Origin: Pelagomonas calceolata
Lineage: Eukaryota > Sar > Pelagophyceae > Pelagomonadales > Pelagomonadaceae
Length of the DNA stretch: 64,000 bases
Direction: 5' to 3'
Assembly: GCA_918797485.1 (NCBI GenBank)
Contig: CAKKNE010000006.1
Coordinates: forward strand, 3,100,001-3,164,000
The position numbers were made by a program, and so were the translations under genes. The number at the start of each line of letters is the position of its first letter. Position 1 is the stretch's first letter. The notes beneath the pieces are model-generated. The model had not been told where the DNA came from. It worked only from the letters and a program-made list of their open reading frames with translations, and did no database searches. Positions 1 to 64,000 of this stretch are shown here, piece by piece.

Positions 1-1329
1 GATGATCCGGCGCGCGCCCTGCCGGAGCCCTCGGCGCCGGCGGACCACGATCTGCAGTCTTTGCCCCTCGCCGTCAACGACGTCTGCTATCGCGCCTGCC
101 GGGACGGCTCGAAACCCTCGGTTTTGCGGCGCGACGACTGCCCGCCCGGCACCGCCTGCCGCGCCACGCAGCCGCCGGGCGTCTACCTCGACAATTGCCT
201 CGCGCCCGACACGTGCCAGGCGCGGAGCGACGCCGCGCCGGTCCGGAACGCGTCGGGCGCGCCCGGCTCGGGCAGCGCCGTGGCCTGCACTAGTACCTCC
301 GATCCCCACCTGCGGAAGTTCGTGGGCCTGCGGTGCTGCCGCGACCGCGCGACGCGCCGACCCTACACGATCCACGTCGGCCACGCGTCCGGCGGCTTCC
401 GCGGCCTGACCCACGCGGCCATGTACGAGCCCGCGCGCGAGACGCTGCGGCGGGGCTTTTTGGCGCGCGCGGACGAGTGCGGATATACAGTGGCGACCTA
501 CCTCGGCCCGCTGAAGCCAGAAACGCTCCGCGACGGCGACGTCGTCATTTCGATGGGAACGAACGGCCCCTATTGGTGGGGCTTTGCGAAAGTCGCGAAC
601 GACCTCCGCCAGCGGCCGATCGCGTTCATCAACTACGAGACGGAGCCCGGAGGGCTACCGGCGAAGAAGGTCGGCATGCTGCTGCCGCGGCATCATGGGC
701 GGAGTTTAAGACGCGGGCCCGGTGGCATGATGACGGAGATCTGGTCGTACGCCTTCTCGCACGGCGCGAAGGCCAACCGTATTAAAATAGTGCCGCCCGG
801 CTTTCTGGAGCGCTTTCCGATACCGGAGACGGAGCCGGGGCCAGTCCGCACTTTTAAGTGGCTGGGGATGGCGGGCCGCTGCATGGACCGCCTGCCTCCC
901 GATGTTAGGCGCCGCGTCTCCGAGACCTACGGCGTGCGCACTTTGTCGGATTGGCAGAGAACGATGGCCGCGAATCACACGGTGTATTTGAACCTGCACA
1001 AGGAGCACTGCAAGGGCGGCCGGCCGTCGCGAGACCTACCCGCGGAGTACTTCCGGTTGTCCGCCATAGTGTCGGCCGGCGGCCTCGTGGTCTCGGAGCC
1101 GTCGTACCCGGTCGACGAGGCGGCGCTCAAAGACATCGTCGTCTTCGAGCCCTCTATTTACGACAAGGCGGGCGGCTGGAGCGCTTCTACCACCACCCTC
1201 CTCGCCGACGGCGCGCGGCTCCGCGCGTGGCGCGACCAAGCCCTCGCGGCGTACCGGAGCCGCTTCGACCCCGTCGCGCTTCTGCGGCAGGCCGACGCGT
1301 GGAACGAGCGGCCGCGCGGGGATTTGTGA
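1..1329 (+). CDS. Glycosyltransferase-like protein, 5' partial
   Basis: The reading frame is open from the first base of the window, so the start lies upstream. About 443 residues are visible. The N-terminal third is cysteine-rich (paired cysteines between roughly residues 28 and 110), which suggests a lumenal or secreted setting. The C-terminal part resembles the second Rossmann half of a GT-B glycosyltransferase: a short stretch 'NLHKEHCKGG' is followed by 'LSAIVSAGGLVVSEPSYP', like the nucleotide-sugar side of group-1/CgeB-type transferases. No catalytic residue can be assigned and donor and acceptor are unknown. The gene ends 207 bp before the next same-strand start. The coding call is firm; the family call is tentative. 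Confidence 0.6.
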   Translation, partial: DDPARALPEPSAPADHDLQSLPLAVNDVCYRACRDGSKPSVLRRDDCPPGTACRATQPPGVYLDNCLAPDTCQARSDAAPVRNASGAPGSGSAVACTSTSDPHLRKFVGLRCCRDRATRRPYTIHVGHASGGFRGLTHAAMYEPARETLRRGFLARADECGYTVATYLGPLKPETLRDGDVVISMGTNGPYWWGFAKVANDLRQRPIAFINYETEPGGLPAKKVGMLLPRHHGRSLRRGPGGMMTEIWSYAFSHGAKANRIKIVPPGFLERFPIPETEPGPVRTFKWLGMAGRCMDRLPPDVRRRVSETYGVRTLSDWQRTMAANHTVYLNLHKEHCKGGRPSRDLPAEYFRLSAIVSAGGLVVSEPSYPVDEAALKDIVVFEPSIYDKAGGWSASTTTLLADGARLRAWRDQALAAYRSRFDPVALLRQADAWNERPRGDL

Positions 1330-1536
1330 GTAGTGGCGTCGGTGTTCCCAAAGTTAATGACAATATACCTCTCCAAGCGTCCCTCGGCTAGTGGCCTGCC
1401 TGCAAGCTCCCAAGCAAAGTGGTGCAGCGCGCACAAAAGAGGCTGCCCGAAGCCAGCAAAGCGGGCACCTTTGGCTGCCCACCCATCACGAATCCACGGC
1501 CCGCCACGCCATCGCTGCGACCACACGACAAACACC

Positions 1537-2583
1537 ATGGACCTCCGGCCGCCCCGCCTCTACAAATGGTACAAGCCCATCGACGAGCGGGAGAAGGCCC
1601 TGGACCAGCCCGACCTCACTGAGGAGCAGCGCGCGGCCATGGACCTCGCGCGGCCCCCGGCGCCGAGCCTCCCGGGCGCCCCCGAGGGCGAGCCGGGCGC
1701 GGCGCCCGCCGCCGCGCCGGAAGATGAGGGAGAGGGCGAGCCCGTGGTCTTCACGGCGCCGGAGCACGTGCAGATCCAGACGCGCGAGGAGCAGCTCGAG
1801 GAGATCCGGCAGATGGGCCTCGGCGATTTATGCATGGACGATCCAGAACCAAAAATCGCCATGCCCGACTGGGCCGGCGGCGGCAGCGAGTCGTTAGGTG
1901 TAAAATACGACGAGGAACGAGAAAAGTTGGCCCGGGAGTTATGTGAGGACGAGCCGATGGAGTCCGAGGCGCCGGACGCGTGCGCGCCGGCGCCGGCGCC
2001 GGGCCCCGCGCCGGCCGTCGACGACGACCGCGTCCACGAGCCCACGGACCCGGAACTGATCCAGCTCAACGGCTTGCTGCAAAGCGCGCTCACGGAGCTC
2101 GGCCACAAGGTCATTGAATTCGGCTGGGACAAGGATCCATTACATGGCAAGTCGCCGCTCTGTCTCCCGTACGACGAGTACATGAAGCCCATCACCACCT
2201 CAGAAGAGGAGGCGGGCTACGACCCCGAAGTTGACGACCCGGACTGGGACAACTATCCTTTTAAATGGGGCGGCGTCGTGCCCGAGGCCTGGGCGCTCGA
2301 GTTCATCGCGAAGTACCTCAAGGAGCACAATCCCAATACTACTAGTGGGGCGCCGGCGCCCGCGCCCGCGCCGGCGGCCGCCGAGGCGCCCGCGCCGGCG
2401 GCGCCCTCGGAGGCGCCGGCGCTGCCGCGCGACGTGCTTCCTTTACTGAATGAGCCGGGCTACGTCGATACGCAGAAGCGCGTCCTCGGCGCGATGCCGT
2501 CGGAGATCCCAAGCGACACGACGGGCGAGATTCAGGACTCGGACGTCGTCGCGCCGGGGCTCGCGCTGCTGCAGCAGCAGTAA
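1537..2583 (+). CDS. Acidic Pro/Ala-rich hypothetical protein
   Basis: A 348-residue protein starting at the first ATG in good context (aacaccATGg). The frame is open further upstream but has no ATG there. It is strongly acidic, with two Pro/Ala low-complexity linkers (about residues 45-70 and 270-300) that separate more ordered segments. The middle segment, around 'ELGHKVIEFGWDKDPLHGK' and the following Trp/Tyr-rich acidic stretch, looks folded. It ends in a short polyglutamine. No family is recognised. It converges on the minus-strand gene ending at 2673, with 89 bp between the stops. Confidence 0.6.
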   Translation: MDLRPPRLYKWYKPIDEREKALDQPDLTEEQRAAMDLARPPAPSLPGAPEGEPGAAPAAAPEDEGEGEPVVFTAPEHVQIQTREEQLEEIRQMGLGDLCMDDPEPKIAMPDWAGGGSESLGVKYDEEREKLARELCEDEPMESEAPDACAPAPAPGPAPAVDDDRVHEPTDPELIQLNGLLQSALTELGHKVIEFGWDKDPLHGKSPLCLPYDEYMKPITTSEEEAGYDPEVDDPDWDNYPFKWGGVVPEAWALEFIAKYLKEHNPNTTSGAPAPAPAPAAAEAPAPAAPSEAPALPRDVLPLLNEPGYVDTQKRVLGAMPSEIPSDTTGEIQDSDVVAPGLALLQQQ

Positions 2584-2672
2584 TATCATGGCGTAGTTTT
2601 GTTGGGGTCGCGTGGATGGCGTCACGCCGACGCCGGGACCCGCCGTTGTTGTGGATTCTTAAAGTGGTTATG

Positions 2673-5165
2673 CTAACTACCCGAGGCGTATGTTTCTAGA
2701 AGATCGACGATGGCCGAGTGGCCCTCGTTGGTTGCTGCACTCATCGGCGTGTCGCCGTCGTCGTTCTCGCGGTCCAGGTCAGCCGTTGCACCGCTATCTA
2801 GCAAAAGGCGGGCTATCTCGATGTGCCCCTCATAGCAGGCCGCGTGAAGTGGCGTTGTGTCGTCCGAGTCGCTCCTGTGAACGTCGGCGCCGCGGTCCAG
2901 CAATAGTCGCGCCACGTCCACGTGACCTGCATCGCACGCGACGAAGAGTGGCGTTGTGCCGTCAGGAAGCACCCTATTGACTTCCGCGCCGTCGTCCAGG
3001 AGCCGCGTTATCGCGTCGACGTCGCCTCTCTTTGCCGAAAGATGCAGCGGGGAGTTTATGAGGGCGCTCACATTTTCAAGCTCTTCCCGGCAATCGACAG
3101 TCTCCGAATGGTCCGGGCCGTAGGCACTTTCGTTGATCACGAGTGCACGCTCTAAGATCTCGCGTTGCTTGACAGTGTCGCCGAGGTTCTCGTGCACCAT
3201 GGCGAGGTTCCAAAGCGTAGTACCTACCTCCACATGATCGGGCCCGTACGCCCGCTCCTTGATCGCAAGCGCGCGCTCCAGCATGTCTCGCTTCTTCGCG
3301 TGGTCGCCTAATTTACCGTACGCGGCCCCGAGGTTCGTCAGCGTGATGGCCACGTTCGGGTGGTCGCGGCCGTATGCTCGCTCCTTGATCGCGAGCGCGC
3401 GCTCCAGCATGTCTCGCGTCTTCGCGTGGTCGCCTAAGCTTCCGTACGCTTTCCCGAGGTTCGTCAGCGTGATGGCCACATTCGGGTGGTCGCGACCGTA
3501 TGCTCGCTCCTTGATCGCGAGCGCGCGCTCCAGCATGTCTCGCTTCTTCGCGTGGTCGCCTAAGCTTCCGTACGCGTTCCCGAGGTTCGTCAGCGTGATG
3601 GCCACTTCCGGGTGGTCGCGGCCGTACGCCCGCTCGTTGATCGCGAGCGCGCGCTCCAGCATGTCTCGCTCCTTCGCGTGGTCGCCTAAGCTGCCGTACG
3701 CGCTCCCGAGGTTCGACAGCACGGCGGCCACTCGCGTGCTGTCCTTGCCATCGCGCTCATTGATCGCGAGCGCGCGCTCCAGCATGTCTCGCTTCTTCGC
3801 GTGGTCGCCTAAGGATCCGTACGCGTTCCCGAGGTTCGTCAGCGTGGTGGCCACATTCGCGTGGTCGCGGCCGTACGCCTCCTCGATCGCGAGCGCGCGC
3901 TCCAACACGTCGCGCTGCTTGGCGTAGTCGCCTAATTGGCCGTACGCGCCCCCGAGGTTATTCAACAATCCGGCCACGTTCGTACTATCTTTACCGTACT
4001 CGCGCTCGTAGATCGGGAGCGCCCGCTCCACCACCTCAAGCCTCTTGGCATTGTCGCCAAGGTCCCCGTACGCGCGCCCAAGATCCCACAGCGCCACGCC
4101 CACCGCCTTGCTATCCGCGCCGAACGCGCGCTCCTGCTCCGCCAAGATAGCTTCCCGGACCTTCACGACGCCCGCGAACTCCTGGATTGACTTGAGCAAC
4201 TCGCAGAGCCCATCCAACAAATTCGCGTCCGCCTCGGACCCAAGCACATGGTCCACCAACTCCTCCACATCTTTCGCCTCGTCGACGGGCAATTTGCACA
4301 GCATCTCGAGCCGCTGCGCGACGGCGTCTGAATTGCCCAAGAAAAACGACCGGAAGTACTCGTAGACCGTGTGGCTCTGGTGCAGCGCCTCCGACTCTTT
4401 GATCGGCATGAGATGAATTTGCAGCTCGCACATGTGCGACACCTTCTCAACTTTCACGGCGACGTTCATCAAAATATCCTGATAGCCGTTGAAGAGCGGC
4501 GGCGCGAACCGGTTCTTCGTCCGCACGATATCAACGCGGTCGTCGGCTTCGAGCGATGCGTAGAGCTGCACGATGGCGTCCTCCGTCTGACAGAGGGCCG
4601 CGCCGCGCGTAATATCGAAGAGCCAACTGTAGCACGGCGCCGTCTTGTCCGCGTACTCGTCGCGCGCCTTGGCGCCGGCGCGGTCGCGGCCCTTCAGCGG
4701 CGCGAACATCAGCTTCACACCGCTTTCAGGGCACGCGGCCGTCATGATCTCCTCGAACTGCACCCTCGCCAGCGCGGCGACCTCGTACAGCGCGTCGAGC
4801 GACGCGGCCGGCTCGCCGTCGAGGCCGCACTGGCGACACTCGTCTCCTAAATTCTTGCCCACCCAGGGGATCTTCTTCACATCGCCCTTGATGTGCTCGC
4901 GCGCGATCTCGTCGATCTGCTCCCGCGCGGCCTTGAATGCCTTCAGGTTGTGAAACATGCATTTCCGCGGGTCGAGCGCGCGCTCGTCGTGCTCCTTGGC
5001 GTGGGCCTCTATCGTGGGCCACGGCACCGTGCGCGTCCCGTCCGCGCCCTCGGTCGCGGCCGCATCGAAGGCTCGCTTCGCCTTGTCGTCGAAGAGGACG
5101 CCGACCTCGCTTTTTAGCCTTACTTCGGTGAGCGGTTTCTTGTCGGTCGACGCGCCCGAGCCCAT
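2673..5165 (-). CDS. RelA/SpoT-like + TPR + ankyrin repeat protein
   Basis: An 830-residue, intronless protein. The N-terminus MGSGAS fits the N-myristoylation consensus (Gly2, Ser6). Residues ~150-265 resemble the RelA/SpoT nucleotidyltransferase fold: 'LFDITRGAALC' (D184, the metal-binding Asp position), 'KNRF' (K217), 'NGYQD' (G227-Y228) and 'CELQIHL' (E247, the EIQIR position). Residues ~345-690 are about eight kinesin-light-chain-type TPRs of 42 residues. Residues ~700-825 are four ankyrin repeats. Known for the family: RelA/SpoT enzymes make (p)ppGpp. Inferred: this may be a membrane-tethered alarmone synthetase or a catalytically altered relative on a scaffold. The TPR part is almost identical in DNA to the array at ~28.1-28.8 kb. 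Confidence 0.8.
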   Translation of the reverse strand: MGSGASTDKKPLTEVRLKSEVGVLFDDKAKRAFDAAATEGADGTRTVPWPTIEAHAKEHDERALDPRKCMFHNLKAFKAAREQIDEIAREHIKGDVKKIPWVGKNLGDECRQCGLDGEPAASLDALYEVAALARVQFEEIMTAACPESGVKLMFAPLKGRDRAGAKARDEYADKTAPCYSWLFDITRGAALCQTEDAIVQLYASLEADDRVDIVRTKNRFAPPLFNGYQDILMNVAVKVEKVSHMCELQIHLMPIKESEALHQSHTVYEYFRSFFLGNSDAVAQRLEMLCKLPVDEAKDVEELVDHVLGSEADANLLDGLCELLKSIQEFAGVVKVREAILAEQERAFGADSKAVGVALWDLGRAYGDLGDNAKRLEVVERALPIYEREYGKDSTNVAGLLNNLGGAYGQLGDYAKQRDVLERALAIEEAYGRDHANVATTLTNLGNAYGSLGDHAKKRDMLERALAINERDGKDSTRVAAVLSNLGSAYGSLGDHAKERDMLERALAINERAYGRDHPEVAITLTNLGNAYGSLGDHAKKRDMLERALAIKERAYGRDHPNVAITLTNLGKAYGSLGDHAKTRDMLERALAIKERAYGRDHPNVAITLTNLGAAYGKLGDHAKKRDMLERALAIKERAYGPDHVEVGTTLWNLAMVHENLGDTVKQREILERALVINESAYGPDHSETVDCREELENVSALINSPLHLSAKRGDVDAITRLLDDGAEVNRVLPDGTTPLFVACDAGHVDVARLLLDRGADVHRSDSDDTTPLHAACYEGHIEIARLLLDSGATADLDRENDDGDTPMSAATNEGHSAIVDLLETYASGS
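3120..4110 (-). repeat. Tandem 126-bp TPR-coding array (copy 1)
   Basis: About eight tandem 126-bp units encode variants of a 42-residue TPR with the core 'GDHAKKRDMLERALAI'. Several adjacent units differ at only a few bases, far less than expected for old TPRs. This suggests recent expansion or gene conversion. One unit near 3745-3770 is slightly short, so period and frame still fit whole codons. The opposite strand is open through the array and gives a false ORF. Confidence 0.85.
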
Positions 5166-5392
5166 GCTCCTATATGGAGGTATCTAGTGCTAGGCTGGCA
5201 GGCTGCCCCCAAATGCCAATCCGCTGCGCGCGTATGGGCAAAAAACTCCCTCTTTTAGCTGCAGCTGGTGTGTTGGCCGCAGCCCCACCGCTTCTTGTGG
5301 TTTAGGGCAGCTGCTCAGATAAGCATTGCGCTGCGCTAGAGCCTAGACGCCGCCGCCGCCGGGAGACTACTACGTGACCACCTCTTTACGCA

Positions 5393-6148
5393 CTAGATCC
5401 CCCCCTTGAAGGGCGCGCGCGACCGCTTGGCTCTTCTTTTCGGTCGATCGATGTCCATCGCCGCGTCGTCCTGCTGCAGCGAGTTCTTGATGTCCTCGAT
5501 CTTCGCTTGTAAGGCGGCAGCATCTCCTTTACGAGCGTCCCGCAGCGCCTTGGCCTGGACCTTGTTCTCCTCGAGCTGCTCCGCGACGGCGTCCGCGCGG
5601 TCGGCCCAGTCCGTGAGCGCGTCGGCCATGGCCGCGACGTCGTCGGGCTTCACGTCCCTGCCACTGGCGCGTTGCACCTTGAACTCCCGCGCCATCTGGT
5701 CCATCTTGCCCGCGACCAAACCCGCGTAAACCGTCTCGATGACCAGGTCTTCCAAGTCCCTTTGTTCGGTCACTTCCAAGGCTTCTCCAATCGCATCGTA
5801 GGGGACTACCGAAGCTTTTCTTGCGAGTGATACGAGAGAGAGTTGTCTCAGTTTGGTTTTTTGCGGCGGCGTCAAGGGCGGTAGTGACGAGGCTTCTTTC
5901 TTGTAGTCCGAGTACGTGCCATAGGCGAAGATCTCCAACAACCTCAGTTGGTTGGCCTGGTCCGTGCTCTTCAAGGCTCTCACGTTCGGTTCGGCCAAGA
6001 GTTCACCAAACACAAAAACTCGTTTCGCATTTAACGCCTGCTGCACAATATCACCGACGGCGCGACTGCCACCGGCGGACTTGGCCAACGTACAGAACTG
6101 CTCGAGGGCGCCGGCCGCGCCCTCGCCCGCGTCGACGGCGGCGGCCAT
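5393..6148 (-). CDS. CSN7: COP9 signalosome subunit 7 (PCI domain)
   Basis: A 251-residue protein starting at the ATG at 6148 (MAAAVDAG); the frame runs upstream without another plausible start. Residues ~20-165 match the PCI domain of CSN7: 'FVFGELLAEPNV', 'LLEIFAYGTYSDY' and 'LRQLSLVSLARK...VPYDAIGEALEV' follow the family order. An acidic, glutamine-rich coiled coil and a lysine/arginine-rich tail (RPKRRAKRSR) follow, as in animal and plant CSN7. The COP9 signalosome removes NEDD8 from cullins, and CSN7 is a scaffold subunit with no catalytic residues of its own. Length is normal for the family. No intron is needed. Confidence 0.88.
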   Translation of the reverse strand: MAAAVDAGEGAAGALEQFCTLAKSAGGSRAVGDIVQQALNAKRVFVFGELLAEPNVRALKSTDQANQLRLLEIFAYGTYSDYKKEASSLPPLTPPQKTKLRQLSLVSLARKASVVPYDAIGEALEVTEQRDLEDLVIETVYAGLVAGKMDQMAREFKVQRASGRDVKPDDVAAMADALTDWADRADAVAEQLEENKVQAKALRDARKGDAAALQAKIEDIKNSLQQDDAAMDIDRPKRRAKRSRAPFKGGI

Positions 6149-6495
6149 TATGAGTGGCTTTTTGGAGAGCGGGAGCTGGGGCGGCTCTTTTGGAGGCGCG
6201 CGGCGGCTCGGTGCACAGTGCGCTGTCGAGCGGTGCTGTGGGAACCTTGCGGCTCTCGGTACTGCACAGCGGCGGCACAGGGTCGCGTTTAAGCTTGACT
6301 CGCTCGAAGCAGACCCGCACGAAATAAACCCGCGTGAAATCTTGGGCAGCCCTAGTTCCAAGGGGATTTCTCTGATGGCTCCGGAGCAGCATGCTAGGGA
6401 CACCTCGAGGGACGCCGCGCAGCGCGACGCGTTCCGCTGTTGTTTTTTGACACACTGCCGCAAGAACTAGCTTCGCTTCGCGAGACGAAGGGCTG
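6149..6495. other. Intergenic, divergent promoter region
   Basis: About 350 bp lie between the CSN7 start and the plus-strand hypothetical gene. No TATA box, repeat or motif stands out. Open frames here look like GC-rich shadows. Confidence 0.5.
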
Positions 6496-7119
6496 ATGGG
6501 GTGGTCCTGCTGGGGGCGACGCCGCCGCCGCGCCCGGGACGAGGCGGCTGCCGAGACGCGGCGGTGGTGCGAGGAGGCCGTCGGAGGGACTGCTGCCCCC
6601 CACACGCCGCCGGCGCCGGTCCTCGAGACGCGGACGCCGCTCCACGCGCGGGCCGTACGCCCTTCGCCACTGGAGGCCGAGCTCCACCACCACTCGGCGG
6701 CCGCGCGGCGCGTCGTCGGCTTGGACGCGGCCCGGGCCGCCGTGCCAGCCGCTGGACCAGCACAGCCATCTATAACCCCGGCCGCGCGGAGGACCGTGGA
6801 CCTCGATGCCGCGGCCGCCTTCGCCGCGACGCCGCCGCCGCCGCGCATGCGCACGCCGCTGGCCGACGCGAATGGGACAGTGCCTGCATCTGGGAAGCGG
6901 CGGCCCTATCGCGGCCTCTCGACGCCCGCGCTCGTCGCCGACCTCGAGCGGACGCTCGGCACGCGCCTGCGTCCGCGCCACGCCACCGTGCAGAAGGCGC
7001 GGCGCGGGAACGGCGACGGCTACGAGGGGTGGCTCCGGCGGCACTTCGCGAGCCCGCCGCGACGGCGGTCGAGGACGTCGCCGCCCGCCGCCACGCCGCG
7101 GCCCAAGGTGTGGATATAA
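6496..7119 (+). CDS. Arg/Ala-rich hypothetical protein
   Basis: A possible 207-residue protein. The N-terminal two thirds are low-complexity Ala/Arg/Pro. The C-terminal ~50 residues ('RPYRGLSTPALVADLERTLG' and onward) look like a genuine helical domain ending in a basic tail. The other frames over this interval, including a 292-residue minus-strand one, are Arg/Pro-rich in the manner of GC shadows. The stop lies 15 bp before the end of the convergent ankyrin gene. No homologue is recognised. Transcript support would be needed to be sure it is coding. Confidence 0.4.
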   Translation: MGWSCWGRRRRRARDEAAAETRRWCEEAVGGTAAPHTPPAPVLETRTPLHARAVRPSPLEAELHHHSAAARRVVGLDAARAAVPAAGPAQPSITPAARRTVDLDAAAAFAATPPPPRMRTPLADANGTVPASGKRRPYRGLSTPALVADLERTLGTRLRPRHATVQKARRGNGDGYEGWLRRHFASPPRRRSRTSPPAATPRPKVWI

Positions 7120-7133
7120 CATGAATACTGACA

Positions 7134-8063
7134 TTACACTGGCAAGCCATTGTGGTCGAATGAGAGCACCCACGGCTTGTCCCAGAACGAGACGATGGTG
7201 GGGATCAGCGCCTCCGGGAGGTTCAGGCAGCCGTGCCCGCGCGCGAGGAGCTTGATCGTCAGCAGCTGGCACTGGCGGTTCATCGCGTAGGCAGCGAAGC
7301 CACCCGCGGCGTGTACTGCCTCAACATACGTCCGATGCCGGTCGGTCGGTAGGCGGTTTACCAGCGGTAGAGTCTTCTCAGATGGGTGAGGATGCTCGTC
7401 TGTGGCCAGGTGCGGACGTTCTTCGAACATGTGGCTCACATCTGCTCCCGCGCGCAGAAGCATGAAGGCAATCGCGTGCTTTGTCAGAAAATGCCGCTTT
7501 CGCGAGTCTGCATCTGCCATAGAGGGAGGGTACTCGTTGTCAAAAGCGAGGCCGAGTGGAGTTCTTTCGTTGGTGGGCTCGCGTGCCACGGTATCAACGT
7601 CCGCGCCATGGGATAGCAAGAGGCGAACGAACTCCGGAGAACAATAAATGTGCACCGCCACGTGAAGTGCTCTCAAGCCATTCACCGTATCGAGGTTTAC
7701 TTCTTGGTTTACGTCGGCGCCGGCCTCGAGAAGCGCGACCGCGCAGGCATAACGATTCATCGCTGCCGCAGCCATCAACGGAGTAAGCCCTAACTCGCAG
7801 CCACGAGCAACGTCAGCGCCCGCCGAAATCAGCCGCCGCACTATAGCGTCATGCCCATCCCATGCTGCTGCGAATAACGGCGTCGCCTTTGTTCTTACTC
7901 CAAACTCGTTTTCGTACTCATGCTGTTCGTGCAGCTGCTCCGCGGTCGCGTCCGGCAGGAGCGCGTCGAGCGCCGCGACGTCGCCGTCCCGCGCGGCCTC
8001 GAAGAGCCGCTCGGCGGGCGTTTTCTCGGTTTCGACGCCTTCGGCGCCTTCGGCAGTGGCCAT
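7134..8063 (-). CDS. Ankyrin repeat protein
   Basis: A 309-residue intronless protein. After an acidic N-terminus, ankyrin repeats run from ~residue 18 to 225 with clear cores: 'TPLFAAAWDGHDAIVRRLIS', 'TPLMAAAAMNRYACAVALLE', 'ALHVAVHIYCSPEFVRLLLS' and 'TPLGLAF'. A hydrophobic C-terminal helix pair around 'CLNLPEALIPTIVSFWDKPW' resembles the conserved tail seen on many stramenopile ankyrin proteins. It is probably a protein-interaction adaptor, with no enzymatic domain. It is divergent from the chromatin gene starting at 8501. Confidence 0.8.
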   Translation of the reverse strand: MATAEGAEGVETEKTPAERLFEAARDGDVAALDALLPDATAEQLHEQHEYENEFGVRTKATPLFAAAWDGHDAIVRRLISAGADVARGCELGLTPLMAAAAMNRYACAVALLEAGADVNQEVNLDTVNGLRALHVAVHIYCSPEFVRLLLSHGADVDTVAREPTNERTPLGLAFDNEYPPSMADADSRKRHFLTKHAIAFMLLRAGADVSHMFEERPHLATDEHPHPSEKTLPLVNRLPTDRHRTYVEAVHAAGGFAAYAMNRQCQLLTIKLLARGHGCLNLPEALIPTIVSFWDKPWVLSFDHNGLPV

Positions 8064-8442
8064 TCTGTAGCGGAACGGTTATTTTGCGCCGCCGCGCCTC
8101 TCGTGTGCAGCCTGCACAGGGCAGAGTGGGGCCTGGTCAGGGTCTGGATGCGCTCGCGGCGCCGAACCGCTGGACGTACGCCACGAAGGCGTTAGCAGGA
8201 CCAATTACTGCTGCGTGGTAGCGCCTATGACCCGCGTAGCCCGCGTTTGCTGAAGCTGGAAAACCCGAGTTATTTATTAGAGCTAAAGCGGCAGTGCTTA
8301 GCACCGGGGCCATAACTCGAGCCAGTGTGCCCCTCCGAGCCGCGCAGAAGTCTTGTAAGGGCCTCAGTAAAATACGCCAGCAAGGAGAAGCCCGCGCGCA
8401 GCACGCGGGCGCCGCGGGCACCGGAAAACAAGCCGACGGCGA

Positions 8443-8499
8443 AGCGCGCTCCCAGCAGCCAAGCGCGCTCCCAGCAGCCAAGCGCGCTCCCAGCAGCCA
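8443..8499 (+). repeat. Three perfect 19-bp tandem repeats just before a start codon
   Basis: The unit AGCGCGCTCCCAGCAGCCA occurs three times without a mismatch at 8443-8461, 8462-8480 and 8481-8499. One base then precedes the ATG at 8501. The array lies in the presumed 5' UTR. Perfect identity suggests a recent expansion and possible length variation between strains. The rest of the 8064-8500 gap shows nothing else clear. Confidence 0.9.
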
Positions 8500-8500
8500 A

Positions 8501-11500
8501 ATGGAGACGCAGGAGACCCAGGAGGCCGCGGCCCCGCCTCCGCCGCCAGTAAAGATGGAAGTTGAGGCGCCGCCGGCCGCGAGTGCTCCTCCGGCGCCGG
8601 CGACGACCCCCGCGACGCCCAGCGAGCCCGGCGCAGCGCCGCCGACGCCGGGCCCGCCTTTGAAATACCCGCCGGGCTACGGCCCGCCGCCGACGCCGCC
8701 GACGGGCGACGAAGAGAGACACTGGGTTTCAGGGGTGGGTTGGAAGCCCGGCCCCGCGCCGCCCGCCGATTCTTCTAGAGCCGACAACGCGAAACGAGAC
8801 CTGAAGGGCACGCGGGCCTCGTCGCGCGTGCGGCGCGAGTCGGGCCGCTTCGCGGACTTACAAGAAGACGCCCCGAAAAAGAAGAAGAAGAAGAAGGGCG
8901 CGAACCAGTACACGAAGGCGAAAGAACGCGGCGACGCCCCGCCCTCGAAGAAGCAGAAGAAATCCAAAGAACCTAAAAGGATTGCGGAGACGACGACGTC
9001 CGAAGGTCAAACGGGGGCCATTGTAGAAATGTCCCAGAAGGACGCGGCCATGACGTCGCAACGACGGTTGCGAGCGACCTTGGTCGAGCCGCCCTACGAC
9101 CTGGAGTTGGTTCCGGACGCGAAGAGAGATCTGAGCGGTTCGGCACTGAGGCGCGTCGAAGGTACCGCGGAATGGGAGAAATTGCTCGCGGAGGCCATGC
9201 TTTTATGTAATGAAGCGGCCTGGAGGAGATTAGGAAAAGATAGAGGCGGCTCGCAGACCAACCAACGCACTGAATTGTCACCACCGGACGCGAAACCGCT
9301 CATGCTCGAATACATCTCGGACCGCATCGACACGGACGAGCCGCTCTGGGGCTACGCCGTGCGCACGCAGCGCGAGGCCTGGCTGCAGGGCTTCGTGTGT
9401 GTCACGCAGTTCACGACGTGGTGCCCGTCCGTGTGGACATCAAATTTCGGGCGCCCCACGCCATCGACGCGATGTTGTCTCCGTAGCTGCGCCTGCTCGA
9501 TGGCGTGACGATTCCACGCCATCGACGTGACGTCGTCCCCGCGACTGTGGCTGCTCGATGGCGTGGAGGTCCACGAAGAACTCACCGGTCGACGTCCGCG
9601 CAGGTGTCCCTACTTCCGCTGGACCGCTGCTGCTCCCGCGGCTGCGGTGACGTTAGACGACTACAAGACGCATGCGGTGGACGGGGAGGGCCCTGGGTCT
9701 GAAGGAGGCTCATTATGTCGCGAGTTGCAAGCATCTAGAAGATTTGGCGACTGCGATGGCGAAGGGGTGGTGTGGCCGCGCATCGCCGAAGTTTCTCTGT
9801 TAGGTGGTTTAGGTACTGGGAGAACCTTGATGGACACCGTGATAGCCGAGGTGGCGGACCGCGGCGACGCGGACTTTGTGGTGTTGCAGGCCACAGATCA
9901 AGCAGTACCTTTCTACGAGCGTTTGGGGTTCAGTAAAGTGGGCGCGGTCGCCTCCTTCGAGGAGAAGGGCAAGTCCTTGCCGAGAGAAGCGATGTGCGGT
10001 CTGAACGCGTCGTGTGAGCAGCTCGATAATGACGGCTTCACGCCCGGGGAGAGGGCTCGCGCGCGCTTGTCCACGGAATCACTCAAGGCGGCGGAAGGAC
10101 GACCGCTCAAGCTCAGAGACGGCGCCTGGTGCTTCGTCTGCAAGGAGGACGACACGGTGACGTCGGTCTGCGACTTGCTGAAATTACCTGATGCGGCAAA
10201 ACACGAGGTCAGTGACTCAGCGTGATTTCCGAACTTTTCCGAACTTCAAGGTCGCGTCGATGCCACGTCGCCTCGACGCCGTCGACGCGGCCGTCAGAGA
10301 GTCTACGCGTCTCGCGCGGGAGCCGCGGCCGCGTCGCGACGCCGTCGTTCGACACAGGTCGTAACCGCCAATAAGAGCTCTCTGTCGGGCCTGACCCAGA
10401 AGAGTCGGGTCATGGCGTCGACGATCATGGCCCTGCCGGCGGCCTATGCCGAGCAACTCGCAAAGTGTTCTCTAGCGGTCGACGAGCAGACGCTGGAAGG
10501 ATGTAACGGCTCGCTGACGACGACGGACGTCAAGGACTTGCGGGATAGTCCTCAGAAACCACCGACGCCGCCGCCGAAGCCTACATTAGGTGCGCGCTTG
10601 TACTGGGCCCGGAGACTCGCGAGGGCGGCGTTACGGTCGATACAAGCCCTCGACGAGTACCGCGTCTTCTGGGAACCTGTCAGCAGTGACATCGTGCCCC
10701 ACTACCGGTCGTGGGTCGCGTTTCCTTTAGATTTCACGACTATTCGGAAGAGGTTAGTTGATGGGGCCTCACCTTTGGAGTTGCGAGATGCCTACCTCCC
10801 CGAAGATCTCAGTATAGATCTCAAGTTAATCTGGCGGAATTGCGCCCATTTCAACGGCGAAGATTCTTGGTTAGCGTCATACGCAAGAAAGGTCGGCAAG
10901 CAGGCCCAAGACATCTTAGATCGGTTCGCCCGGACGCACGCGCATCTCCACAACCTGCGGGAGGAGCTCCAGAAGGACGACTGGGACCTGGACGAGGAGA
11001 CGCGGAACTTCCACAAGGTCAGTGACAGCGTCTGACCTTCGCGTCGATGGCGTCTTCATGAGACCACGCCGCCGCGGCGCCGTCGACGCGGCCGTCAGAG
11101 CATCTGTCCCACGCAGGCCGCCGAGACCGACCCCTCGTGCATGGGCTACGTGCACTGGACCTTCCCCGACCAGACGGTGGAGGACCAGTACCCTTCCTAC
11201 CTGATGGCGCGGCGCGTGAGGCCGCTCGGCGACGGTGTCCTGAGAACGACCGCCGACGATGCCGTGAACACTTTGAAGGGCGTCGTCGAAGCCGCCTCGT
11301 CCGCCGCGGAGAAGGCGCGACTCGCGTGTGTGCGCTGCGTCAACAAGGCCAAGAAGACCTTCGGCGAGGCGTACGAGGTTTCGTTGGAGGGGCGCCCGCC
11401 GCGCGAGCCGACGAAATACGAGATATCGTCGCAGTTCGTCGGGTCTTCTTATAGACGTAGGATGGAGGACACGGACGAAGCTTCGTTAAGACCGGCGACG

Positions 11501-12514
11501 CAGTGCGTTCCCGCACTAGTGGAGCCCGAGGATATCAATAGACCCGCTCCTTCCAACGTGACGCCGCGAGGGCGCGGCTTCACGGCCAAGCTAGCAAGAG
11601 GCGGCGCCGTGGACTATTTAGGCATATTTCCGGACCGTAGATCAGCTCAAGCCGTCTACGACAAGGCCGCGCAAGAGTGGAAGGAAAAAAACGGCAGTGA
11701 CGAAGAAACGCTGCGGCCGTTTTCCGTGCCGGACCCGCCCCTGTCAGCCTTGGGGCGGCGGGACGAGTGGTTGGCGCGGGAGTGCCCCTCTGCACCTGTT
11801 GCTCTGAGAGCGGCTCACCTCAAATCCGACACTGAACCGAATGATGCTGACAGTCTGAGGTCTAGAGTCGCCGCTTACCTCGATCAACGCGTCGCACCAC
11901 CTCCTCAAGATCCCTACCTGTCGCCTCGTAGTAGAAAGAGACCGCTCTACAACCAGGTCGTGCGCATCATCGACAAGCCGCCGTGCTACCAGGCGAAGTA
12001 TTGGTTCGTCTACCAGTACGTCCCGGACATGGAGTTCTGCCACCTGTGCCCCATGGAGACGCACGGGCTGTTTGATCGCAATACGACGCGCGAGGGGCGG
12101 CCGCGCTGGCGCTTGGTGCCCGAGGGCCAGTGTCGGGAGGTCGACGTCGGGGCTGCTCGAGTGAAATTGGTGAAGCACAAGACCGTGGGCAAGACGCCGT
12201 CGGCGGACAAGGAAGTGTGGGACGTGTTGGAGAGCGACGATGAGAACCTGCGGGAGTGCCTCGCGAAGGGGGCTGTATTTATTGCCGAGGAGTCCGACGG
12301 TGAAGAAAAAGTGGCGCCTTCCGTGGCTTTAGGTACAAAATCTAGGCCGTCGACGGGTCCGACGTACCCCTGTCCGGCCGGTTGTGGAAGGACGTTCAAC
12401 CATCCTCCTGCCGCGGCGATCCACGGCAAAACCTGCCCCGGGGCCAAGAAGGACCCGGCGCTCCCCGCGCCGCCCGCCGAGGCGCCGCCCCCCGCTGCTC
12501 CCGGCGGTGACTAA
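8501..12514 (+). CDS. GNAT acetyltransferase + bromodomain + AP2-like + zinc-finger chromatin protein
   Basis: Four exons (8501-9420, 9604-10207, 10358-11017, 11117-12514) give 1,193 residues. Joins were fixed by frame and motif continuity. A proline-rich, lysine-rich N-terminus leads into a GNAT-like domain split by intron 1 ('GFVCVTQFTTW' joins 'CPYFRW', then 'WPRIAEVSLLGGLGTGRTLM' and 'VLQATDQAVPFYERLGFSKV', the acetyl-CoA loop and C-terminal strand). Exon 3 encodes a bromodomain ('FWEPVSSDIVPHYRSWVAFP', 'FTTIRKRL', 'IWRNCAHFN'). Exon 4 has an AP2-like segment ('GRGFTAKLARGGAVDYLGIF') and a C-terminal Cys/His finger ('CPAGCGRTFNHPPAAAIHG'). Inferred role: a nuclear acetyl-lysine reader with possible acetyltransferase activity and DNA binding. 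Confidence 0.82.
9421..9603 (+). mobile_element. Introner element, intron 1 of the GNAT-bromodomain gene
   Basis: A 183-nt GT-AG intron. The 8-bp duplication gtgcccgt (left) / gtgtccct (right, exon 2) matches at 6/8. The left inverted repeat is CCGTGTGGACATCAAATTT; the right end is decayed and ends in CGCGCAG. Inside are two tandem copies of a hairpin, CCACGCCATCGA...TCGATGGCGTGG. Confidence 0.82.
10208..10357 (+). other. Intron 2 of the GNAT-bromodomain gene (decayed introner)
   Basis: A 150-nt GT-AG phase-0 intron. It starts GTCAGTGACTCAGCGTG, very like intron 3 of the same gene (GTCAGTGACAGCGT). It ends TCGTTCGACACAG, like the 58-nt intron at 17332-17389. The core retains GCGTCGATG/GCGTCGACGCGG pieces. 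Confidence 0.75.
11018..11116 (+). other. Intron 3 of the GNAT-bromodomain gene (decayed introner)
   Basis: A 99-nt GT-AG phase-0 intron starting GTCAGTGACAGCGT, containing GCGTCGATGGCGT and ending CCCACGCAG. The duplication is gtcagtga / gccgccga, only partly matching. Confidence 0.75.
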
Positions 12515-12906
12515 TGATCTCGTTCCCCTTTATTATTGACTCTTTCGCGTGGATGGCGCGTTGATGGCGTGGCTCGAGCCTCTGTCTCACGGGTTCACTG
12601 TGGCTAAGCTCCCGACCCCCGACGAGCTTGCATTTTGCGCATGGCTGCGTAGAGTTTAGGAGTGAGGTGAGAGAGACCCTTTAGGGTTCAAAGTGGTCCA
12701 CACGCGTCTAACACGACGCGTGGTTTGCCTCCAGACATCGATCAAAGTTAGCAGGCCTGCCTACTCACTGCAAAACGCGTTGACTTTGGACAACAGCCGG
12801 CGCAGACAGAGTCGCACTTATAGACTCTGCCAAGCATCACGCTATCGTCGCGGAATTGGGGCTTTTTACGTCTCGCGTCTCGACGGTCTCAGACGCCGCC
12901 GCGCCG
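12515..12906. other. Intergenic, with hairpin-core fragments
   Basis: About 390 bp. At 12545-12572, GATGGCGCGTTGATGGCGTGG resembles the introner core and lies 30-60 bp after the stop codon. Nothing else is recognisable before the next start. Confidence 0.5.
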
Positions 12907-13368
12907 ATGCCGCGACCTAAACGGTACAATGCCTCGCAAGGCACAAGCACGACAATCACGGACGACGAAGGCGAGTCGAAATCGCCCGCGAACGTGTTGT
13001 TAAAGCTCCGCGAATCCACATCGGCAGCCGACCTGAGCAAGCTCCCGGCTCCGACGCTCGACCCGTTCGGGCTCGAGCCGGATCTATCCCTACGCGTCGC
13101 GGGCTTCGCCGACGCCTTCAATGCCGCCCACGCCGAAGACTCGCTCGTGCGCTCGCTGCTGCTACAGTATTCGCGCGCGGCCGCTGCCGTCTGCGCCGAC
13201 GCCGCGGCGACGACGGAGCTGCGGCGGGACGCGGTCCTGCGTATTGTTGATCTTTTGAGGCACGACAAGCGACTCCTCCGGTCGTTCTTGGAACTGCTGC
13301 CACCGTCCCGCGTGCCGGTCGTGACGCCGAACAGCTCCCGGGACGACTCCATGTTCGGAACCGTTTGA
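12907..13368 (+). CDS. PAH-like (Sin3 paired amphipathic helix-like) small protein
   Basis: A 153-residue protein starting at the first ATG (MPRPKRYN). The C-terminal half, from 'LRVAGFADAFNAAHAEDSLV' through 'RIVDLLRHDKRLLRSFLELL', has the spacing of a Sin3 paired amphipathic helix domain: four helices ending in a hydrophobic 'LLxxFLxLLPP'. PAH domains bind short helices of transcription factors in Sin3 corepressor complexes. If this is correct, the protein is a stand-alone PAH module next to a chromatin gene. The match is by pattern only and another four-helix fold is possible. Confidence 0.5.
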   Translation: MPRPKRYNASQGTSTTITDDEGESKSPANVLLKLRESTSAADLSKLPAPTLDPFGLEPDLSLRVAGFADAFNAAHAEDSLVRSLLLQYSRAAAAVCADAAATTELRRDAVLRIVDLLRHDKRLLRSFLELLPPSRVPVVTPNSSRDDSMFGTV

Positions 13369-13562
13369 TGCGGCGTCGATGGCGTGGGGGTGGACGGTTT
13401 GCAACCTCCACGCGACCGACCGGGCGGCAGCGTGGCGCGTAAAAATAACTGGCTTGTTTACAAAACAAGAGAGATGCCCCGGTTACCCCCAAACGCCATC
13501 AACGCGGCGCGTAAAGATAGATAAACAGGCTTACAAAGAGAAGTGGGGATGGGAAAAACAAT
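13369..13562. repeat. Intergenic inverted repeat related to the introner core
   Basis: Between two convergent genes, GCGTCGATGGCGTGG begins 3 bp after the upstream stop and AAACGCCATCAACGCGGCGCG lies at ~13491-13512. Together they form an imperfect inverted repeat of about 140 bp. Two related direct repeats, GCGCGTAAAAATAACTGGCT and GCGCGTAAAGATAGATAAAC, are present. It looks like an introner-related insertion outside a gene, or a folded 3'-end signal. Confidence 0.5.
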
Positions 13563-14330
13563 CTACGCGTCGACCTTTTTGTTGTACCGCAGCGTCGGCG
13601 CCGCGACGGCCGCGATGCTCTTCACCTCCAAATGAAAATCGCCCTCCGCGCCCTCGGCCCACAACTCCAGCCCCGTCAGCTCCGCCAGGTCCTTCGATGA
13701 GGGACAGTACTGCTCGAGGTCGCCTTCCCCGCAGCAGTGGTGCTGCACGCCCGTCGGATCTTTCGTGTCGCATTCGCCGGTATACGGCGACCAGTCCCAG
13801 GAGAAGTCCGTGAAGGGCACGAAGACCGTCTGCTCGCGCGCGCCACTGCTCAGCGCGAACGGGGCCTTGAACGTCCCGAAGGGCGTGTAGCGGCTCGAGC
13901 TCTTGGCGTGCTTGGTCGCGAAGGCGACCTTGAAGCCTTTGAAGGTTGGTGTCGTGGAGCGGACGACGAGCTCCAGACCTTTCGACTTGCTCACATCGGG
14001 GTATGAAGCGCGGAGGTGCGTCTTCTCGCTCTGGGCGGAGCAGAAGCCGGGAGCTTGCAGCGACGGCACGATCTTGCAGGTGCCGTTAAATACACCGGTG
14101 CCTTGGCTGATTTTGAAGGTCGCCTGGCTGAGGCCGCCCATGACCTGCGGGGACGGCGGGCGGTGAGCGGTGAGCGGTGAGCGGTGAGGGTCGCGGCGAT
14201 GGCGTACTGGTGCAACACCGCTGCTTACGGGGTCATTGGTCTCGGACCACGTTCTGCTGCCGTCAAATGTCTCCAACGTCTGCGCCGCAGCAGTGCTGAG
14301 GAGGGCTGTGGCAAGGACTAGCTTGTACAT
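13563..14330 (-). CDS. Secreted CIA30-domain protein
   Basis: Two exons (14229-14330 and 13563-14144) give 227 residues. The first ~17 residues (MYKLVLATALLSTAAAQ) are a signal peptide, so this copy is secretory or organelle-imported. The intron splits 'ETNDP' from 'VMGGLSQATF', and joining them restores the hallmark 'NDPVMGGxS' of CIA30 (complex I intermediate-associated protein 30). The beta-sandwich continues with 'PSLQAPGFCSAQS' and 'TVFVPFTDFSWDWSPYTGEC'. CIA30 proteins assist mitochondrial complex I assembly or related thylakoid complexes; the exact role of this signal-bearing paralogue is unknown. An upstream in-frame ATG at 14369 would bury the signal peptide. Confidence 0.82.
   Translation of the reverse strand: MYKLVLATALLSTAAAQTLETFDGSRTWSETNDPVSSGVAPVRHRRDPHRSPLTAHRPPSPQVMGGLSQATFKISQGTGVFNGTCKIVPSLQAPGFCSAQSEKTHLRASYPDVSKSKGLELVVRSTTPTFKGFKVAFATKHAKSSSRYTPFGTFKAPFALSSGAREQTVFVPFTDFSWDWSPYTGECDTKDPTGVQHHCCGEGDLEQYCPSSKDLAELTGLELWAEGAEGDFHLEVKSIAAVAAPTLRYNKKVDA
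14145..14228 (-). other. Intron of the CIA30 gene
   Basis: An 84-nt GT-AG intron (GTAAGCAG...CCCCGCAG on the minus strand) with four copies of TCACCGC in tandem. The 8-nt flanks gtaagcag / gtcatggg match at half the positions. No inverted repeat remains. Confidence 0.85.
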
Positions 14331-14853
14331 CTTGTGTTGTGGTGGTCGAGAGCTGCTCCAATTGGACACACTTCGAGAGTAGCAAGCACTGAGGACTGCA
14401 GAGCACGCACACTGTGCTCAATGTTATTTATGCGGTCGCTTGCGTGCAGCTGCGTCACGGCCTCTGCGAAGCGTGCGCAAAGGGTTAGAGTCGAATGACT
14501 CGTCCTCAGGCCCGGCGCAGTCGTCCATGGCAGCGTGCCGACCGGTCTGAGACCCGTCAGCTAGTGAAAAACGTACTAGTGGAGACCATTCCCGCACCAA
14601 GTCGCTTTGATTGCCGCGACGCGCGCATCGCCGCTGGGCCGCTTCAGGGCTCGCTGAGCAGCGCTGCAGTTCGCCACCGAGCGCACCGGCTGCGCGCTGC
14701 GAAACTGCGCACGTCTACGCCCGCTACGCGGTAAACAGTGGCGCCGACGCGAAAGCGCAGTTTACCTCGCGTCTGCCAGCCAGGCCGCGCCGCGCCAGCC
14801 AGAACGCCGCTGAAACAGCGCCGCAGCCACCGCGCACCACAAAACAGACGACG
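14331..14853. other. Intergenic, divergent promoter region
   Basis: About 520 bp lie between the CIA30 and RAD54-like starts. CTAGTG-type hexamers occur at ~14561 and 14574, but the full promoter motif described elsewhere in this window is absent. Confidence 0.5.
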
Positions 14854-17800
14854 ATGAAGAAGTTCCAACCCCTAGGGGGCGGCGGCCCGCGCAAGGGCCC
14901 GCCCACGAAAAGACTGGGGACCTGCGGCCGGCCCTTGATCTTGAGTGATCAGGAACGTTTCAGAAGGGACTCCTGCAGCCAGGGCGACGGCAACGACGAC
15001 ATGGCCGTCGTACGAGCGCCTTTGGTCCCTGGTCTATTGACGACGGCGCCCGTCTCGCTCAAGGTGCGCCAGAAGTTCCGCCCTTTGGGAGTGGGCGGGC
15101 GGCGCGCCAACGAATTGCTGAAGAAGTCGTGTTTAGGGCCGCGGCGCGTGGCCCCGGGCAAGGCTTTGGTGAGCAAGTTCCTCAGTGGACGGGACTTCAC
15201 CCCCGGCGAAATTCAAGTCCCGACGGACATGGACCTGTCGCTCATGGAGGACTTGAGCGACGCGGAGGCCATGGACGAGGAGGAGCCGCCGCCGAAGTAC
15301 CGTCCGTCGGTCGGCGTCCGAAGTTCCGTCGTGGCGCCTCGCGGCGACGACGTGGCGCCCTCGCGTCGATGGCGTGGAGGTGGCGCCGTCGTCGACACCG
15401 TGACGCCGTCGATACCGCCGCGAGAGAGTCATCGTTTTGACACGCAGGCGAGCACGAACCGTTGGTCCTGTGCGAGGGCGAGGGCGACACGCCGGACATT
15501 GAAGTACCTCCACTACTATGCCAGTGGCTGCGGCCGCACCAGCGTGTATCAGCGTCGAACATCAACCCGTCTCGCGGCGATGGCGTGGAGGCGGAAATTC
15601 GAGGATGAGGCCGTCGACGCACCCGTAGTGAGAGGAGACGCGAACGTACGTCACGCAGGCGCGAGGGCGTCTCCTTCGTCTTCGAGTGCGTCCACGGCAT
15701 GAAGAAGGACCGGTACGGGGGCACCGGCGCGATTCTCGCGGACGACATGGGCCTCGGCAAGACGTTGCAGTCCATAACACTGATGTACTCGCTCCTGAAG
15801 AACAAGGATTCACAAGGAAAGCCGCTCGCGAAGCGCTGCATCGTCGTATGTCCGTGCTCCTTGGTGAAGAACTGGGAGGACGAGTTCGAGAAGTGGATCA
15901 ACTCGAAGGCCCACGACAAGAGCGAGCGCGTCGAGTGCATGGCGTTATCTGATACATCCAGAAAAACGGTCGAAGGCATGATCGACCAGTTCCTGTCGCC
16001 GGCCTGCTACTACGACGTGCTAGTCATCTCGTACGAGACCTTCCGGGCCCAGCACCAGCGCTTCGCGCGTAAAAAAGATAGCGCGGACATCATCGTCTGC
16101 GACGAGGCGCATCGTCTCAAAAACGACGAGGCCCAGACCAGTCAAGCTCTAGCATCACTAGCCTGCCGGAAACGAGTACTACTATCAGGAACGCCGATGC
16201 AGAACGACCTGGTGGAGTTCTTCGCCATGTCGAACTTCACGAACCCGGGCGGTAGTGCACGCGGCGTCCTTTTATCCGTCTTCCGATGCCGGGGGTGGTC
16301 GGAGAGCGCGGTCGCGGCGACGGCGTCTTCGCGACATGACGTCGACGCGTCCCCCGCACGCAGTCTTCGGCACCAAGGACAAGTTCACGAAGTACTACGA
16401 GGGCCCGATCCTGCGGGGCCGCGAGCCCGACGCGACGGACAAGCAGAAGAAGCTCGGCAAGGCGCGCCAGAAGGAGCTCTCCGATTTGAGCGACCACTTC
16501 ATCATCCGACGCATGAACCGGTTGAACGCCGAGCACCTACCGCCCAAGCTCACGCAAGTCGTGTGCTGCAAATTGACGCCCACCCAACAGCGCATGTACG
16601 AGCATGTAGTGAGGAAGCGGGACCGCGTCGCCGCTACCCAAGGTCATGTGAAAGATACATTAGGTGTCATCCAGCGGCTCCAGAAGATCTGCAACCATCC
16701 GTCCCTCGCGACGCAAGTCGACGCGTCGGCGTCTCGCGTCCAGCGCGACGACGCTCGAGAATTGGAGAGCTTGATGCCCGAGAACGACTTCGCGGCATCC
16801 GCGCCGCGGGGCCGAGGTGGCCGCATCGACCACAGATACGCGAGGATGGTCGATCCGGCTTTATCAGGTAAGCTACGGGTCTTGCACGCGTTGATGTCCG
16901 AGCTGCGACGGAAGGGCCGGGAGCGCATCGTCGTCGTCTCCGTCTACATGACGACTTTAGATTTAATCGAGCAGATGTGCAACCAGGAGGACTGGCCCTC
17001 GTGCAAGCTCGGCGGTTCCACTTCTACAAAGAAACGGAAGCAGTTCAACGATGAATTTAACGACCCCACGGCCAATTATTTTGCCTTTTTGTTGTCTTCC
17101 AAGGCCGGCGGGTGCGGGCTGAACTTGATCGGCGGTTCTAGACTGGTGATGTTTGATTTGGACTGGAATCCCGCGACGGACAAGCAGGCGGCCGCTAGGT
17201 GCTGGCGCGACGGCCAGCGCTACCAGTGCTACACGTACCGCTTCGTGTCGTCCGGGACCCTCGAGGAGCGGATGCTCCAGCGGCAGCTCTCGAAGGAGGG
17301 CCTCCAGAACGTCATCGAGGACAAGGACCAGGCGCGTGCCTCGGCGTCTACGCGACGCCGCGCCGCCGCGACGCCGTCGTTCGACGCAGGTCAACTCCTT
17401 CGCGACCGACGACCTCAAGAAATTATTTCTGTTCCGGCCGCACACGGCGTCGGATCTCCACGACGAGCTCCAGTGCCCCGTGTGCACGGGCAAGATAGCC
17501 GCCAAAAAAGATCGAAGCAAGAGAGGCGGCGCGAACGTGCTCTCAGCGAAAGCTGCCCAGAGGTGTCTGGAAGTGCTACAAGCTTCACTACTGAAAGATG
17601 ACGCCGACGCGAAGAAGCGGTTACTCACACCTATTCCTTCCAGTGGTGACGAATTGCATGGTCCCGTCGATAAAAAGCGCTGGACGGCGTCGAAGCCCCA
17701 CGCGGATCTTGGGAGCGTGTTTGCGAAGCTGAAACCGGACGCGCCTGGGCTCTATGGGACCATCCCGGACGTCTTGAAGGATCTTAGACGTATTAAGAGA

Positions 17801-19249
17801 ACAACAGATAAGCTCTGGCCGGATATAAATGAACACCCTACAAGACTAGCGGCCCAGAAACTTGTCCAGGAAGTCGACGCCTTGTGGGAAGGGTTGTGCG
17901 ACGAGATGTACGCCGCCAACGCGGAAAGCAAGACGACTGAGACTTGCTCAATCCTCGAACCGCAGGAGCCGGGCGACGGCTACAAGCCCCAGCAGTACCC
18001 CTTACCGAAGGAGGAAGATCTCAACAACTGGTCGCACCACGCTTCATTGGAGACCTGCGGCGACGAGGTCCTCAAGAAGGCGCTCCGAGGTCGCGACGAC
18101 GTGACGTTCGTGTTTGGCACGTACCAGCGAGGAACTCAATCTTCGAGCGCCCTTCAATTTTTGGTGTGTCGTGGTTTGCGTGAGGTGTTTCTCTCTATAC
18201 TCGGTCGCGTGGATCTCTCGGGGATCGTGTGTAACCTGACTCACTGGTTGATGTCCACACAGGCATGTACCAGGACTGGAATTTGATCCAGCAGGACACG
18301 GCGGCGCAAGCGAAGATCGAGGAGGAGCAGCGCGCTGAGAGGGAGGCGAAGGAGCGGTTGGACGCTGTGTGGCAATCAACCTGTGCGTCGGGTGCACTGA
18401 CGCGGCCGTCCTGGCTCGGTCGAGCGGCGAGGAACCGGCATCGCCGCGCCATCGAGCAGGCGTCGCGTCGATGAACGCGCCGTAAAATTTTGATTTCCAC
18501 CCAGGTTGGACGCCGAGGCGGCGCTGGCCGATGAGGATGACGAGGCTCCTGTCGTGGAAAAGAAGAAGAAGAAGAAAAAGAAGAAGCACAAGTCCGAGTC
18601 TTCTCATGACTCCGGTGCTGATGGTGACGCGGCGATGGCGCCCGTCGAGAAGAAGAAAAAAAAGAAAAAGAAGAAGAAGAAGTCCGCCGACGCCGAGGAC
18701 GCCGCCGCCGCCCTGGAGACGGCCGACGCCGACGCGGCCCTGGCGCCGGCGCACCCCGACGCTGGAGTCGTGGACACAACGCCGCCCGACGCCGTCATCA
18801 CGCAGCCGCCGCCGGCGCCCGCGCCCCGGGTCGACTCCCAGGAGGAATCGTCGCAACCGACGCCGGACTGGCCGCGGCCGGGTCAGGTGGTGGAGTGCGT
18901 CTGGACCAAGGGCACTGCTTTGTCAGATGGCGACGTCGACCGGTGCGTCGTCGAGTCGATCAGAGACCCGGTCCCTCATAAAAAACGCAAGGCCGGCGTG
19001 CCCGAGCACTTGGCGTACCAGTGCTACGCCCAGCTCAAGTCGCTGATCAAGCTCGCGGGCGACACGGACCAGCCATACGAGACCGTGCCCGAGTCCGACC
19101 CGCGGCCGAAGCATATTCATTTGAAGTACAAGCTGGACCTCGCGGACCACGGGCGGACGTGGCGCGTGCTCCCGGTGAGCAAGAAGGCCTCGCAGCGCGA
19201 GTCCGTCGGCGAGACGTTCTCGGCGATGTCGGACCTGACGAACAACTAG
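14854..19249 (+). CDS. RAD54: RAD54-type SNF2 DNA-dependent ATPase with lysine-rich C-terminal extension
   Basis: Seven exons: 14854-15301 (or 15313), 15448-15541, 15659-16251, 16364-17331, 17390-18116, 18263-18356, 18505-19249, giving ~1,222 residues. SNF2 motifs are in order: 'LRPHQREGV', 'DDMGLGKT' (Walker A), 'VCPCSLVKNW', 'CDEAHRLKN' (Walker B), 'LLSGTPMQNDL', 'SSKAGGCGLNLIGGSRLV' and 'DWNPATDKQAAAR'. The 'HFIIRR', 'GRID' and 'WSHHASLE...VTFVFG' elements mark the RAD54 subfamily, which drives strand exchange with RAD51 in homologous recombination. Family members normally end near the FVF motif. Here exons 6-7 add ~280 residues with two polylysine runs. Three introns need GC donors. Exon 1 has two in-frame donor choices. 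Confidence 0.9.
15302..15447 (+). other. Intron 1 of the RAD54-like gene
   Basis: 146 nt if the donor is GT at 15302. A GC donor at 15314 also keeps frame and adds four residues. It ends GACACGCAG and contains GCGTCGATGGCGTGG and GACGCCGTCGATAC, a decayed introner core. Confidence 0.65.
15542..15658 (+). mobile_element. Introner element, GC-AG intron 2 of the RAD54-like gene
   Basis: Only a GC donor at 15542 restores the invariant SNF2 sequence HQREGV; GT choices at 15544 and 15546 break frame. Eight bases (gcgtgtat; right copy gcgcgagg, 4/8) precede a terminal repeat, CAGCGTCGAACATCAACC, close to the family repeat. The core GCGATGGCGTGG is present and the acceptor is CACGCAG. Confidence 0.75.
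16252..16363 (+). other. Intron 3 of the RAD54-like gene
   Basis: A 112-nt GT-AG phase-1 intron. The join gives 'NFTNPG' + 'VFGTKDKF', as in RAD54 proteins. It contains GCGGCGACGGCGTC and ends GCACGCAG. No clear duplication remains. Confidence 0.82.
17332..17389 (+). other. Intron 4 of the RAD54-like gene (58 nt, GC-AG)
   Basis: It splits 'EDKDQ' from 'VNSFATDDL'. No GT donor keeps frame, whereas GC at 17332 (CAG|GCGCGTGC) does. It is a compact GC-rich hairpin with GCGACGCCG arms, ending TCGTTCGACGCAG. Confidence 0.72.
18117..18262 (+). mobile_element. Introner element, GC-AG intron 5 of the RAD54-like gene
   Basis: The duplication gcacgtac / gcatgtac matches at 7/8, and its first two bases, GC, act as donor. 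The right terminal repeat CACTGGTTGATGTCCACACAG is intact; the left one, CAGCGAGGAACTCAATC, is decayed. The join is 'TFVFG' + 'MYQDWN'. Confidence 0.78.
18357..18504 (+). mobile_element. Introner element, intron 6 of the RAD54-like gene (young)
   Basis: A perfect 8/8 duplication, gttggacg, flanks an element with terminal repeats CTGTGTGGCAATCAACC and AATTTTGATTTCCACCCAG. Donor GT comes from the left duplication and acceptor CAG from the right repeat. The join restores 'KERLDAEAA'. The core CATCGAGCAGGCGTCGCGTC is present. Confidence 0.93.
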
Positions 19250-19335
19250 TATCGAGTCTATCCCCCCTCCCCCGTCGGACATAAGGTCTGTGTGATTATC
19301 CTCCCGAGGGATCGGTCATCAGGGGAGGGCCGGTC

Positions 19336-20733
19336 TCAGTCCAACGACGCGTCGAGGTCGCGCCGCAGCGCCTCGACGTCGTCCGAGCGGTATTTGTCCC
19401 GGTACCTGCGTGCGATGTTGTCTCCATAACTGCGTCTGCTCGGCGGCGTCGAGGTCCCACGCCATCGACGCGACTGGTTGATTTCCACACTGGCACGAAC
19501 GCGTCGGCGGGCGTCGAACGGACCTCGAGCCCGCTGGCGCGCCATGCTCGCGCCTCGCCCTTCTCCGGCGCGACGGGCGGCGGCTTCGCGACGCGCGCCG
19601 GCAGGGCCGCGGCCTTCTCCTTGGCGCGCGCCCGCGCCGTTTCCTCGTCCAGTCCCTTCGTGACGAGCTGCTGGAAGAGGGACTCCTCGAACTTGGCCCG
19701 GAAACGGTCTGTGGCCTCGACACCCGACGGGGGTTCGGGCGCCGGCTCTTCCTCGGGCGCGTCCTCGACCTTGCCCGTGATCTCGTTCTCGGCGCCCTCC
19801 TCCTGCTCGACGATGACGCGCAGCGGGTATTCCGAGGGCGGCGGCGGCGGCGGGAGGTTCTCGATGGCCAGCTTGACCTGCTCGGCGTGCGACAGGCGCG
19901 GCTCGGGCGGCTCCTCGAGGATCGGTTTATCGTCGTCGGCCTCGTCCTCATCGTCCGGCAGGAGCTGGCGCAACGTCACCTCGAGGAACTGATCCACGAA
20001 GGTCCCCACGGTGCCCATCTCTTCAAAGTCGAGGGCGTGGTTGTAAAAGACGCGGCCCTGCGCGTCCGACAGGCGCCGGTAGCTATCCAGGGTGGACTGC
20101 TTCGCGGCCTCGTAGTTGTTGTTTTCCCGCCTAGAATCCTTCAGACCTGTGCACAGATCAACCAGTGAGTAAAGCCGCCGTGAAAATTTGATTTATGCTC
20201 AGCTCCAGACCATAGACCTCGAAGTCGCACGTGTTTGCCACCAAATGCAAGGCAACGCCTTCGAACGACCGGGCGATGGAGCCGTACCGCGACAGTGCGT
20301 CGTCGAGCCCATCAACACTTGAGAAGCTCGTGACGAAGAGGATCGCCGCGGCGCCGTCGCGCCAGCGGTCCGGGTCGTCCGGTAATCGTACGAACTTGAC
20401 GTCGGCCGCTTCCAGTAACACTACGCCCGTCGCGACCCGTGCGGCCGCCTCCAACAACAAAGTGTCCGGCTTCGTCGATGCGCCGATGGCCTCGGAAATT
20501 TGTCTCAACAAGAGGGCCGTGTCGGCGGCGTCGGTGCCGGCCACATAAATACGCACTTTGCGCTGCTCCAGGAGATATAGAGCTTCTACTTCTGCCGGTC
20601 CCGCCGTCTCGCAGGCGACGCCCCAATCGATAAGTGCTCTTCGCGCTTCCTCGATGAATGCGAGCTCTTGTTTTGAGTACTTCCTTTTGGTGGTAAGGCT
20701 GCCCAGGGCCTTGATTTTACTTAACAGGCCCAT
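19336..20733 (-). CDS. Degenerate G-protein-alpha-like protein
   Basis: Three exons (20211-20733, 19501-20146, 19336-19405) give 412 residues. Exon 1 has the strand-loop order of a G-alpha/Arf fold, but the P-loop reads 'GTDAADTALLLRQ' where GAGESGKST is expected. The Thr-Gly of switch I (ATGVV) is kept. The switch II DVGGQ is replaced by 'RLPDDPDRW', and NKKD by 'ANTCDF'. Lys and catalytic Gln are therefore absent, which suggests a non-hydrolysing pseudo-GTPase. Exon 2 continues with an acidic, proline-rich tail of ~210 residues. The start at 20733 gives MGLLSKIK, possibly acylated at Gly2. An in-frame ATG at 20799 is the alternative. The assignment rests on pattern and is moderate. Confidence 0.6.
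19406..19500 (-). mobile_element. Introner element, intron 2 of the G-alpha-like gene
   Basis: A 95-nt GT-AG intron. The 8-nt flank gttcgtgc precedes the terminal repeat CAGTGTGGAAATCAACC, and the other end has lost its repeat (ends CACGCAG). The right flank, gtaccggg, matches only partly. The core shares GTTATGGAGACAACATCG with the element at 9421-9603. Confidence 0.72.
20147..20210 (-). mobile_element. Introner element, intron 1 of the G-alpha-like gene (64 nt)
   Basis: The duplication gtctggag / gtctgaag matches at 7/8. Terminal repeats are CTGAGCATAAATCAAA and GTTGATCTGTGCACAG, the CATAAATC subfamily shared with 43612-43702. The core hairpin is missing, so this is close to a minimal element. 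Confidence 0.88.
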
Positions 20734-21023
20734 CCCCTCGTCGCACGGCTGCCCGGATGTGCTGCCCAGCGAGCGCTGGGCTGCTGGGACTGGGGCCACA
20801 GCGGCTCGAGCGCCGAGCGGCAGATTTTGAGCAGTGCTAGTGTGTGTGGTAAGCTAGGGCCGCATAAATAATCGTGTTTGCGGGCCCGTCCGCGCGAAGC
20901 GTCCACATTGGAGGACGCGCACTCATTTTTTAAGCACCAGCCAGCTTGCCTGAGCCACACTCCAAGTCCCTTCGCGTGAGGAGGCGTGCAAGGCACCCAA
21001 CACAGCTGCAGGGGTGCAGCACG

Positions 21024-21649
21024 ATGGGCCCGCCGCGCGACAAGCAGGTCGCGCTCTCGACGTTCTCGTATGTCTTCAGCGAGCTTGTTCAATACAACAT
21101 GACGAAGATTAGGAGCTCAGCGGAACTCGAAGCCAATCTGGAAAAGCTGGGCAAGGACCTCGGGAAGCGAGTCCTCGATGCTTTGTTTCACCGCGACCGC
21201 CTCACGAAGCGCGAGCTCACTGAGGTGGGAATATTACAATTCATCTCCACGACCGCGTGGAAGGCCTTGTGGGGCAAAGCCGCCGATTCCCTAGAAAGAT
21301 CTACGGATCGAGAGGATGAGTATATGATAGTAGACAGTGCTCCATTGGTCAATCAGTTCGTGTCCGTGCCGGCCAACTTAGGCGCTTTGGATTGCGCGGC
21401 GCTGATGGCGGGGGTGGTGGCAGGGATACTGGTGTGTGCCCGGCGTCCCATACGCCATCGACGCGACTCACCACTCGCCCCGCGCAGGACGGCGCCTACT
21501 TCGCTGCGAAGTGTACCGCTCATCCTAGAGAAGAGGGCGGGACCGTGTTCCTCATACGTATCGGGCACGACGAGGCTGAGGAACAAAAAGAGCCGGAGCT
21601 CGTCGAGATGCGGCCGGTCCTGCCGCTGGCGGACCGGGCGCTGGCATGA
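21024..21649 (+). CDS. TRAPPC5: TRAPP complex subunit 5 (Bet3 family)
   Basis: Two exons (21024-21431, 21488-21649) give 189 residues, the usual length. Family sequence is clear throughout: 'LSTFSYVFSELVQYN', 'LEKLGKDLGKRVLDAL', 'ILQFISTTAWKALWGKAADS', 'DEYMIVDSAPLVNQFVSVP', 'LDCAALMAGVVAGIL' and, after the intron, 'DGAYFAAKCTAH' and 'GTVFLIRIGHDE'. TRAPP tethers ER-derived and Golgi vesicles and acts as a Rab1 exchange factor; subunit 5 (yeast Trs31) is a core scaffold protein. The start at 21024 is the ATG closest to the conserved domain. Confidence 0.93.
21432..21487 (+). other. 56-nt intron of TRAPPC5
   Basis: GT-AG, phase 0. It holds one arm of the introner core (ACGCCATCGACGCGACTCACC) and ends CCGCGCAG. 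It is either a decayed or deleted introner. Confidence 0.85.
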
Positions 21650-21673
21650 TTCTAAGTATGTAGTAGTGAATAG

Positions 21674-23239
21674 TCACCGAGAACTCTTCTTACTCCACGG
21701 CTTCACGGGCGTCAGCCCGCCCTTCGACGCCCGTTTTCGAGCCTCTGCAATCAACGTGTCGTCGTCCGCCAAGCCGGAGATCTCATCAACAGACAGGAGA
21801 GATATCGCGTCGCGCTCGTGGTCCGGCGCGCGCGCGACCGCGCCCGTCGCGCCCGTCTCGTACGTCTTGTCGCCGGTGCGGCCCGACGCGTACGACCCGC
21901 TCGCGAGCGTCGGTTCTGAGACGTGCGAGGCGTCCCTACTGGCGAACGTCGCCTCCTCCTCCAGAATGTCCTTCCCGGGCGATCCGCTGTCCTCGACAAC
22001 GACTGATTGCTGCCGCTCGAACAATTCCTCGAAGACGTCGCTCACAAATCCATCTCTTTGTTGTCGATCCAGGTCGGCCCAAGCTCGCCTCACCTGATTC
22101 AAGGTCGCTGTCGACGAGCCGGGCGTGCAGGGGGGCAACCTCCGTCTCGCAGCACTCAGCAGCGCGGTCACCTCGAAAGTGCTTGCATTCCGAACCTCTT
22201 CCTGGAGCTCCTGGAGTTTTTCCGATTCAGCTAGTTTGGAATCGCGGTCCGCGCGGGCAGCGGAGAGGCGGCATCTTACAGAAGCGTCGTCAGCGGCCTT
22301 GTACCTATTCTCCGGCGACGCCACTTGCAGCACGGGCCGGCGCTGCCTCCTCATTTTGCGTTTCGTGGTCATGCGCCGCGCCGCCGCGCCCTGACGCCGC
22401 CGCGCATCCTTGAGCCGCGTTTTTAGTTGTGCAGCGTCCGCTTCGAGCACGTCGATCTCGCCCCGCAGTCGCACCTGTGTGGAAACCAACCAGTGAGTAG
22501 ACGCAGGCAACCTCGCGTCGATGGCGTGGAAGCTCCACGCCATCGAGCAGACACAGAATCGCACCATCTCCTCTCTATGCAACACCATCTCGCCGTCCAT
22601 GCGCTCCATCTCGACGACCTGCTGCCGCGTGTTGCGCGACAGGCGCGCCTTGGTCTTTGCCAGCTCGGCTCGCCTAGCGGCTAACAGCGCCTCCTCGGCC
22701 GTCTTCTCCAATTGTCGTTTGTCGCGCGCCACTTTACGGGAGTGTTCTTCCTGTTCCTGGCGCCGCTGGCGCTCGAGATCTTCGCAGAGCGCGTGCGTCG
22801 CGACGAGCTCGGCTTGGGTGCCCTCGCGTTTCTCCGCAAAGTCCTGTAACAAACGCCGCTCCTCCTCCGACGCGCGGGTGGCCGCATCTATGATGAGCAT
22901 CTCCTGGGCCTGTTGCGCGGCCATGGATGCTGCTTCATCTTCAATCTGTCGTCGCTTCGCAAGAGACAATCGATTCGTCTCGCGGACCCGCCGGTCGAGC
23001 TGTTGCAGAGCGTCGCGGTTGTCGCTCAAACGCTTCTGCGCGAACTTAAAGGTCTCGAACTGGACGTCGCGCCGCTTCCGGATCTTGGCCCTTGCTTGTC
23101 TGTTTTTTTTGGACCATGCAATCAGCGCTCTTTCCTCGTCGGCGTGGGCCGCGTGGACCACGGTGCGCCTGAAACTTGTGACGGCGAGTCTCGCTTGCTC
23201 GGCGGCGAGGGGGTCGATCTCCTCGGCCTCGGTCGCCAT
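21674..23239 (-). CDS. Long coiled-coil protein
   Basis: Two exons (22565-23239, 21674-22474) give 491 residues. Residues ~35-330 are continuous charged coiled coil rich in Arg/Lys/Glu/Gln, with 'RKRRDVQFETFKFAQKRLS' and 'EERRLLQDFAEKREGTQAEL'. The rest is a mixed acidic tail with Ser/Thr clusters. The 90-nt intron has no stop and is a whole number of codons, so an unspliced message would insert 30 residues; removing it joins 'LHREEMV' to 'RLRGEIDVL' and keeps the heptads. It resembles cytoskeletal or basal-body coiled-coil proteins, but no orthologue can be named. Confidence 0.7.
   Translation of the reverse strand: MATEAEEIDPLAAEQARLAVTSFRRTVVHAAHADEERALIAWSKKNRQARAKIRKRRDVQFETFKFAQKRLSDNRDALQQLDRRVRETNRLSLAKRRQIEDEAASMAAQQAQEMLIIDAATRASEEERRLLQDFAEKREGTQAELVATHALCEDLERQRRQEQEEHSRKVARDKRQLEKTAEEALLAARRAELAKTKARLSRNTRQQVVEMERMDGEMVLHREEMVRFCVCSMAWSFHAIDARLPASTHWLVSTQVRLRGEIDVLEADAAQLKTRLKDARRRQGAAARRMTTKRKMRRQRRPVLQVASPENRYKAADDASVRCRLSAARADRDSKLAESEKLQELQEEVRNASTFEVTALLSAARRRLPPCTPGSSTATLNQVRRAWADLDRQQRDGFVSDVFEELFERQQSVVVEDSGSPGKDILEEEATFASRDASHVSEPTLASGSYASGRTGDKTYETGATGAVARAPDHERDAISLLSVDEISGLADDDTLIAEARKRASKGGLTPVKPWSKKSSR
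22475..22564 (-). mobile_element. Introner element in the coiled-coil gene (90 nt, frame-neutral)
   Basis: The duplication gtgcgatt / gtgcgact matches at 7/8. The terminal repeat CTGTGTGGAAACCAACC is intact at one end and the other keeps CTGTGTCTG. A compact core palindrome, GGCGTGGAGCTTCCACGCC, is present. The length is divisible by three and stop-free. Confidence 0.88.
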
Positions 23240-23730
23240 GGCGGCTGGCGGTGTGTTCGATGCTCCCCGGCGGCGTGTCTGGTGCGCCCTGCACGACGAA
23301 AGACCGGCTGCCCCGGCGCGCCCGGCCGTTCAAGAGAGGCACAGAGGTGCGCTGCGCGAGCCCCCGCCCAAGGAGAGGACGCGCGGCGCTTCAAAACCAA
23401 GGAGAGCGCCGAGCGCTAAAACGAGGCACCCGTACGTTTGCGCCCACTGGCCGGCCGCGCTATAGAAGCCGGGAAGTGCCTTCGGCTGCGCGCTGAGCGG
23501 TAGTGGGCGAGGAGAGGAGTAACCGTACTAGCGTGACGCGCACTTAAAATGGCTCTGCGGAGCCTCCAGGGAGCAGCTGGCACTGCTGCCCCCCTAAACA
23601 AGGAGCACACGTATTCGCGCCCAGGAGGCACCCCTCGGCCGCCCACGTGCACCCGAAGCGCAACGGCCTATCACCGCCCGCCTGCGCCGGAGAGGCAGCC
23701 CCACATCTGAGAGGCAGCCCCATCCACGCC
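23240..23730. other. Intergenic, divergent promoter region
   Basis: About 490 bp, GC-rich, between two divergent starts. GAGAGGCAGCCCCA occurs twice (~23691 and ~23710) just before the plus-strand start. No other feature is seen. Confidence 0.5.
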
Positions 23731-24489
23731 ATGCAAGAAGGAGTCGCCCTCGCCGAGCGGTCGCTCCTAAGGACACCAGAAGATCACGTAGCCGCGGCGC
23801 CTCACGACGCTAGCATGGACGACGAGTCCGTGCTCATGCGCCCGTCCCAACGACCCTTCCTGAGAACGATCAAGGAGCACAAGCCCGTCCGAATCGTCAC
23901 GCCGAAGCGACACCTGTTGAAACAAAACAACACCATCTCGGAGACGGGCCTGCAAATTGTGAAGATGACCTGCCGCGACTCGAGTACGAAAGGAGCGCTG
24001 CTGTCGGTCGCTGATCCTGCGGCCTGGGCGATGCTCTCGCCGCCCCGGAAGAAGACCGCGCCCGACTACGAGCGGTGGCGCAACCGCCTCGACTTTCAAG
24101 CCGCCTACGAGCCGGACCTCTCGGCCACGTCGCACCTCGTGACGCCCTCCGAGCCGGCCCTGTCGCCGTCGATGTCGGAGATTAGTGATTGTACTTTTGA
24201 CGGCTATTCCTCACCAATACCAGTCCGGTCCTTCGACGCCGTGTCGCCGCCGCCGCCCGTTTTGTCCGACGACGACATCAGCCACAAGTCGATGCGCGAC
24301 GCGTCGACGGTCTGTTTTCGATTGAATCGGCGGGAACCGCCGCCGCGACGATGGCGGAAACCGCGTGTCAGGCCCCACCAGCGAGCTGCCCTGCGCGCCT
24401 GGCGGGGCGGTAGGCTTGTTTTCGAAGCCGGCCGGACGCACGGGAAGTTCGAGCGACGGCCGCTGCCGGTGGCGTTTAACTTTAAGTAG
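23731..24489 (+). CDS. Ser/Pro-rich hypothetical protein
   Basis: A 252-residue protein from the ATG at 23731; the frame is open upstream without ATG. It is mostly disordered, with proline-directed Ser/Thr sites ('MLSPPRKK', 'VTPSEPALSPSMSE', 'AVSPPPPVLSDDD') and a basic C-terminus. 'RPFLRTIKEHKPVRIVTPKR' and 'HLLKQNNTISETGLQIVKM' look like short conserved motifs. It could be a cell-cycle or signalling substrate, but no family is recognised. It ends 9 bp before the stop of the convergent gene. Confidence 0.6.
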   Translation: MQEGVALAERSLLRTPEDHVAAAPHDASMDDESVLMRPSQRPFLRTIKEHKPVRIVTPKRHLLKQNNTISETGLQIVKMTCRDSSTKGALLSVADPAAWAMLSPPRKKTAPDYERWRNRLDFQAAYEPDLSATSHLVTPSEPALSPSMSEISDCTFDGYSSPIPVRSFDAVSPPPPVLSDDDISHKSMRDASTVCFRLNRREPPPRRWRKPRVRPHQRAALRAWRGGRLVFEAGRTHGKFERRPLPVAFNFK

Positions 24490-24498
24490 TACTACAAC

Positions 24499-25749
24499 TT
24501 ACCGTGACGAGTCGGGAAAGTCCGCCGGAGGCGCGTTCTCCGCAGAAGGCAGCGCGCGCGGGTCGATGGCGTCCGTGCTCCGCGGGAGCACTCCGAGCTC
24601 GTCGCGCCAGTTCTGGACGAAGGCCACGTGTTTTTGTTGCAGCCACCTGACATGAGCCTCGTCGTCGGCGCCCGGGCGCGGCGGCACGCGCATGAGAATC
24701 ATGGCGAGGATCGCGTCCAGCAGCGCCGAGGGCGGTTCTGATGGAGGCGGCGGCGGCGCGGCGGCCACGGCCGCGGCGTGCAGATCCCGGGCCATGCCCG
24801 CGGCGACCGGCAAATGAACGTCGTCGTCCGGCGGCACGGCGGGCGGCGAGGGCGCGCGCTCGACCTCGGGCGCGACATTTGTAGCCGTCGTCTCGGGCGG
24901 CCGCGGCGGTCGTGGTGTCTCGCCCTCGTCGTCGGCGTCGGCGCCCGACTCGTCGCCCTCCGTCGGCGCCTCATCCGACTTGGCGTCGTCATCATTAGTC
25001 TCGGGCTCCGGCGCCGGCTCGTGGTCCGCGAGATCATTAATCAACCCCTCGATCTGTGTCAGGCGGCCCTCTACTTGTGTCAAAACGAACTGATTCTCCG
25101 GGGTATCGTCCTCGAGAGCTCGTGTTTTGCGCTCCGTGAAGGCTCGTTTCGCATCCTTCAACCTTATGAGAGCGGTGTTCCGCCGGTCGCAGCCATTCGC
25201 GAGCTTGTCCAGTTCTCCACTCATGGCCGCGAGCCAGCGCGGGTCGCGCGCGCAGCCCAACAGCAACGATTTGAGGTCCCGGACGACTTCATGCTTGGAC
25301 GGCGTCGCCGCACTTAACAGTAGTTGTCGCGAACTAAACCCGTCTATTTCTTCGGCGTAGGGCGCCAGCACGAGCCCGTCCTCCAGCGCGCGCCGCGTCG
25401 CCTCATCCACTTTATCTTTTGGTACTTTAACGACGGAGGGCGGCGGCCGCACGGACGCACAGAGGGCCTCGATCGCATCGCACGACGCCAGCGGCCGCTT
25501 CGCCTTCGCATCCATCCAAGCGTCCCGCTGAACCAGCAAACAGGGCACCTCGTCGTCGGCCCAGGGCTCGCAGCGCCACAGGTCGTCCTGCGGTTCTTGC
25601 TCGGTTCCTTCGTCTTCCTTTGGTGTCGGCAGCTCGAGGAGGTCGTCCTCTCTTATATCTTCCCAGCCGTCGGGCTTCTTGCGGCTGCGCGGCGGGCCGA
25701 GGCGGCGGCGCGGCTTCGGCTTCTCGGCCGTCTTTGCTTCTTCCGACAT
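24499..25749 (-). CDS. Acidic hypothetical protein with helical core
   Basis: A 416-residue protein starting at MSEEAK (25749). It has a basic N-terminus with KPRRRLGPPRSRKKP, then acidic linkers. A helical core at ~residues 75-245 ('RDAWMDAKAKRPLASCDAIE', 'SKHEVVRDLKSLLLGCARDP') includes a probable coiled coil. A long Asp/Glu/Pro linker and a final helical patch ('ALLDAILAMILMRVP') follow. There is no recognisable domain and no signal peptide. It is intronless and divergent from the potassium channel gene. Confidence 0.65.
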   Translation of the reverse strand: MSEEAKTAEKPKPRRRLGPPRSRKKPDGWEDIREDDLLELPTPKEDEGTEQEPQDDLWRCEPWADDEVPCLLVQRDAWMDAKAKRPLASCDAIEALCASVRPPPSVVKVPKDKVDEATRRALEDGLVLAPYAEEIDGFSSRQLLLSAATPSKHEVVRDLKSLLLGCARDPRWLAAMSGELDKLANGCDRRNTALIRLKDAKRAFTERKTRALEDDTPENQFVLTQVEGRLTQIEGLINDLADHEPAPEPETNDDDAKSDEAPTEGDESGADADDEGETPRPPRPPETTATNVAPEVERAPSPPAVPPDDDVHLPVAAGMARDLHAAAVAAAPPPPPSEPPSALLDAILAMILMRVPPRPGADDEAHVRWLQQKHVAFVQNWRDELGVLPRSTDAIDPRALPSAENAPPADFPDSSR

Positions 25750-26200
25750 TGCTGCGATGCTGTTTGTGCGCTGCTGCAGCCTGCAGTGGTGCTGTTTGGC
25801 GCTGCTACAGCCGCTGCACGATTGCAAGCGATGCAGGATCGATTAGGTCGATGCGTGCAGTCACAGATGCTGTGGTTTGCACTATTTTTGCTCTACTCTG
25901 GCGTGCCGCAAGCGGCGCTTTGCCATCGCGGTCTGCAGCAGTCGAGGCCTCGGCGCCTGCGTTATTTCTCCCGTCAGCCTTCTCCACTGGTGCTACAAGC
26001 CTCCTTGAGCGTGCGAGAGGTCCAGACGGACGTCCGTGGAGGCGTCCCTAGTAGCTTCACCATGTGATTTCGGCCTTGCGACGCCGCCTCTGCGCGACGA
26101 CGCGAGCTGCCCAAGGGCGCTCTTGCGACGCGCGGACTAGCCAGAGGGCACGCCAGCGCCGCGAAGGCAGCCCCAACCGGCGACGCGCCGCGAGGCAGCC
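25750..26200. other. Intergenic, divergent promoter region
   Basis: About 450 bp between divergent starts. No repeat or strong motif is seen. The longer open frames here overlap neighbouring genes and look like shadows. Confidence 0.5.
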
Positions 26201-27247
26201 ATGGATAAAAGCTATGGGAGCAACCACACCTACACGCTCCTCGACGACCAGGACGCCCTCGCGCAGCACCAAAAGCCGCAAACGATGTGGCAGTCCCTCC
26301 GCTCCTTCTTCCTCAAGGGCAGCCACAAGTACGAGCATCGCTTGCTGTGCGGCGCGCCGCTCGTTTTGCTAGCATGTCTCGGCTACGCCTATTACTTTGG
26401 GTTGGTGACGATGCGCTGGACCGTGCTGGAGACGTCGTATATGTTCGCCATTTCTGTCACTACGGTTGGATACGGGTTACCTACTGAAAGCGATCTGGAC
26501 GACCTCGACTCGCTCCAAAAGTGGTCTTTAGTTGGTTATAGTTTCGCGATGGTCATTCTAGCTGGATGTGTGTTGGCGGCGATTGTTGCTGCCGTGCACG
26601 AGGCCGCGGAGAACGAGTTCGATGCTCATCATCATGACGAGGAGCAGCATAGAGCAGGGAGGTCTCGAGCCGTGGAGGCCGGAAGACGGCGAGCCATCTT
26701 TTTGAGACAACGAGTTAGACGTCAACTCCTCGAGATCCTCATCCTCGCCTTCGTGGGTGTGTTTGCCATCTCGTTCCTCGAAGAGTGGGGCTTTGCCGAT
26801 AGCAGCATCTGGGTCGCCGAGACGGTGACATCATTGGGTTTTGGGGAGATCCAGGCCGAGTCGACGGGCGGCATGGTCTTCACGATCGTCTACTCGTTGG
26901 TCGCGACGCTGCTGTTCGCTCGAGTTATTGGCGTCATCAGCGCGTATCCCGGGCTGGAGCTCGAAAATGCGTCGCTGTCGGAGGCGTGTGCGAAGCTGGG
27001 CTTCGCGCACGACAAGGGCCCGCGGCCAGCCATGGACGAAGATGTCATAGCGGCGCTGTTTCCTACACAAGCGCCCTTGGCGCGCGGCGACGTGGCGCTG
27101 CGGGTTTTGTTGGAGTTGGGCCGCGTCGAGAAGGCCGACGTGTTGGACGCCTACGAGGTCTTCGACCGGCTGAGCGGTGGTATGAAGGAGCTCAATTCGG
27201 AAGCCGCGGTCCGCGCGGCGCGGGGGCTCGGGTCGAGCGAGGTGTAA
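26201..27247 (+). CDS. Two-pore-domain potassium channel
   Basis: A 348-residue intronless protein with two pore loops. The first filter is 'TTVGYG' (residues 87-92), between membrane segments at ~52-70 and ~110-132. The second is 'TSLGFG' (210-215), between segments at ~178-195 and ~222-242. This is the TPK/K2P architecture. Such channels pass K+ and set membrane or vacuolar potential. The TVGYG/LGFG pair supports K+ selectivity. A histidine/acidic linker (HHHDEEQH, ~144-150) lies between the halves and might respond to pH or metal. The C-terminal cytosolic region has one degenerate EF-hand-like stretch (VLDAYEVFDRLSGG). Confidence 0.92.
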   Translation: MDKSYGSNHTYTLLDDQDALAQHQKPQTMWQSLRSFFLKGSHKYEHRLLCGAPLVLLACLGYAYYFGLVTMRWTVLETSYMFAISVTTVGYGLPTESDLDDLDSLQKWSLVGYSFAMVILAGCVLAAIVAAVHEAAENEFDAHHHDEEQHRAGRSRAVEAGRRRAIFLRQRVRRQLLEILILAFVGVFAISFLEEWGFADSSIWVAETVTSLGFGEIQAESTGGMVFTIVYSLVATLLFARVIGVISAYPGLELENASLSEACAKLGFAHDKGPRPAMDEDVIAALFPTQAPLARGDVALRVLLELGRVEKADVLDAYEVFDRLSGGMKELNSEAAVRAARGLGSSEV

Positions 27248-27409
27248 CTTCCTGTTTTTGTGATTTAGATTACAGTGACTTCAGGGGGCGCGGCTAGCCC
27301 GAACCCACCAAAGGAGATTCACATTACAAATACACGTCCTCCCGGCCCGTTCCAACCCGTTCAAGTTGACCAGACTTCCCGTCAAACGACGATACTGAGA
27401 CTCCCTCAA

Positions 27410-29107
27410 TTATGGTGGCTTAAAGCTCGCGCCGTCGCCGGGGAGCGGCCGCCGTCTACCGCGCGGCGCCGCGAGGCCGGCGGGTTCTTCCGCGAGCTCC
27501 CGCGCCGAGGCGTTCCGCGGCGGCCGGCAGCACTTTTCGCCGGCGGCCACGCGCCGGGAGATGGCGTCGAAGAGCGCGCGCGCGACCGCCAAGACTTCGT
27601 TCTCGGCGTCGCAGAGCTCGGCGTCGATGTAGTCCAAGACGGCCGGATCGGGCGCGCAGTTGATGCCGGTGCAGGCGTTCCGGTGGGGCGGGCGCTGGCG
27701 GGGCTCGTGGAGGACCGGGGAGAAGAAGCTCGGGAAGGCGCACGCCAGCAGGTCCAGCGTGTCGCCGAAGCGGTCGATGAAGCCCCAGACCGCGTAGTCG
27801 CGGAGGTGGTCGATGGACGCCTCAATCGTCGCGTTCTCGCTGCCGCCGAGGAACTTCAACGCCGTGTTCTTCATCGACCGGAGCATGCCGCCGTACGCGC
27901 CCCGGGCGCAGCTCACGTTCCGCAGGCAGCCCGCGTCGAGGTCCTTGTGCGTGTACACGAGCTTCGAGTACGAGCGCGGGGCGCAGGACCGGAGGAGCTG
28001 GAAGCGCCCGAAGCTCGTGCCGAAGCCCTCGAACTCGGGGTCGAAGTACACGTGGCCCGTCACGAAGACCGACGCGCCGCCCGCGGCCTTCTGCCGCACG
28101 TACTCCCGCTCCTTGATCGCGAGCGCGCGCTCCAGCATGTCGCGCTTCTTTGCGGGGTCGCCTAAGTTGCCGTACGCGTTCCCGAGGTTATTCAGCGTGC
28201 GGGCCACGTTCGGGTGGTCGCGGCCGTACGCCCGCTCGTCGATCGCGAGCGCGCGCTCCAGCATGTCTCGGGACTTGGCGTGGTCGCCCAAGTCGCCGTA
28301 CGCGTTCCCGAGGTTATTCAGCGTGCGGGCCACGTTCGGGTGGTCGCGGCCGTACGCCCGCTTGTCGATCGCGAGCGCGCGCTCCAGCATGTCTCGGGAC
28401 TTGGCGTGGTCGCCCAAGTCGCCGTACGCGTTCCCGAGGTTCCCCAACGTCGTGGCAACGGCAGTGTGGTCGCGGCCGTACGCCCGCTCGTCGATCGCGA
28501 GCGCGCGCTCCAGCATGTCTCGCTTCTTCGCCTGGTCACCCAAGTCGCCGTACGCGTTCCCGAGGTTATTCAGCGTGCGGGCCACGTTCGGGTGGTCGCG
28601 GCCGTACGCCCGCTTGTCGATCGCGAGCGCGCGCTCCAGCATGTCTCGGGACTTGGCGTGGTCGCCTAAGTCGCCGTACGCGCCCCCGAGGTTCGTCAGT
28701 GTCTTGGCCACTTCCGGGTGGTCGCGGCCGTATGCCCGCTCGTCGATCGCGAGCGCGCGCTCCAGCACGTCTCGCGCCTTGGCGTGGTCGCCTAAGTCGC
28801 CGTACGCGCCCCCGAGGTCCCGCAGCATCTTCGCCCGGGCGGCCGGGTTGCGCTTCAAATTGTCCTTCCACTGGCTTGGCGCGAGGCCGAGGAACGCGCG
28901 CTTCGGAGTCTCGCGCGCGTACCTCTGAGCCGTGTTGTCCATCGTCGTCGAGCCGCACTTGCCGAGCTTGTTGTAGAAGATGACGTGTGGTTCGGGCGTC
29001 GCGCTTGTCCTGGCGCACCAGGCGGCGGCCAGGGCCTCGGCGTCCTGCGCGGCCGCCGCCGCGCCGCAGCCGAGGAGGAGCAGCGCGACGCCAGCGAGCC
29101 CGCGCAT
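27410..29107 (-). CDS. Secretory sulfotransferase interrupted by a TPR array
   Basis: 565 residues, one exon. A signal peptide (1-20) is followed by 'HVIFYNKLGKCGSTTMDN' (~41-58), the PAPS 5'-phosphosulfate loop of carbohydrate sulfotransferases such as heparan-sulfate 2-O-sulfotransferase. Five full and one partial 42-residue TPRs then occupy ~residues 97-345. The sulfotransferase fold resumes with 'VFVTGHVYFDPEF' and 'LLRSCAPRSYSKLVY' (3'-phosphate loop position). The C-terminus is cysteine-rich and lumenal in type. The array therefore splits one enzymatic domain between its two cofactor motifs without breaking frame. Activity is uncertain: a 250-residue insertion might be tolerated as a loop or might inactivate the enzyme. 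Confidence 0.85.
   Translation of the reverse strand: MRGLAGVALLLLGCGAAAAAQDAEALAAAWCARTSATPEPHVIFYNKLGKCGSTTMDNTAQRYARETPKRAFLGLAPSQWKDNLKRNPAARAKMLRDLGGAYGDLGDHAKARDVLERALAIDERAYGRDHPEVAKTLTNLGGAYGDLGDHAKSRDMLERALAIDKRAYGRDHPNVARTLNNLGNAYGDLGDQAKKRDMLERALAIDERAYGRDHTAVATTLGNLGNAYGDLGDHAKSRDMLERALAIDKRAYGRDHPNVARTLNNLGNAYGDLGDHAKSRDMLERALAIDERAYGRDHPNVARTLNNLGNAYGNLGDPAKKRDMLERALAIKEREYVRQKAAGGASVFVTGHVYFDPEFEGFGTSFGRFQLLRSCAPRSYSKLVYTHKDLDAGCLRNVSCARGAYGGMLRSMKNTALKFLGGSENATIEASIDHLRDYAVWGFIDRFGDTLDLLACAFPSFFSPVLHEPRQRPPHRNACTGINCAPDPAVLDYIDAELCDAENEVLAVARALFDAISRRVAAGEKCCRPPRNASARELAEEPAGLAAPRGRRRPLPGDGASFKPP
28103..28825 (-). repeat. Tandem 126-bp TPR-coding array (copy 2, inside the sulfotransferase)
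   Basis: Five full and one partial 126-bp units encode 'GDHAKSRDMLERALAI'-type TPRs. Units are nearly identical to each other and strongly similar in DNA to the array at ~3.1-4.1 kb, although the two host genes are otherwise unrelated. Confidence 0.9.
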
Positions 29108-29379
29108 GGCGCGCGCACGTTAAGGGGCGGCGCCGCGCCGCGTGCCGCGCTATCGGGCTGCGTTTTGAGGGTGGCGAGACGACGTGCGCAGCTGTTATAA
29201 ATGCCCAAAATTTGCGAGGCTGCAGTGATGGTGATGTTAAAGACGTACGCCGATCTTGGCGCATATAAGTTTTGATGCGGCCGCGCGCGAGCGGCTCAAA
29301 GTGGCGCCACTGCACCCGCACGAGCCCCCATGGTGGCGCCTCCCAGGGTGGCGGTATACGGTCGAACACCAATTACATA

Positions 29380-30522
29380 CTAATACGCGCCCGCAGCCGC
29401 CGCAGCCGCTAAGAGGTCCGCGGGCACGTTGGGCGCGCCGTCGTCGTCGTCGTCCGAGTCCGAGTCGTCCGACGACGAGTCGGAGTCGCTCGACGACGAC
29501 GCGGACTCAAGGCCCGCGGCCGCGGCGGCCACGGCCACGTCCCGGGGCACGCCGCCCGCCGGCGCCGCCGCGGCGCGACGCCGCTTGCGCGCCGGCGGCG
29601 CGACGCCGAGCAGCGGGTGCGACGCCACGACGGCGCCGGCCTCGTCCTCGTCGTCGTCGTCCTCAGAGTCGGAGTCCGCGGCGGGCGCCGGCCGCGCCTG
29701 CTTCTCGACGGCGGCGCGCTGCCGCTCGTCCTCGGCCTCCGCCGCGCGCCAGCCGCGCGCGACGCTCCCCAGCACCTGCGCGACGCCCGCGCAGAGCGTC
29801 GTGTGGCGCTCGCCGTCCTCGGCCGGCGGCGCCCGAAATATAGCCTCGGCGCGCCCGACCGCCGCCGCCATCGAGGCCTCCCGCTTCAGGGCCCCGAGCA
29901 GCAGCTGCTCCAGGAACTTCGGGTCGTGCCGCGCGCGCCTATCCAGTTGCTTCTGCGCGCGCGCGACGGCGAGGTGCTCCTGCACTTTTTCTTTGTGCGC
30001 GTCGGCGAAGGCCTTCACGAGCGCCTCGACGCGCGGCGCGTCCGTCGCCTCCAGGTCCAGGGCCGCGCAGACGGCCGCGCCGGCGCGCGGGCCGTCGCGC
30101 CGCCTCCCCTTGCCCTTGCCTCGACCGCCGCGGCCGCGGCCGCCCTTGCCGCCGCGGCCCCGGCCCTTGCCGCGGCCCTTGCCTTTGCTGCCCTTGCCGC
30201 CGCGGCCGCGGCCCTTGCCGCCCGCGCCGCGGCCGCGACCTCCTCCGTAGTGGTCCGCCCGCGGCGGTCGCGGCGGTCGCTCCTCGCGCGGCCGTTTCGG
30301 CGGCGCGCGCGCGCACGTGGGAATCGTCGGCGCGCCGGGCAGGATGGGCCACGCCCCGAAGATGGGCGCGCTCGTCTTCGGCGGCGCGTAGTCGTCTGGT
30401 GCGATTGTTGTTTTTGTCTTTGGCGCTGCCGGTTCGGTGCCGAAGACGTCGAGGGCGTTCGTTTTTGTTGTTTTTGGCTTTTTTTGTTGCAGCGTCGAGA
30501 GGCTACTCAGGAAGGAGTCCAT
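29380..30522 (-). CDS. RG/KG-rich nuclear-type protein
   Basis: A 380-residue protein from the first ATG (MDSFLSSLS). Residues ~90-155 form a long Gly/Arg/Lys tract ('GRGRGGKGSKGKGRGK'), typical of RNA-binding or nucleolar proteins. A helical domain follows at ~160-290 ('APRVEALVKAFADAHKEKV', 'DPKFLEQLLLGALKREASM'). The C-terminus has a basic patch (RKRRRAAAA) between acidic serine-rich stretches (SDSEDDDDEDE and further). It probably binds RNA or ribosomal particles. No orthologue is named. The opposite-strand frames are shadows of the repeats. Confidence 0.65.
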   Translation of the reverse strand: MDSFLSSLSTLQQKKPKTTKTNALDVFGTEPAAPKTKTTIAPDDYAPPKTSAPIFGAWPILPGAPTIPTCARAPPKRPREERPPRPPRADHYGGGRGRGAGGKGRGRGGKGSKGKGRGKGRGRGGKGGRGRGGRGKGKGRRRDGPRAGAAVCAALDLEATDAPRVEALVKAFADAHKEKVQEHLAVARAQKQLDRRARHDPKFLEQLLLGALKREASMAAAVGRAEAIFRAPPAEDGERHTTLCAGVAQVLGSVARGWRAAEAEDERQRAAVEKQARPAPAADSDSEDDDDEDEAGAVVASHPLLGVAPPARKRRRAAAAPAGGVPRDVAVAAAAAGLESASSSSDSDSSSDDSDSDDDDDGAPNVPADLLAAAAAAGAY

Positions 30523-31018
30523 TTCTTTGGCTCGTTTCGTCGACGGCGCGCGTTTTGCAGCGCTGCTAATGCTGCGGCTTTGTGCAGCACTTTTTATCCG
30601 CCCGGACTTGCCGCGATCGACTGCACGAGGCTGCGCTAGTAGTAAGGCGTCCCAATCACTGATTTTCGCTGCTGTTGGCAATGAATAAGCTCGCTGCGGC
30701 CTTTGGCTCCTAGCTAGCTAGTGTCTTACAGCACGCTAGCTCCACATGCACTTTTTGCGTTGAGGCTCTAACGAGCGCCTTTGCTGCGTCGGTAGAGCGC
30801 CTCGCGCCCCCTCGGCGTTCTCCAGGGACGACTGGGCCCGCCCCTGCCTCCGCTCCCGGCCCCCGACCGTGGACGGGCCCCTACAAGCTTGTGCAACCCA
30901 CAACCAGTACAACCGCACCCCGACGGCGCGCACCGGCACAACGGACAGCCTGAACGCCCAACAACAAACAACGGCTGACGCCATCGCAGCCGTTGTTACA
31001 CAGGCAAATATTGAAGCC
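30523..31018. other. Intergenic, divergent promoter region with CTAG motif
   Basis: About 500 bp between divergent starts. It holds the promoter motif at 30718-30740 (minus orientation, ~200 bp upstream of the RG-rich gene). No other feature is seen. Confidence 0.6.
30718..30740 (-). promoter_or_regulatory. CTAG promoter motif, copy D
   Basis: On the minus strand: GCTAGCG-TG-CTGTAAGACACTAG, ~200 bp upstream of the RG-rich gene start at 30522 and in its sense orientation. Confidence 0.7.
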
Positions 31019-31933
31019 ATGGCCGCGGCACCCAACATGTCAGCGCTCCCCAAGCACATCCTCACCGCGACGGCCCTCGGCAACGTCTCCGTGCTATCGC
31101 AGTGGATTAATGACGGCGGCGATCCCAATGCGAGGACCATTGACGGGCACACGCTGCCGAGCGTCGCGGCCATCTTCTGTCGTTTAGATTCCATGACTGT
31201 ACTGGTAGAGAGAGGAGCAAGGGTCGACGTCGCGGATGGCGACGGGTGGACGCCTCTCATCGAGGCTGTTGTGTTCCAGCCGGGCATCGAAAGCAACGAC
31301 GACCACCGCGTGAGGAGACGGGAACTAGTCGATCTATTGCTGACGCATGGTGCCTCAGTCGATAGGAGAACGGCCGATGGTATGACGCCGTTGATGTTGG
31401 CCGCAGCTCAAGGACACATGGACATCATAAGGTTGCTGTTACGACGGGGCGCCGTCCTCACTCTGACAGATGGTGCGGGCCGCAACGCGGAGGCCGCGGC
31501 AGAAAGGCGCAATCGCGACGACGCCGCGGAGCTGCTGAAGGAGGTTCGCTTGAGTGGCGGGACCTGGAAACGATATATTTCGGAACCGCGGCGCGACCTC
31601 CTGGTACTGCGTGTGTTGTGCTCTAGGGGCCGGGCCATGCTTTCGCCGAATGAAGGCAGGTTGGTGGGCCCGTCGCAGGGCGGCGCGCTCGCGCGGCTCT
31701 TCCCGGCGCCGCCGGGCCGGACGCGGCGGCAGAAGCGGATGCGGCGGCGCGGTCCGCACCTGCCGGACGAGCTGTTTTGGAGGGTCCTGCAGTTCTGGCG
31801 GTCGGAGCGGGACTTCCCCGAGGAGCCCGAGGACGTCGCCGCAGGCTACGGCGACGACATGGTCGACATCCAGTTCCACGATGAGGAATCGTCTCTCGAT
31901 GGCTGGACCGGACCGCCCGGTGGCCTTGCGTAA
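31019..31933 (+). CDS. Ankyrin repeat protein with conserved C-terminal tail
   Basis: 304 residues from the ATG at 31019 in good context (agccATGg); the frame extends upstream only through a GTG. Three to four ankyrin repeats span ~10-180 ('WTPLIEAVVFQPG', 'TPLMLAAAQGHMDIIRLLLR'). The C-terminus 'EPRRDLLVLRVLCSRGRA' plus 'LPDELFWRVLQFWRSERDF' is a tail found on many ankyrin proteins of marine stramenopiles. Likely an interaction adaptor with no catalytic motif. Confidence 0.8.
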   Translation: MAAAPNMSALPKHILTATALGNVSVLSQWINDGGDPNARTIDGHTLPSVAAIFCRLDSMTVLVERGARVDVADGDGWTPLIEAVVFQPGIESNDDHRVRRRELVDLLLTHGASVDRRTADGMTPLMLAAAQGHMDIIRLLLRRGAVLTLTDGAGRNAEAAAERRNRDDAAELLKEVRLSGGTWKRYISEPRRDLLVLRVLCSRGRAMLSPNEGRLVGPSQGGALARLFPAPPGRTRRQKRMRRRGPHLPDELFWRVLQFWRSERDFPEEPEDVAAGYGDDMVDIQFHDEESSLDGWTGPPGGLA

Positions 31934-31955
31934 TTTTGTCCCTAGGGCTATGTTC

Positions 31956-32653
31956 TTACTGGCTCTCGATGTCCGCCTGGATGGGCTTGTCGCGCTTCGC
32001 GTCTTCTATCTGCTGCACGGACGGCGCGACCTTCTGCGCGGCGAGGACGAGCCAGCCTGTGTTTGAACGAGTGAGCCGCCGCGTCGATGGCGACGGCGCG
32101 TCGCAAACGTTGAGGCTCGAGGACGCCGAGGCGTGCTCATCCGCGCGGTGCGGAGCCACCGCGAGCACCCGTCCGCGCGGATCCAGGTCGTCAGGTCCGT
32201 GTCGCGTACTTGAACGTCTGAGACTCGCCGTGGTCGCCCGAACTCAAGAGCGCGTGCTCCATCAGGCGCGGGTAGGCCTGCACGAACTTGAGCGCCCGCT
32301 TGACCTCGCCTCTCCAGAAGATGACCCCTGCCAGGGAGTAGCCGGCCCACGCGCCGACCTGTGTGGAAATCGAAATTTTACGGCGCGTTCGCCATCGACG
32401 CGACGCCTGCTCGATGGCGTGGTGATGCCGGTTCGCGCCCGACGCATTGGTTGATTTCCACACAGGCGCCGACGAGATATGGGACGAGCGGGCCCGCTCC
32501 GAGCAACGCGCCGGCCTGTCCAAAGAATAGGCCGGATGTTGTCGAGACAAAGGTGGAGAACGCCACGAATCTCCCGACGAACCGCGCTCGGCACGGGACG
32601 ATTCCCAGGCTGGCACCGAGCAATTTGATGCCTGCATCCTCTACTCTTATCAT
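31956..32653 (-). CDS. Small membrane protein with two introners
   Basis: Three exons (32474-32653, 32229-32358, 31956-32056) give 136 residues. Two or three hydrophobic segments are present: 'FVAFSTFVSTTSGLFFGQAG', 'PLVPYLVGAWAGYSLAGVIF' and, in exon 3, 'WLVLAAQKVAP'. Intron 1 is certain: it is flanked by a perfect duplication and restores 'PYL' + 'VGAWAGYS'. Intron 2 requires a GC donor at 32228 to connect to exon 3 in frame. The start at 32653 is the first ATG of the open frame, and an upstream exon cannot be excluded. The protein is not recognised; it looks like a small organelle membrane protein. Confidence 0.62.
32057..32228 (-). mobile_element. Introner element, probable GC-AG intron 2 of the small membrane protein gene
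   Basis: 172 nt. Eight bases (gcgagtct; right copy gctggctc, mostly transitions apart) precede CAGACGTTCAAG. The other end is CGTTCAAACACAG. The core GCGTCGATGGCGACGG is present. No GT donor gives the right phase. Confidence 0.6.
32359..32473 (-). mobile_element. Introner element, intron 1 of the small membrane protein gene (young)
   Basis: A perfect 8/8 duplication, gtcggcgc. Terminal repeats CTGTGTGGAAATCAACC and AAATTTCGATTTCCACACAG are nearly perfect. The core is CCATCGACGCG...CTCGATGGCGTGG. It lies in the same orientation relative to its gene as the 18357 element. Confidence 0.95.
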
Positions 32654-32785
32654 GACAGATGTCTCTGCTTCGGTGTGCTTTACGCGTCGACGTTAGAGTT
32701 GAAATCGATCACTCGTGACGCAAACACCGCGATTCAGTCGCGAAGCGTCGGTAAAAAGAACGTAAAAAGTGATTAGACGAGCCGA

Positions 32786-32811
32786 GCTAGCGGCCTGTAA
32801 GACACTAGAAA
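32786..32811 (+). promoter_or_regulatory. CTAG promoter motif, copy A
   Basis: GCTAGCG-GC-CTGTAAGACACTAG lies ~120 bp upstream of the plastid CRAL-TRIO start at 32930. It shares 14 identical bases with the copy at 55086. Confidence 0.7.
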
Positions 32812-32929
32812 CACGAGCCTTGCTGCGCTGGCGCTGGCATTGTCGCAGTGATCGACTTGAGACGATCGTGAGCAGATCACGGCTATCTATTACTACTGCA
32901 CAACGGCATTCTACAACTCATCAAAAGAG

Positions 32930-33844
32930 ATGAGGTGCATAGCAGCATTTGTGCTGCTGCATTGCGCCAGTGCATTTGTTGCGCCGACGGCGTCGACGCG
33001 ACGCAGCCATGTCCAGCTGCATGCTGCCGCAGTCATCGAACCTGCGAAGGACGTCCCGAAACTACTCGAGAAACAGCGAGCGACCGTCGATGCATTGAAG
33101 GGCGTGGCTCCCGACTTCTCGGAGGTGGCACTGCTGCGCTTCGCGCTGGCGTTTCCGACGCAGAGCGAAGCGGCGACGGCCCTGAAGGAGACGCTCGCCT
33201 GGCGCAGCGGAGCAGGCAGCGAGATCGTCGCCAAGGCGGGTGCGGCGTACAAGGAGGCGTTCGCTACGGGTAAGTGGAACAACGACCCCGTCCGCGAGGG
33301 CGCGCCGCATGCGAAGACGATCAATCAATACATCACCGAGAAAAATATCCTCACCATGTCGACGGCCGAGGGGGATCTGGTCTACGTGATTCGCGCCTCT
33401 CTCATAGATGATACCAAAATGATGCGTCAAGTGAGTGTCGCGCAGCTGACGGAGTTCCTGCTCTACGTCAAGGAGATTCACGCGCTCGTCGCGGACGCTA
33501 GATCAGCAAGGACAGGCCGACTCTGCACCGTCGTGTTCGCTAACGACATTTCGGGAATCTCACAGATCCCGGACCGAAAGTTCTCCCAAGCCCTGACGCA
33601 GTCATCAGAACAGTACGAGAAGCTGTACCCATCTTTGGCCGGCGCGACAATGATCATGAATCTGCCGTTCGTTTTGCAGGCGTTCGTCGGGCTCTTCACG
33701 CCATTATTCCCGCAGTCGCTTCAGGACCGCCTCAAGTTCGTTCCGGCTCCCTATTTGGGCAAGCTCAAGGACCTCACGCCGCTCGCCGGCGGCGCGAGTC
33801 GAAAGGTCTTCCTCGGCGAGCTCAAGCGGCTACTGAAGAAGTAG
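32930..33844 (+). CDS. Plastid-targeted CRAL-TRIO (SEC14-like) lipid-binding protein
   Basis: 304 residues, one exon. The N-terminus is a signal peptide ending in 'CASAF|VAPTAS', the ASAF-type cleavage motif of heterokont bipartite plastid presequences; a basic Ser/Thr transit segment follows. The mature part has CRAL-TRIO-N-like helices and the lipid-pocket sheet ('VYVIRASLIDDTKMM', 'CTVVFANDISGISQIP', 'ATMIMNLPFVLQAFVGLFTP'). Such proteins carry hydrophobic lipids or isoprenoids between membranes. Inferred role: lipid or pigment-precursor handling in the plastid. The start at 32930 is fixed by the presequence. Confidence 0.87.
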   Translation: MRCIAAFVLLHCASAFVAPTASTRRSHVQLHAAAVIEPAKDVPKLLEKQRATVDALKGVAPDFSEVALLRFALAFPTQSEAATALKETLAWRSGAGSEIVAKAGAAYKEAFATGKWNNDPVREGAPHAKTINQYITEKNILTMSTAEGDLVYVIRASLIDDTKMMRQVSVAQLTEFLLYVKEIHALVADARSARTGRLCTVVFANDISGISQIPDRKFSQALTQSSEQYEKLYPSLAGATMIMNLPFVLQAFVGLFTPLFPQSLQDRLKFVPAPYLGKLKDLTPLAGGASRKVFLGELKRLLKK

Positions 33845-33895
33845 GTCTGCGTGTTGTGTGTGTAAATTCAAGAATACTTACAACGATATCATAAT

Positions 33896-36382
33896 TCAAG
33901 CCAGCGGCTCGGACCCGAGCACGGCCAGCGTCGTGTTGAGCAGCTGGAGCTCCGCCGCCGGGTTCGCCGCGTCATCAATAATTTGATGAGTGGGCTGATA
34001 GCCGAGCACGGACGCCTCGAGCTCCTCGAGCTCGCGCATCTCGCACTGGAGGAGCTCGTAGCGCACCAACCCCGAGCCCGCCGGCGCCGCGCCGCCCGGC
34101 CGCGGCCGCAGCCGGGCCGGCACAACCACAGACGCATCTAAAGGTCGTCGCAACTCGCCGCGCGGCGACGCCGGCCTCGCGCCATCCAACCGCGACAACA
34201 AATCCTCCTTCTCGTCCCTACATAACCCCATCAGTTGCTTCAGGCGCCGCGCATCCTCAAGAGCTTCTAACGTCCGCCTCCTGGACCTCTCGGCTAATTG
34301 ATGTCTAACAAACCATCTCCGAAAACCAGCGGGATGCGCCACGAGCCGCGCGTACAGCCTTTCTTCGCGACACGGCAGCCCCACTCGGACTTGCACATCA
34401 TCCCGACACCGCAACGCCGCCGTCGACGACGCCAGCAAAGCTTTTCCGATGTCTTCTTCTTGCGCGACGACCTCCAGCAACGGCCGCACACCACCGGCAT
34501 CGCGGATCTGCAGCTGGTTCGACAGATCTCCGTCCGCGACGTTCCGCAGAGTCTCGGCAAGATCCCGAGCCGCCGTGCCATCATTATCATCCTCTTCAAG
34601 AACATTCTGCAACAAATTGACCACGGTGGGAATCACGGAGTCGTCCTCGTTCACGGCCTCCTTCAGCTGCGTCCGCAAGATGTCCTTTTGGGGCTCTTCG
34701 TGTTCCTGCGGTTCCACGAGAGCTGCGAGAGCGCCCGCCGCTTGGACCGCCGCTGCTGGCCTTTCATGACCTCTGGACAACATAGTAACGAGTTTCTGCA
34801 CCGTGTCCGTCTCGGCGAGCTCCGAACGTAGCGTCTCCTCGTCAACCTCTTCATCATCAACTGCGTCGCCGGCTCGGACGAAGGTCTGGAGCGTTAGTGC
34901 TGCGGAGGCCTGGCCCCACTCGTCGCCGTCCTCCAACAACTCCACAACTTTTTCCACACCGCCGGCGTCGCGCACGGCCTGCAACGCGCCCGGCGGCTCT
35001 TCGTCATCATCTGATAATACTGCTGATTCTTCACAGGCCACCTCCGAATCAATCAGCGTCCGCATCGTCGCCATGGCCGCCTGCTTCTTGGCCCAGTCGT
35101 CGTTGTCTTCTAAAACACCTACTACTGCTTTCGCGGCCTCGCTGATGCCTTCCCTACCCAAACCTACGAGCGCTTTGGTGGCGTTCTGGGCGCTTACTGA
35201 ATTCTCCGTCGTTTGGTCGAGGTCGCAACCGCGCGCTTGCAACGCCGCTTCCTCGGCCGGCGGCAAGGCCCGCGTCGCCGTCGCGACGATGCTTTCCACA
35301 ACCCCAGGCCGCTTCACGATGGCCTCCTTCGCCTCTTGCGACGTCTGTTCGTCGTCCAGCATGAGCTGGAGCACGCCTGTGTGGAATTGACTCCGTCGCG
35401 AAACCGCCGCGGCCCGCCGGCGAGACGCGTGGACCCTCTGGCGGCCACGTCGACGGCGTCGAGGCAACACGCCATCGCAGCGACGGCGTCGACGCGACCA
35501 CGTCACGTTCAAGTTCATTTCCCACGCTGAGTCAGCACCGACGGCGTCGTCGACGTCGCCCGGCTTCTCTTGCAGACATTCTGTGACGTCCAGCAAGCGC
35601 GGCAGTAGGAACGGCTCCGAGAAGACGCGATGTCTCGCTTCGCCACCTGCCCTGGCTAATTGCGAGATAGCGCCTAATGCTGAACTTCGAACTCGTTCAC
35701 GGTCAGAGCCGAGCATGCCTACTATAGGCGCGGTGATGTCTTCGCGCATGACCGTTTCCAGGCGTTGCGGCTGTTGTTGGGGTCTACTCGTAGATACGAC
35801 CTGTCGCAGGACATCGGCGGCGGCGATCTGCGATTCGGGATTTGATTCCTGTGAGAGTAGTCCTACTAAAGGAGCGACGCCGTCGTGCTCGACGACCGCC
35901 CTCACAGCGGCGGCCGGTCGGTGCGCGGGCCCGCCCCACGGGTTCTGTGACGGCTGATGATGCGTCATCAGGCGTAGAGTTTGGACGGCCGACGCTCGGT
36001 TTCTCGGGTCCTCGTCGCCGAGCTGTTCACAGATCACGCGGTAGCCCGGCCATTGAGAAGTAGGCTCCTCCTGGGGCATCGGCTGGAACGGCGGTTGGAA
36101 CGTTGCTGCTACTGCGCTCAACGAGCTCCCCGAGGCGACGGCGGCCCTAGCCGCCGCTCGGGCTTCGCGTCTTCGTTCTAGACTGCCCTGGCCTCGTCGC
36201 TGTTTTCTTGGTTGTGTGCCGTTCGTCGTCCGTCGCACGGGCGGCCGGTCCTTCGGTTGCGTGCGGTAGCCGTTCGTTGCCGGGGCGGCGCGCGCGTAGC
36301 CATTCGGTTGTTGTTGTCTGTGGTAGGGTGCCGGCGGCGGCGGCGGCCGCGGCGGCCGCGCGGCGTAGCCGTGGTAGGCCAT
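33896..36382 (-). CDS. Armadillo-repeat protein
   Basis: Two exons (35539-36382, 33896-35376) give 774 residues, starting at MAYHGYAARPP in good context. A proline/glutamine-rich N-terminus with a basic patch (~100 residues) precedes helical ARM repeats: 'APLVGLLSQESNPESQIAAA', 'APIVGMLGSDRERVRSSALG', 'EKVVELLEDGDEWGQASAAL' and 'QKLVTMLSRGHERPAAAVQA'. The repeats continue to about residue 600, followed by a charged helical C-terminus. The 162-nt intron is stop-free and a multiple of three, so retention would insert 54 Arg-rich residues inside a repeat. It is probably a scaffold; no specific orthologue is named. Confidence 0.8.
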   Translation of the reverse strand: MAYHGYAARPPRPPPPPAPYHRQQQPNGYARAAPATNGYRTQPKDRPPVRRTTNGTQPRKQRRGQGSLERRREARAAARAAVASGSSLSAVAATFQPPFQPMPQEEPTSQWPGYRVICEQLGDEDPRNRASAVQTLRLMTHHQPSQNPWGGPAHRPAAAVRAVVEHDGVAPLVGLLSQESNPESQIAAADVLRQVVSTSRPQQQPQRLETVMREDITAPIVGMLGSDRERVRSSALGAISQLARAGGEARHRVFSEPFLLPRLLDVTECLQEKPGDVDDAVGADSAWEMNLNVTWSRRRRRCDGVLPRRRRRGRQRVHASRRRAAAVSRRSQFHTGVLQLMLDDEQTSQEAKEAIVKRPGVVESIVATATRALPPAEEAALQARGCDLDQTTENSVSAQNATKALVGLGREGISEAAKAVVGVLEDNDDWAKKQAAMATMRTLIDSEVACEESAVLSDDDEEPPGALQAVRDAGGVEKVVELLEDGDEWGQASAALTLQTFVRAGDAVDDEEVDEETLRSELAETDTVQKLVTMLSRGHERPAAAVQAAGALAALVEPQEHEEPQKDILRTQLKEAVNEDDSVIPTVVNLLQNVLEEDDNDGTAARDLAETLRNVADGDLSNQLQIRDAGGVRPLLEVVAQEEDIGKALLASSTAALRCRDDVQVRVGLPCREERLYARLVAHPAGFRRWFVRHQLAERSRRRTLEALEDARRLKQLMGLCRDEKEDLLSRLDGARPASPRGELRRPLDASVVVPARLRPRPGGAAPAGSGLVRYELLQCEMRELEELEASVLGYQPTHQIIDDAANPAAELQLLNTTLAVLGSEPLA
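35377..35538 (-). mobile_element. Introner element in the armadillo gene (162 nt, frame-neutral)
   Basis: On the minus strand it starts GTGCTGACT, then the terminal repeat CAGCGTGGGAAATGAAC, and ends GTCAATTCCACACAG. The core is CGTCGACGCCGTCGCTGCGATGGCGTG. The GTGCT flank recurs 2 bp after the acceptor. It joins 'DDAV' to 'GVLQLML'. Confidence 0.8.
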
Positions 36383-36923
36383 TTCTGTGGTCGCTTCTCG
36401 TCGGCGCTGTCGCTCTAGCTGACACAAGAAGTGCTCTCTCTTAGCGCCCGGTTTCGCCGGCGCCAGCGAGTTTGAGAGCGTTCCAGCGCTCAAACGACTT
36501 TACGGAGCTTCGAATCTGAGGCCGCGGGTGTGGTCGGTCCGTGTGTGCGCGCGGCGACGACTCTGCTCATACTCTGCTCTACCTCATAAATGGCGGGTTT
36601 TATCGCAGCCCTCCAGCGGCCCCGTCGAGCCGTCCTGATGAATGAAAGGCCCGCCTACGGCGTAGTAGGCTCGCGACGAACCAGCCCGTCCCGACAAGCA
36701 GCGCCCGCTTTTGTTGTCGTCGCGCTACGAGCTTGTAGAGCCGGGGGCAAGTGACGGCGCTGACGGCTGCGGACGGAGCACCGAGGCATCCTATTCAGAC
36801 CTTCACCGGTCCAAGAACAGGCAGCCCCACCGGGACTGGGCAGCCCTCCCACCCGACAACCAAGCCTAATAGCACGACACTAGCCAGGCGCCCGACGCAA
36901 AAAAGAAAGAAGAGCTCGAGACC
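36383..36923. other. Intergenic, divergent promoter region
   Basis: About 540 bp. A weak CTAG-like site (AGCACGACACTAGCC) lies at ~36872-36886. No other structure is seen. Confidence 0.45.
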
Positions 36924-37472
36924 ATGCCCAAGGGCAAGAAGGGCGCCGGCGACCCGGCAGACGGCCCCGACGTCGACGCCGGCGCGAGGGCCATCGCCGA
37001 AGTGATGAGCTTACGAACGCAACTCGGCATGCGCCAGACGGCCCTGACGGACGCGGAAACGGCGAAACGCCAAGCCGAGGAAAAACTAGCCAAGCTGCGC
37101 GCCGATTTTGATCAAGAACAAGAAACCGCTTATGAAATTAGTAAGGACATGACCAGGCAGTACAAGGGCATGCAAGAACAATTGGTGGAGCGCATCACGC
37201 AGCTGTCGAACACGGTGCAGGACCTGCAAGATAAGCTCGATGATGCTGAAAGTCACTTGGCCAAAACGGTGCGGGAGAAGGACGAGATCATAGCTTCAAA
37301 AGATGAGGAAATTTCGCAAATGAAGGCGAAGATGGAGGACATGGCCCGCGAGTTCGGCGGCATGCTCAAGGAGACGCTCGACAAGATGCGCGAGCGCATC
37401 GAGCTGTCGTCGACGAATTTGGAGGTCGACGTCGTTCCCGACGGCGCGGCGGTGGAGGCGTACGGCGTGTAA
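36924..37472 (+). CDS. DRC12/CCDC153-like coiled-coil protein
   Basis: A 182-residue protein starting MPKGKKG, as in many axonemal proteins. It is almost entirely coiled coil. The C-terminal signature 'KDEEISQMKAKMEDMAREFG' followed by 'MLKETLDKMRERI' matches the conserved end of DRC12 (CCDC153), a subunit of the nexin-dynein regulatory complex of cilia. The length fits the family (~180-210). If correct, it implies a flagellate stage or retained ciliary genes. A generic coiled coil is the alternative. Confidence 0.65.
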   Translation: MPKGKKGAGDPADGPDVDAGARAIAEVMSLRTQLGMRQTALTDAETAKRQAEEKLAKLRADFDQEQETAYEISKDMTRQYKGMQEQLVERITQLSNTVQDLQDKLDDAESHLAKTVREKDEIIASKDEEISQMKAKMEDMAREFGGMLKETLDKMRERIELSSTNLEVDVVPDGAAVEAYGV

Positions 37473-37961
37473 GGGGGTTTCTGAGGTGTCTGTCGGGGCG
37501 CGGCGATGGCGTATTCGTGGGGACGTGGTCGTCGCGCGGTCGTCTAGAGCGGTTGTCGGGGCGTCCAGCGTAGACGTCCAGCGGCGTCCCGGGCCGTGAT
37601 TCGCCGCGCGTCCGTAGGTTCCGTGCGGCGCCGCGTTACCAACGGACGGGAGGAGTGGTGGGAAGCCTCTCTGGCGGGTTCGCGTGCGGCGCGCGACCTC
37701 GGGGTGGGGGCTCGAAAGCCGAAGCCCGGCAGCCCCTCGCGAGGGCTCTATCTACAGCCTGCACAAGCCGCATTCGTGACTGCAGACGCAGCGCGACCGC
37801 GTACGTCACCCCGAATCAGTCATCTAGCCACTCGTGCAGCGAAACTCCGCGCGGCTCGATAATAGACAAGCTAGCAGCACAACAGTCCTCAGCAGAGGCA
37901 AGTAGGCAAGTAGCTGGTCGCGCGCGACCTTAGGCATCACTCGTCACACAAGACAGAAATC
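37473..37961. other. Intergenic, with an introner-core fragment
   Basis: About 490 bp. GCGGCGATGGCGTATTCGTGG begins ~25 bp after the upstream stop. The remainder is GC-rich without a supported gene. A CTAGC site at ~37870 is not the full promoter motif. Confidence 0.5.
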
Positions 37962-38654
37962 ATGGATGCTCCTCTGTCGGCCGGCCGCGGCCCGAAAGAT
38001 CCCTCGGAGCGCAAGCCGCGTGGCGGTGGCGGCGGCGGTCCTCGCGGCGGCGCCCGCAGCGGTGGAGGCGGCGGCGGCAGACCTGGCAGAGGCGGCCGCC
38101 CGCAAGTATGCTACAACTGCGGCCAGGAGGGCCACATCTCCGCCGAGTGCCCGAACCCCAAGGTCGAAGGTGGTGTGAAGAAGTGCTACAACTGCGGCGA
38201 GCTCGGCCACATCTCGGCGGACTGCCCGCAGCCGCGCAAGGAGCGCGAGCCGAGAGCTCCCCGCAACGGTGACCGCAAGGGCTATTCTGAGCACGACGAC
38301 CGCGGCGGGAAGCAAAACCGTAAGGAAGACCGGGCGTGCCGCATCTGCGGCAAGATCGGTCACTTAGCGCGGGACTGTCGCAGTGCCGGAGCGAAGACGG
38401 ACAAGACCTGCCGCATCTGCGGCAAGGTCGGCCACCTGGCCCGGGACTGCCGGTCCAAGGGCGCGCAGAAGGGCGGCAAGGGTCAAAAAAGAGGCCGCGG
38501 CGGCCCGCGGTCGGCGTCGGACTTGGACAAAGAAATGGACTTATATCATGGCAAGCCCGCGAAGAAAGGCAAGCCGACCGCCGACGAGCTCGACGCGGAG
38601 ATGGATGCGTACAACAAGGCGGCGGCCACCGGCGCCGTCGCGGCGGAGGCGTAG
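37962..38654 (+). CDS. CCHC zinc-knuckle RNA-binding protein with ALYREF-like C-terminus
   Basis: 230 residues, one exon. A Gly/Arg-rich N-terminus (residues 18-46) is followed by four CCHC knuckles: 'CYNCGQEGHISAEC', 'CYNCGELGHISADC', 'CRICGKIGHLARDC' and 'CRICGKVGHLARDC', the CNBP/Gis2 type that binds single-stranded RNA or DNA. The tail 'SDLDKEMDLYHG' and 'TADELDAEMDAYNKA' repeats an LDxEMDxY motif like the C-box of ALYREF/FoP mRNA-export adaptors. Inferred role: translation or mRNA export. The start at 37962 is the first ATG. Confidence 0.88.
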   Translation: MDAPLSAGRGPKDPSERKPRGGGGGGPRGGARSGGGGGGRPGRGGRPQVCYNCGQEGHISAECPNPKVEGGVKKCYNCGELGHISADCPQPRKEREPRAPRNGDRKGYSEHDDRGGKQNRKEDRACRICGKIGHLARDCRSAGAKTDKTCRICGKVGHLARDCRSKGAQKGGKGQKRGRGGPRSASDLDKEMDLYHGKPAKKGKPTADELDAEMDAYNKAAATGAVAAEA

Positions 38655-39042
38655 AGCTCGACCGGTCTATCCCGCGCCACCGACGGCGCGCCGCCCGCAA
38701 AGACTAAGTTCCGCTCGTACGATTTGCTAGCGGCCGGTAAGACACTAGCAAGCCAGTCTCTGGCTGCGCAAAAGGCAGATTCATTGGAATCAGGCACGCT
38801 TTGCTGCGGTTTGCGGCTGGCGCGCTGGCGAATCAACGCGCCTGAGCTGCAGGCCAAAATTCAAGAACAGGCGCCAGTTATTTCGACGCACACCTCTCAG
38901 GCTCTCCCAAGCCAGCCAACCATTCGCCTCACTGCGTCGCGGCGCAAAGCTCGGTTTGTATAGCGCGGGCGCCTGCTGTTGATTTATTTGTGCAGCAGCG
39001 CCGCGGGAGTAACCAGCAGCCGACCCCACAACGCCCGGAGCG
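38655..39042. other. Intergenic with CTAG promoter motif
   Basis: About 390 bp between same-strand genes. It contains the promoter motif at 38726-38752; nothing else is seen. Confidence 0.6.
38726..38752 (+). promoter_or_regulatory. CTAG promoter motif, copy B
   Basis: GCTAGCG-GC-CGGTAAGACACTAG, then CAAG, ~290 bp upstream of the SEC14-like start at 39043. Confidence 0.65.
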
Positions 39043-40287
39043 ATGCCGTGGGTCTGCTGCAGCGCGAAAAACGACGTCGCCGACGACAGCAATCTAAAAC
39101 CGGCCTCGAGCGACGAGGATTTGTTGAGGAGCGCGAGCGAGCCGTATCACGAAGATGAAAAGACGCCCTTCGTGCCGCTGCGGGGGCGCGTCGTCGATCG
39201 AAGATTGGAGCAGCGCGGGACGTTGTTGAGGCCGCCTCCCGAAAAGAACGCCGACCACGCCGAGTGCGACCCGTTAAAGGAAGACGAACTGGCCTTCGCG
39301 GACGCGATCAAGGACAAGCTCAGTCCCGAAGGCCGCCAACTCATCGAGGACGAGGCCGCGTCCCACGCTCTCATAAGAACCGTAAGAGGCTACTGGACTT
39401 ATGATGATCGAGAAAATGAGGCCTGCAAGTCCCTCGAGGCCTTTGTGGAGCTACGAAGGAAGTACGACCTCAATGAACTCGCCAGAGGAGATCAAAAGAC
39501 GATGCGTGAGGCTCTTAGATTACTCAGGCAGTGGCGCTCGATGAGATTTGCGGGGTTTGATGTCTATGGTCATCCCATCGTGGTAGAAAGGGTCGGCCAA
39601 TCCTTAAAATTGACAGATAAAAAGGACATAGAAAAAGAGGAAATTATTAAAGGAAGGGCCGTCTGCACGGAGTTGTTCCAGGCGCTGAAGTACGCCGCCT
39701 CGAAGCACCACGACCCGGCAGATCCCAACAAAACAAAGGTGCTGAAACATATCTATGTGGTCGACATGAGGAACGTCAGGACGTGGCACGTCACGTCGAG
39801 GTGTCGAGACCGCTTCCGGAGCATCATGCAGACCATGGAGTTATCTTATCCCGAGGTCGCGTGGCGGACGTACGTCGTCAATGCGCCAAAGTACCTTACA
39901 ATCATCTGGGTCGTCATCAAGTCCTGGCTCGACCCCGTGACGACGTCGCGCGTGGCTATTCTGGGTACGGACCAGAAGAAAGTTCGTGAAAGGTTGCTGG
40001 CTGATAATATACCGCTCGACGCGATTCCCGCGTGTTGTGGGGGGGAGTCGCGGGACGTGCCCCTGTCCTTGCTGCTCGGGTCGCACGACTCGTCGACGGT
40101 GTCGCACCTGTCGGAGCTGATCACGCCTTTGAATGGAACGTCGCCAAAGGAGGTCGTGGTGGCTTCGGAGGTCGTCGAGAAGGCGCCGGTGGCGGAGGAG
40201 CCGACGACGTCGCCGCGGCTCAAGGCCATCGCGCTGGCCGTCGTCGCGGCGGGCGCGGTCGGCGGCGCAACCATGCTGGGCGCCTAG
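39043..40287 (+). CDS. Tail-anchored SEC14-like (CRAL-TRIO) protein
   Basis: A 414-residue intronless protein. An N-terminal acidic segment is followed by CRAL-TRIO-N helices ('ALIRTVRGYWTYDDRENEAC', 'LRLLRQWRSMRFAGFDVYG'). The lipid-binding domain follows: 'HPIVVERVGQS', 'IYVVDMRNVRTWHV', 'YPEVAWRTYVVNAPKYLTII' and 'LDPVTTSRVAILG'. The last 20 residues ('IALAVVAAGAVGGATMLGA') form a single C-terminal membrane anchor. SEC14 proteins exchange phosphatidylinositol and other lipids and stimulate phosphoinositide synthesis. Anchoring suggests action at one fixed membrane. Confidence 0.9.
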   Translation: MPWVCCSAKNDVADDSNLKPASSDEDLLRSASEPYHEDEKTPFVPLRGRVVDRRLEQRGTLLRPPPEKNADHAECDPLKEDELAFADAIKDKLSPEGRQLIEDEAASHALIRTVRGYWTYDDRENEACKSLEAFVELRRKYDLNELARGDQKTMREALRLLRQWRSMRFAGFDVYGHPIVVERVGQSLKLTDKKDIEKEEIIKGRAVCTELFQALKYAASKHHDPADPNKTKVLKHIYVVDMRNVRTWHVTSRCRDRFRSIMQTMELSYPEVAWRTYVVNAPKYLTIIWVVIKSWLDPVTTSRVAILGTDQKKVRERLLADNIPLDAIPACCGGESRDVPLSLLLGSHDSSTVSHLSELITPLNGTSPKEVVVASEVVEKAPVAEEPTTSPRLKAIALAVVAAGAVGGATMLGA

Positions 40288-40316
40288 TATTAAACTGTGT
40301 AGTGAGTGATATTTCA

Positions 40317-40613
40317 TTAGGATGTCCCCGGCGACGGCGTCTCGCGGGCGGCGAGCGCTGCACGCGACTTTTGTATGTGGTACTCAAATCCCGCTACGGT
40401 CGGATGCTGGCCACCGTACACCCGGCGGGCGCCCCGTGCCGAATCCTCGAGCGTGTTCACGGCTTCGCGGAGATCGGCGAGCGTGGCGTCGCTGTCTTTG
40501 TAGTGCGCCTCCGCGTAAATCCACTGCATCTGGAGTTGGATGCTAACTCGAACGCCGAGGGCGGGGCGCATGAACGCAAGTCGCTCCGGCGGCCGCAGTT
40601 CGCCGAGGGGCAA
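40317..40613 (-). pseudogene. Orphan 3' fragment of a TPR/kinesin-light-chain-type gene
   Basis: About 80 residues ('WIYAEAHYKDSDATLADLRE', 'DSARGARRVYGGQHPTVAG', 'HIQKSRAAL') match the terminal segment that closes many stramenopile TPR proteins ('...TLDDLREAVTTLE...RRVLGGAHP'). No TPR array precedes it in any frame on the minus strand; the adjacent DNA is a Pro/Val/Ala repeat. It is therefore a remnant of a larger TPR gene left by deletion or rearrangement. It might still be transcribed, but the start is not convincing. Confidence 0.6.
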
Positions 40614-40628
40614 GACGACATCCTCAAC

Positions 40629-41069
40629 ATGCTGCCGATCCGCGCGGCGCCGGTGCCGCCCGTGCGCGGGGCGCAGCTGACGCCGCCGGCGCCCGCGGCG
40701 GGGCCCGAGCCGGTGGAGCCGACGGCGCCGCCGGCGCCCGCTCCGTGGCCGGCTCCTTCCGATTTAATCCCGCCGGTCGTGGCGGCGGCGGTGCCGCCCG
40801 CGCCGACTACGTCGACGGTTCCGCCCGTTGTGGCGGCAGCGGGCCCGTCCGCGCCTATTGCGCCGACGGTCCCGCCCGTCGTCGTGGCGGCTGCGAAGCC
40901 GCCCGCGTCTATTGCCGACTACGTGACGGCGGCGGTGCCGGCTACGACGATCCCGCCTGTCGTGACGGCGGCGCCTCCTCCTCCGGCCCCCGTGCCCACT
41001 ACGTCGACGGGCCCCGAGCCGGCCGCGCTGCCGTCGCCGGAGCAGTCGCCGCCCGCCGCCGGAGTCTGA
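40629..41069 (+). CDS. Possible Pro/Ala/Val repeat protein (doubtful)
   Basis: An open frame of 146 residues from the ATG at 40629, made almost wholly of 'PPVVAAA' and 'PPAPTTST'-like repeats. It lies in an 885-bp gap between the SEC14-like gene and the convergent ankyrin gene. The DNA is an imperfect GCGGC/CCGCC repeat that is open in several frames on both strands, so coding status is weak. If real, it would be a cell-wall-like or linker protein. There is no signal peptide. Confidence 0.25.
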   Translation: MLPIRAAPVPPVRGAQLTPPAPAAGPEPVEPTAPPAPAPWPAPSDLIPPVVAAAVPPAPTTSTVPPVVAAAGPSAPIAPTVPPVVVAAAKPPASIADYVTAAVPATTIPPVVTAAPPPPAPVPTTSTGPEPAALPSPEQSPPAAGV

Positions 41070-41172
41070 AACACCTCCTCTCCGTGTAATATTTCCCCAC
41101 GAATACTGCATTGCCGCCCGTCGCGCCGCCGACGACGAATCGGCAATGCGCAGTGAATGAACACACAGACTA

Positions 41173-42624
41173 TTACCGCTCGCCCCCGAAGACCAGCGTG
41201 TGCGCTTCGCGGGGCGTCCGCCGTAAGGAAAGCGGCTCGGACCGCCGCGGTGTAAGAGGCCGCGCAAGATGCGCTTGCAAGGGATCGAAGACCGACGAGT
41301 ACACGGCCCGCCGCCGGCAGGCGACGGGGTCGTGGTCGTTGTCCCTCAAATTCTCCAGGTACGCGTCGAAGACCTCGGCCTCGCCCGAGTACGGCATCGT
41401 GCCCTCCGTGCCGCTCTGCGCCACGGTCCGCTTAAATGATACCGGTTGTTCCGTGCCGTCCTCGAGGAGCAGCTGCTGGTCCCGTTTCCTCTCGTTCTCC
41501 GACCACGTCGCGTGGGTCGCCTCGGCGTGCCTTTTGAGCTTTTCGCCCGTCATCATGTCGACGATCTGGAGCCTTTCTTTAATAAGTTGGGACATGCCCG
41601 GGCCTCGTTCACTATCCTCGGCCGCTCTTCTACGATATTCCTTGAGGCCTGTTTCCCAGTGCGCGCCACTCCAAGTTCGAGGTGGTAATTCATCGACGTC
41701 GATGTTCCGGGCCTTGGCTTCCAACTTGCGACAGTAGGTCACAAACTCTTTATGGCCGTAATATTCCGCGGTAGCTTCGGGCAGCCAGTTGTCGCCGTCC
41801 GACGCCTCGAAGAGCGGTAAACCGCCTTTCTCGAGCAACGCCTCGGCGACTTCCACCAGGCCTCGCTCCGCGGCGAGGTGCATGGGGGTGCGCCCCTGGG
41901 CGTCGCAGGCCTTCCAGTCCGCGCCTCCTCGCAGTAAACATCTAGCGGCATCGCCTCTTGTGACCAAGTGGAGCGGTGTCGACTTGCAGCCTTTGGTGGT
42001 CCCATTGGGCTTCGCGCCGGCCCTCAACAACACATTGATGGAGTCCGCCGAGCCCGCCGACGCCGCCAGGTGCAGGGCCCGCCAGCCCTGCGGCATCGTC
42101 ACGGACTCTAGGAGCGCGCCTCGCTTCACTAAAACCTCCACCGCTCTATAATTGCCGGCGACCGCCGCGACGTGCAAGGGCCCGAAGCCCAAATCGTCCC
42201 GTTTGTTCACGGGCCCTTCCGGCCCCGCCAACCACCGATCTCTCGCCGCCGGCGCCATATCCCCGCAGTGCTTGCGCACTACACCATCGAGATACCCCTC
42301 GATCTGCTGCGCGCGCATCGCGCCGACGACGTCAGGTAACGCTAAAGGTCGCGAGGCGTCGGGCCGCCCGTACGACGCCGGCCTCCCGCAGCAGCGGCAC
42401 TTGAAAGCACTGGCGACGTTGTCCTGGGCGCAGCAGTGGCACTGCCAGGGCTCGCCGGGCGCGACGCCGTCGCCCCGCCTCGTAAAGTTGCGGGCCTCGG
42501 TCCGGTCCTTCTCGGCCAGCGACTGCCCCAGCAACGCGTCTCGTCTTGACACCGAGTGGTCCTTGAGGCCCAGATTCATGGTCACCGAGGCGTGCTGGGC
42601 CAGGAGGTCCTCGAGCTCATCCAT
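41173..42624 (-). CDS. Ankyrin repeat protein with RanBP2-type zinc finger
   Basis: 483 residues, one exon, starting at MDELEDLLAQ (first ATG). A RanBP2-like zinc ribbon at ~residues 60-82 ('WQCHCCAQDNVASAFKCRCC') is of the kind that binds ubiquitin or RNA. Ankyrin repeats follow at ~145-300 ('GFGPLHVAAVAGNYRAVEVL', 'WRALHLAASAGSADSINVLL', 'STPLHLVTRGDAARCLLRGG', 'RTPMHLAAERGLVEVAEALL'). The C-terminal third is charged and helical, with the end rich in Arg. Likely an adaptor in ubiquitin or RNA metabolism. Confidence 0.8.
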   Translation of the reverse strand: MDELEDLLAQHASVTMNLGLKDHSVSRRDALLGQSLAEKDRTEARNFTRRGDGVAPGEPWQCHCCAQDNVASAFKCRCCGRPASYGRPDASRPLALPDVVGAMRAQQIEGYLDGVVRKHCGDMAPAARDRWLAGPEGPVNKRDDLGFGPLHVAAVAGNYRAVEVLVKRGALLESVTMPQGWRALHLAASAGSADSINVLLRAGAKPNGTTKGCKSTPLHLVTRGDAARCLLRGGADWKACDAQGRTPMHLAAERGLVEVAEALLEKGGLPLFEASDGDNWLPEATAEYYGHKEFVTYCRKLEAKARNIDVDELPPRTWSGAHWETGLKEYRRRAAEDSERGPGMSQLIKERLQIVDMMTGEKLKRHAEATHATWSENERKRDQQLLLEDGTEQPVSFKRTVAQSGTEGTMPYSGEAEVFDAYLENLRDNDHDPVACRRRAVYSSVFDPLQAHLARPLTPRRSEPLSLRRTPREAHTLVFGGER

Positions 42625-43002
42625 TGTGAGTCGTGGGGCTGCCTCGTTCGATGAGTGACCGCCCAAAATCTGCTCATGGCTCTGGGCGCTGCGACCCGTT
42701 TTTTGTGGTTTTTGCGGTCGGCGGCGCAGCAGCGGGCCCCGTGGCTCTAGGGCACCTATAGATCACTAGCCGAGCGGGTAGCGGCACTTAGACAAACGAC
42801 CTGCTTCACAGGTTTGAGCATTGGGCGCTGGCGCTGTGCGCAGCGCGCAGCGCACACGGCCGCCGGGGCTGCCCAACGACTCTAATCGACCAGTCTGAGG
42901 CTCAAGGATGCTGCCCGGTGACCGATCTGAGCGCTGCCGTGAGCGGTGAGTCCGCTCGTGCACGCTATTGACTGAAGCTCTCACGACCTTGGCGCGCAGC
43001 CC
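42625..43002. other. Intergenic, divergent promoter region
   Basis: About 380 bp. A weak relative of the CTAG motif (CTAGGGCACC...ATCACTAGCC) lies at ~42749-42771; otherwise nothing is seen. Confidence 0.45.
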
Positions 43003-44458
43003 ATGGACCTCAAAGTGAGCCCGGCAGCCGAGGACACACCAGAAGCAAAAGCACCGCTGCTGGACCTCGAAGCCGTCGAGCGACGGGTTCGGACCCTCGA
43101 GACCGACGCCCGGACGCCCGATGAGCCGACGCTGCACCATCTCGCGACGCGCGAGCCCACCAGTTTTCACCAGACCACAATATACTACGGGTTGCAACGC
43201 GAGGACACGCCGCCGTGGCGCAAGTACGGGCTCCTGGCCACTAGTATCGGAATCGTGTTTCTGCAGTGCTTCGTCGCTGTTGGACTTGCCCACGGGGTCA
43301 CCTTTAGCACGTGCAGCGAGCATTCCGATTGCTCACGCGGCACGTTCTGCGAGGGGGGCATGTGTGAATGGTGCTATGGGCCACTCAGACCATGCTGTCA
43401 AACCAACTCGACAGACACCTGCGTGCTGGACGAAAAGCAAACAACAGAAGAAGGAGGATTTAGCGATGAATTGAGAGAAGAGAAGAATAGGGAAGCTATG
43501 TGCGCCGCGTGCACGACCAGCAAAGGATTCGAGACTCTGCAGGACGTTGTGAAGGACCGGATGGAATCCATGATGCTTCAGGACTGGCTGACGCTCTTCT
43601 TGGCATCGTTAGTCGTCGCCTGTGCATAAATCAACCAGTGAGCGTCGATGGCCGATGCGACGATTCAGCACGAACGCGCCTGAAATTTTGATTTATGCAC
43701 AGGTCGTCGCGTTCGCCGTGTTCGCAGAGATACGGGATTGTATGCTGTGCGAGATCGCCTTGCGAGAAATATCAAAGCGGCGGGAAGTCCCACGAGGCTG
43801 GCGATATGCCATAAATGGCCTTAATTATGCCAGGTATATCTGTCTGCTTCCAAATATAATTTACTCAGTCATGGCACTTGTATATGAGGACGGCGGGCGA
43901 GTGAAATACTTGTGTCTCAATACCGTTGCAGTACTCTTTTTGTTAGAGGTGGATAACCTGGCGTTTCTGCACGGTCTCGGCGAGCGCACCCGCATGGAAG
44001 CAGAGCAACATGCTCATTCGGGGGCACGCGTCACGGAAGATGACCTGCAGCTCATGGGCGTGGTAAAGCTCGTGTGCGTGATCCTCATCCCCTGCACCGT
44101 TCTCGTCGGCGTCTGTGGCCATAGCTGGGTTCCGGACGAGCCCGACACTTTTATTATTGCGTTTTTTCCTTTACCGTCTATTGCCGTGCTGTTCGTGCAG
44201 CGTGTGATGGCGAGTAGACGCAAGCTCAAGGGGGCCTGCAGCGGGCTCGGCTGGGCAATTCTCAACTACTCTATGTATGGCGTATGGGGGGGTTGTTTTT
44301 ACGCGGTGACGTACATGCAAGCCCAGGGACCAGAGGTCGTTCTTAGTTGGGGACCATTGCCATATGCGCTCGCGGCGATGCTTGCACTGACGCTCGTCAT
44401 ATCGATTCTCACGGATTTCCCACCCTCGCCGTCGACTGCGTCTTCGGGATTGTCATGA
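43003..44458 (+). CDS. Multipass membrane protein with cysteine-rich loop
   Basis: Two exons (43003-43611, 43703-44458) give 454 residues. An acidic cytosolic N-terminus leads to membrane segment 1 (~residues 80-100, 'LATSIGIVFLQCFVAVGLAH'). A cysteine-rich extracytosolic loop (~103-160, 10 Cys, EGF/granulin-like spacing) follows, then six or seven further segments ('LFLASLVVAFAVFAE', 'YICLLPNIIYSVMALVY', 'LVCVILIPCTVLVGVCG', 'FIIAFFPLPSIAVLFV', 'MLALTLVISILTDF'). It belongs to an unnamed algal membrane family; channel, receptor or transporter cannot be decided. The single intron is a young introner in the second membrane segment. Confidence 0.82.
43612..43702 (+). mobile_element. Introner element in the multipass membrane gene (young)
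   Basis: A perfect 8/8 duplication, gtcgtcgc. Terminal repeats CTGTGCATAAATCAACC and GAAATTTTGATTTATGCACAG are near-perfect. The right half, GACGATTCAGCACGAACGCG, is identical to part of the 61268-61478 element. It is a member of the CATAAATC subfamily. Confidence 0.95.
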
Positions 44459-44530
44459 CGCGCGCGTTTCATCCGCGGAAGTAAGTTTTATTTCTAACAA
44501 GCGCCCGCGATAGATACATATTATCCCATT

Positions 44531-44556
44531 TTTCTAGTGTGTTACAGACCGCTATC
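44531..44556 (-). promoter_or_regulatory. CTAG promoter motif, copy F (reverse)
   Basis: On the minus strand: ATAGCGGTCTGTAACACACTAG. It lies ~145 bp upstream of the protease start at 44701, in reverse orientation, inside the 242-bp gap after the previous gene. Confidence 0.6.
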
Positions 44557-44700
44557 TCGATGCCTTGTGCTTTTTTAGCCTCATCATCAGCGCATGCTGG
44601 GAGCTAGAAAGCGTAGAGCAGCGCTTTGCTGTGTTTGAGACTACTTCCAATCATAGATTAGCTGCACAAGTGCGGTGCTGCAAGGCTGCCAGAGAGCCTC

Positions 44701-45375
44701 ATGCTTGCCATCGCGCGCGTCGCGCCGCGCGCCGCGCCGTGCACCACGCTCCGTCTGGCCGCGCACGCTTCGCGAACTGCGTTGCGCGTTGCAGCGCCCA
44801 CTCCACGGCGACCGCTTGCGGGCCGCGCGCGGCGCCCGAAACGACGAGGCCCAGCGAAACCACCGCCGCACAAAGCGCCGGAGACGAGCAAGCCGCCGCC
44901 GTGGACGGGCTGGTGGAAGGACGAGGCGCCGCCCGACGGCGAGAGCGTGGGGCGCACCTTGTGGGGCCTCGCGAAGTTCGGGTTCTACTTCTGGGGCGTC
45001 ACGACGTACGTCGTCGACCTCACGCTCTGCACGGGGCCGTCGATGGAGCCGACGCTGAACGCCAACAGCGACCTCGTGTTGCTGGATCGCGTGTCGCCGC
45101 GGCTCGGCCGCATCGCGACGGGCGACATCGTGGTGGCCGACTCGCCGACGCGGCCCGGCGAGACGGTCTGCAAGCGCGTGGCCGCCGTCGCGGGCGAGCG
45201 CATCCCGGGCAGCTTTTTCGCCGACGTCGTGCCCCCGGGCTGCGTCTGGCTGCTGGGCGACAACCGCCGCAACTCGACGGACTCGCGCATCTATGGGCCC
45301 GTGCCGACGGACGTCATAAAGGGACGGGTCGTTTTGCGAGTCTGGCCGCTGGACCAGGCGCGCTTTTTTATTTAG
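44701..45375 (+). CDS. IMMP1L: Mitochondrial inner-membrane protease subunit 1-like (signal peptidase I family)
   Basis: 224 residues. The N-terminal ~65 residues are Arg/Ala-rich with no acids until late, a matrix- or organelle-targeting sequence. One membrane anchor (~residues 86-105) precedes the catalytic motif 'CTGPSMEPTL' (Ser114). The Lys of the Ser-Lys dyad is in 'VCKRVAAVAGE' (Lys158), followed by 'PPGCVWLLGDNRRNSTDSRI', box E of the family. IMP1/IMP2 proteases remove sorting peptides from intermembrane-space proteins; a plastid processing role is possible. All catalytic residues are intact. Confidence 0.9.
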   Translation: MLAIARVAPRAAPCTTLRLAAHASRTALRVAAPTPRRPLAGRARRPKRRGPAKPPPHKAPETSKPPPWTGWWKDEAPPDGESVGRTLWGLAKFGFYFWGVTTYVVDLTLCTGPSMEPTLNANSDLVLLDRVSPRLGRIATGDIVVADSPTRPGETVCKRVAAVAGERIPGSFFADVVPPGCVWLLGDNRRNSTDSRIYGPVPTDVIKGRVVLRVWPLDQARFFI

Positions 45376-45431
45376 GAGTGTAGGAATGTATATTGTGGTG
45401 CTTACTAGATCACCACCAAAGTATGCCACGC

Positions 45432-48400
45432 CTAGCAGCCACCTGGAGCATCATCATCTCCGTAGTAGTATCCGTCGTCGTCATCCGAGCAGGCGTCCGG
45501 CAGCGCGGCGACGGCCGAGTCGCGCGCGATGATGTAGCCGCCCCAACCTGCGTCTGACACGCACTGGCAATCGTCCTGGCAGAAGCACCAGCCGTCGTCC
45601 TCCCACCAGTCAATTGCCACGAGAGCGTCGCCGAACTCGTCTATGCATATATTCCAGCAGTCGACCGGCGACGCCGCGCAGCCCATATCCTGATCCAGGT
45701 CGCTGTAACACCAGCCTGCGTCTCCGTGGTTCGTCGTGCCGCTCAGTGAGGAGGTGATGTCGCCCGACAGCTCGCAGCTTCCATCGGTTACGCCCTGACA
45801 CGTTTCATGATACCCGCATGTCCAAACCCCCTCGCATTCATCGATGGTACCATCGAGGTCATTGTCCCAACCCCACGAGCCCGTTGCCGGGTTACACCTA
45901 GGAAAGCCGCCCATAGCCACCGTTAAGTCGTACGGATCACAGCCTGAGTTATCACAGGAGTCGCACCTCTCTCCGTGCCACATATGTCCGTTGTCGAGGC
46001 ACTCCATCGTATAGAAGCCGCTCTGACATCGGCCTTCACATGGATTGTCGCTGGTGCACGTGCCTTGATACTCGACGCCGCCGAGGTCGACGTCTCTCGT
46101 GTAACACACGGTTTTGCTCCCAGTGAGCGCGTCGATCGTATGCGGCGTACCGACTGGTCGGAGGTAGCACTTTTGGATTTCTCCGCCGACGCATTCGCAA
46201 AGACTGCCGTCGCCCGAAATTATGGCGGCCTTCGACCAGGTCATCCCCGCGCACTGGTTGAGGCAGTCTTGGGGCGTGCTAGCGGGCAGGAACATTTCTG
46301 TCAGGTACTCCACGTGCGGGCCCTCCGTGTAATCATAGCAATCTCTTGCCCGGAAGGATAGGTCCAGGGAGGAGTAATCTGGAGGATCCATCCGCGCAAA
46401 CATGGAGCAATGGGCCTTGCGCCAACCGGTGCCCTCATCATCCGACCAACACGAATAGCCATCACCTAGGTGAAAGTCGTCATCTTGACCGTCGCACCGT
46501 TCGTCTAAAATGTATGAGTCGCAGACGCCCTCTTCACACATAAGGAAAGGCTGGTCGCAGCCCGGTGTAGCCGCGCAGTCCGCGTAGCAGCTCGATTTTG
46601 CCTCACAGTCCTCGTCGGTCTCGCAGTAGCCGTCCAGGTCGTTGCCCCACTCGTTGCAAAATCCAGTTCCCTCCTCCCCTAATTCTTTATCCTCACACCA
46701 ATCGAAATCGGCGCACCACTCGTCGACGGGTTCATCGGCGCACTCCACCGACAGGACGTAATCGCCGGCAGCAGACGCGCCACGCTCGTTGTCCTCCCAG
46801 CACTCCTGGTCCGCATGTCCGGTGACCTGCAGCACATACGTCTCGCCGGCATCTAGTGGCCCTCTGGTCCAGACATTCTCGAATTCCCTGGACGAACTTG
46901 GAGATTTAAACACGCAGGTCTCCCATCCTTTATCGTTCCACGTTCCGAGCACGTTCGCGTGACCCGCGCCCGGTGCTGGCGCCCGCAGGCAGGTGTCAAG
47001 GGTACTGGAATCCTGTACCTGATATAGGTATAACATCGTATCGAAACTCGATCCGCAGGTCGAGAAGTGATAGTACGCGGTCTCAGAAGGCGTGATCAAA
47101 TAGAAGTGATCGGGCGCGTCGTTGCCTGAGAGCCAGTGCGCCTCGTGAACCGTGGAACCAGTTCGAGTCTCTCCGCACGCGATAGTCTGGACAGGAAGTG
47201 ACGACGTCGGGGCCAGCGACGACGTCGGAACGGCGGTGGTCGGGGCTCGAGAAGGCTCTGGCGAGAACGTCGGCGGGGCTGTGACACCGCCTACGTAGAT
47301 GCGCGTAAACGAAGGCTCGTCGCGGCAATGGCCTAACGCTCCTTCCAACTGATGTTTGGCGTTGCAGACTGCCCCCGACGACCATTTGGTGGCGCCGAGG
47401 CCTAAGAAGCTATCTGATGACATGCAGTTCTCGAGTTCATTAAACCAGATCCCGAGGCGAAGTCTGCAGCTATAGTCCGAAACTTCAACATAACAGCCGT
47501 CCGCGGCCACGTTAAAGCCCTGGCGGTTGCAGTTTTCTTGGTACCCCGCGTTCGGCACGAGGCCGCGCCATTCTTCTAAACTGGCCGACGTTTTCGTGTA
47601 GCCACCGGCAAATAATTCTTTCAGGCTCTTCGGGTGACTGAGCTCGATGATAAGCGTCCTCTCCTCGGACCCCGTCCGCATCAGGACCGTAAACGTGGTC
47701 GAAGGCGTGAAGAATGCGTCCGTCTTCGACTCTCCGCCCTCGTCCAAAAGCTCGTCGTTTGTCCAGAGCGGCGCATCGTAGTAGAAAGTGTCTTTCGTGC
47801 CATCGATTGCCAGAGCCAGAGGCAGGTCCAGGTCCATGGTCGGCTTTGGTGAAACGGAGGGCGCCACCGTCGTCGGTTGTGGCGTCGGCCACGTCCAGGC
47901 GGAGCCCTCGGCCAGCTCGCAGACGAAGGGATGCCGGACCTCCATATCGCAGAATGTGGCGTGCCATTGTCCAAGTGTGGACTGATAGGCGCAATCGAAG
48001 CCCTGGGAGGCGCCCGGGCGCTTGTACCATTCACTGAACGTCGTCGCGTCGCCGGAGGTCCACTTCCAGGACCCGTCGCCTCCCTGCCTGTCGTAGCCGA
48101 TCCAGAAGTCTCGACATCCCATGAGTTCGTTCATCGCGTCCAGGTCCGCCTCGGATCTAATGGTCACTAGGTGCGCGCTGCCGGACGCCCTCACCCACGG
48201 GCTCTCGCAGTACTTCTTCGCATCGTTCCAGGAGAGTTCGATCCCCTCCGGGACATAGTACGAATCCAGCTGTTCGTCAGTGACAGTCGTGCATTGGTCC
48301 GGGATCCCATAGCACGAACACGGCGTGATGTGAGGAATGTGTCGATATTCGCTGCAGAAGAGTTCGTCTCGGTCAACTCTCACGTGGATACCAGCACCGT

Positions 48401-51122
48401 CGCGGCGGGCACCGTCGAACGCGCCGCACTTCACTTTTGGTTTCGATCTAATCGCATTTCGCTGGAGCTCGATGAAACGGATCGAGTCGAGGCCCTCAAA
48501 GGTCCGGGGCTCGAGTTCGTCGATCTTATTGTTCTTCAAGTAAAGTTTTTCGAGGTTCGGGAGCCCTTTGAAGGCTCCCGGGCGGATCTCGGTGATGCCC
48601 TTGTTACTAAGGTAGAGTTCTTCGACGAACGCATTCACGTTTAGTCCGTCCACCAAGGTCAACGACTCCGCTTCGGCGAACACGTCGCAATTATGGAGGA
48701 CGCCATCAGCGTCGCATTCACACGGCTGGCACGTCGAGAACACAGCGTTACCGGAAAGGTAGAGCATGGTCGAGCCGACGACGCATCCGGCCGTAATAAC
48801 AAAGTACGCGGCAGCGCCCCAGCGCGGGAGGCGGCCGTGTTCGGCCGCCACAGCCGCGCGCGTCTGCGGCCCCGTATCCGTTTCCGGCGCAGAAAATAGG
48901 ACTAGGGCTCCGTGAGCGACGAGAGCGAAACTCAAGAACACGGGGCTGGCGCCGGCCCAGAATATCGCTATGTAAACCGGACCGAGGCCGAGGGCCGGCA
49001 TCCACGTCGAGAACGACGGCCGCCCGGCGGCGCGCGCCGCCAGCGGCAACGTTAGACTCATCACAAAGAAGAACGCGGTAGCAGTGATCTGCAGCTCGAG
49101 GCCAATCGCACAGATTGCCACGCACCACGAGGCGACGCACGTGACGACGAGCGCCACATACAGCTGCGGCGCGTATTTGCGGGCTGATACGGCCCCGTCG
49201 CCGGCCGCGCCCGGTGCCGCGGCCGCGCCTTCCTCATCGTTTGGTACTTTGTCTGACGCACCCGACGCCGTCGCGACGGCTACTTTTCGCAGCGCCCGCC
49301 GTTCTTCCGCCGCGCTCTCTAGCACCGATATGACAAAATGAGCGTGGAGCATGGGAAATAGGTTGCTAGTGTACTCAATTGGGTCGTGAGGTATGATCAT
49401 GGGCTGGCTCCGGACGCCCAGCGCGAGAAATACGAATGGCACGAGGGCGTAGATGACGTCGAGCACCGTGTCAGCAATAAATGAGAAGTTCCGCTGATAG
49501 AATACGTGCCGCGACCGCAGAAGGAAGGTTGGGTAGAGGACGTTTACCAACAGCGCCGCGAAGAAAAATATCACGAACGCGTGCAGGAAGGAAGCGCTCC
49601 GGCCCTCGCTCATGGCCTTCCCGAAGCTTTTTGTACAGGTGGCCCGCAGGCAGTCGAAGGGCGACGACCAGATGAGGAATAGCGGTATTTTTCCGTAGGA
49701 CTGCAGGAACACCTCGAAGATTTGGAAGCAGAAGATCTTCCAGACAAACAGCGTGCCGTCGTAGCCGAAGTAGCGCTCGTAGAGCATCGCGACGCGCGTC
49801 TTCTCGTGCCGCTGCTGCCGCGCCTTTTCGCCAAAGAAACCGGCGGCGCGACACAATAGATAGGCATTCGCCCAATACGGCGCGGCCAGAATGAGGCCGT
49901 ACACCCGCAGTAAGACGTAGGGTGGACCGAACCCGCGCGTCGGTAACAGGTCCGCCCGCTTGACGATGAGATTGGCGCCTTTGAGCACGAACGCGTCGAC
50001 GTAGAGCCAGCCGATCACGACGCTCAGCGCCGCGGGCACCATCCTCGCGACGAGGTAGGTGACGCCCTGGCGGCGCACTGAGGCCGTGCAGGTGGTGTTC
50101 TCGACCGGCGGCTCGAGCACGCCCATCAAGTCCATCTCTCGTGCATACTCATAAGCGACGTGCTGCCGTTCGGCGATGGACAGGATCGCCCGGAGGTGAA
50201 TCTGCAACTCGGCGATGAATCCATGGTAGAGAAGGCTGACATTGACGTCGCGATACCCCGACGGCGTCGGATGCCCCCGAAACCGGTTCTTGATTTGGAG
50301 CACTTTCACGGTGCCGGCCGCCTCGAGAGCCCTCAGCTCATCTCCGAGCGTCTGTAACTCGGCCACCGTCTCGCACACGATCGAGGCCCGCAACACGTCG
50401 CGCAGGCGCTCGCCCCTGCCGCCGTAATCCACGGCGACCTTCTCGCGCGCGCGAAACAACTTTTTGAGCTGCGAGGTCTTGGTCTCGCGCGATGCCTCTG
50501 TCGGTGCTCGGCCCGCCCGCGCCAGGCGCTCGACGACTTCCACCTCGAAGCTAGCGAGCCGCGCGCGCGCCAGGACATACAGGCGCCGCAGCTCAGACGT
50601 CGACTGCACGAGCTGCTCATCTTCGCGTGCCTGGGGCTCCGGCCCCGCGTCGGCGTCTTCCACGCCTTCGAGGCACGCTTTAGTGGCCGTGTCGAAGAGC
50701 TTGCTGATCTTGTCGACGTCCTCGATCGTGACCACGGTGCCGCGGATCGTCGGGATCAAGTAGAGCACCGCGACGACGTAGAGCACGAGCGCGGCGATCC
50801 AGGCGGGCGCCGCGGTGGCGACGCTCTTGGTGAGGAACCAGAAGAATACGATGAGCCCCGTCGAGCCGACGAACACCGAGAGTACGAGCCGGTCGCTGGT
50901 CTCGAAGTAGCTCATCACGAGCGTCACCAGCGCGAGATAAGACCGCCGCTGCAGCCGCCCGGTCTTCGCGGCGACGGCAGAGTTGAGCCAGCCGGCGGAG
51001 CACGCCGAGCAGTAGCCGCTCTCATTGCCGTGGAACGCTCCGCAGCGGCCACATGGGTACGGCGCCTCGGCAGCCTCCGCCTCGTCCAGCAGCGGGGATT
51101 TCACGCTGCCCCCCTCCGCCAT
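45432..51122 (-). CDS. Giant membrane receptor: RelA/SpoT-like domain, ~12 membrane segments, LRR, C-type lectin
   Basis: 1,896 residues in one uninterrupted exon. In order: a Cys4 zinc ribbon (~24-45, 'CGRCGAF...CSAC'); two membrane segments (~79-127); a soluble RelA/SpoT-like domain (~170-330) with D242 in 'LRDVLRASIVC', K278 in 'KNRF', G289-Y290 in 'SGYRDVN' and E305 in 'AELQIHL'; about ten more membrane segments to ~residue 800; leucine-rich repeats ('VEELYLSNKGITEIRPGAFK', 'LEKLYLKNNKIDELEPRTFE'); and a C-type lectin domain ('LVTIRSEADLDAMN', 'FWIGYDRQGGDGSWKWTSGD', 'FVCEL'). Thr/Pro linkers and long Cys-rich modules rich in Asp close the protein. Inferred: a cell-surface sensor coupling glycan or protein binding to a cytosolic nucleotidyltransferase-like domain. 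Confidence 0.85.
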   Translation of the reverse strand: MAEGGSVKSPLLDEAEAAEAPYPCGRCGAFHGNESGYCSACSAGWLNSAVAAKTGRLQRRSYLALVTLVMSYFETSDRLVLSVFVGSTGLIVFFWFLTKSVATAAPAWIAALVLYVVAVLYLIPTIRGTVVTIEDVDKISKLFDTATKACLEGVEDADAGPEPQAREDEQLVQSTSELRRLYVLARARLASFEVEVVERLARAGRAPTEASRETKTSQLKKLFRAREKVAVDYGGRGERLRDVLRASIVCETVAELQTLGDELRALEAAGTVKVLQIKNRFRGHPTPSGYRDVNVSLLYHGFIAELQIHLRAILSIAERQHVAYEYAREMDLMGVLEPPVENTTCTASVRRQGVTYLVARMVPAALSVVIGWLYVDAFVLKGANLIVKRADLLPTRGFGPPYVLLRVYGLILAAPYWANAYLLCRAAGFFGEKARQQRHEKTRVAMLYERYFGYDGTLFVWKIFCFQIFEVFLQSYGKIPLFLIWSSPFDCLRATCTKSFGKAMSEGRSASFLHAFVIFFFAALLVNVLYPTFLLRSRHVFYQRNFSFIADTVLDVIYALVPFVFLALGVRSQPMIIPHDPIEYTSNLFPMLHAHFVISVLESAAEERRALRKVAVATASGASDKVPNDEEGAAAAPGAAGDGAVSARKYAPQLYVALVVTCVASWCVAICAIGLELQITATAFFFVMSLTLPLAARAAGRPSFSTWMPALGLGPVYIAIFWAGASPVFLSFALVAHGALVLFSAPETDTGPQTRAAVAAEHGRLPRWGAAAYFVITAGCVVGSTMLYLSGNAVFSTCQPCECDADGVLHNCDVFAEAESLTLVDGLNVNAFVEELYLSNKGITEIRPGAFKGLPNLEKLYLKNNKIDELEPRTFEGLDSIRFIELQRNAIRSKPKVKCGAFDGARRDGAGIHVRVDRDELFCSEYRHIPHITPCSCYGIPDQCTTVTDEQLDSYYVPEGIELSWNDAKKYCESPWVRASGSAHLVTIRSEADLDAMNELMGCRDFWIGYDRQGGDGSWKWTSGDATTFSEWYKRPGASQGFDCAYQSTLGQWHATFCDMEVRHPFVCELAEGSAWTWPTPQPTTVAPSVSPKPTMDLDLPLALAIDGTKDTFYYDAPLWTNDELLDEGGESKTDAFFTPSTTFTVLMRTGSEERTLIIELSHPKSLKELFAGGYTKTSASLEEWRGLVPNAGYQENCNRQGFNVAADGCYVEVSDYSCRLRLGIWFNELENCMSSDSFLGLGATKWSSGAVCNAKHQLEGALGHCRDEPSFTRIYVGGVTAPPTFSPEPSRAPTTAVPTSSLAPTSSLPVQTIACGETRTGSTVHEAHWLSGNDAPDHFYLITPSETAYYHFSTCGSSFDTMLYLYQVQDSSTLDTCLRAPAPGAGHANVLGTWNDKGWETCVFKSPSSSREFENVWTRGPLDAGETYVLQVTGHADQECWEDNERGASAAGDYVLSVECADEPVDEWCADFDWCEDKELGEEGTGFCNEWGNDLDGYCETDEDCEAKSSCYADCAATPGCDQPFLMCEEGVCDSYILDERCDGQDDDFHLGDGYSCWSDDEGTGWRKAHCSMFARMDPPDYSSLDLSFRARDCYDYTEGPHVEYLTEMFLPASTPQDCLNQCAGMTWSKAAIISGDGSLCECVGGEIQKCYLRPVGTPHTIDALTGSKTVCYTRDVDLGGVEYQGTCTSDNPCEGRCQSGFYTMECLDNGHMWHGERCDSCDNSGCDPYDLTVAMGGFPRCNPATGSWGWDNDLDGTIDECEGVWTCGYHETCQGVTDGSCELSGDITSSLSGTTNHGDAGWCYSDLDQDMGCAASPVDCWNICIDEFGDALVAIDWWEDDGWCFCQDDCQCVSDAGWGGYIIARDSAVAALPDACSDDDDGYYYGDDDAPGGC

Positions 51123-51503
51123 AAAGCTGCCTTCCTCACTGGTTATTCGTGGATAGCAAGCAGATGTTCATATTCGATGTCTCGCGACACTGGTGCCAAT
51201 ATCTGTGCGCGGTTTTACGCAGCTGTCTTTTAATCCCAAACTCTAAAATCTGCCCAGGTATCCTGAGTAAGATAGTTAGCCCACCGATCCCTCCTGCTTT
51301 GCGCTTACTCCATGCTGGTGTTGGGAGGTGTCTAGCAGTATACGCCTCGGTACAAGCACGACGTCCAACGGGTACAATCTGGTAGAGTTACGAGGGATAG
51401 ACGCGTCCCGGACTCGTCAATCAGCTCGTCAATCCCTACAGTACGCCGTTTTGACGCACTGGAGTCCGTGCTAAAGGGGCTAGCTCACTATTCAAAACAA
51501 AAA
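51123..51503. other. Intergenic, promoter side of the giant receptor gene
   Basis: About 380 bp between the start of the receptor gene and the stop of the next minus-strand gene. It is less GC-rich than its neighbours. No motif is recognised. Confidence 0.5.
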
Positions 51504-53069
51504 CTACTCATCCACAAACAGCAGCTCCCCGCGCGCGATCAGCTTCGGCGGATCCGCCGCGCGCGTCGGCCGGCCCGCGTGCGGTTGGCGGTGCGGGAAC
51601 ACCAGCAGCGCGCCGCGCTCGGGGTAGACCTCGTCGAGCACGGCGGCGCCGGCGCGGACGTCAGACAGCATCGCCGTCGCGCCGCCATTGGCGCAGGTCC
51701 GCAAGTAGAGGACCCACGTGTGCGTCGTCGCGGCGGCGGTCCCGTCGAGGCACTCCGCCGCCGGCTTCGACAGGTCCACGTGCGGGGCCATCTCGCTGTC
51801 GGCGCGGACGTACTCGACGAACTTGCCGCGCGGCGCGACACGCGCAGTCGGTAAAGCCCGGCGCACGAGCGCGTCGAGCCACCGGTGCGCGTCGACGAAG
51901 TGCCGCCGCTCCAGGCCACACTGGAGCTTGGCGGCCTTTGCGACCGGCAGCGACGCGTGCAATCGCGCGAGCGATTCGACCTCCGCCGCCGAGCAGCAGC
52001 CGCGCACGTAAGTAACACCGGGCGCGCGCTCCTCGACGCGTAGGTCGGCGGGCGCCGGGCCGGGCGCCAGCCGCGCCGCGTCGACGGCGGCGACGTCTCC
52101 GCGGGGCGGCGCCACGGCGCTCGACCGACCCAGGTCCGCGCCGGCGGTCCGCAGGACGTCCAAAAAGGCCGTCTGCCCCGCGAGCGCCGCCGCGAGCGCC
52201 GCCGAGCCGCCCTGCTCGTCGAGCGCGTCGACGTCGCACCCGTCGCCGATCAGCATGCGCTTCAGGCGCGCCACGTCGCCGCGCCGCGCCGCCGCGAAGA
52301 GCGCGTCCGTGATGCGCGTCCGGATTTTGTCGCTCAGGCGCGCGAAGTTCTGGCGCGCCTGGTCCGCCGTCCCCGACACGTCGGCGTCGAGCTCGCGCGC
52401 GCGCGTCACCGGCGCCGGTACGTCGCCGCCGCCGCACGCGGGACACGGTACGAACGCGCCGTAGGGCCGCCGCACCGCGAGGTGGGCGAAGAGGCCCTCG
52501 CCGGCCACGGCGCAGCCGCAGCCGACCCACCACCGCTTCCGCTGGGCTTCCTCGAGCCTCCGCCACGCGAAGCCTCTGGCCTTCGCGCGCGTCGGCAACG
52601 CGTCGCCCTCCTCGTTCGCGTGGCCGTCGAGCTCCACGACAACCTCGGGCGCCGCCTCGGCGAACCGCGCCGCCAGCACAAGACACCGGCTCGCCTCCTG
52701 CACCGGGAGCTGCGTGAGCGACTCCATGTCCACGTTCTCGCCGTCGCAGGGCCAGCAGGCGAGCGAAGCGCCGCCCCGCAGCAGCATCCCCACGATGCGC
52801 TCGCGGCCTCGCAACGACGCGTAGCGCAGGAGCGAGAGCGTCCCGTCGTTATTCGTGCGCGAGACCCAGGCCGGCGCCGGCGCGCCGCCGTCGAGCTGCA
52901 GCCGCGCGAGCCGCTCGATGCCGAAGGCCTGCGACCGCTTCTTGTCGATCGCCGTCACGAACTCACGTTGCGTCGCGGCGTCGGGCGCCTGGCGAGCTGT
53001 AGCACCAGACTGCACCTCCCACCAGGCCTGGCGTCGTCGCCTGAAGCGTGCGCTTTCGCGGCGGCCCAT
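51504..53069 (-). CDS. Ankyrin + prolyl-4-hydroxylase-like 2-oxoglutarate dioxygenase
   Basis: 521 residues, one exon. The N-terminal half has ankyrin-like units ('LSLLRYASLRGRERIVGMLL', 'DALFAAARRGDVARLKRMLI') around an unassigned segment with a Cys pair (CPACGGG). Residues ~340-515 form a P4Hc double-stranded beta-helix: metal ligands H and D in 'MAPHVDLSK', distal His in 'VFPHRQPHAGRPT' and the 2-oxoglutarate-binding basic residue near 'PPKLIARGELLF'. Such enzymes hydroxylate proline or other residues. The ankyrin part may recruit substrate. A soluble, intracellular location is likely because there is no signal peptide. Confidence 0.83.
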   Translation of the reverse strand: MGRRESARFRRRRQAWWEVQSGATARQAPDAATQREFVTAIDKKRSQAFGIERLARLQLDGGAPAPAWVSRTNNDGTLSLLRYASLRGRERIVGMLLRGGASLACWPCDGENVDMESLTQLPVQEASRCLVLAARFAEAAPEVVVELDGHANEEGDALPTRAKARGFAWRRLEEAQRKRWWVGCGCAVAGEGLFAHLAVRRPYGAFVPCPACGGGDVPAPVTRARELDADVSGTADQARQNFARLSDKIRTRITDALFAAARRGDVARLKRMLIGDGCDVDALDEQGGSAALAAALAGQTAFLDVLRTAGADLGRSSAVAPPRGDVAAVDAARLAPGPAPADLRVEERAPGVTYVRGCCSAAEVESLARLHASLPVAKAAKLQCGLERRHFVDAHRWLDALVRRALPTARVAPRGKFVEYVRADSEMAPHVDLSKPAAECLDGTAAATTHTWVLYLRTCANGGATAMLSDVRAGAAVLDEVYPERGALLVFPHRQPHAGRPTRAADPPKLIARGELLFVDE

Positions 53070-53386
53070 ATTGCAGCTTGCAGTTTTTGCAGTACGTAGT
53101 TATTTCTCGCGAGGGTTCGTGGGCTGCAGAGCACGACTCTGGCAAAGCTATCTGCTGAATGGCGATGCTGATTGCTGCATAAACTAGCTACATGTAGCTC
53201 GCTCGACCAAAAGCTGAAAATTAAGTGTGTTTACGCTAGGGCATTAACTCTCGCGTGGTCGACTCGTACGAGGCCTACACGGCACATCGTGCAGTCCAGA
53301 CGCCGCAGCCAGTCGAATACGGTTTTTACCCATCGCTGCGGGTGCCCAAGCCAACTCCGGCTCAAGACGAAGGCCAAAAAAACGCC
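53070..53386. other. Intergenic, divergent promoter region
   Basis: About 320 bp. A perfect palindrome, GAGCTACATGTAGCTC-like (AGCTACATGTAGCT at ~53188-53201), lies ~190 bp before the plus-strand start. No other motif is seen. Confidence 0.5.
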
Positions 53387-55012
53387 ATGCGCAGCACCAT
53401 GGTCATGATGCTCTCGGCGCGCGCGGCCGCGCTCACGGGCCGTGCCTTACGACCCGCGCCGCGGACGCTAGTAAGAGCCGCACCCGTCTCGTCGTCGACG
53501 CCGTCGCAGAACCTCCTCCAGCGCCTGCAGGGCGTCGCCGAGGACGCGCTCAAGGTCGCGCAGGAGACGGGTCCCCGCGCCGCGCTGGCGCGCACGGTCC
53601 AGGGCCAGCGCGCCGTCCTCGAGACGCTCCTCGAGTTAAGGACTGAATTACCAGCCCCGCCGCCGCCCGCGACGATCCTCAAGGCGACGCAGGACGCGCA
53701 ACGAGCCGCCGCGAGTGGTGGCGACGCCGCCACGGCCTTCGCCACACCTTTGTTGGAGTGGGGCCGCGAGAACGTGCCTCCGGAGCTCGCCCCTCGCATT
53801 GCGAGGAAGCTCGCCGAAAGACTAGGAGCAACTTATGTGAAACTCGGCCAATTCGTGGCGTCGTCGCCGACCTTGTTTCCGGCGGAATTCGTGCGCGAAT
53901 TCGAGAACACGTTGGACGCCGTGCCGGCGATTTCGTATGAAGAAGTTAAAAAAGTTGTGGAGAGCGAACTCGGACCTCTTTCAGACATGTATGCGACGTT
54001 CGATCGGGAACCGGTGGCGGCCGCAAGTGTCGCGCAAGTCCATAGAGCGACCCTCAAAGATGGTAGAACTGTAGCAGTCAAGGTGTTGCGACCGGGCGTC
54101 GACAACCTCCTGAAAGCTGATTTAGGATTCTTAGAGGTCGCGGGCAAGGTCACGGAGGCCATCGCCCCGACGTTCGCCCGCGTGTCGCTGGCGAACGTCC
54201 TCGCGGACTTGCGGTCTACCATGCTTGATGAGTTAGATTTACGCAAGGAAGCCGACAATCTGGAAGTGTTTGACAAGTGGTTAGTTGAATCACAATTGGA
54301 CGGCGTCGCGACGTGCCCGCTACCGGTGAGAGAAGCTTGTTCGGAACGAGTGCTGACCATGGACTTTCTCGATGGCGTTGCTTTAACCGATTTGGATGCG
54401 TTACGTAAGATGTACGGTCAAGATTTCGATGCGGAACGAACACTATTAAATGCGCTGAATACGTGGTCGCTGGGAGTACTCAGTTGTGATTTCTTTCACG
54501 CGGACGTGCATGCTGGTAATCTCCTGGCCATGGAGGACGGGCGCGTGGCCTTTCTGGACTTTGGGATTGTGGGTCGAGTGCCTCCCAGAATCTGGACAGC
54601 ATTAAGGGATGCTGGTGCTTCTGTCGCGGCGGAAGATTATAAAGGCTTGGCCCAGGCGCTTTGTGACATGGGCGCCGCCGATTCGGTAGATATCGACCAG
54701 TTCGCGACGGATCTGGAAGCCTTGATCAAGTCGCTGGACGACGTGAACCCGCAGATCGCTCTCCAGGAGGCGGAGGGCGGCGTGGCTGCACAAATCGCGG
54801 TGGACGATTCGGAAATAACCGAGGTGCTGTTGAAGCTCGTGCAGCTCACGGAGCGCAACGGCATCAAGCTGCCGCGGGAGTTCGGGTTGCTCGTGAAGCA
54901 GGCTTTGTATTTTGATCGTTATACCAAGTTATTGGCGCCGGACCTGGACCTCGTGCGGGACGACCGCGTCGTGGGGTTTGACGATCAAAGGGCGGGGGCG
55001 ATCGACGTTTGA
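53387..55012 (+). CDS. ABC1/UbiB (ADCK) family atypical kinase
   Basis: 541 residues from the ATG at 53387; the N-terminal ~35 residues are Arg/Ala-rich organelle targeting. The KxGQ motif 'YVKLGQFVASSPTLFP' is complete. The Ala-rich nucleotide loop 'AAASVAQVHRA', the Lys of 'VAVKVLRP', the Glu-containing 'LDLRKEADNL', catalytic 'FFHADVHAGN' and metal-binding 'LDFGIVG' all follow in order. UbiB-family kinases support ubiquinone or plastoquinone/tocopherol metabolism in mitochondria and plastids. All residues needed for ATP binding are present. Which organelle is served is undecided. Confidence 0.92.
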   Translation: MRSTMVMMLSARAAALTGRALRPAPRTLVRAAPVSSSTPSQNLLQRLQGVAEDALKVAQETGPRAALARTVQGQRAVLETLLELRTELPAPPPPATILKATQDAQRAAASGGDAATAFATPLLEWGRENVPPELAPRIARKLAERLGATYVKLGQFVASSPTLFPAEFVREFENTLDAVPAISYEEVKKVVESELGPLSDMYATFDREPVAAASVAQVHRATLKDGRTVAVKVLRPGVDNLLKADLGFLEVAGKVTEAIAPTFARVSLANVLADLRSTMLDELDLRKEADNLEVFDKWLVESQLDGVATCPLPVREACSERVLTMDFLDGVALTDLDALRKMYGQDFDAERTLLNALNTWSLGVLSCDFFHADVHAGNLLAMEDGRVAFLDFGIVGRVPPRIWTALRDAGASVAAEDYKGLAQALCDMGAADSVDIDQFATDLEALIKSLDDVNPQIALQEAEGGVAAQIAVDDSEITEVLLKLVQLTERNGIKLPREFGLLVKQALYFDRYTKLLAPDLDLVRDDRVVGFDDQRAGAIDV

Positions 55013-55085
55013 TGATCGCGGTGACGGCGTCGATAGTGGATATATCTTGTTTTGTGTGCAATCCATTTTCTTGGCAGCCATCCGA

Positions 55086-55110
55086 GCTAGCGCCTGTAAG
55101 ACACTAGCCA
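55086..55110 (+). promoter_or_regulatory. CTAG promoter motif, copy C
   Basis: GCTAGCG-C-CTGTAAGACACTAG lies ~115 bp upstream of the lumen-type protein start at 55224, matching copy A except for one spacer base. Confidence 0.72.
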
Positions 55111-55223
55111 CCTGCTGTGAGAGCCAAGCGGCGTGTGACACCGCCAGGAGCGCGTTACGTGCAGCTCGTCTGTTCGTTGCTCCACAGCAGCCGTGAGGCG
55201 TAAGCGCACAACTTGAGCAACGT

Positions 55224-56725
<1,502 letters not shown>

Positions 56726-59218
56726 ATGCCCACCTCCCTGCCCCGCCTCACGCCGGCGCGCCAGAGCACGGTCAGCACGCTCGGATCGTTAGTAAGCCGC
56801 GCGAGGCAAGCCATCCAGCCCCCGAAGGCGAAAACCAAACGAGAACAGCAGAAGGAGGAGCTCTTTTCGCACTACGTCCTCAACAAGGACCCGGAAGCGT
56901 CCAAGTACATGCCCTACGACGAAGTAGCGTATCCCTCGTTAGTAAGGAAAGCTAGAGATGTGGGGGAACTCCAGGAAAGCGCGCCCCAGGAGCTGGAGCA
57001 TTTATATTTTGCCGGCCACTTGGACTACCTGCGGAGGACGGAGCAGAAGCGCGTCCAGGCCTCGTTCAAGCCGTTTTTAGCTCCACCTGGTGGCAGGATG
57101 CTGCCCGGCGCGGCCCTCGAGATGCGCAAGCATAGTGAGAGGCAACGGAGCGTCGCCAGACGAGAAGCCGCGCAGCAGAAGCGGGATAACGAGCGGGACT
57201 TTCTTGGTTTTCGTAAGAAGCCGCATTTGTTACGACAGAGTAAACCGGAGACTACAGAGTTATCAGATCTGGGCAAGTCGCTCTCGGAGCACGAGGAACT
57301 AAGGCTGAGGCACCTGGCCTCTTCCCTACTATTTGACGATAAGAAGCAGAACCCTTATGAGCGAGCGAATCGGTCGTTGAGGAGGGCCATCCGCAAGCGG
57401 AAACCAAGGCGAGTGGTCGCGTCGTTGTCGGTGGCACACGTCGGCGACGCCGTCGATCGGTATCGCGAGGAGGCTCGCGCTCAGCGAGTTATAGGAAGAG
57501 CCTTCCGCATCTTCGTGAAGCGGAGGAGGTTAGAAAGACGATTAGAACAAAACAGAGTTGTGGTGTCCTTACAAGCTGCGATGCGCGGGGTCATTGCTCG
57601 GAAACTCGTGGCCGTGTGGTACCGCAAGTTGGTGATCGTAACCATAAAATGGCAGGCGCGCATTCGACGCGCGTTATGTCAATTGCATCTTAAGAGGAGG
57701 TGGATTCACGAGCGGCGTTTATATGTTGTGATCCACAGCGCCGTGCGCATGTTTCTGGGGAAGTGTAGGGTGCGACGACGACGCTTCGACACGTGCGCCC
57801 GGCACATCCAATCTTTATGGAGAGGTTCTCGCGCGAGGTGCGTCGCCGACCGGACGTGGCTGGAATCAGTCGTCATACCCATCCAGAAGCAGGCTAGAGG
57901 CATGCGAAGTCGTAGTCGGTACGCGAAGATCCGGGAGGAGGTCTACGCGGCGACGTTGAGGATTTCGAGGTGTTACCGCGGCTACTCCGGGCGGCGAGAC
58001 CGGAACAAGGCCTTGTATGAGCGGGAGTCGGGCGACCTGCGGGACTTACTCGCTCTATTGGGTAGTGAAGCCCAGGCCATGCAAGATAGGGCAAAAAGAA
58101 CGGAAAAGCGGATCACGAAAAAGAACTTGCGGGCGAAGCGCGACGCCGCGAAGGATCGGGTCGATTCGCTGGCCGACGAGGTCATCACGATGGAGGCGCG
58201 CTACCTCCTCCTCATCCAGGAGAAGGAACGATTAACACCGAGAGCCATTAGTGGAGGCTACCGCGACGAGATGGACGCGAACATTAGTGAATACCGGCAG
58301 ATCGTCACGAAGCTGAAAACGGAGCTGTTATTTGGGGCGTTGGTCGATCTGCGGGCCTTGGAGGGCGAGATCCGCGAGTCGGAACTAGTCGTGGAGCAGG
58401 CGCAGTTTTTTGCTGAAGAGGCGAACGCGGCGCGCGACGAAGAACTAAGAGCGATCTGGCGGCGGGAGTCGCGCATGAGGCACGACGCCGCGGCCCTCGA
58501 CAAGAGACGGGCCATCGGCGACCAGAAGCGGGCCTGGCGCGTGAAATTCTTCACGGCGAGCGGCAAGCCGAAGAAGCGCGTCCCGAGCAATGATCCGATG
58601 GCCCAGGCGCATACGGGAGTCTACTGCGGGGGCACGGCTAATTTGTTAGCGTTCGAGGACACGGAGAAGCACCGCATCGGCTCCGACGAGGCCCTGGAAG
58701 CCTTAGACGATAAAATTCGGTTGCAGTCGTGGCTCAACCAGGTGGCCCAGGTCGAGCAGCTCTTCGAGCCGCTGGCCGAGCCGCTCCAGCGCATGCATCG
58801 CGCGGCGTCCGATATGAACGATGTGGATGGGCGCGACTTCACGAGGGTGTGCATGGGTGAGGAGGAGGCGCCTCCTCCGGTCGTTGTGGAGGCGCCCGTC
58901 GTGGAGTCGACGGCGCTCGCCGTCGTGCCCGGCTCGCCCGCGGACGAGTCGTACGACTTCTTCGGCGACGCGTCGCGGCCCGAGAGCCCGGCGCGCATCG
59001 CCTGGGAGCCGCCGCCCTCATCAAGGCCGAAGCGCGTCTACATGCCGAAGCGGCGGACGCGGCGGCCGCCCGTGTCGCGCGTGCCCTGGTCATTGCTCGA
59101 CGAGCTCGACGCGGAGAAGGAGAAGTTCGCCATGCAGCAGGTCGGCGACACGTTCAAGGACCGCTTCGAGGCGGCCGACGCGAAGAAGAAGCGCGTCCGC
59201 CAGCGGTTCGTCGAGTAA
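56726..59218 (+). CDS. IQ-motif and coiled-coil protein, probably cytoskeletal
   Basis: 830 residues, one exon. The N-terminal ~230 residues are unassigned. Residues ~245-430 hold at least five IQ-like calmodulin-binding units ('VVVSLQAAMRGVIARKL', 'VTIKWQARIRRALCQLHLKR', 'RHIQSLWRGSRARCV', 'ISRCYRGYSGRRDRNKAL'). A coiled coil at ~430-600 and an acidic, proline-rich region with 'PASRPESPARI'-like motifs follow, then a basic end. The layout recalls ciliary IQ proteins that bind calmodulin along microtubules, but an orthologue cannot be named. Confidence 0.78.
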   Translation: MPTSLPRLTPARQSTVSTLGSLVSRARQAIQPPKAKTKREQQKEELFSHYVLNKDPEASKYMPYDEVAYPSLVRKARDVGELQESAPQELEHLYFAGHLDYLRRTEQKRVQASFKPFLAPPGGRMLPGAALEMRKHSERQRSVARREAAQQKRDNERDFLGFRKKPHLLRQSKPETTELSDLGKSLSEHEELRLRHLASSLLFDDKKQNPYERANRSLRRAIRKRKPRRVVASLSVAHVGDAVDRYREEARAQRVIGRAFRIFVKRRRLERRLEQNRVVVSLQAAMRGVIARKLVAVWYRKLVIVTIKWQARIRRALCQLHLKRRWIHERRLYVVIHSAVRMFLGKCRVRRRRFDTCARHIQSLWRGSRARCVADRTWLESVVIPIQKQARGMRSRSRYAKIREEVYAATLRISRCYRGYSGRRDRNKALYERESGDLRDLLALLGSEAQAMQDRAKRTEKRITKKNLRAKRDAAKDRVDSLADEVITMEARYLLLIQEKERLTPRAISGGYRDEMDANISEYRQIVTKLKTELLFGALVDLRALEGEIRESELVVEQAQFFAEEANAARDEELRAIWRRESRMRHDAAALDKRRAIGDQKRAWRVKFFTASGKPKKRVPSNDPMAQAHTGVYCGGTANLLAFEDTEKHRIGSDEALEALDDKIRLQSWLNQVAQVEQLFEPLAEPLQRMHRAASDMNDVDGRDFTRVCMGEEEAPPPVVVEAPVVESTALAVVPGSPADESYDFFGDASRPESPARIAWEPPPSSRPKRVYMPKRRTRRPPVSRVPWSLLDELDAEKEKFAMQQVGDTFKDRFEAADAKKKRVRQRFVE

Positions 59219-59606
59219 GTTTACTGGTCTTGTGAATCCGAGTCGCGCGCGCTGCGCCCGGCCTCGCGGAGCCGCGACCTCCACGTATCACCGTGGAGCG
59301 GCTTCCACGTCGTCGCGGCAGGCCTGGGGCCGCGGCGGACCCGGCCGGCGGGACGCGAGCCGACGGTGCCGCAGAAACGGCAGATACAGCAGATTGCAGA
59401 TTGGCCCAGTCTGCCTCAGATTGAGATTGAGAGAGAACGAACGACCGCGGCGCCGGCGCCCGCCGCGAGCGGGCGCGCGCGCGGCAACCTCGCTGCTCCT
59501 CCGAGGTCGCCCGACGCGGCCCGCGGCCGCGAGGTAGCGCTACCTCCTGGTGAGCTAGCGCGAGGTAGCTCACCTCCGAGGAGCGTGTCGCGCCAGGGCT
59601 GCCCCA
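59219..59606. other. Intergenic, with a short hairpin
   Basis: About 390 bp. CTCCACGTATCACCGTGGAG at ~59278-59297 forms a short stem ~60 bp after the stop and could fold in the 3' UTR. AGCGC/GAGGTAGC repeats at ~59530-59575 are minor. Confidence 0.45.
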
Positions 59607-60420
59607 TGAGGCCCCTCCTGCTCTACATCGCAGTGTTGGGCTGCCCCCGGCGGCGGCCGACACCTGCAACAAAAACAAACACTGTGAAGATGACGAGTTC
59701 TGTAACTGCGACACGAACGGGGGCAGCTGTAAGAACCGCCTGTCGCAGTGCCAGACTGCGCGAGCGTCGGGCAGCCGAGCTTCGCCACGGGCACGGACAC
59801 CTGCGAACGCTACGAGTCCGCCTGCGGCTACAACTGCGACGGTTCGGACTACCCGGCGACGGCGCCGGCGCCGACGCCGCAGCCGCACCGTGGCGATCGA
59901 AGGGGACACCATCGTGGTCGGGGCCCACTACGACGACGACGGCGGCTCCAACTCGGGCTCTGCCTACGTCTTCCGCACGAGCGACGATGGCGCCACGTAC
60001 GTTGAGGTGGCCAAGCTGACGGCCGCCGATGCCGCGTCGTCCGACTACTTCGGCGCCTCTGTGGCGATCGCCGGCGATACGATCGTGGTCGGGGCTATAG
60101 GCGACGACGACGACGCCTGTCCCGACAATATGAACTGCGACTCGGGCTCGGTCTACGTCTTCCGCGAGGAGGGCTCGGGAGGCGCGGCCGGCGCGGCCAC
60201 GGCGAGCGTCGGCCTCATCGTCGGCCTCGTCGTCGTCGCCGCCGTCCTCGTGGTCGCGGGACGCCTCGCGCTGAACCGCTTCCGGTCCCAGAGCCGCGCG
60301 AGCGAGCAGGCCGCGGCCGCCGACGCCGAGGACATCAAGCTGGAAGCGGCGTTCTCGGACGCCGCGGACGAGATGGCGGCCGCCGAACCGTCGACCGGCC
60401 AGAAGCAGGCCGCGCCCTGA
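59607..60420 (+). pseudogene. FG-GAP/EGF-like membrane protein gene with frame breaks
   Basis: The 3' part (59890-60420) is a clean frame: two FG-GAP beta-propeller units ('VAIEGDTIVVGAHYDDDGG', 'VAIAGDTIVVGAIGDDDD'), one membrane helix ('ASVGLIVGLVVVAAVLVVAG') and an acidic cytosolic tail. Upstream pieces clearly belong to it: a signal peptide (MRPLLLYIAVLG), a Cys-rich segment ('TCNKNKHCEDDEFCNCDTNG') and another ('TDTCERYESACGYNCDG'). They sit in alternating frames, requiring about three one-base shifts near 59645, 59750 and 59885, with no intron-like sequence between them. Either the gene is decayed or the homopolymer-rich sequence has errors. FG-GAP proteins are integrin-like surface proteins. 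Confidence 0.6.
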
Positions 60421-60565
60421 AAAAATCATCCCCTCCCCTCCCCTCCCCATACTTGGAACCGACGAACCCCTCTGCGCTCCAAGAGTGCAAGGCCCTTCGC
60501 GCCCGCGCCGGCGACACGTCGGCGCGCGGAATACTAACCATCGATAAATCGCACAAACACAACAT

Positions 60566-62144
60566 TTACCCGAGCGCCCGGAGCGCCCGCGCAACTCGCA
60601 CGTCGCCCGGCGCGAGGGCGTCGGCCGCGAGGAGGTCGGCGCGCGCGCCCGGCGCGTCGCCCAGGCGCTGCAAGGCGTAGGCCCGCTCTAGAAGGGCCTC
60701 CGCGTACGCCGGCCGGAGCTGTAGCGCGTCGCCGAGCGGGCCCAGCGCGGCGTCGAACGCGTCCGCGCCGAGGTAGAACCGCGCGAACTTGAGGTGCGCC
60801 GCCGCGAGCGCCTCGGAAGAAGGCGGGTGGGCCCGCGTCGGCGCCGCGCGCTCGGCCGCGTGGGCGCCGCGGCACCGCTCGATCGTTTCGGAGGCTTCCT
60901 CGGGCCGGCCCGCGGCGTGCAGGGCCTCGGCCAGCAGCACGGCGACCTCGGGCTGGAGGCACCGCGTCAGAGCCACGGCCCGCCCGAGGGCCGCGACGGA
61001 CTCGTCAAAGCGCCCCAGGTGCGCCGCGGCGACGCCCGCGGAGTGCAGCGCGCGGACGTCGTCGGGCGCGCGCGCCAGGACGGCGCGCGCGCGCCGCAGG
61101 CGGTCCGTCGCCGGCCACTGCGCCTGCTCGCCGACGGCGAGGGCCTCGCCGACGTTGAGCGTCGCGTGCGTCCAGCCGCGCGGCACGTACAGGACGTCGC
61201 CCGGCGCCTGGAGGCAGCCCCCCCGGAGGATCGCCGCCCAGTCCCGGATCGACGCGAGGGGGTGGACCTGTGTGGAAATCAACCAGTGCGTCGGGTGCAT
61301 CCGACAATTCTTCACTAAGTCATTTCTCGGCGATGGCGCGGCCGTTCTGGCCCCGTCGAGGAAAGAGGAACCGGCGTCGCCACGCCATCGAGCAGGCGTC
61401 GCGTCGATGGCGTGGAGGTCGACGCGACGATTCAGCACGAACGCGCCGTAACATTTTGATTTCCACACAGCGGTGGACGGCCCCCTCTTCATCGATCGCG
61501 GTGCCCGGCGCGCGCAGGAACCAGCGCTTGCGGCCGGCGACGAGGCCGAGCCACGCCTCGCCGTGCGCATGCGGCGGCAGGCCCGACCGCGAGGGCCCGA
61601 GGCTGAGGAGGCCGTAGGACGCCGCCGCCGGGAAGGCCCGCGCCAGGACCGGCGGCGCCGCGAAGTCCCTCGCGAGCTCCGGCAGCGTGCCGAGGAGCCG
61701 CGCGTCGAAGGCGACGGCGTCGGACCCGTTCCGCATCTGGCGGAGGAGATCTCTAAGAGTGGCGTGGTTCGCGGCGCCGCCGCCCGCGTATATAATGTCC
61801 GAGCCCGTGCCGACGTTCGCCGCTCGATCGCCGAAGTGCTCGAGCAGGTACGCACGCGTCCACTTTTCGAGCGCGGGCCAGTGCGCCGCGGCCCCGCGCA
61901 GCAGCAGGGGCTTCTTGCCGCGGTACTCCGCCTCGAAGTCTCGTAACGAGATCGCGGCCGCGGCGTCGACGTCGCAGCCGTTTGGTGGGAGGCCGCGGAG
62001 CAGGTCCGCCGCCCCGGCGTCGCCGCGCCAGCCATTCCTCGGCGCTACTTTCTGCCGCGCCGCGAGGCGTCCGACGACTGCTACGGCTGCCGCGGCGGCC
62101 CACCACCACTTGTTGTGGCTCTGTCGTGCGCGCTTCCGCGGCAT
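60566..62144 (-). CDS. JmjC-domain oxygenase with C-terminal TPRs
   Basis: Two exons (61479-62144, 60566-61267) give 455 residues. One N-terminal hydrophobic anchor (~residues 13-30) is followed by a JmjC/cupin fold: 'DFEAEYRGKKPLLLRGAAAH', metal-site 'SGLPPHAHGEAW', 'GRKRWFLRAPG' and, in exon 2, 'APGDVLYVPRGWTHATLNVG' with the distal His. C-terminal TPR-like helices (~residues 280-450) include 'RARAVLARAPDDVRALHSAG'. Fe(II)/2-oxoglutarate JmjC proteins hydroxylate or demethylate proteins. The anchor and TPRs suggest an organelle- or ER-bound protein hydroxylase. The intron restores 'DEEGA' + 'VHPLASI'. Confidence 0.85.
61268..61478 (-). mobile_element. Introner element in the JmjC gene (211 nt)
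   Basis: The duplication gtccaccg / gtccaccc matches at 7/8. Terminal repeats CTGTGTGGAAATCAACC and ACATTTTGATTTCCACACAG are intact, and the element is reversed relative to its gene compared with 18357. It is the longest full copy in the window. The core is CGCCATCGAGCAGGCG / GCGTCGATGGCGTGG. Confidence 0.95.
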
Positions 62145-62480
62145 CTGGCGCTAGGGAACCATTGCTGCACTCTTGGGGCAGCGCGATTAGGCTGCCTTGC
62201 AAAGCCCACTCTGGGATGCTTGCTGTGAGATGCTAGTGCCTTACATGCCGCTAGCTACGCGGGGCCCCGGGGGGTGCCTGGCATCGTAAGGCATCATTGG
62301 AGATCATCATTGGTGCGTTCATACACACCAAACGATATATTTCCTGCCGCGACAGCGTCGCAAAGCTCAACCGCTTCGACGCGCGCTCAAGCGACACCCC
62401 AGGAACGAGGCTCACGCTAATTACGTCGCGGGGGTCCCCCTAGCCCTCCCGCTCCCCCACGGGCAGCAGCGACCTCAAAT
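62145..62480. other. Intergenic, divergent promoter region with CTAG motif
   Basis: About 340 bp. It contains promoter motif copy E at 62232-62255. Two nearby ATCATTGG repeats (~62294 and ~62305) are noted. Confidence 0.6.
62232..62255 (-). promoter_or_regulatory. CTAG promoter motif, copy E
   Basis: On the minus strand: GCTAGCG-GCA-TGTAAGGCACTAGC, ~90 bp upstream of the JmjC start at 62144 and in its sense orientation. Confidence 0.68.
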
Positions 62481-63251
62481 ATGCCGGCTCCAACAAAAGC
62501 CTGCATCATATGTGGTGAAAAAGCGTCGCTCCGATGCAGCCGCTGTCGCCGAGGGCCGTTCTGCTCGGCGCCGTGCCAGCGAAGGGACTGGCCCGCGCAC
62601 CGGAAGTTGTGCGTCCAAGAGTCCCGCAAACCCGAGGTCGAGGCCAGGGCCGCGCGCAAGCCCAGCCCGATGGCGGACGTCGCGGCGGCGCTGGGGCCCG
62701 TGGAGGCCTGCATTAAGAGGAAGGGCGCGGCCGCACCGGAGGATATACAAAGGAGCGACCGGTGCGTGCTGACGCTCACGCCGATGCTCTTCGGGCGCTG
62801 TGGGGAGAGGGAGTGTGGCGGGGAGGGGGACGACTACGACCGGCTCCTGGCGTCGCCGCGGTCGCTGCGGAGCGAAGCCGACGCCTTCGCGAAGGCCTGT
62901 GGACGGTTCGCGCTGCTGGAGCTGCTGCGGGACCCCGCGGCGGCCTTTTCGACGCTCGCCGGGCGCGACGGCGAGTGCTGCGTCGTGGAAGATTGCCGGG
63001 ACCTGGGCGACGACGTGTTCTTCACGCTGGCGCCCGCGAACGCGCCGCTGGACCGCACGCGGCGCGCCGAAGTCAATAGGGCGGTGCAGCGCGGCGCGGG
63101 CCGGTTGGACGACGTCACGGCGGCGACGGCTCAAAGATGCGGCAAGGGAGACGAGTGGGACCGGGCGTTCCGGGCCTGCGGCTGCGACCCGTCCAAGGTC
63201 GTCATAAGGGTCGACTGCGCGGACCCGGCCGCGACGTTCGAGCCCGAGTAG
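62481..63251 (+). CDS. MYND zinc-finger protein
   Basis: 256 residues, one exon. Residues 8-44 form a MYND finger with all Cys/His ligands: 'CIICGEKASLRCSRC' and 'FCSAPCQRRDWPAHRKLC'. MYND fingers bind proline-rich peptides. The remaining ~200 residues are an unassigned helical domain with several cysteines ('CGERECGGEGDDYD', 'ECCVVEDCRDLGDDVFF') and no SET motifs, so this is not a SMYD methyltransferase. Probably an adaptor. It converges on the ABC gene, with 13 bp between the stops. Confidence 0.87.
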   Translation: MPAPTKACIICGEKASLRCSRCRRGPFCSAPCQRRDWPAHRKLCVQESRKPEVEARAARKPSPMADVAAALGPVEACIKRKGAAAPEDIQRSDRCVLTLTPMLFGRCGERECGGEGDDYDRLLASPRSLRSEADAFAKACGRFALLELLRDPAAAFSTLAGRDGECCVVEDCRDLGDDVFFTLAPANAPLDRTRRAEVNRAVQRGAGRLDDVTAATAQRCGKGDEWDRAFRACGCDPSKVVIRVDCADPAATFEPE

Positions 63252-63264
63252 GAACACACTTATG

Positions 63265-64000
63265 TTAGATTAGAGGATCCCACGCCGCGCGCGCGCCGCA
63301 GTAGACCGGCGCGTCGTTCTGGACGAGGTGCAGGACGTGCGTCAGACATCGGAGGTGCTCCGACGTGTGGTGCGTCACGAAGACGAGCGTGCCGCGGGCC
63401 GCGTAGGCCTCGGCCAGCGCCAGGACGCGGCCCCGCTGGAAGGCGTCGAGGCCCTGCGTGACCTCGTCCAGGATGAGGAGCCGCGGCCGCGCGGCGACGG
63501 CCGCGGCCACGAGCAGCAACTTCTGCTCGCCCTGCGACAGCGCGCGAAAGGGCCGCTCGAGGTCGCGCAGGCCGAGGCCCGCCGCGAAGGGCGCCGCGTC
63601 CTCGGCGCCGAAGAGCGCCAGCATGGCCCGGGCGCTTTGCGCGGACGCGGCGGCCCGCAGGTGCAGTTCCGTCGAGACCCAGGCGACGCTGCGGGTCGTC
63701 CGGACCTCGCCTTCGATGGATCGCGTCGCCGCCGGGCCCCACCGTACGCCGTCGTCGCCCGCGGGCCGCGTCAACAGCGCCGCGAGCGTCGACTTGCCGG
63801 CGCCGTTGCCGCCCGCGACGAGCCAGTGCTCGCCCGGCGCGACGGTCCAGTCGACGCCCCGCAGGATCGTCGTGTCACCGGTCGTGACGCCGAGGCCGCG
63901 CGCCTCGACTAACAAATCGTCTCCATCTAAAGGCGGGCCGAGGTCCCGTATCAGATCGGCGACGGGCGCGACGTCCGCGCGGGCCGTCGCCGCGAGCAGG
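63265..64000 (-). CDS. ABC ATPase domain protein (ModF/PhrA-like), 5' partial
   Basis: The frame is open to the right edge, so only the C-terminal ~244 residues are visible. One complete ATP-binding cassette is present: Walker A 'GGNGAGKST', Q-loop region near 'VAWVSTELHLR', signature 'ALSQGEQ', Walker B 'LLILDEVTQG' and H-loop 'VTHH'. There is no membrane segment. A stretch before the cassette ('VADLIRDLG') resembles the linker that precedes the second ABC unit of soluble two-cassette proteins such as bacterial ModF (PhrA). Substrate or role is unknown; an organelle or cytosolic ATPase is possible. Confidence 0.82.
   Translation of the reverse strand, partial: LLAATARADVAPVADLIRDLGPPLDGDDLLVEARGLGVTTGDTTILRGVDWTVAPGEHWLVAGGNGAGKSTLAALLTRPAGDDGVRWGPAATRSIEGEVRTTRSVAWVSTELHLRAAASAQSARAMLALFGAEDAAPFAAGLGLRDLERPFRALSQGEQKLLLVAAAVAARPRLLILDEVTQGLDAFQRGRVLALAEAYAARGTLVFVTHHTSEHLRCLTHVLHLVQNDAPVYCGARAAWDPLI

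Follow-up and report, generated by a model that had tools for sequence, protein, structure and literature searches.

Introners flanked by 8-bp duplications as the probable source of many introns in a 64-kb window of Pelagomonas calceolata

The introner elements of Aureococcus anophagefferens and Micromonas pusilla were reportedly described by Huff, Zilberman and Roy in 2016. In the available text of PMC7789003, the Aureococcus introners have terminal inverted repeats and constant-length direct repeats, and their splice motifs are canonical. Inverted-repeat introners are in print for that genus, for which the sequence-only reading of the present DNA had called them established. Second-hand descriptions of the Aureococcus and M. 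pusilla elements appear in the accessible portion of PMC9860276, and the available text of PMC10228655 describes introners that co-opt splice sites and insert in both orientations. The window analysed here, 64,000 nt of P. calceolata (contig CAKKNE010000006.1, positions 3,100,001 to 3,164,000), likewise has introners with inverted-repeat ends, constant-length direct repeats and canonical splice motifs, the likeness to Aureococcus being one of description; like the elements of PMC10228655, they would co-opt splice sites and are found either way round. In the figure legends of PMC9860276, the introners of Symbiodinium microadriaticum have 4-bp duplications (Fig. 2B), in contrast to the 8 bp of the window, while family 4 of Aureococcus sp. 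TARA_AOS_82_MAG_00129 has an 8-bp duplication as in the window (Fig. 2F). Family 4, however, brings its own donor and acceptor and lengthens the transcript by 12 bp, whereas the window elements would add nothing. Compared with the P. calceolata genome as given in part of PMC9481584, the window has a GC content of 63.9% (63.6% in the genome), 19 introns in about 37 predicted genes (0.45 introns per gene), and one introner copy of 211 nt (the intron length peak is near 210 nt), the other seven having 64-183 nt.

The mechanism has already been described for Aureococcus and others, and the window copies are a clear new set. With a probability of about 93%, the introns at the eight sites arose when a non-autonomous cut-and-paste DNA transposon, an introner, inserted into genes, since unrelated gene positions have similar sequence, inverted-repeat ends, an 8-bp duplication, the same placement of donor and acceptor, and a frame that is restored on removal. 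The duplications, the ends, the splice-site placement, the frame restoration, the two orientations and the recurrence in a second assembly are all present in the letters themselves; we infer that insertion was driven by a transposase and that the segments are actually spliced. The element would have two related, distinguishable ends, CTGTGTGGAAATCAA read inward, followed by CCAGTG on one and by AATTTTACGGCGCG on the other. A transposase encoded elsewhere would insert it with duplication of an 8-bp target. Where the coding strand reads GT (or GC) at the start of the target 8-mer, the upstream copy of this 8-mer would form the 5′ splice site; the 3′ splice site would be the outward-facing CAG at the downstream end. 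Splicing would then take out one duplication copy together with the element, and the original exon sequence would remain. Either orientation would work, because both ends finish in an outward CAG. Duplications of 8 bp would fit hAT-like elements or another superfamily with this duplication length. No autonomous copy was seen, and the Pfam hits of 20 window ORFs and eight spliced host proteins include no transposase.

Four of the eight introner introns are on the + strand. The intron at 9421..9603 (183 nt; GTGCCCGT / GTGTCCCT, 6/8) contains an element at 9429-9603 with two core copies, and its retention leads to a stop at amino acid 335 of the model. Those at 18117..18262 (146 nt; GCACGTAC / GCATGTAC, 7/8), which has a GC donor, and at 18357..18504 (148 nt; GTTGGACG / GTTGGACG, 8/8) lie in the same SNF2-type helicase gene. 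The intron at 43612..43702 (91 nt; GTCGTCGC / GTCGTCGC, 8/8) is flanked on both sides by the CTGTGCATAAATCAA-type end variant, which is also found on one side of 20147. On the - strand are the introns at 20147..20210 (64 nt; GTCTGGAG / GTCTGAAG, 7/8), 22475..22564 (90 nt; GTGCGATT / GTGCGACT, 7/8), where the donor-side end is truncated and splicing is not evident from the frame, 32359..32473 (115 nt; GTCGGCGC / GTCGGCGC, 8/8) and 61268..61478 (211 nt; GTCCACCG / GTCCACCC, 7/8), the last in a JmjC/cupin gene. Each of the duplication scores given by the sequence-only reading is reproduced, and its attribution of many introns between 9421 and 61478 to introners is upheld.

The flanking 8-mers of the eight sites are identical at 58/64 positions, compared with 17.5 ± 3.7 for random pairs of the same spacing (z 10.9; maximum 39/64 in 20,000 trials) and with a mean of 3.4/8 for mispaired flanks. 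The match extends across eight columns; at random sites the chance of 8/8 is 0.00015, of at least 7 is 0.0014 and of at least 6 is 0.0098. An end-motif scan blind to duplications, which allowed at most five mismatches per end and eight in total at a spacing of 30-700, gives 18 candidate end pairs in the window. The flanking 8-mers are 6-8/8 identical at seven of these (9429-9603, 18125-18262, 18365-18504, 20147-20202, 32359-32465, 43620-43702 and 61268-61470) and 0-3/8 identical at the other 11. At the 22475 site one end is near-perfect (1 mismatch) and the other is truncated; because the duplication guided the choice of the far boundary, that boundary is not independent. Decay of the duplications rises with decay of the ends, a weak trend in the expected direction (Spearman 0.62, n=8; permutation p 0.05 one-sided, from a quarter of the permutations, and 0.10 two-sided).

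The predicted donor falls, as had been proposed, in the first two bases of the duplication, which on the host strand are GT at seven sites and GC at 18117; judged from dinucleotide frequencies, G[TC] at all eight donors has a chance of about 8e-7. The proposal that the CAG of the terminal repeat is the 3′ splice site agrees with 8/8 acceptors. Together with three sites in the second assembly, donor G[TC] and acceptor CAG are present at 11/11 sites. Placement by frame continuity stands at seven of the eight window sites, where keeping the segment produces a stop or a frameshift, but not at 22475-22564; this segment, 90 nt long, is divisible by three and has no stop, so an unbroken frame is no proof of splicing there. 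The gene finder is exact at both ends for one of the eight introns only, 61268-61478 in one run, with 61347-61452 in three others. It places 9418-9603 in three runs, shares with the other three introns that it touches only the boundaries at 18262, 18504 and 20147, and has no intron at 22475, 32359 or 43612 in three runs. In the JmjC gene, a Pfam JmjC_2 match spans the predicted junction, and the gaps near this junction in the alignment to solved JMJD6 arise because JMJD6 is longer there.

The ends had been described as inverted repeats of the CTGTGTGGAAATCAACC / TTGATTTCCACACAG type. Their inverted-repeat character is retained, but the literal letters are rare: the + strand of the window has CTGTGTGGAAATCAACC once and TTGATTTCCACACAG twice, the remaining ends are variants, and several have decayed. 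Both ends have at most two mismatches at five of the eight window sites and in three pairs of the second assembly, while ends at 9421, 18117 and 22475 are decayed or truncated. When each of the eight introns is aligned to the other seven, its score is above all 100 of its own shuffles. When a simple rule is used to distinguish the two ends, seven of the 11 sites have one end type at the acceptor and four have the other, so both orientations are in use. CAG is kept at 11/11 acceptors and its mirror CTG at 8/11 donor-side ends; over the 11 sites, 13 end mismatches on the acceptor side and 19 on the donor side give no usable difference for selection of the acceptor end. TTGAT occurs in the final 20 nt at 8/11 sites, too little for a branch-point claim. 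Strong single ends also occur at 19492 (1 mismatch) and at 35377 (3 mismatches); for neither does the window scan give a partner with a 6/8 duplication. In the intron at 20147 the ends still pair on folding, despite a z of 0.45.

The sites of the second assembly lie in six contigs binned in the marine MAG ‘Spirochaeta sp. MED672’. Of the four end pairs there, three have at most two mismatches at both ends, and each of these is flanked by a perfect 8-bp duplication beginning with GTC (GTCATGAC, GTCGCCAC and GTCGGCCG; 8/8 each). The target site duplication is of a fixed length of 8 bp, at 58/64 positions in the window and 24/24 in the MAG. The fourth pair has two poor ends and a 1/8 duplication match, and a further end at L062:2397 is without a partner. 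Removal of L061 6246-6335 restores a CNNM protein that is gap-free at the junction relative to solved CNNM4. In L061 7295-7359 the two ends are unlike each other, one being of the CAT type and one of the TGG type. An older intron family, B, is also present in the MAG DNA polymerase alpha gene; its 5/8 duplication is suggestive only, as the donor was picked to restore a conserved motif. Orthologous DNA was not found when window stretches of 19.3 and 19.0 kb (of 64 kb) were compared with the MAG, the 12 matches all being intronic. Among 43 end copies in the genome collection (42 stretches and L001), an 8/8 duplication with a partner end occurs at L027 only; the partners at L005, L008 and L009 have four mismatches, with duplications of 0-2/8.

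Viral carriers of the element were considered and rejected after exact-pattern scans of IMG/VR, in which two long end patterns had no match and 17-mers matched 1, 3, 35 and 4 stretches. In L001-L004 (GC 0.45, 0.41, 0.61 and 0.43), inspection by eye of about 600 bases each reveals no element, and L001, examined for a partner end, has no pair with an 8/8 duplication. In the 39 other stretches no end pair (each end with four mismatches or fewer) has a duplication of 6/8 or better, and none of them matches the window introns at 1e-5. L109 and L112 have one single end each, at two mismatches; L109, L111 and L112 are related contigs. Matches of L109-L112 to the start of family B (E 0.05) cover only the first 17-34 nt of the intron at 10208 and were treated as chance. 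With one element as query, blastn gave no match in the phage collection.

Segments of this kind could also be MITE-like repeats that stay unspliced, leaving genes broken or the repeats translated, and those at 22475 and 35377, which are stop-free multiples of three, would allow this. Unspliced repeats are not expected to start with G[TC] and end with CAG at eight window and three MAG sites, however, nor do they accord with a CNNM protein that is gap-free at one junction and a Pfam JmjC match across another, and this explanation is very improbable. Reverse splicing has been proposed for fungal introners. Spread of RNA copies by that route, with the flanking match reflecting a site preference, would suit the mainly intronic position of the core copies (16/26, and 7/7 of the exact ones), but inverted ends that come with site-specific 8-bp duplications are a mark of DNA transposition, 8/26 core copies are intergenic, and elements lying both with and against transcription are not what reverse splicing of a spliced RNA yields; this route is the least credible of the explanations weighed here.

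A different question is whether the terminal repeats are kept because an end-to-end RNA hairpin, uniting donor and acceptor, is needed for splicing, an idea akin to one published for Amoebophrya. Folding covered 19406 and the introner introns other than 9421, eight in all. Five of them (43612, 32359, 18357, 22475 and 61268) have z values of -2.7 to -4.8 with the ends paired, and at 43612 the two ends form a 15-bp stem. Yet 18117 (z 0.44), 20147 (0.45) and 19406 (-0.08) have no excess stability and still keep donor, acceptor and frame, and the CAT-type and TGG-type ends of L061 7295-7359 differ. A requirement for the hairpin is unlikely, though less so than the two preceding explanations; the pairing of the ends looks inherited, not maintained.

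Under the transposon reading, the eight introns illustrate, base by base, how a transposon may become an intron and leave its gene unharmed, and copies of various ages lie next to one another. Several of the remaining introns look like older introners. A 15-nt core touches 14 of the 19 introns of the window list (counting up to 4 nt past the intron edge), and since family B is also present in the MAG DNA polymerase alpha gene, introners may account for most introns here. The list equals in number the 19 intron coordinates of the sequence-only reading, although the two sets may differ. Two of the 19, at 14145 and 32057, were listed partly through the core motif, which was itself derived from these elements. 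With the 19-intron list, 16/26 core copies are in introns and 8/26 are intergenic, and 7/7 exact copies are intronic by midpoint; with the gene-finder introns instead (18 of the 20 in the last run, two of 13-14 nt being dropped), 12/26 are intronic. A bolder and still tentative proposal is that nearly the whole intron complement of the lineage was made by transposons in successive waves, of which the visible introners would be the youngest layer of a continuous turnover, with young introns bearing duplications, older ones in which neither duplications nor ends are recognisable, a related family B, and one palindromic core common to all. If the older introns are decayed introners, the rate at which new introns lose their transposon marks would become measurable, and one could ask what share of ordinary-looking algal introns has such an origin.

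Each of the other 11 introns has its own features. The apparent decayed introner intron at 19406..19500 (-) has a good end at 19492 but has lost its acceptor-side end, and no 8-bp duplication is seen; its score against the eight is 41, which none of 300 exon controls reaches. The intron at 21432..21487 (+), in a TRAPPC5-like gene, is introner-like with an exact core. That at 35377..35538 (-; 162 nt, a multiple of three, stop-free) resembles family B and has one CTGTGTGG-type end, while its duplication is not clear. In local alignment to the eight, judged against exon controls, these three are clear. Borderline (p 0.02-0.04) are 15365..15447 (+), where an exact core copy straddles the donor, 15569..15658 (+; core with 1 mismatch), 17332..17389 (+), a GC-AG intron of 58 nt that has no core at two mismatches and a value of 0.12 against shuffles, and 32057..32214 (-), a probable decayed introner intron with the acceptor-side end CTGTGTTTGA and a provisional donor boundary. 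The alignment is not significant for 10208..10357 (+), of family B, which begins with GTCAGTGACTCAGCG, for 14145..14228 (-), a probable intron placed by eye (core with 1 mismatch), for 16252..16363 (+), within the SNF2 domain (core with 2 mismatches), or for 11018..11116 (+), which resembles family B and has an exact core. For linking these introns to the eight, the core test is the stronger one despite the motif-informed list. The gene finder places the last of them at 11018-11116 in one run, at 11018-11098 in two others and at 11030-11116 in another.

The pairs in the window were picked by end motifs alone, with duplications ignored in the scan. Flanking 8-mers match at six to eight positions in seven of the 18 candidate end pairs and at zero to three in the other 11. 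The seven are 9421-9603, 18117-18262, 18357-18504 and 43612-43702 (forward strand) and 20147-20210, 32359-32473 and 61268-61478 (reverse strand). An eighth site, 22475-22564 (reverse strand), was added; one of its ends is truncated, so that it is not independent of the duplication. The 8-bp duplications claimed in the sequence-only reading hold at these sites: 58 of 64 positions match, 22475 included, against a mean of 17.5/64 (sd 3.7, maximum 39) in 20,000 trials with random pairs at the same spacings, and the match spans eight columns. The proposed origin of the splice sites is likewise borne out, since in host-gene orientation the upstream copy starts with GT (seven sites) or GC (one site), and all eight have a CAG acceptor provided by the element end. 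The SNF2 gene has two GC-AG introns, 18117 and 17332, and the GC of 18117 is supplied by the duplication itself.

The identification of these introns as introners is well supported, and the kind is already known. In the available text of the sources, Aureococcus introners combine canonical splice motifs with inverted ends and direct repeats (PMC7789003), there are published families whose 5' splice site is supplied by the duplication (PMC9860276), intron length in P. calceolata peaks near 210 nt (PMC9481584), and viral carriage of introners has been proposed in a mirusvirus paper (PMC12768974). No description of these particular ends was found in the literature searched, most subscription papers and all supplements lying outside it. 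What is added here is an independent replication, a test of one splice junction against a conserved protein, and a sign that older introners make up many of the other introns.

The replication comes from a metagenome-assembled genome (MAG), Spirochaeta sp. isolate MED672. When the genome collection was scanned once with a 17-mer end, one of 42 stretches (L027, from this MAG) showed both a partner end and a duplication without mismatches. The six MED672 contigs analysed are probably mis-binned algal DNA, because three of them carry intron-bearing eukaryotic-type genes (CNNM, a kinase-like gene and DNA polymerase alpha). This bacterial reference MAG holds L061, L062 and L064 (contigs C146, C182 and C143), which look like the same algal lineage. 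Three of the four end pairs across the six contigs have at most two mismatches at both ends, and all three duplications are 8/8 (GTCATGAC, GTCGCCAC and GTCGGCCG). The fourth, with four mismatches per end and a 1/8 duplication match, was regarded as chance; L062:2397 is a strong end with no partner. The first element sits within the CNNM gene, and on its removal the protein aligns to solved CNNM4 over query residues 19-361, gap-free at the junction. The host gene of the third is predicted to encode a protein that matches EcKL/APH. The MAG has elements in common with the window, since all 12 matches to the 38.3 of 64 kb searched fall inside window introns; no orthologous gene was found in the MAG with that portion.

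The two element ends diverge just inward of their common 15 nt. By a simple rule for end type, the acceptor at 11 sites is one end in seven and the other in four, so both orientations are used, as the available text of a review reports for known introners (PMC10228655). At L061 7295-7359, one CAT-type and one TGG-type end mix in a single copy.

Frame continuity, from which the placement had been read, stood at seven sites and is uninformative at 22475, where the segment is 90 nt and open. In gene models constructed around these introns, retaining the segment introduces an early stop at 9421, 18117, 18357, 20147, 43612 and 61268; at 32359 it shifts the frame and brings in a stop. Both 22475-22564 and 35377-35538 are stop-free multiples of three, whose retention would lengthen the protein by a peptide and not disrupt the gene. 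For the six-intron SNF2 gene, one of 12 boundary combinations is stop-free when its other three introns are kept fixed. A home-made, self-trained gene finder, blind to the elements, called 61268-61478 exactly at both ends in one run and 61347-61452 in three others. Its three-run set gave 9418-9603 in place of 9421-9603, shared one boundary with the 18117, 18357 and 20147 introns, and called no intron at 22475, 32359 or 43612. Pfam matches span the junctions at 61268 (JmjC_2) and 16252 (SNF2). An alignment to solved JMJD6 also spans 61268, with gaps nearby because JMJD6 is longer there, and removal of 21432-21487 yields a TRAPPC5-like protein whose alignment is gap-free at the junction.

Eight introns were folded, 19406 included and 9421 left out. 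Five have paired ends with z of -2.7 to -4.8 (43612, 32359, 18357, 22475 and 61268). Such pairing could be a splicing requirement; it is more likely an incidental consequence of the transposon ends, because the other three (18117, 20147 and 19406) lack excess stability.

At up to two mismatches, the window contains 26 copies of the 15-nt core ACGCCATCGACGCGA, against 0-1 in eight block shuffles. By midpoint, 16 copies lie in introns (2.2 kb in total), eight are intergenic and two exonic; all seven exact copies are intronic, one straddling a donor. Cores are present in 14 of 19 introns with 4 nt of overhang permitted, a count to be read knowing that the intron list was partly drawn with the motif in view and the core derived from these elements. 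This is a sign that many other window introns are older introners. The intergenic copies (1506, 2608, 12545, 12556, 13371, 13493, 26150 and 37498) have one or two mismatches, several just past stop codons; the core also occurs in MAG contigs C141, C157 and C170. A second repeated intron family, family B (window 10208-10357, 11018-11116 and 35377-35538; L064 2954-3117), is older and has no clear 8-bp duplication. Its three window members resemble introns of one L064 gene, a fragment of which matches DNA polymerase alpha; 10208 is 70% identical to the L064 intron over 164 nt (E 2e-21), and both begin GTCAGTGACTCAGCG. Another intron of that gene carries a core variant, and its start, GTCGATCT, agrees with exon GTCCATTA at 5/8, which as a duplication is suggestive only; both encode Pro-Ser-Ile in frame.

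The window (64 kb, 63.9% GC, zero N) is gene-dense eukaryotic DNA; its genes include TRAPP, SNF2, bromodomain plus acetyltransferase, JmjC, armadillo, CSN7/PCI, CRAL-TRIO and ankyrin types. Two TPR genes contain tandem 126-nt repeats (3109-4133 and 27963-28902) that are about 60-93% alike; 24 kb separates the two genes.
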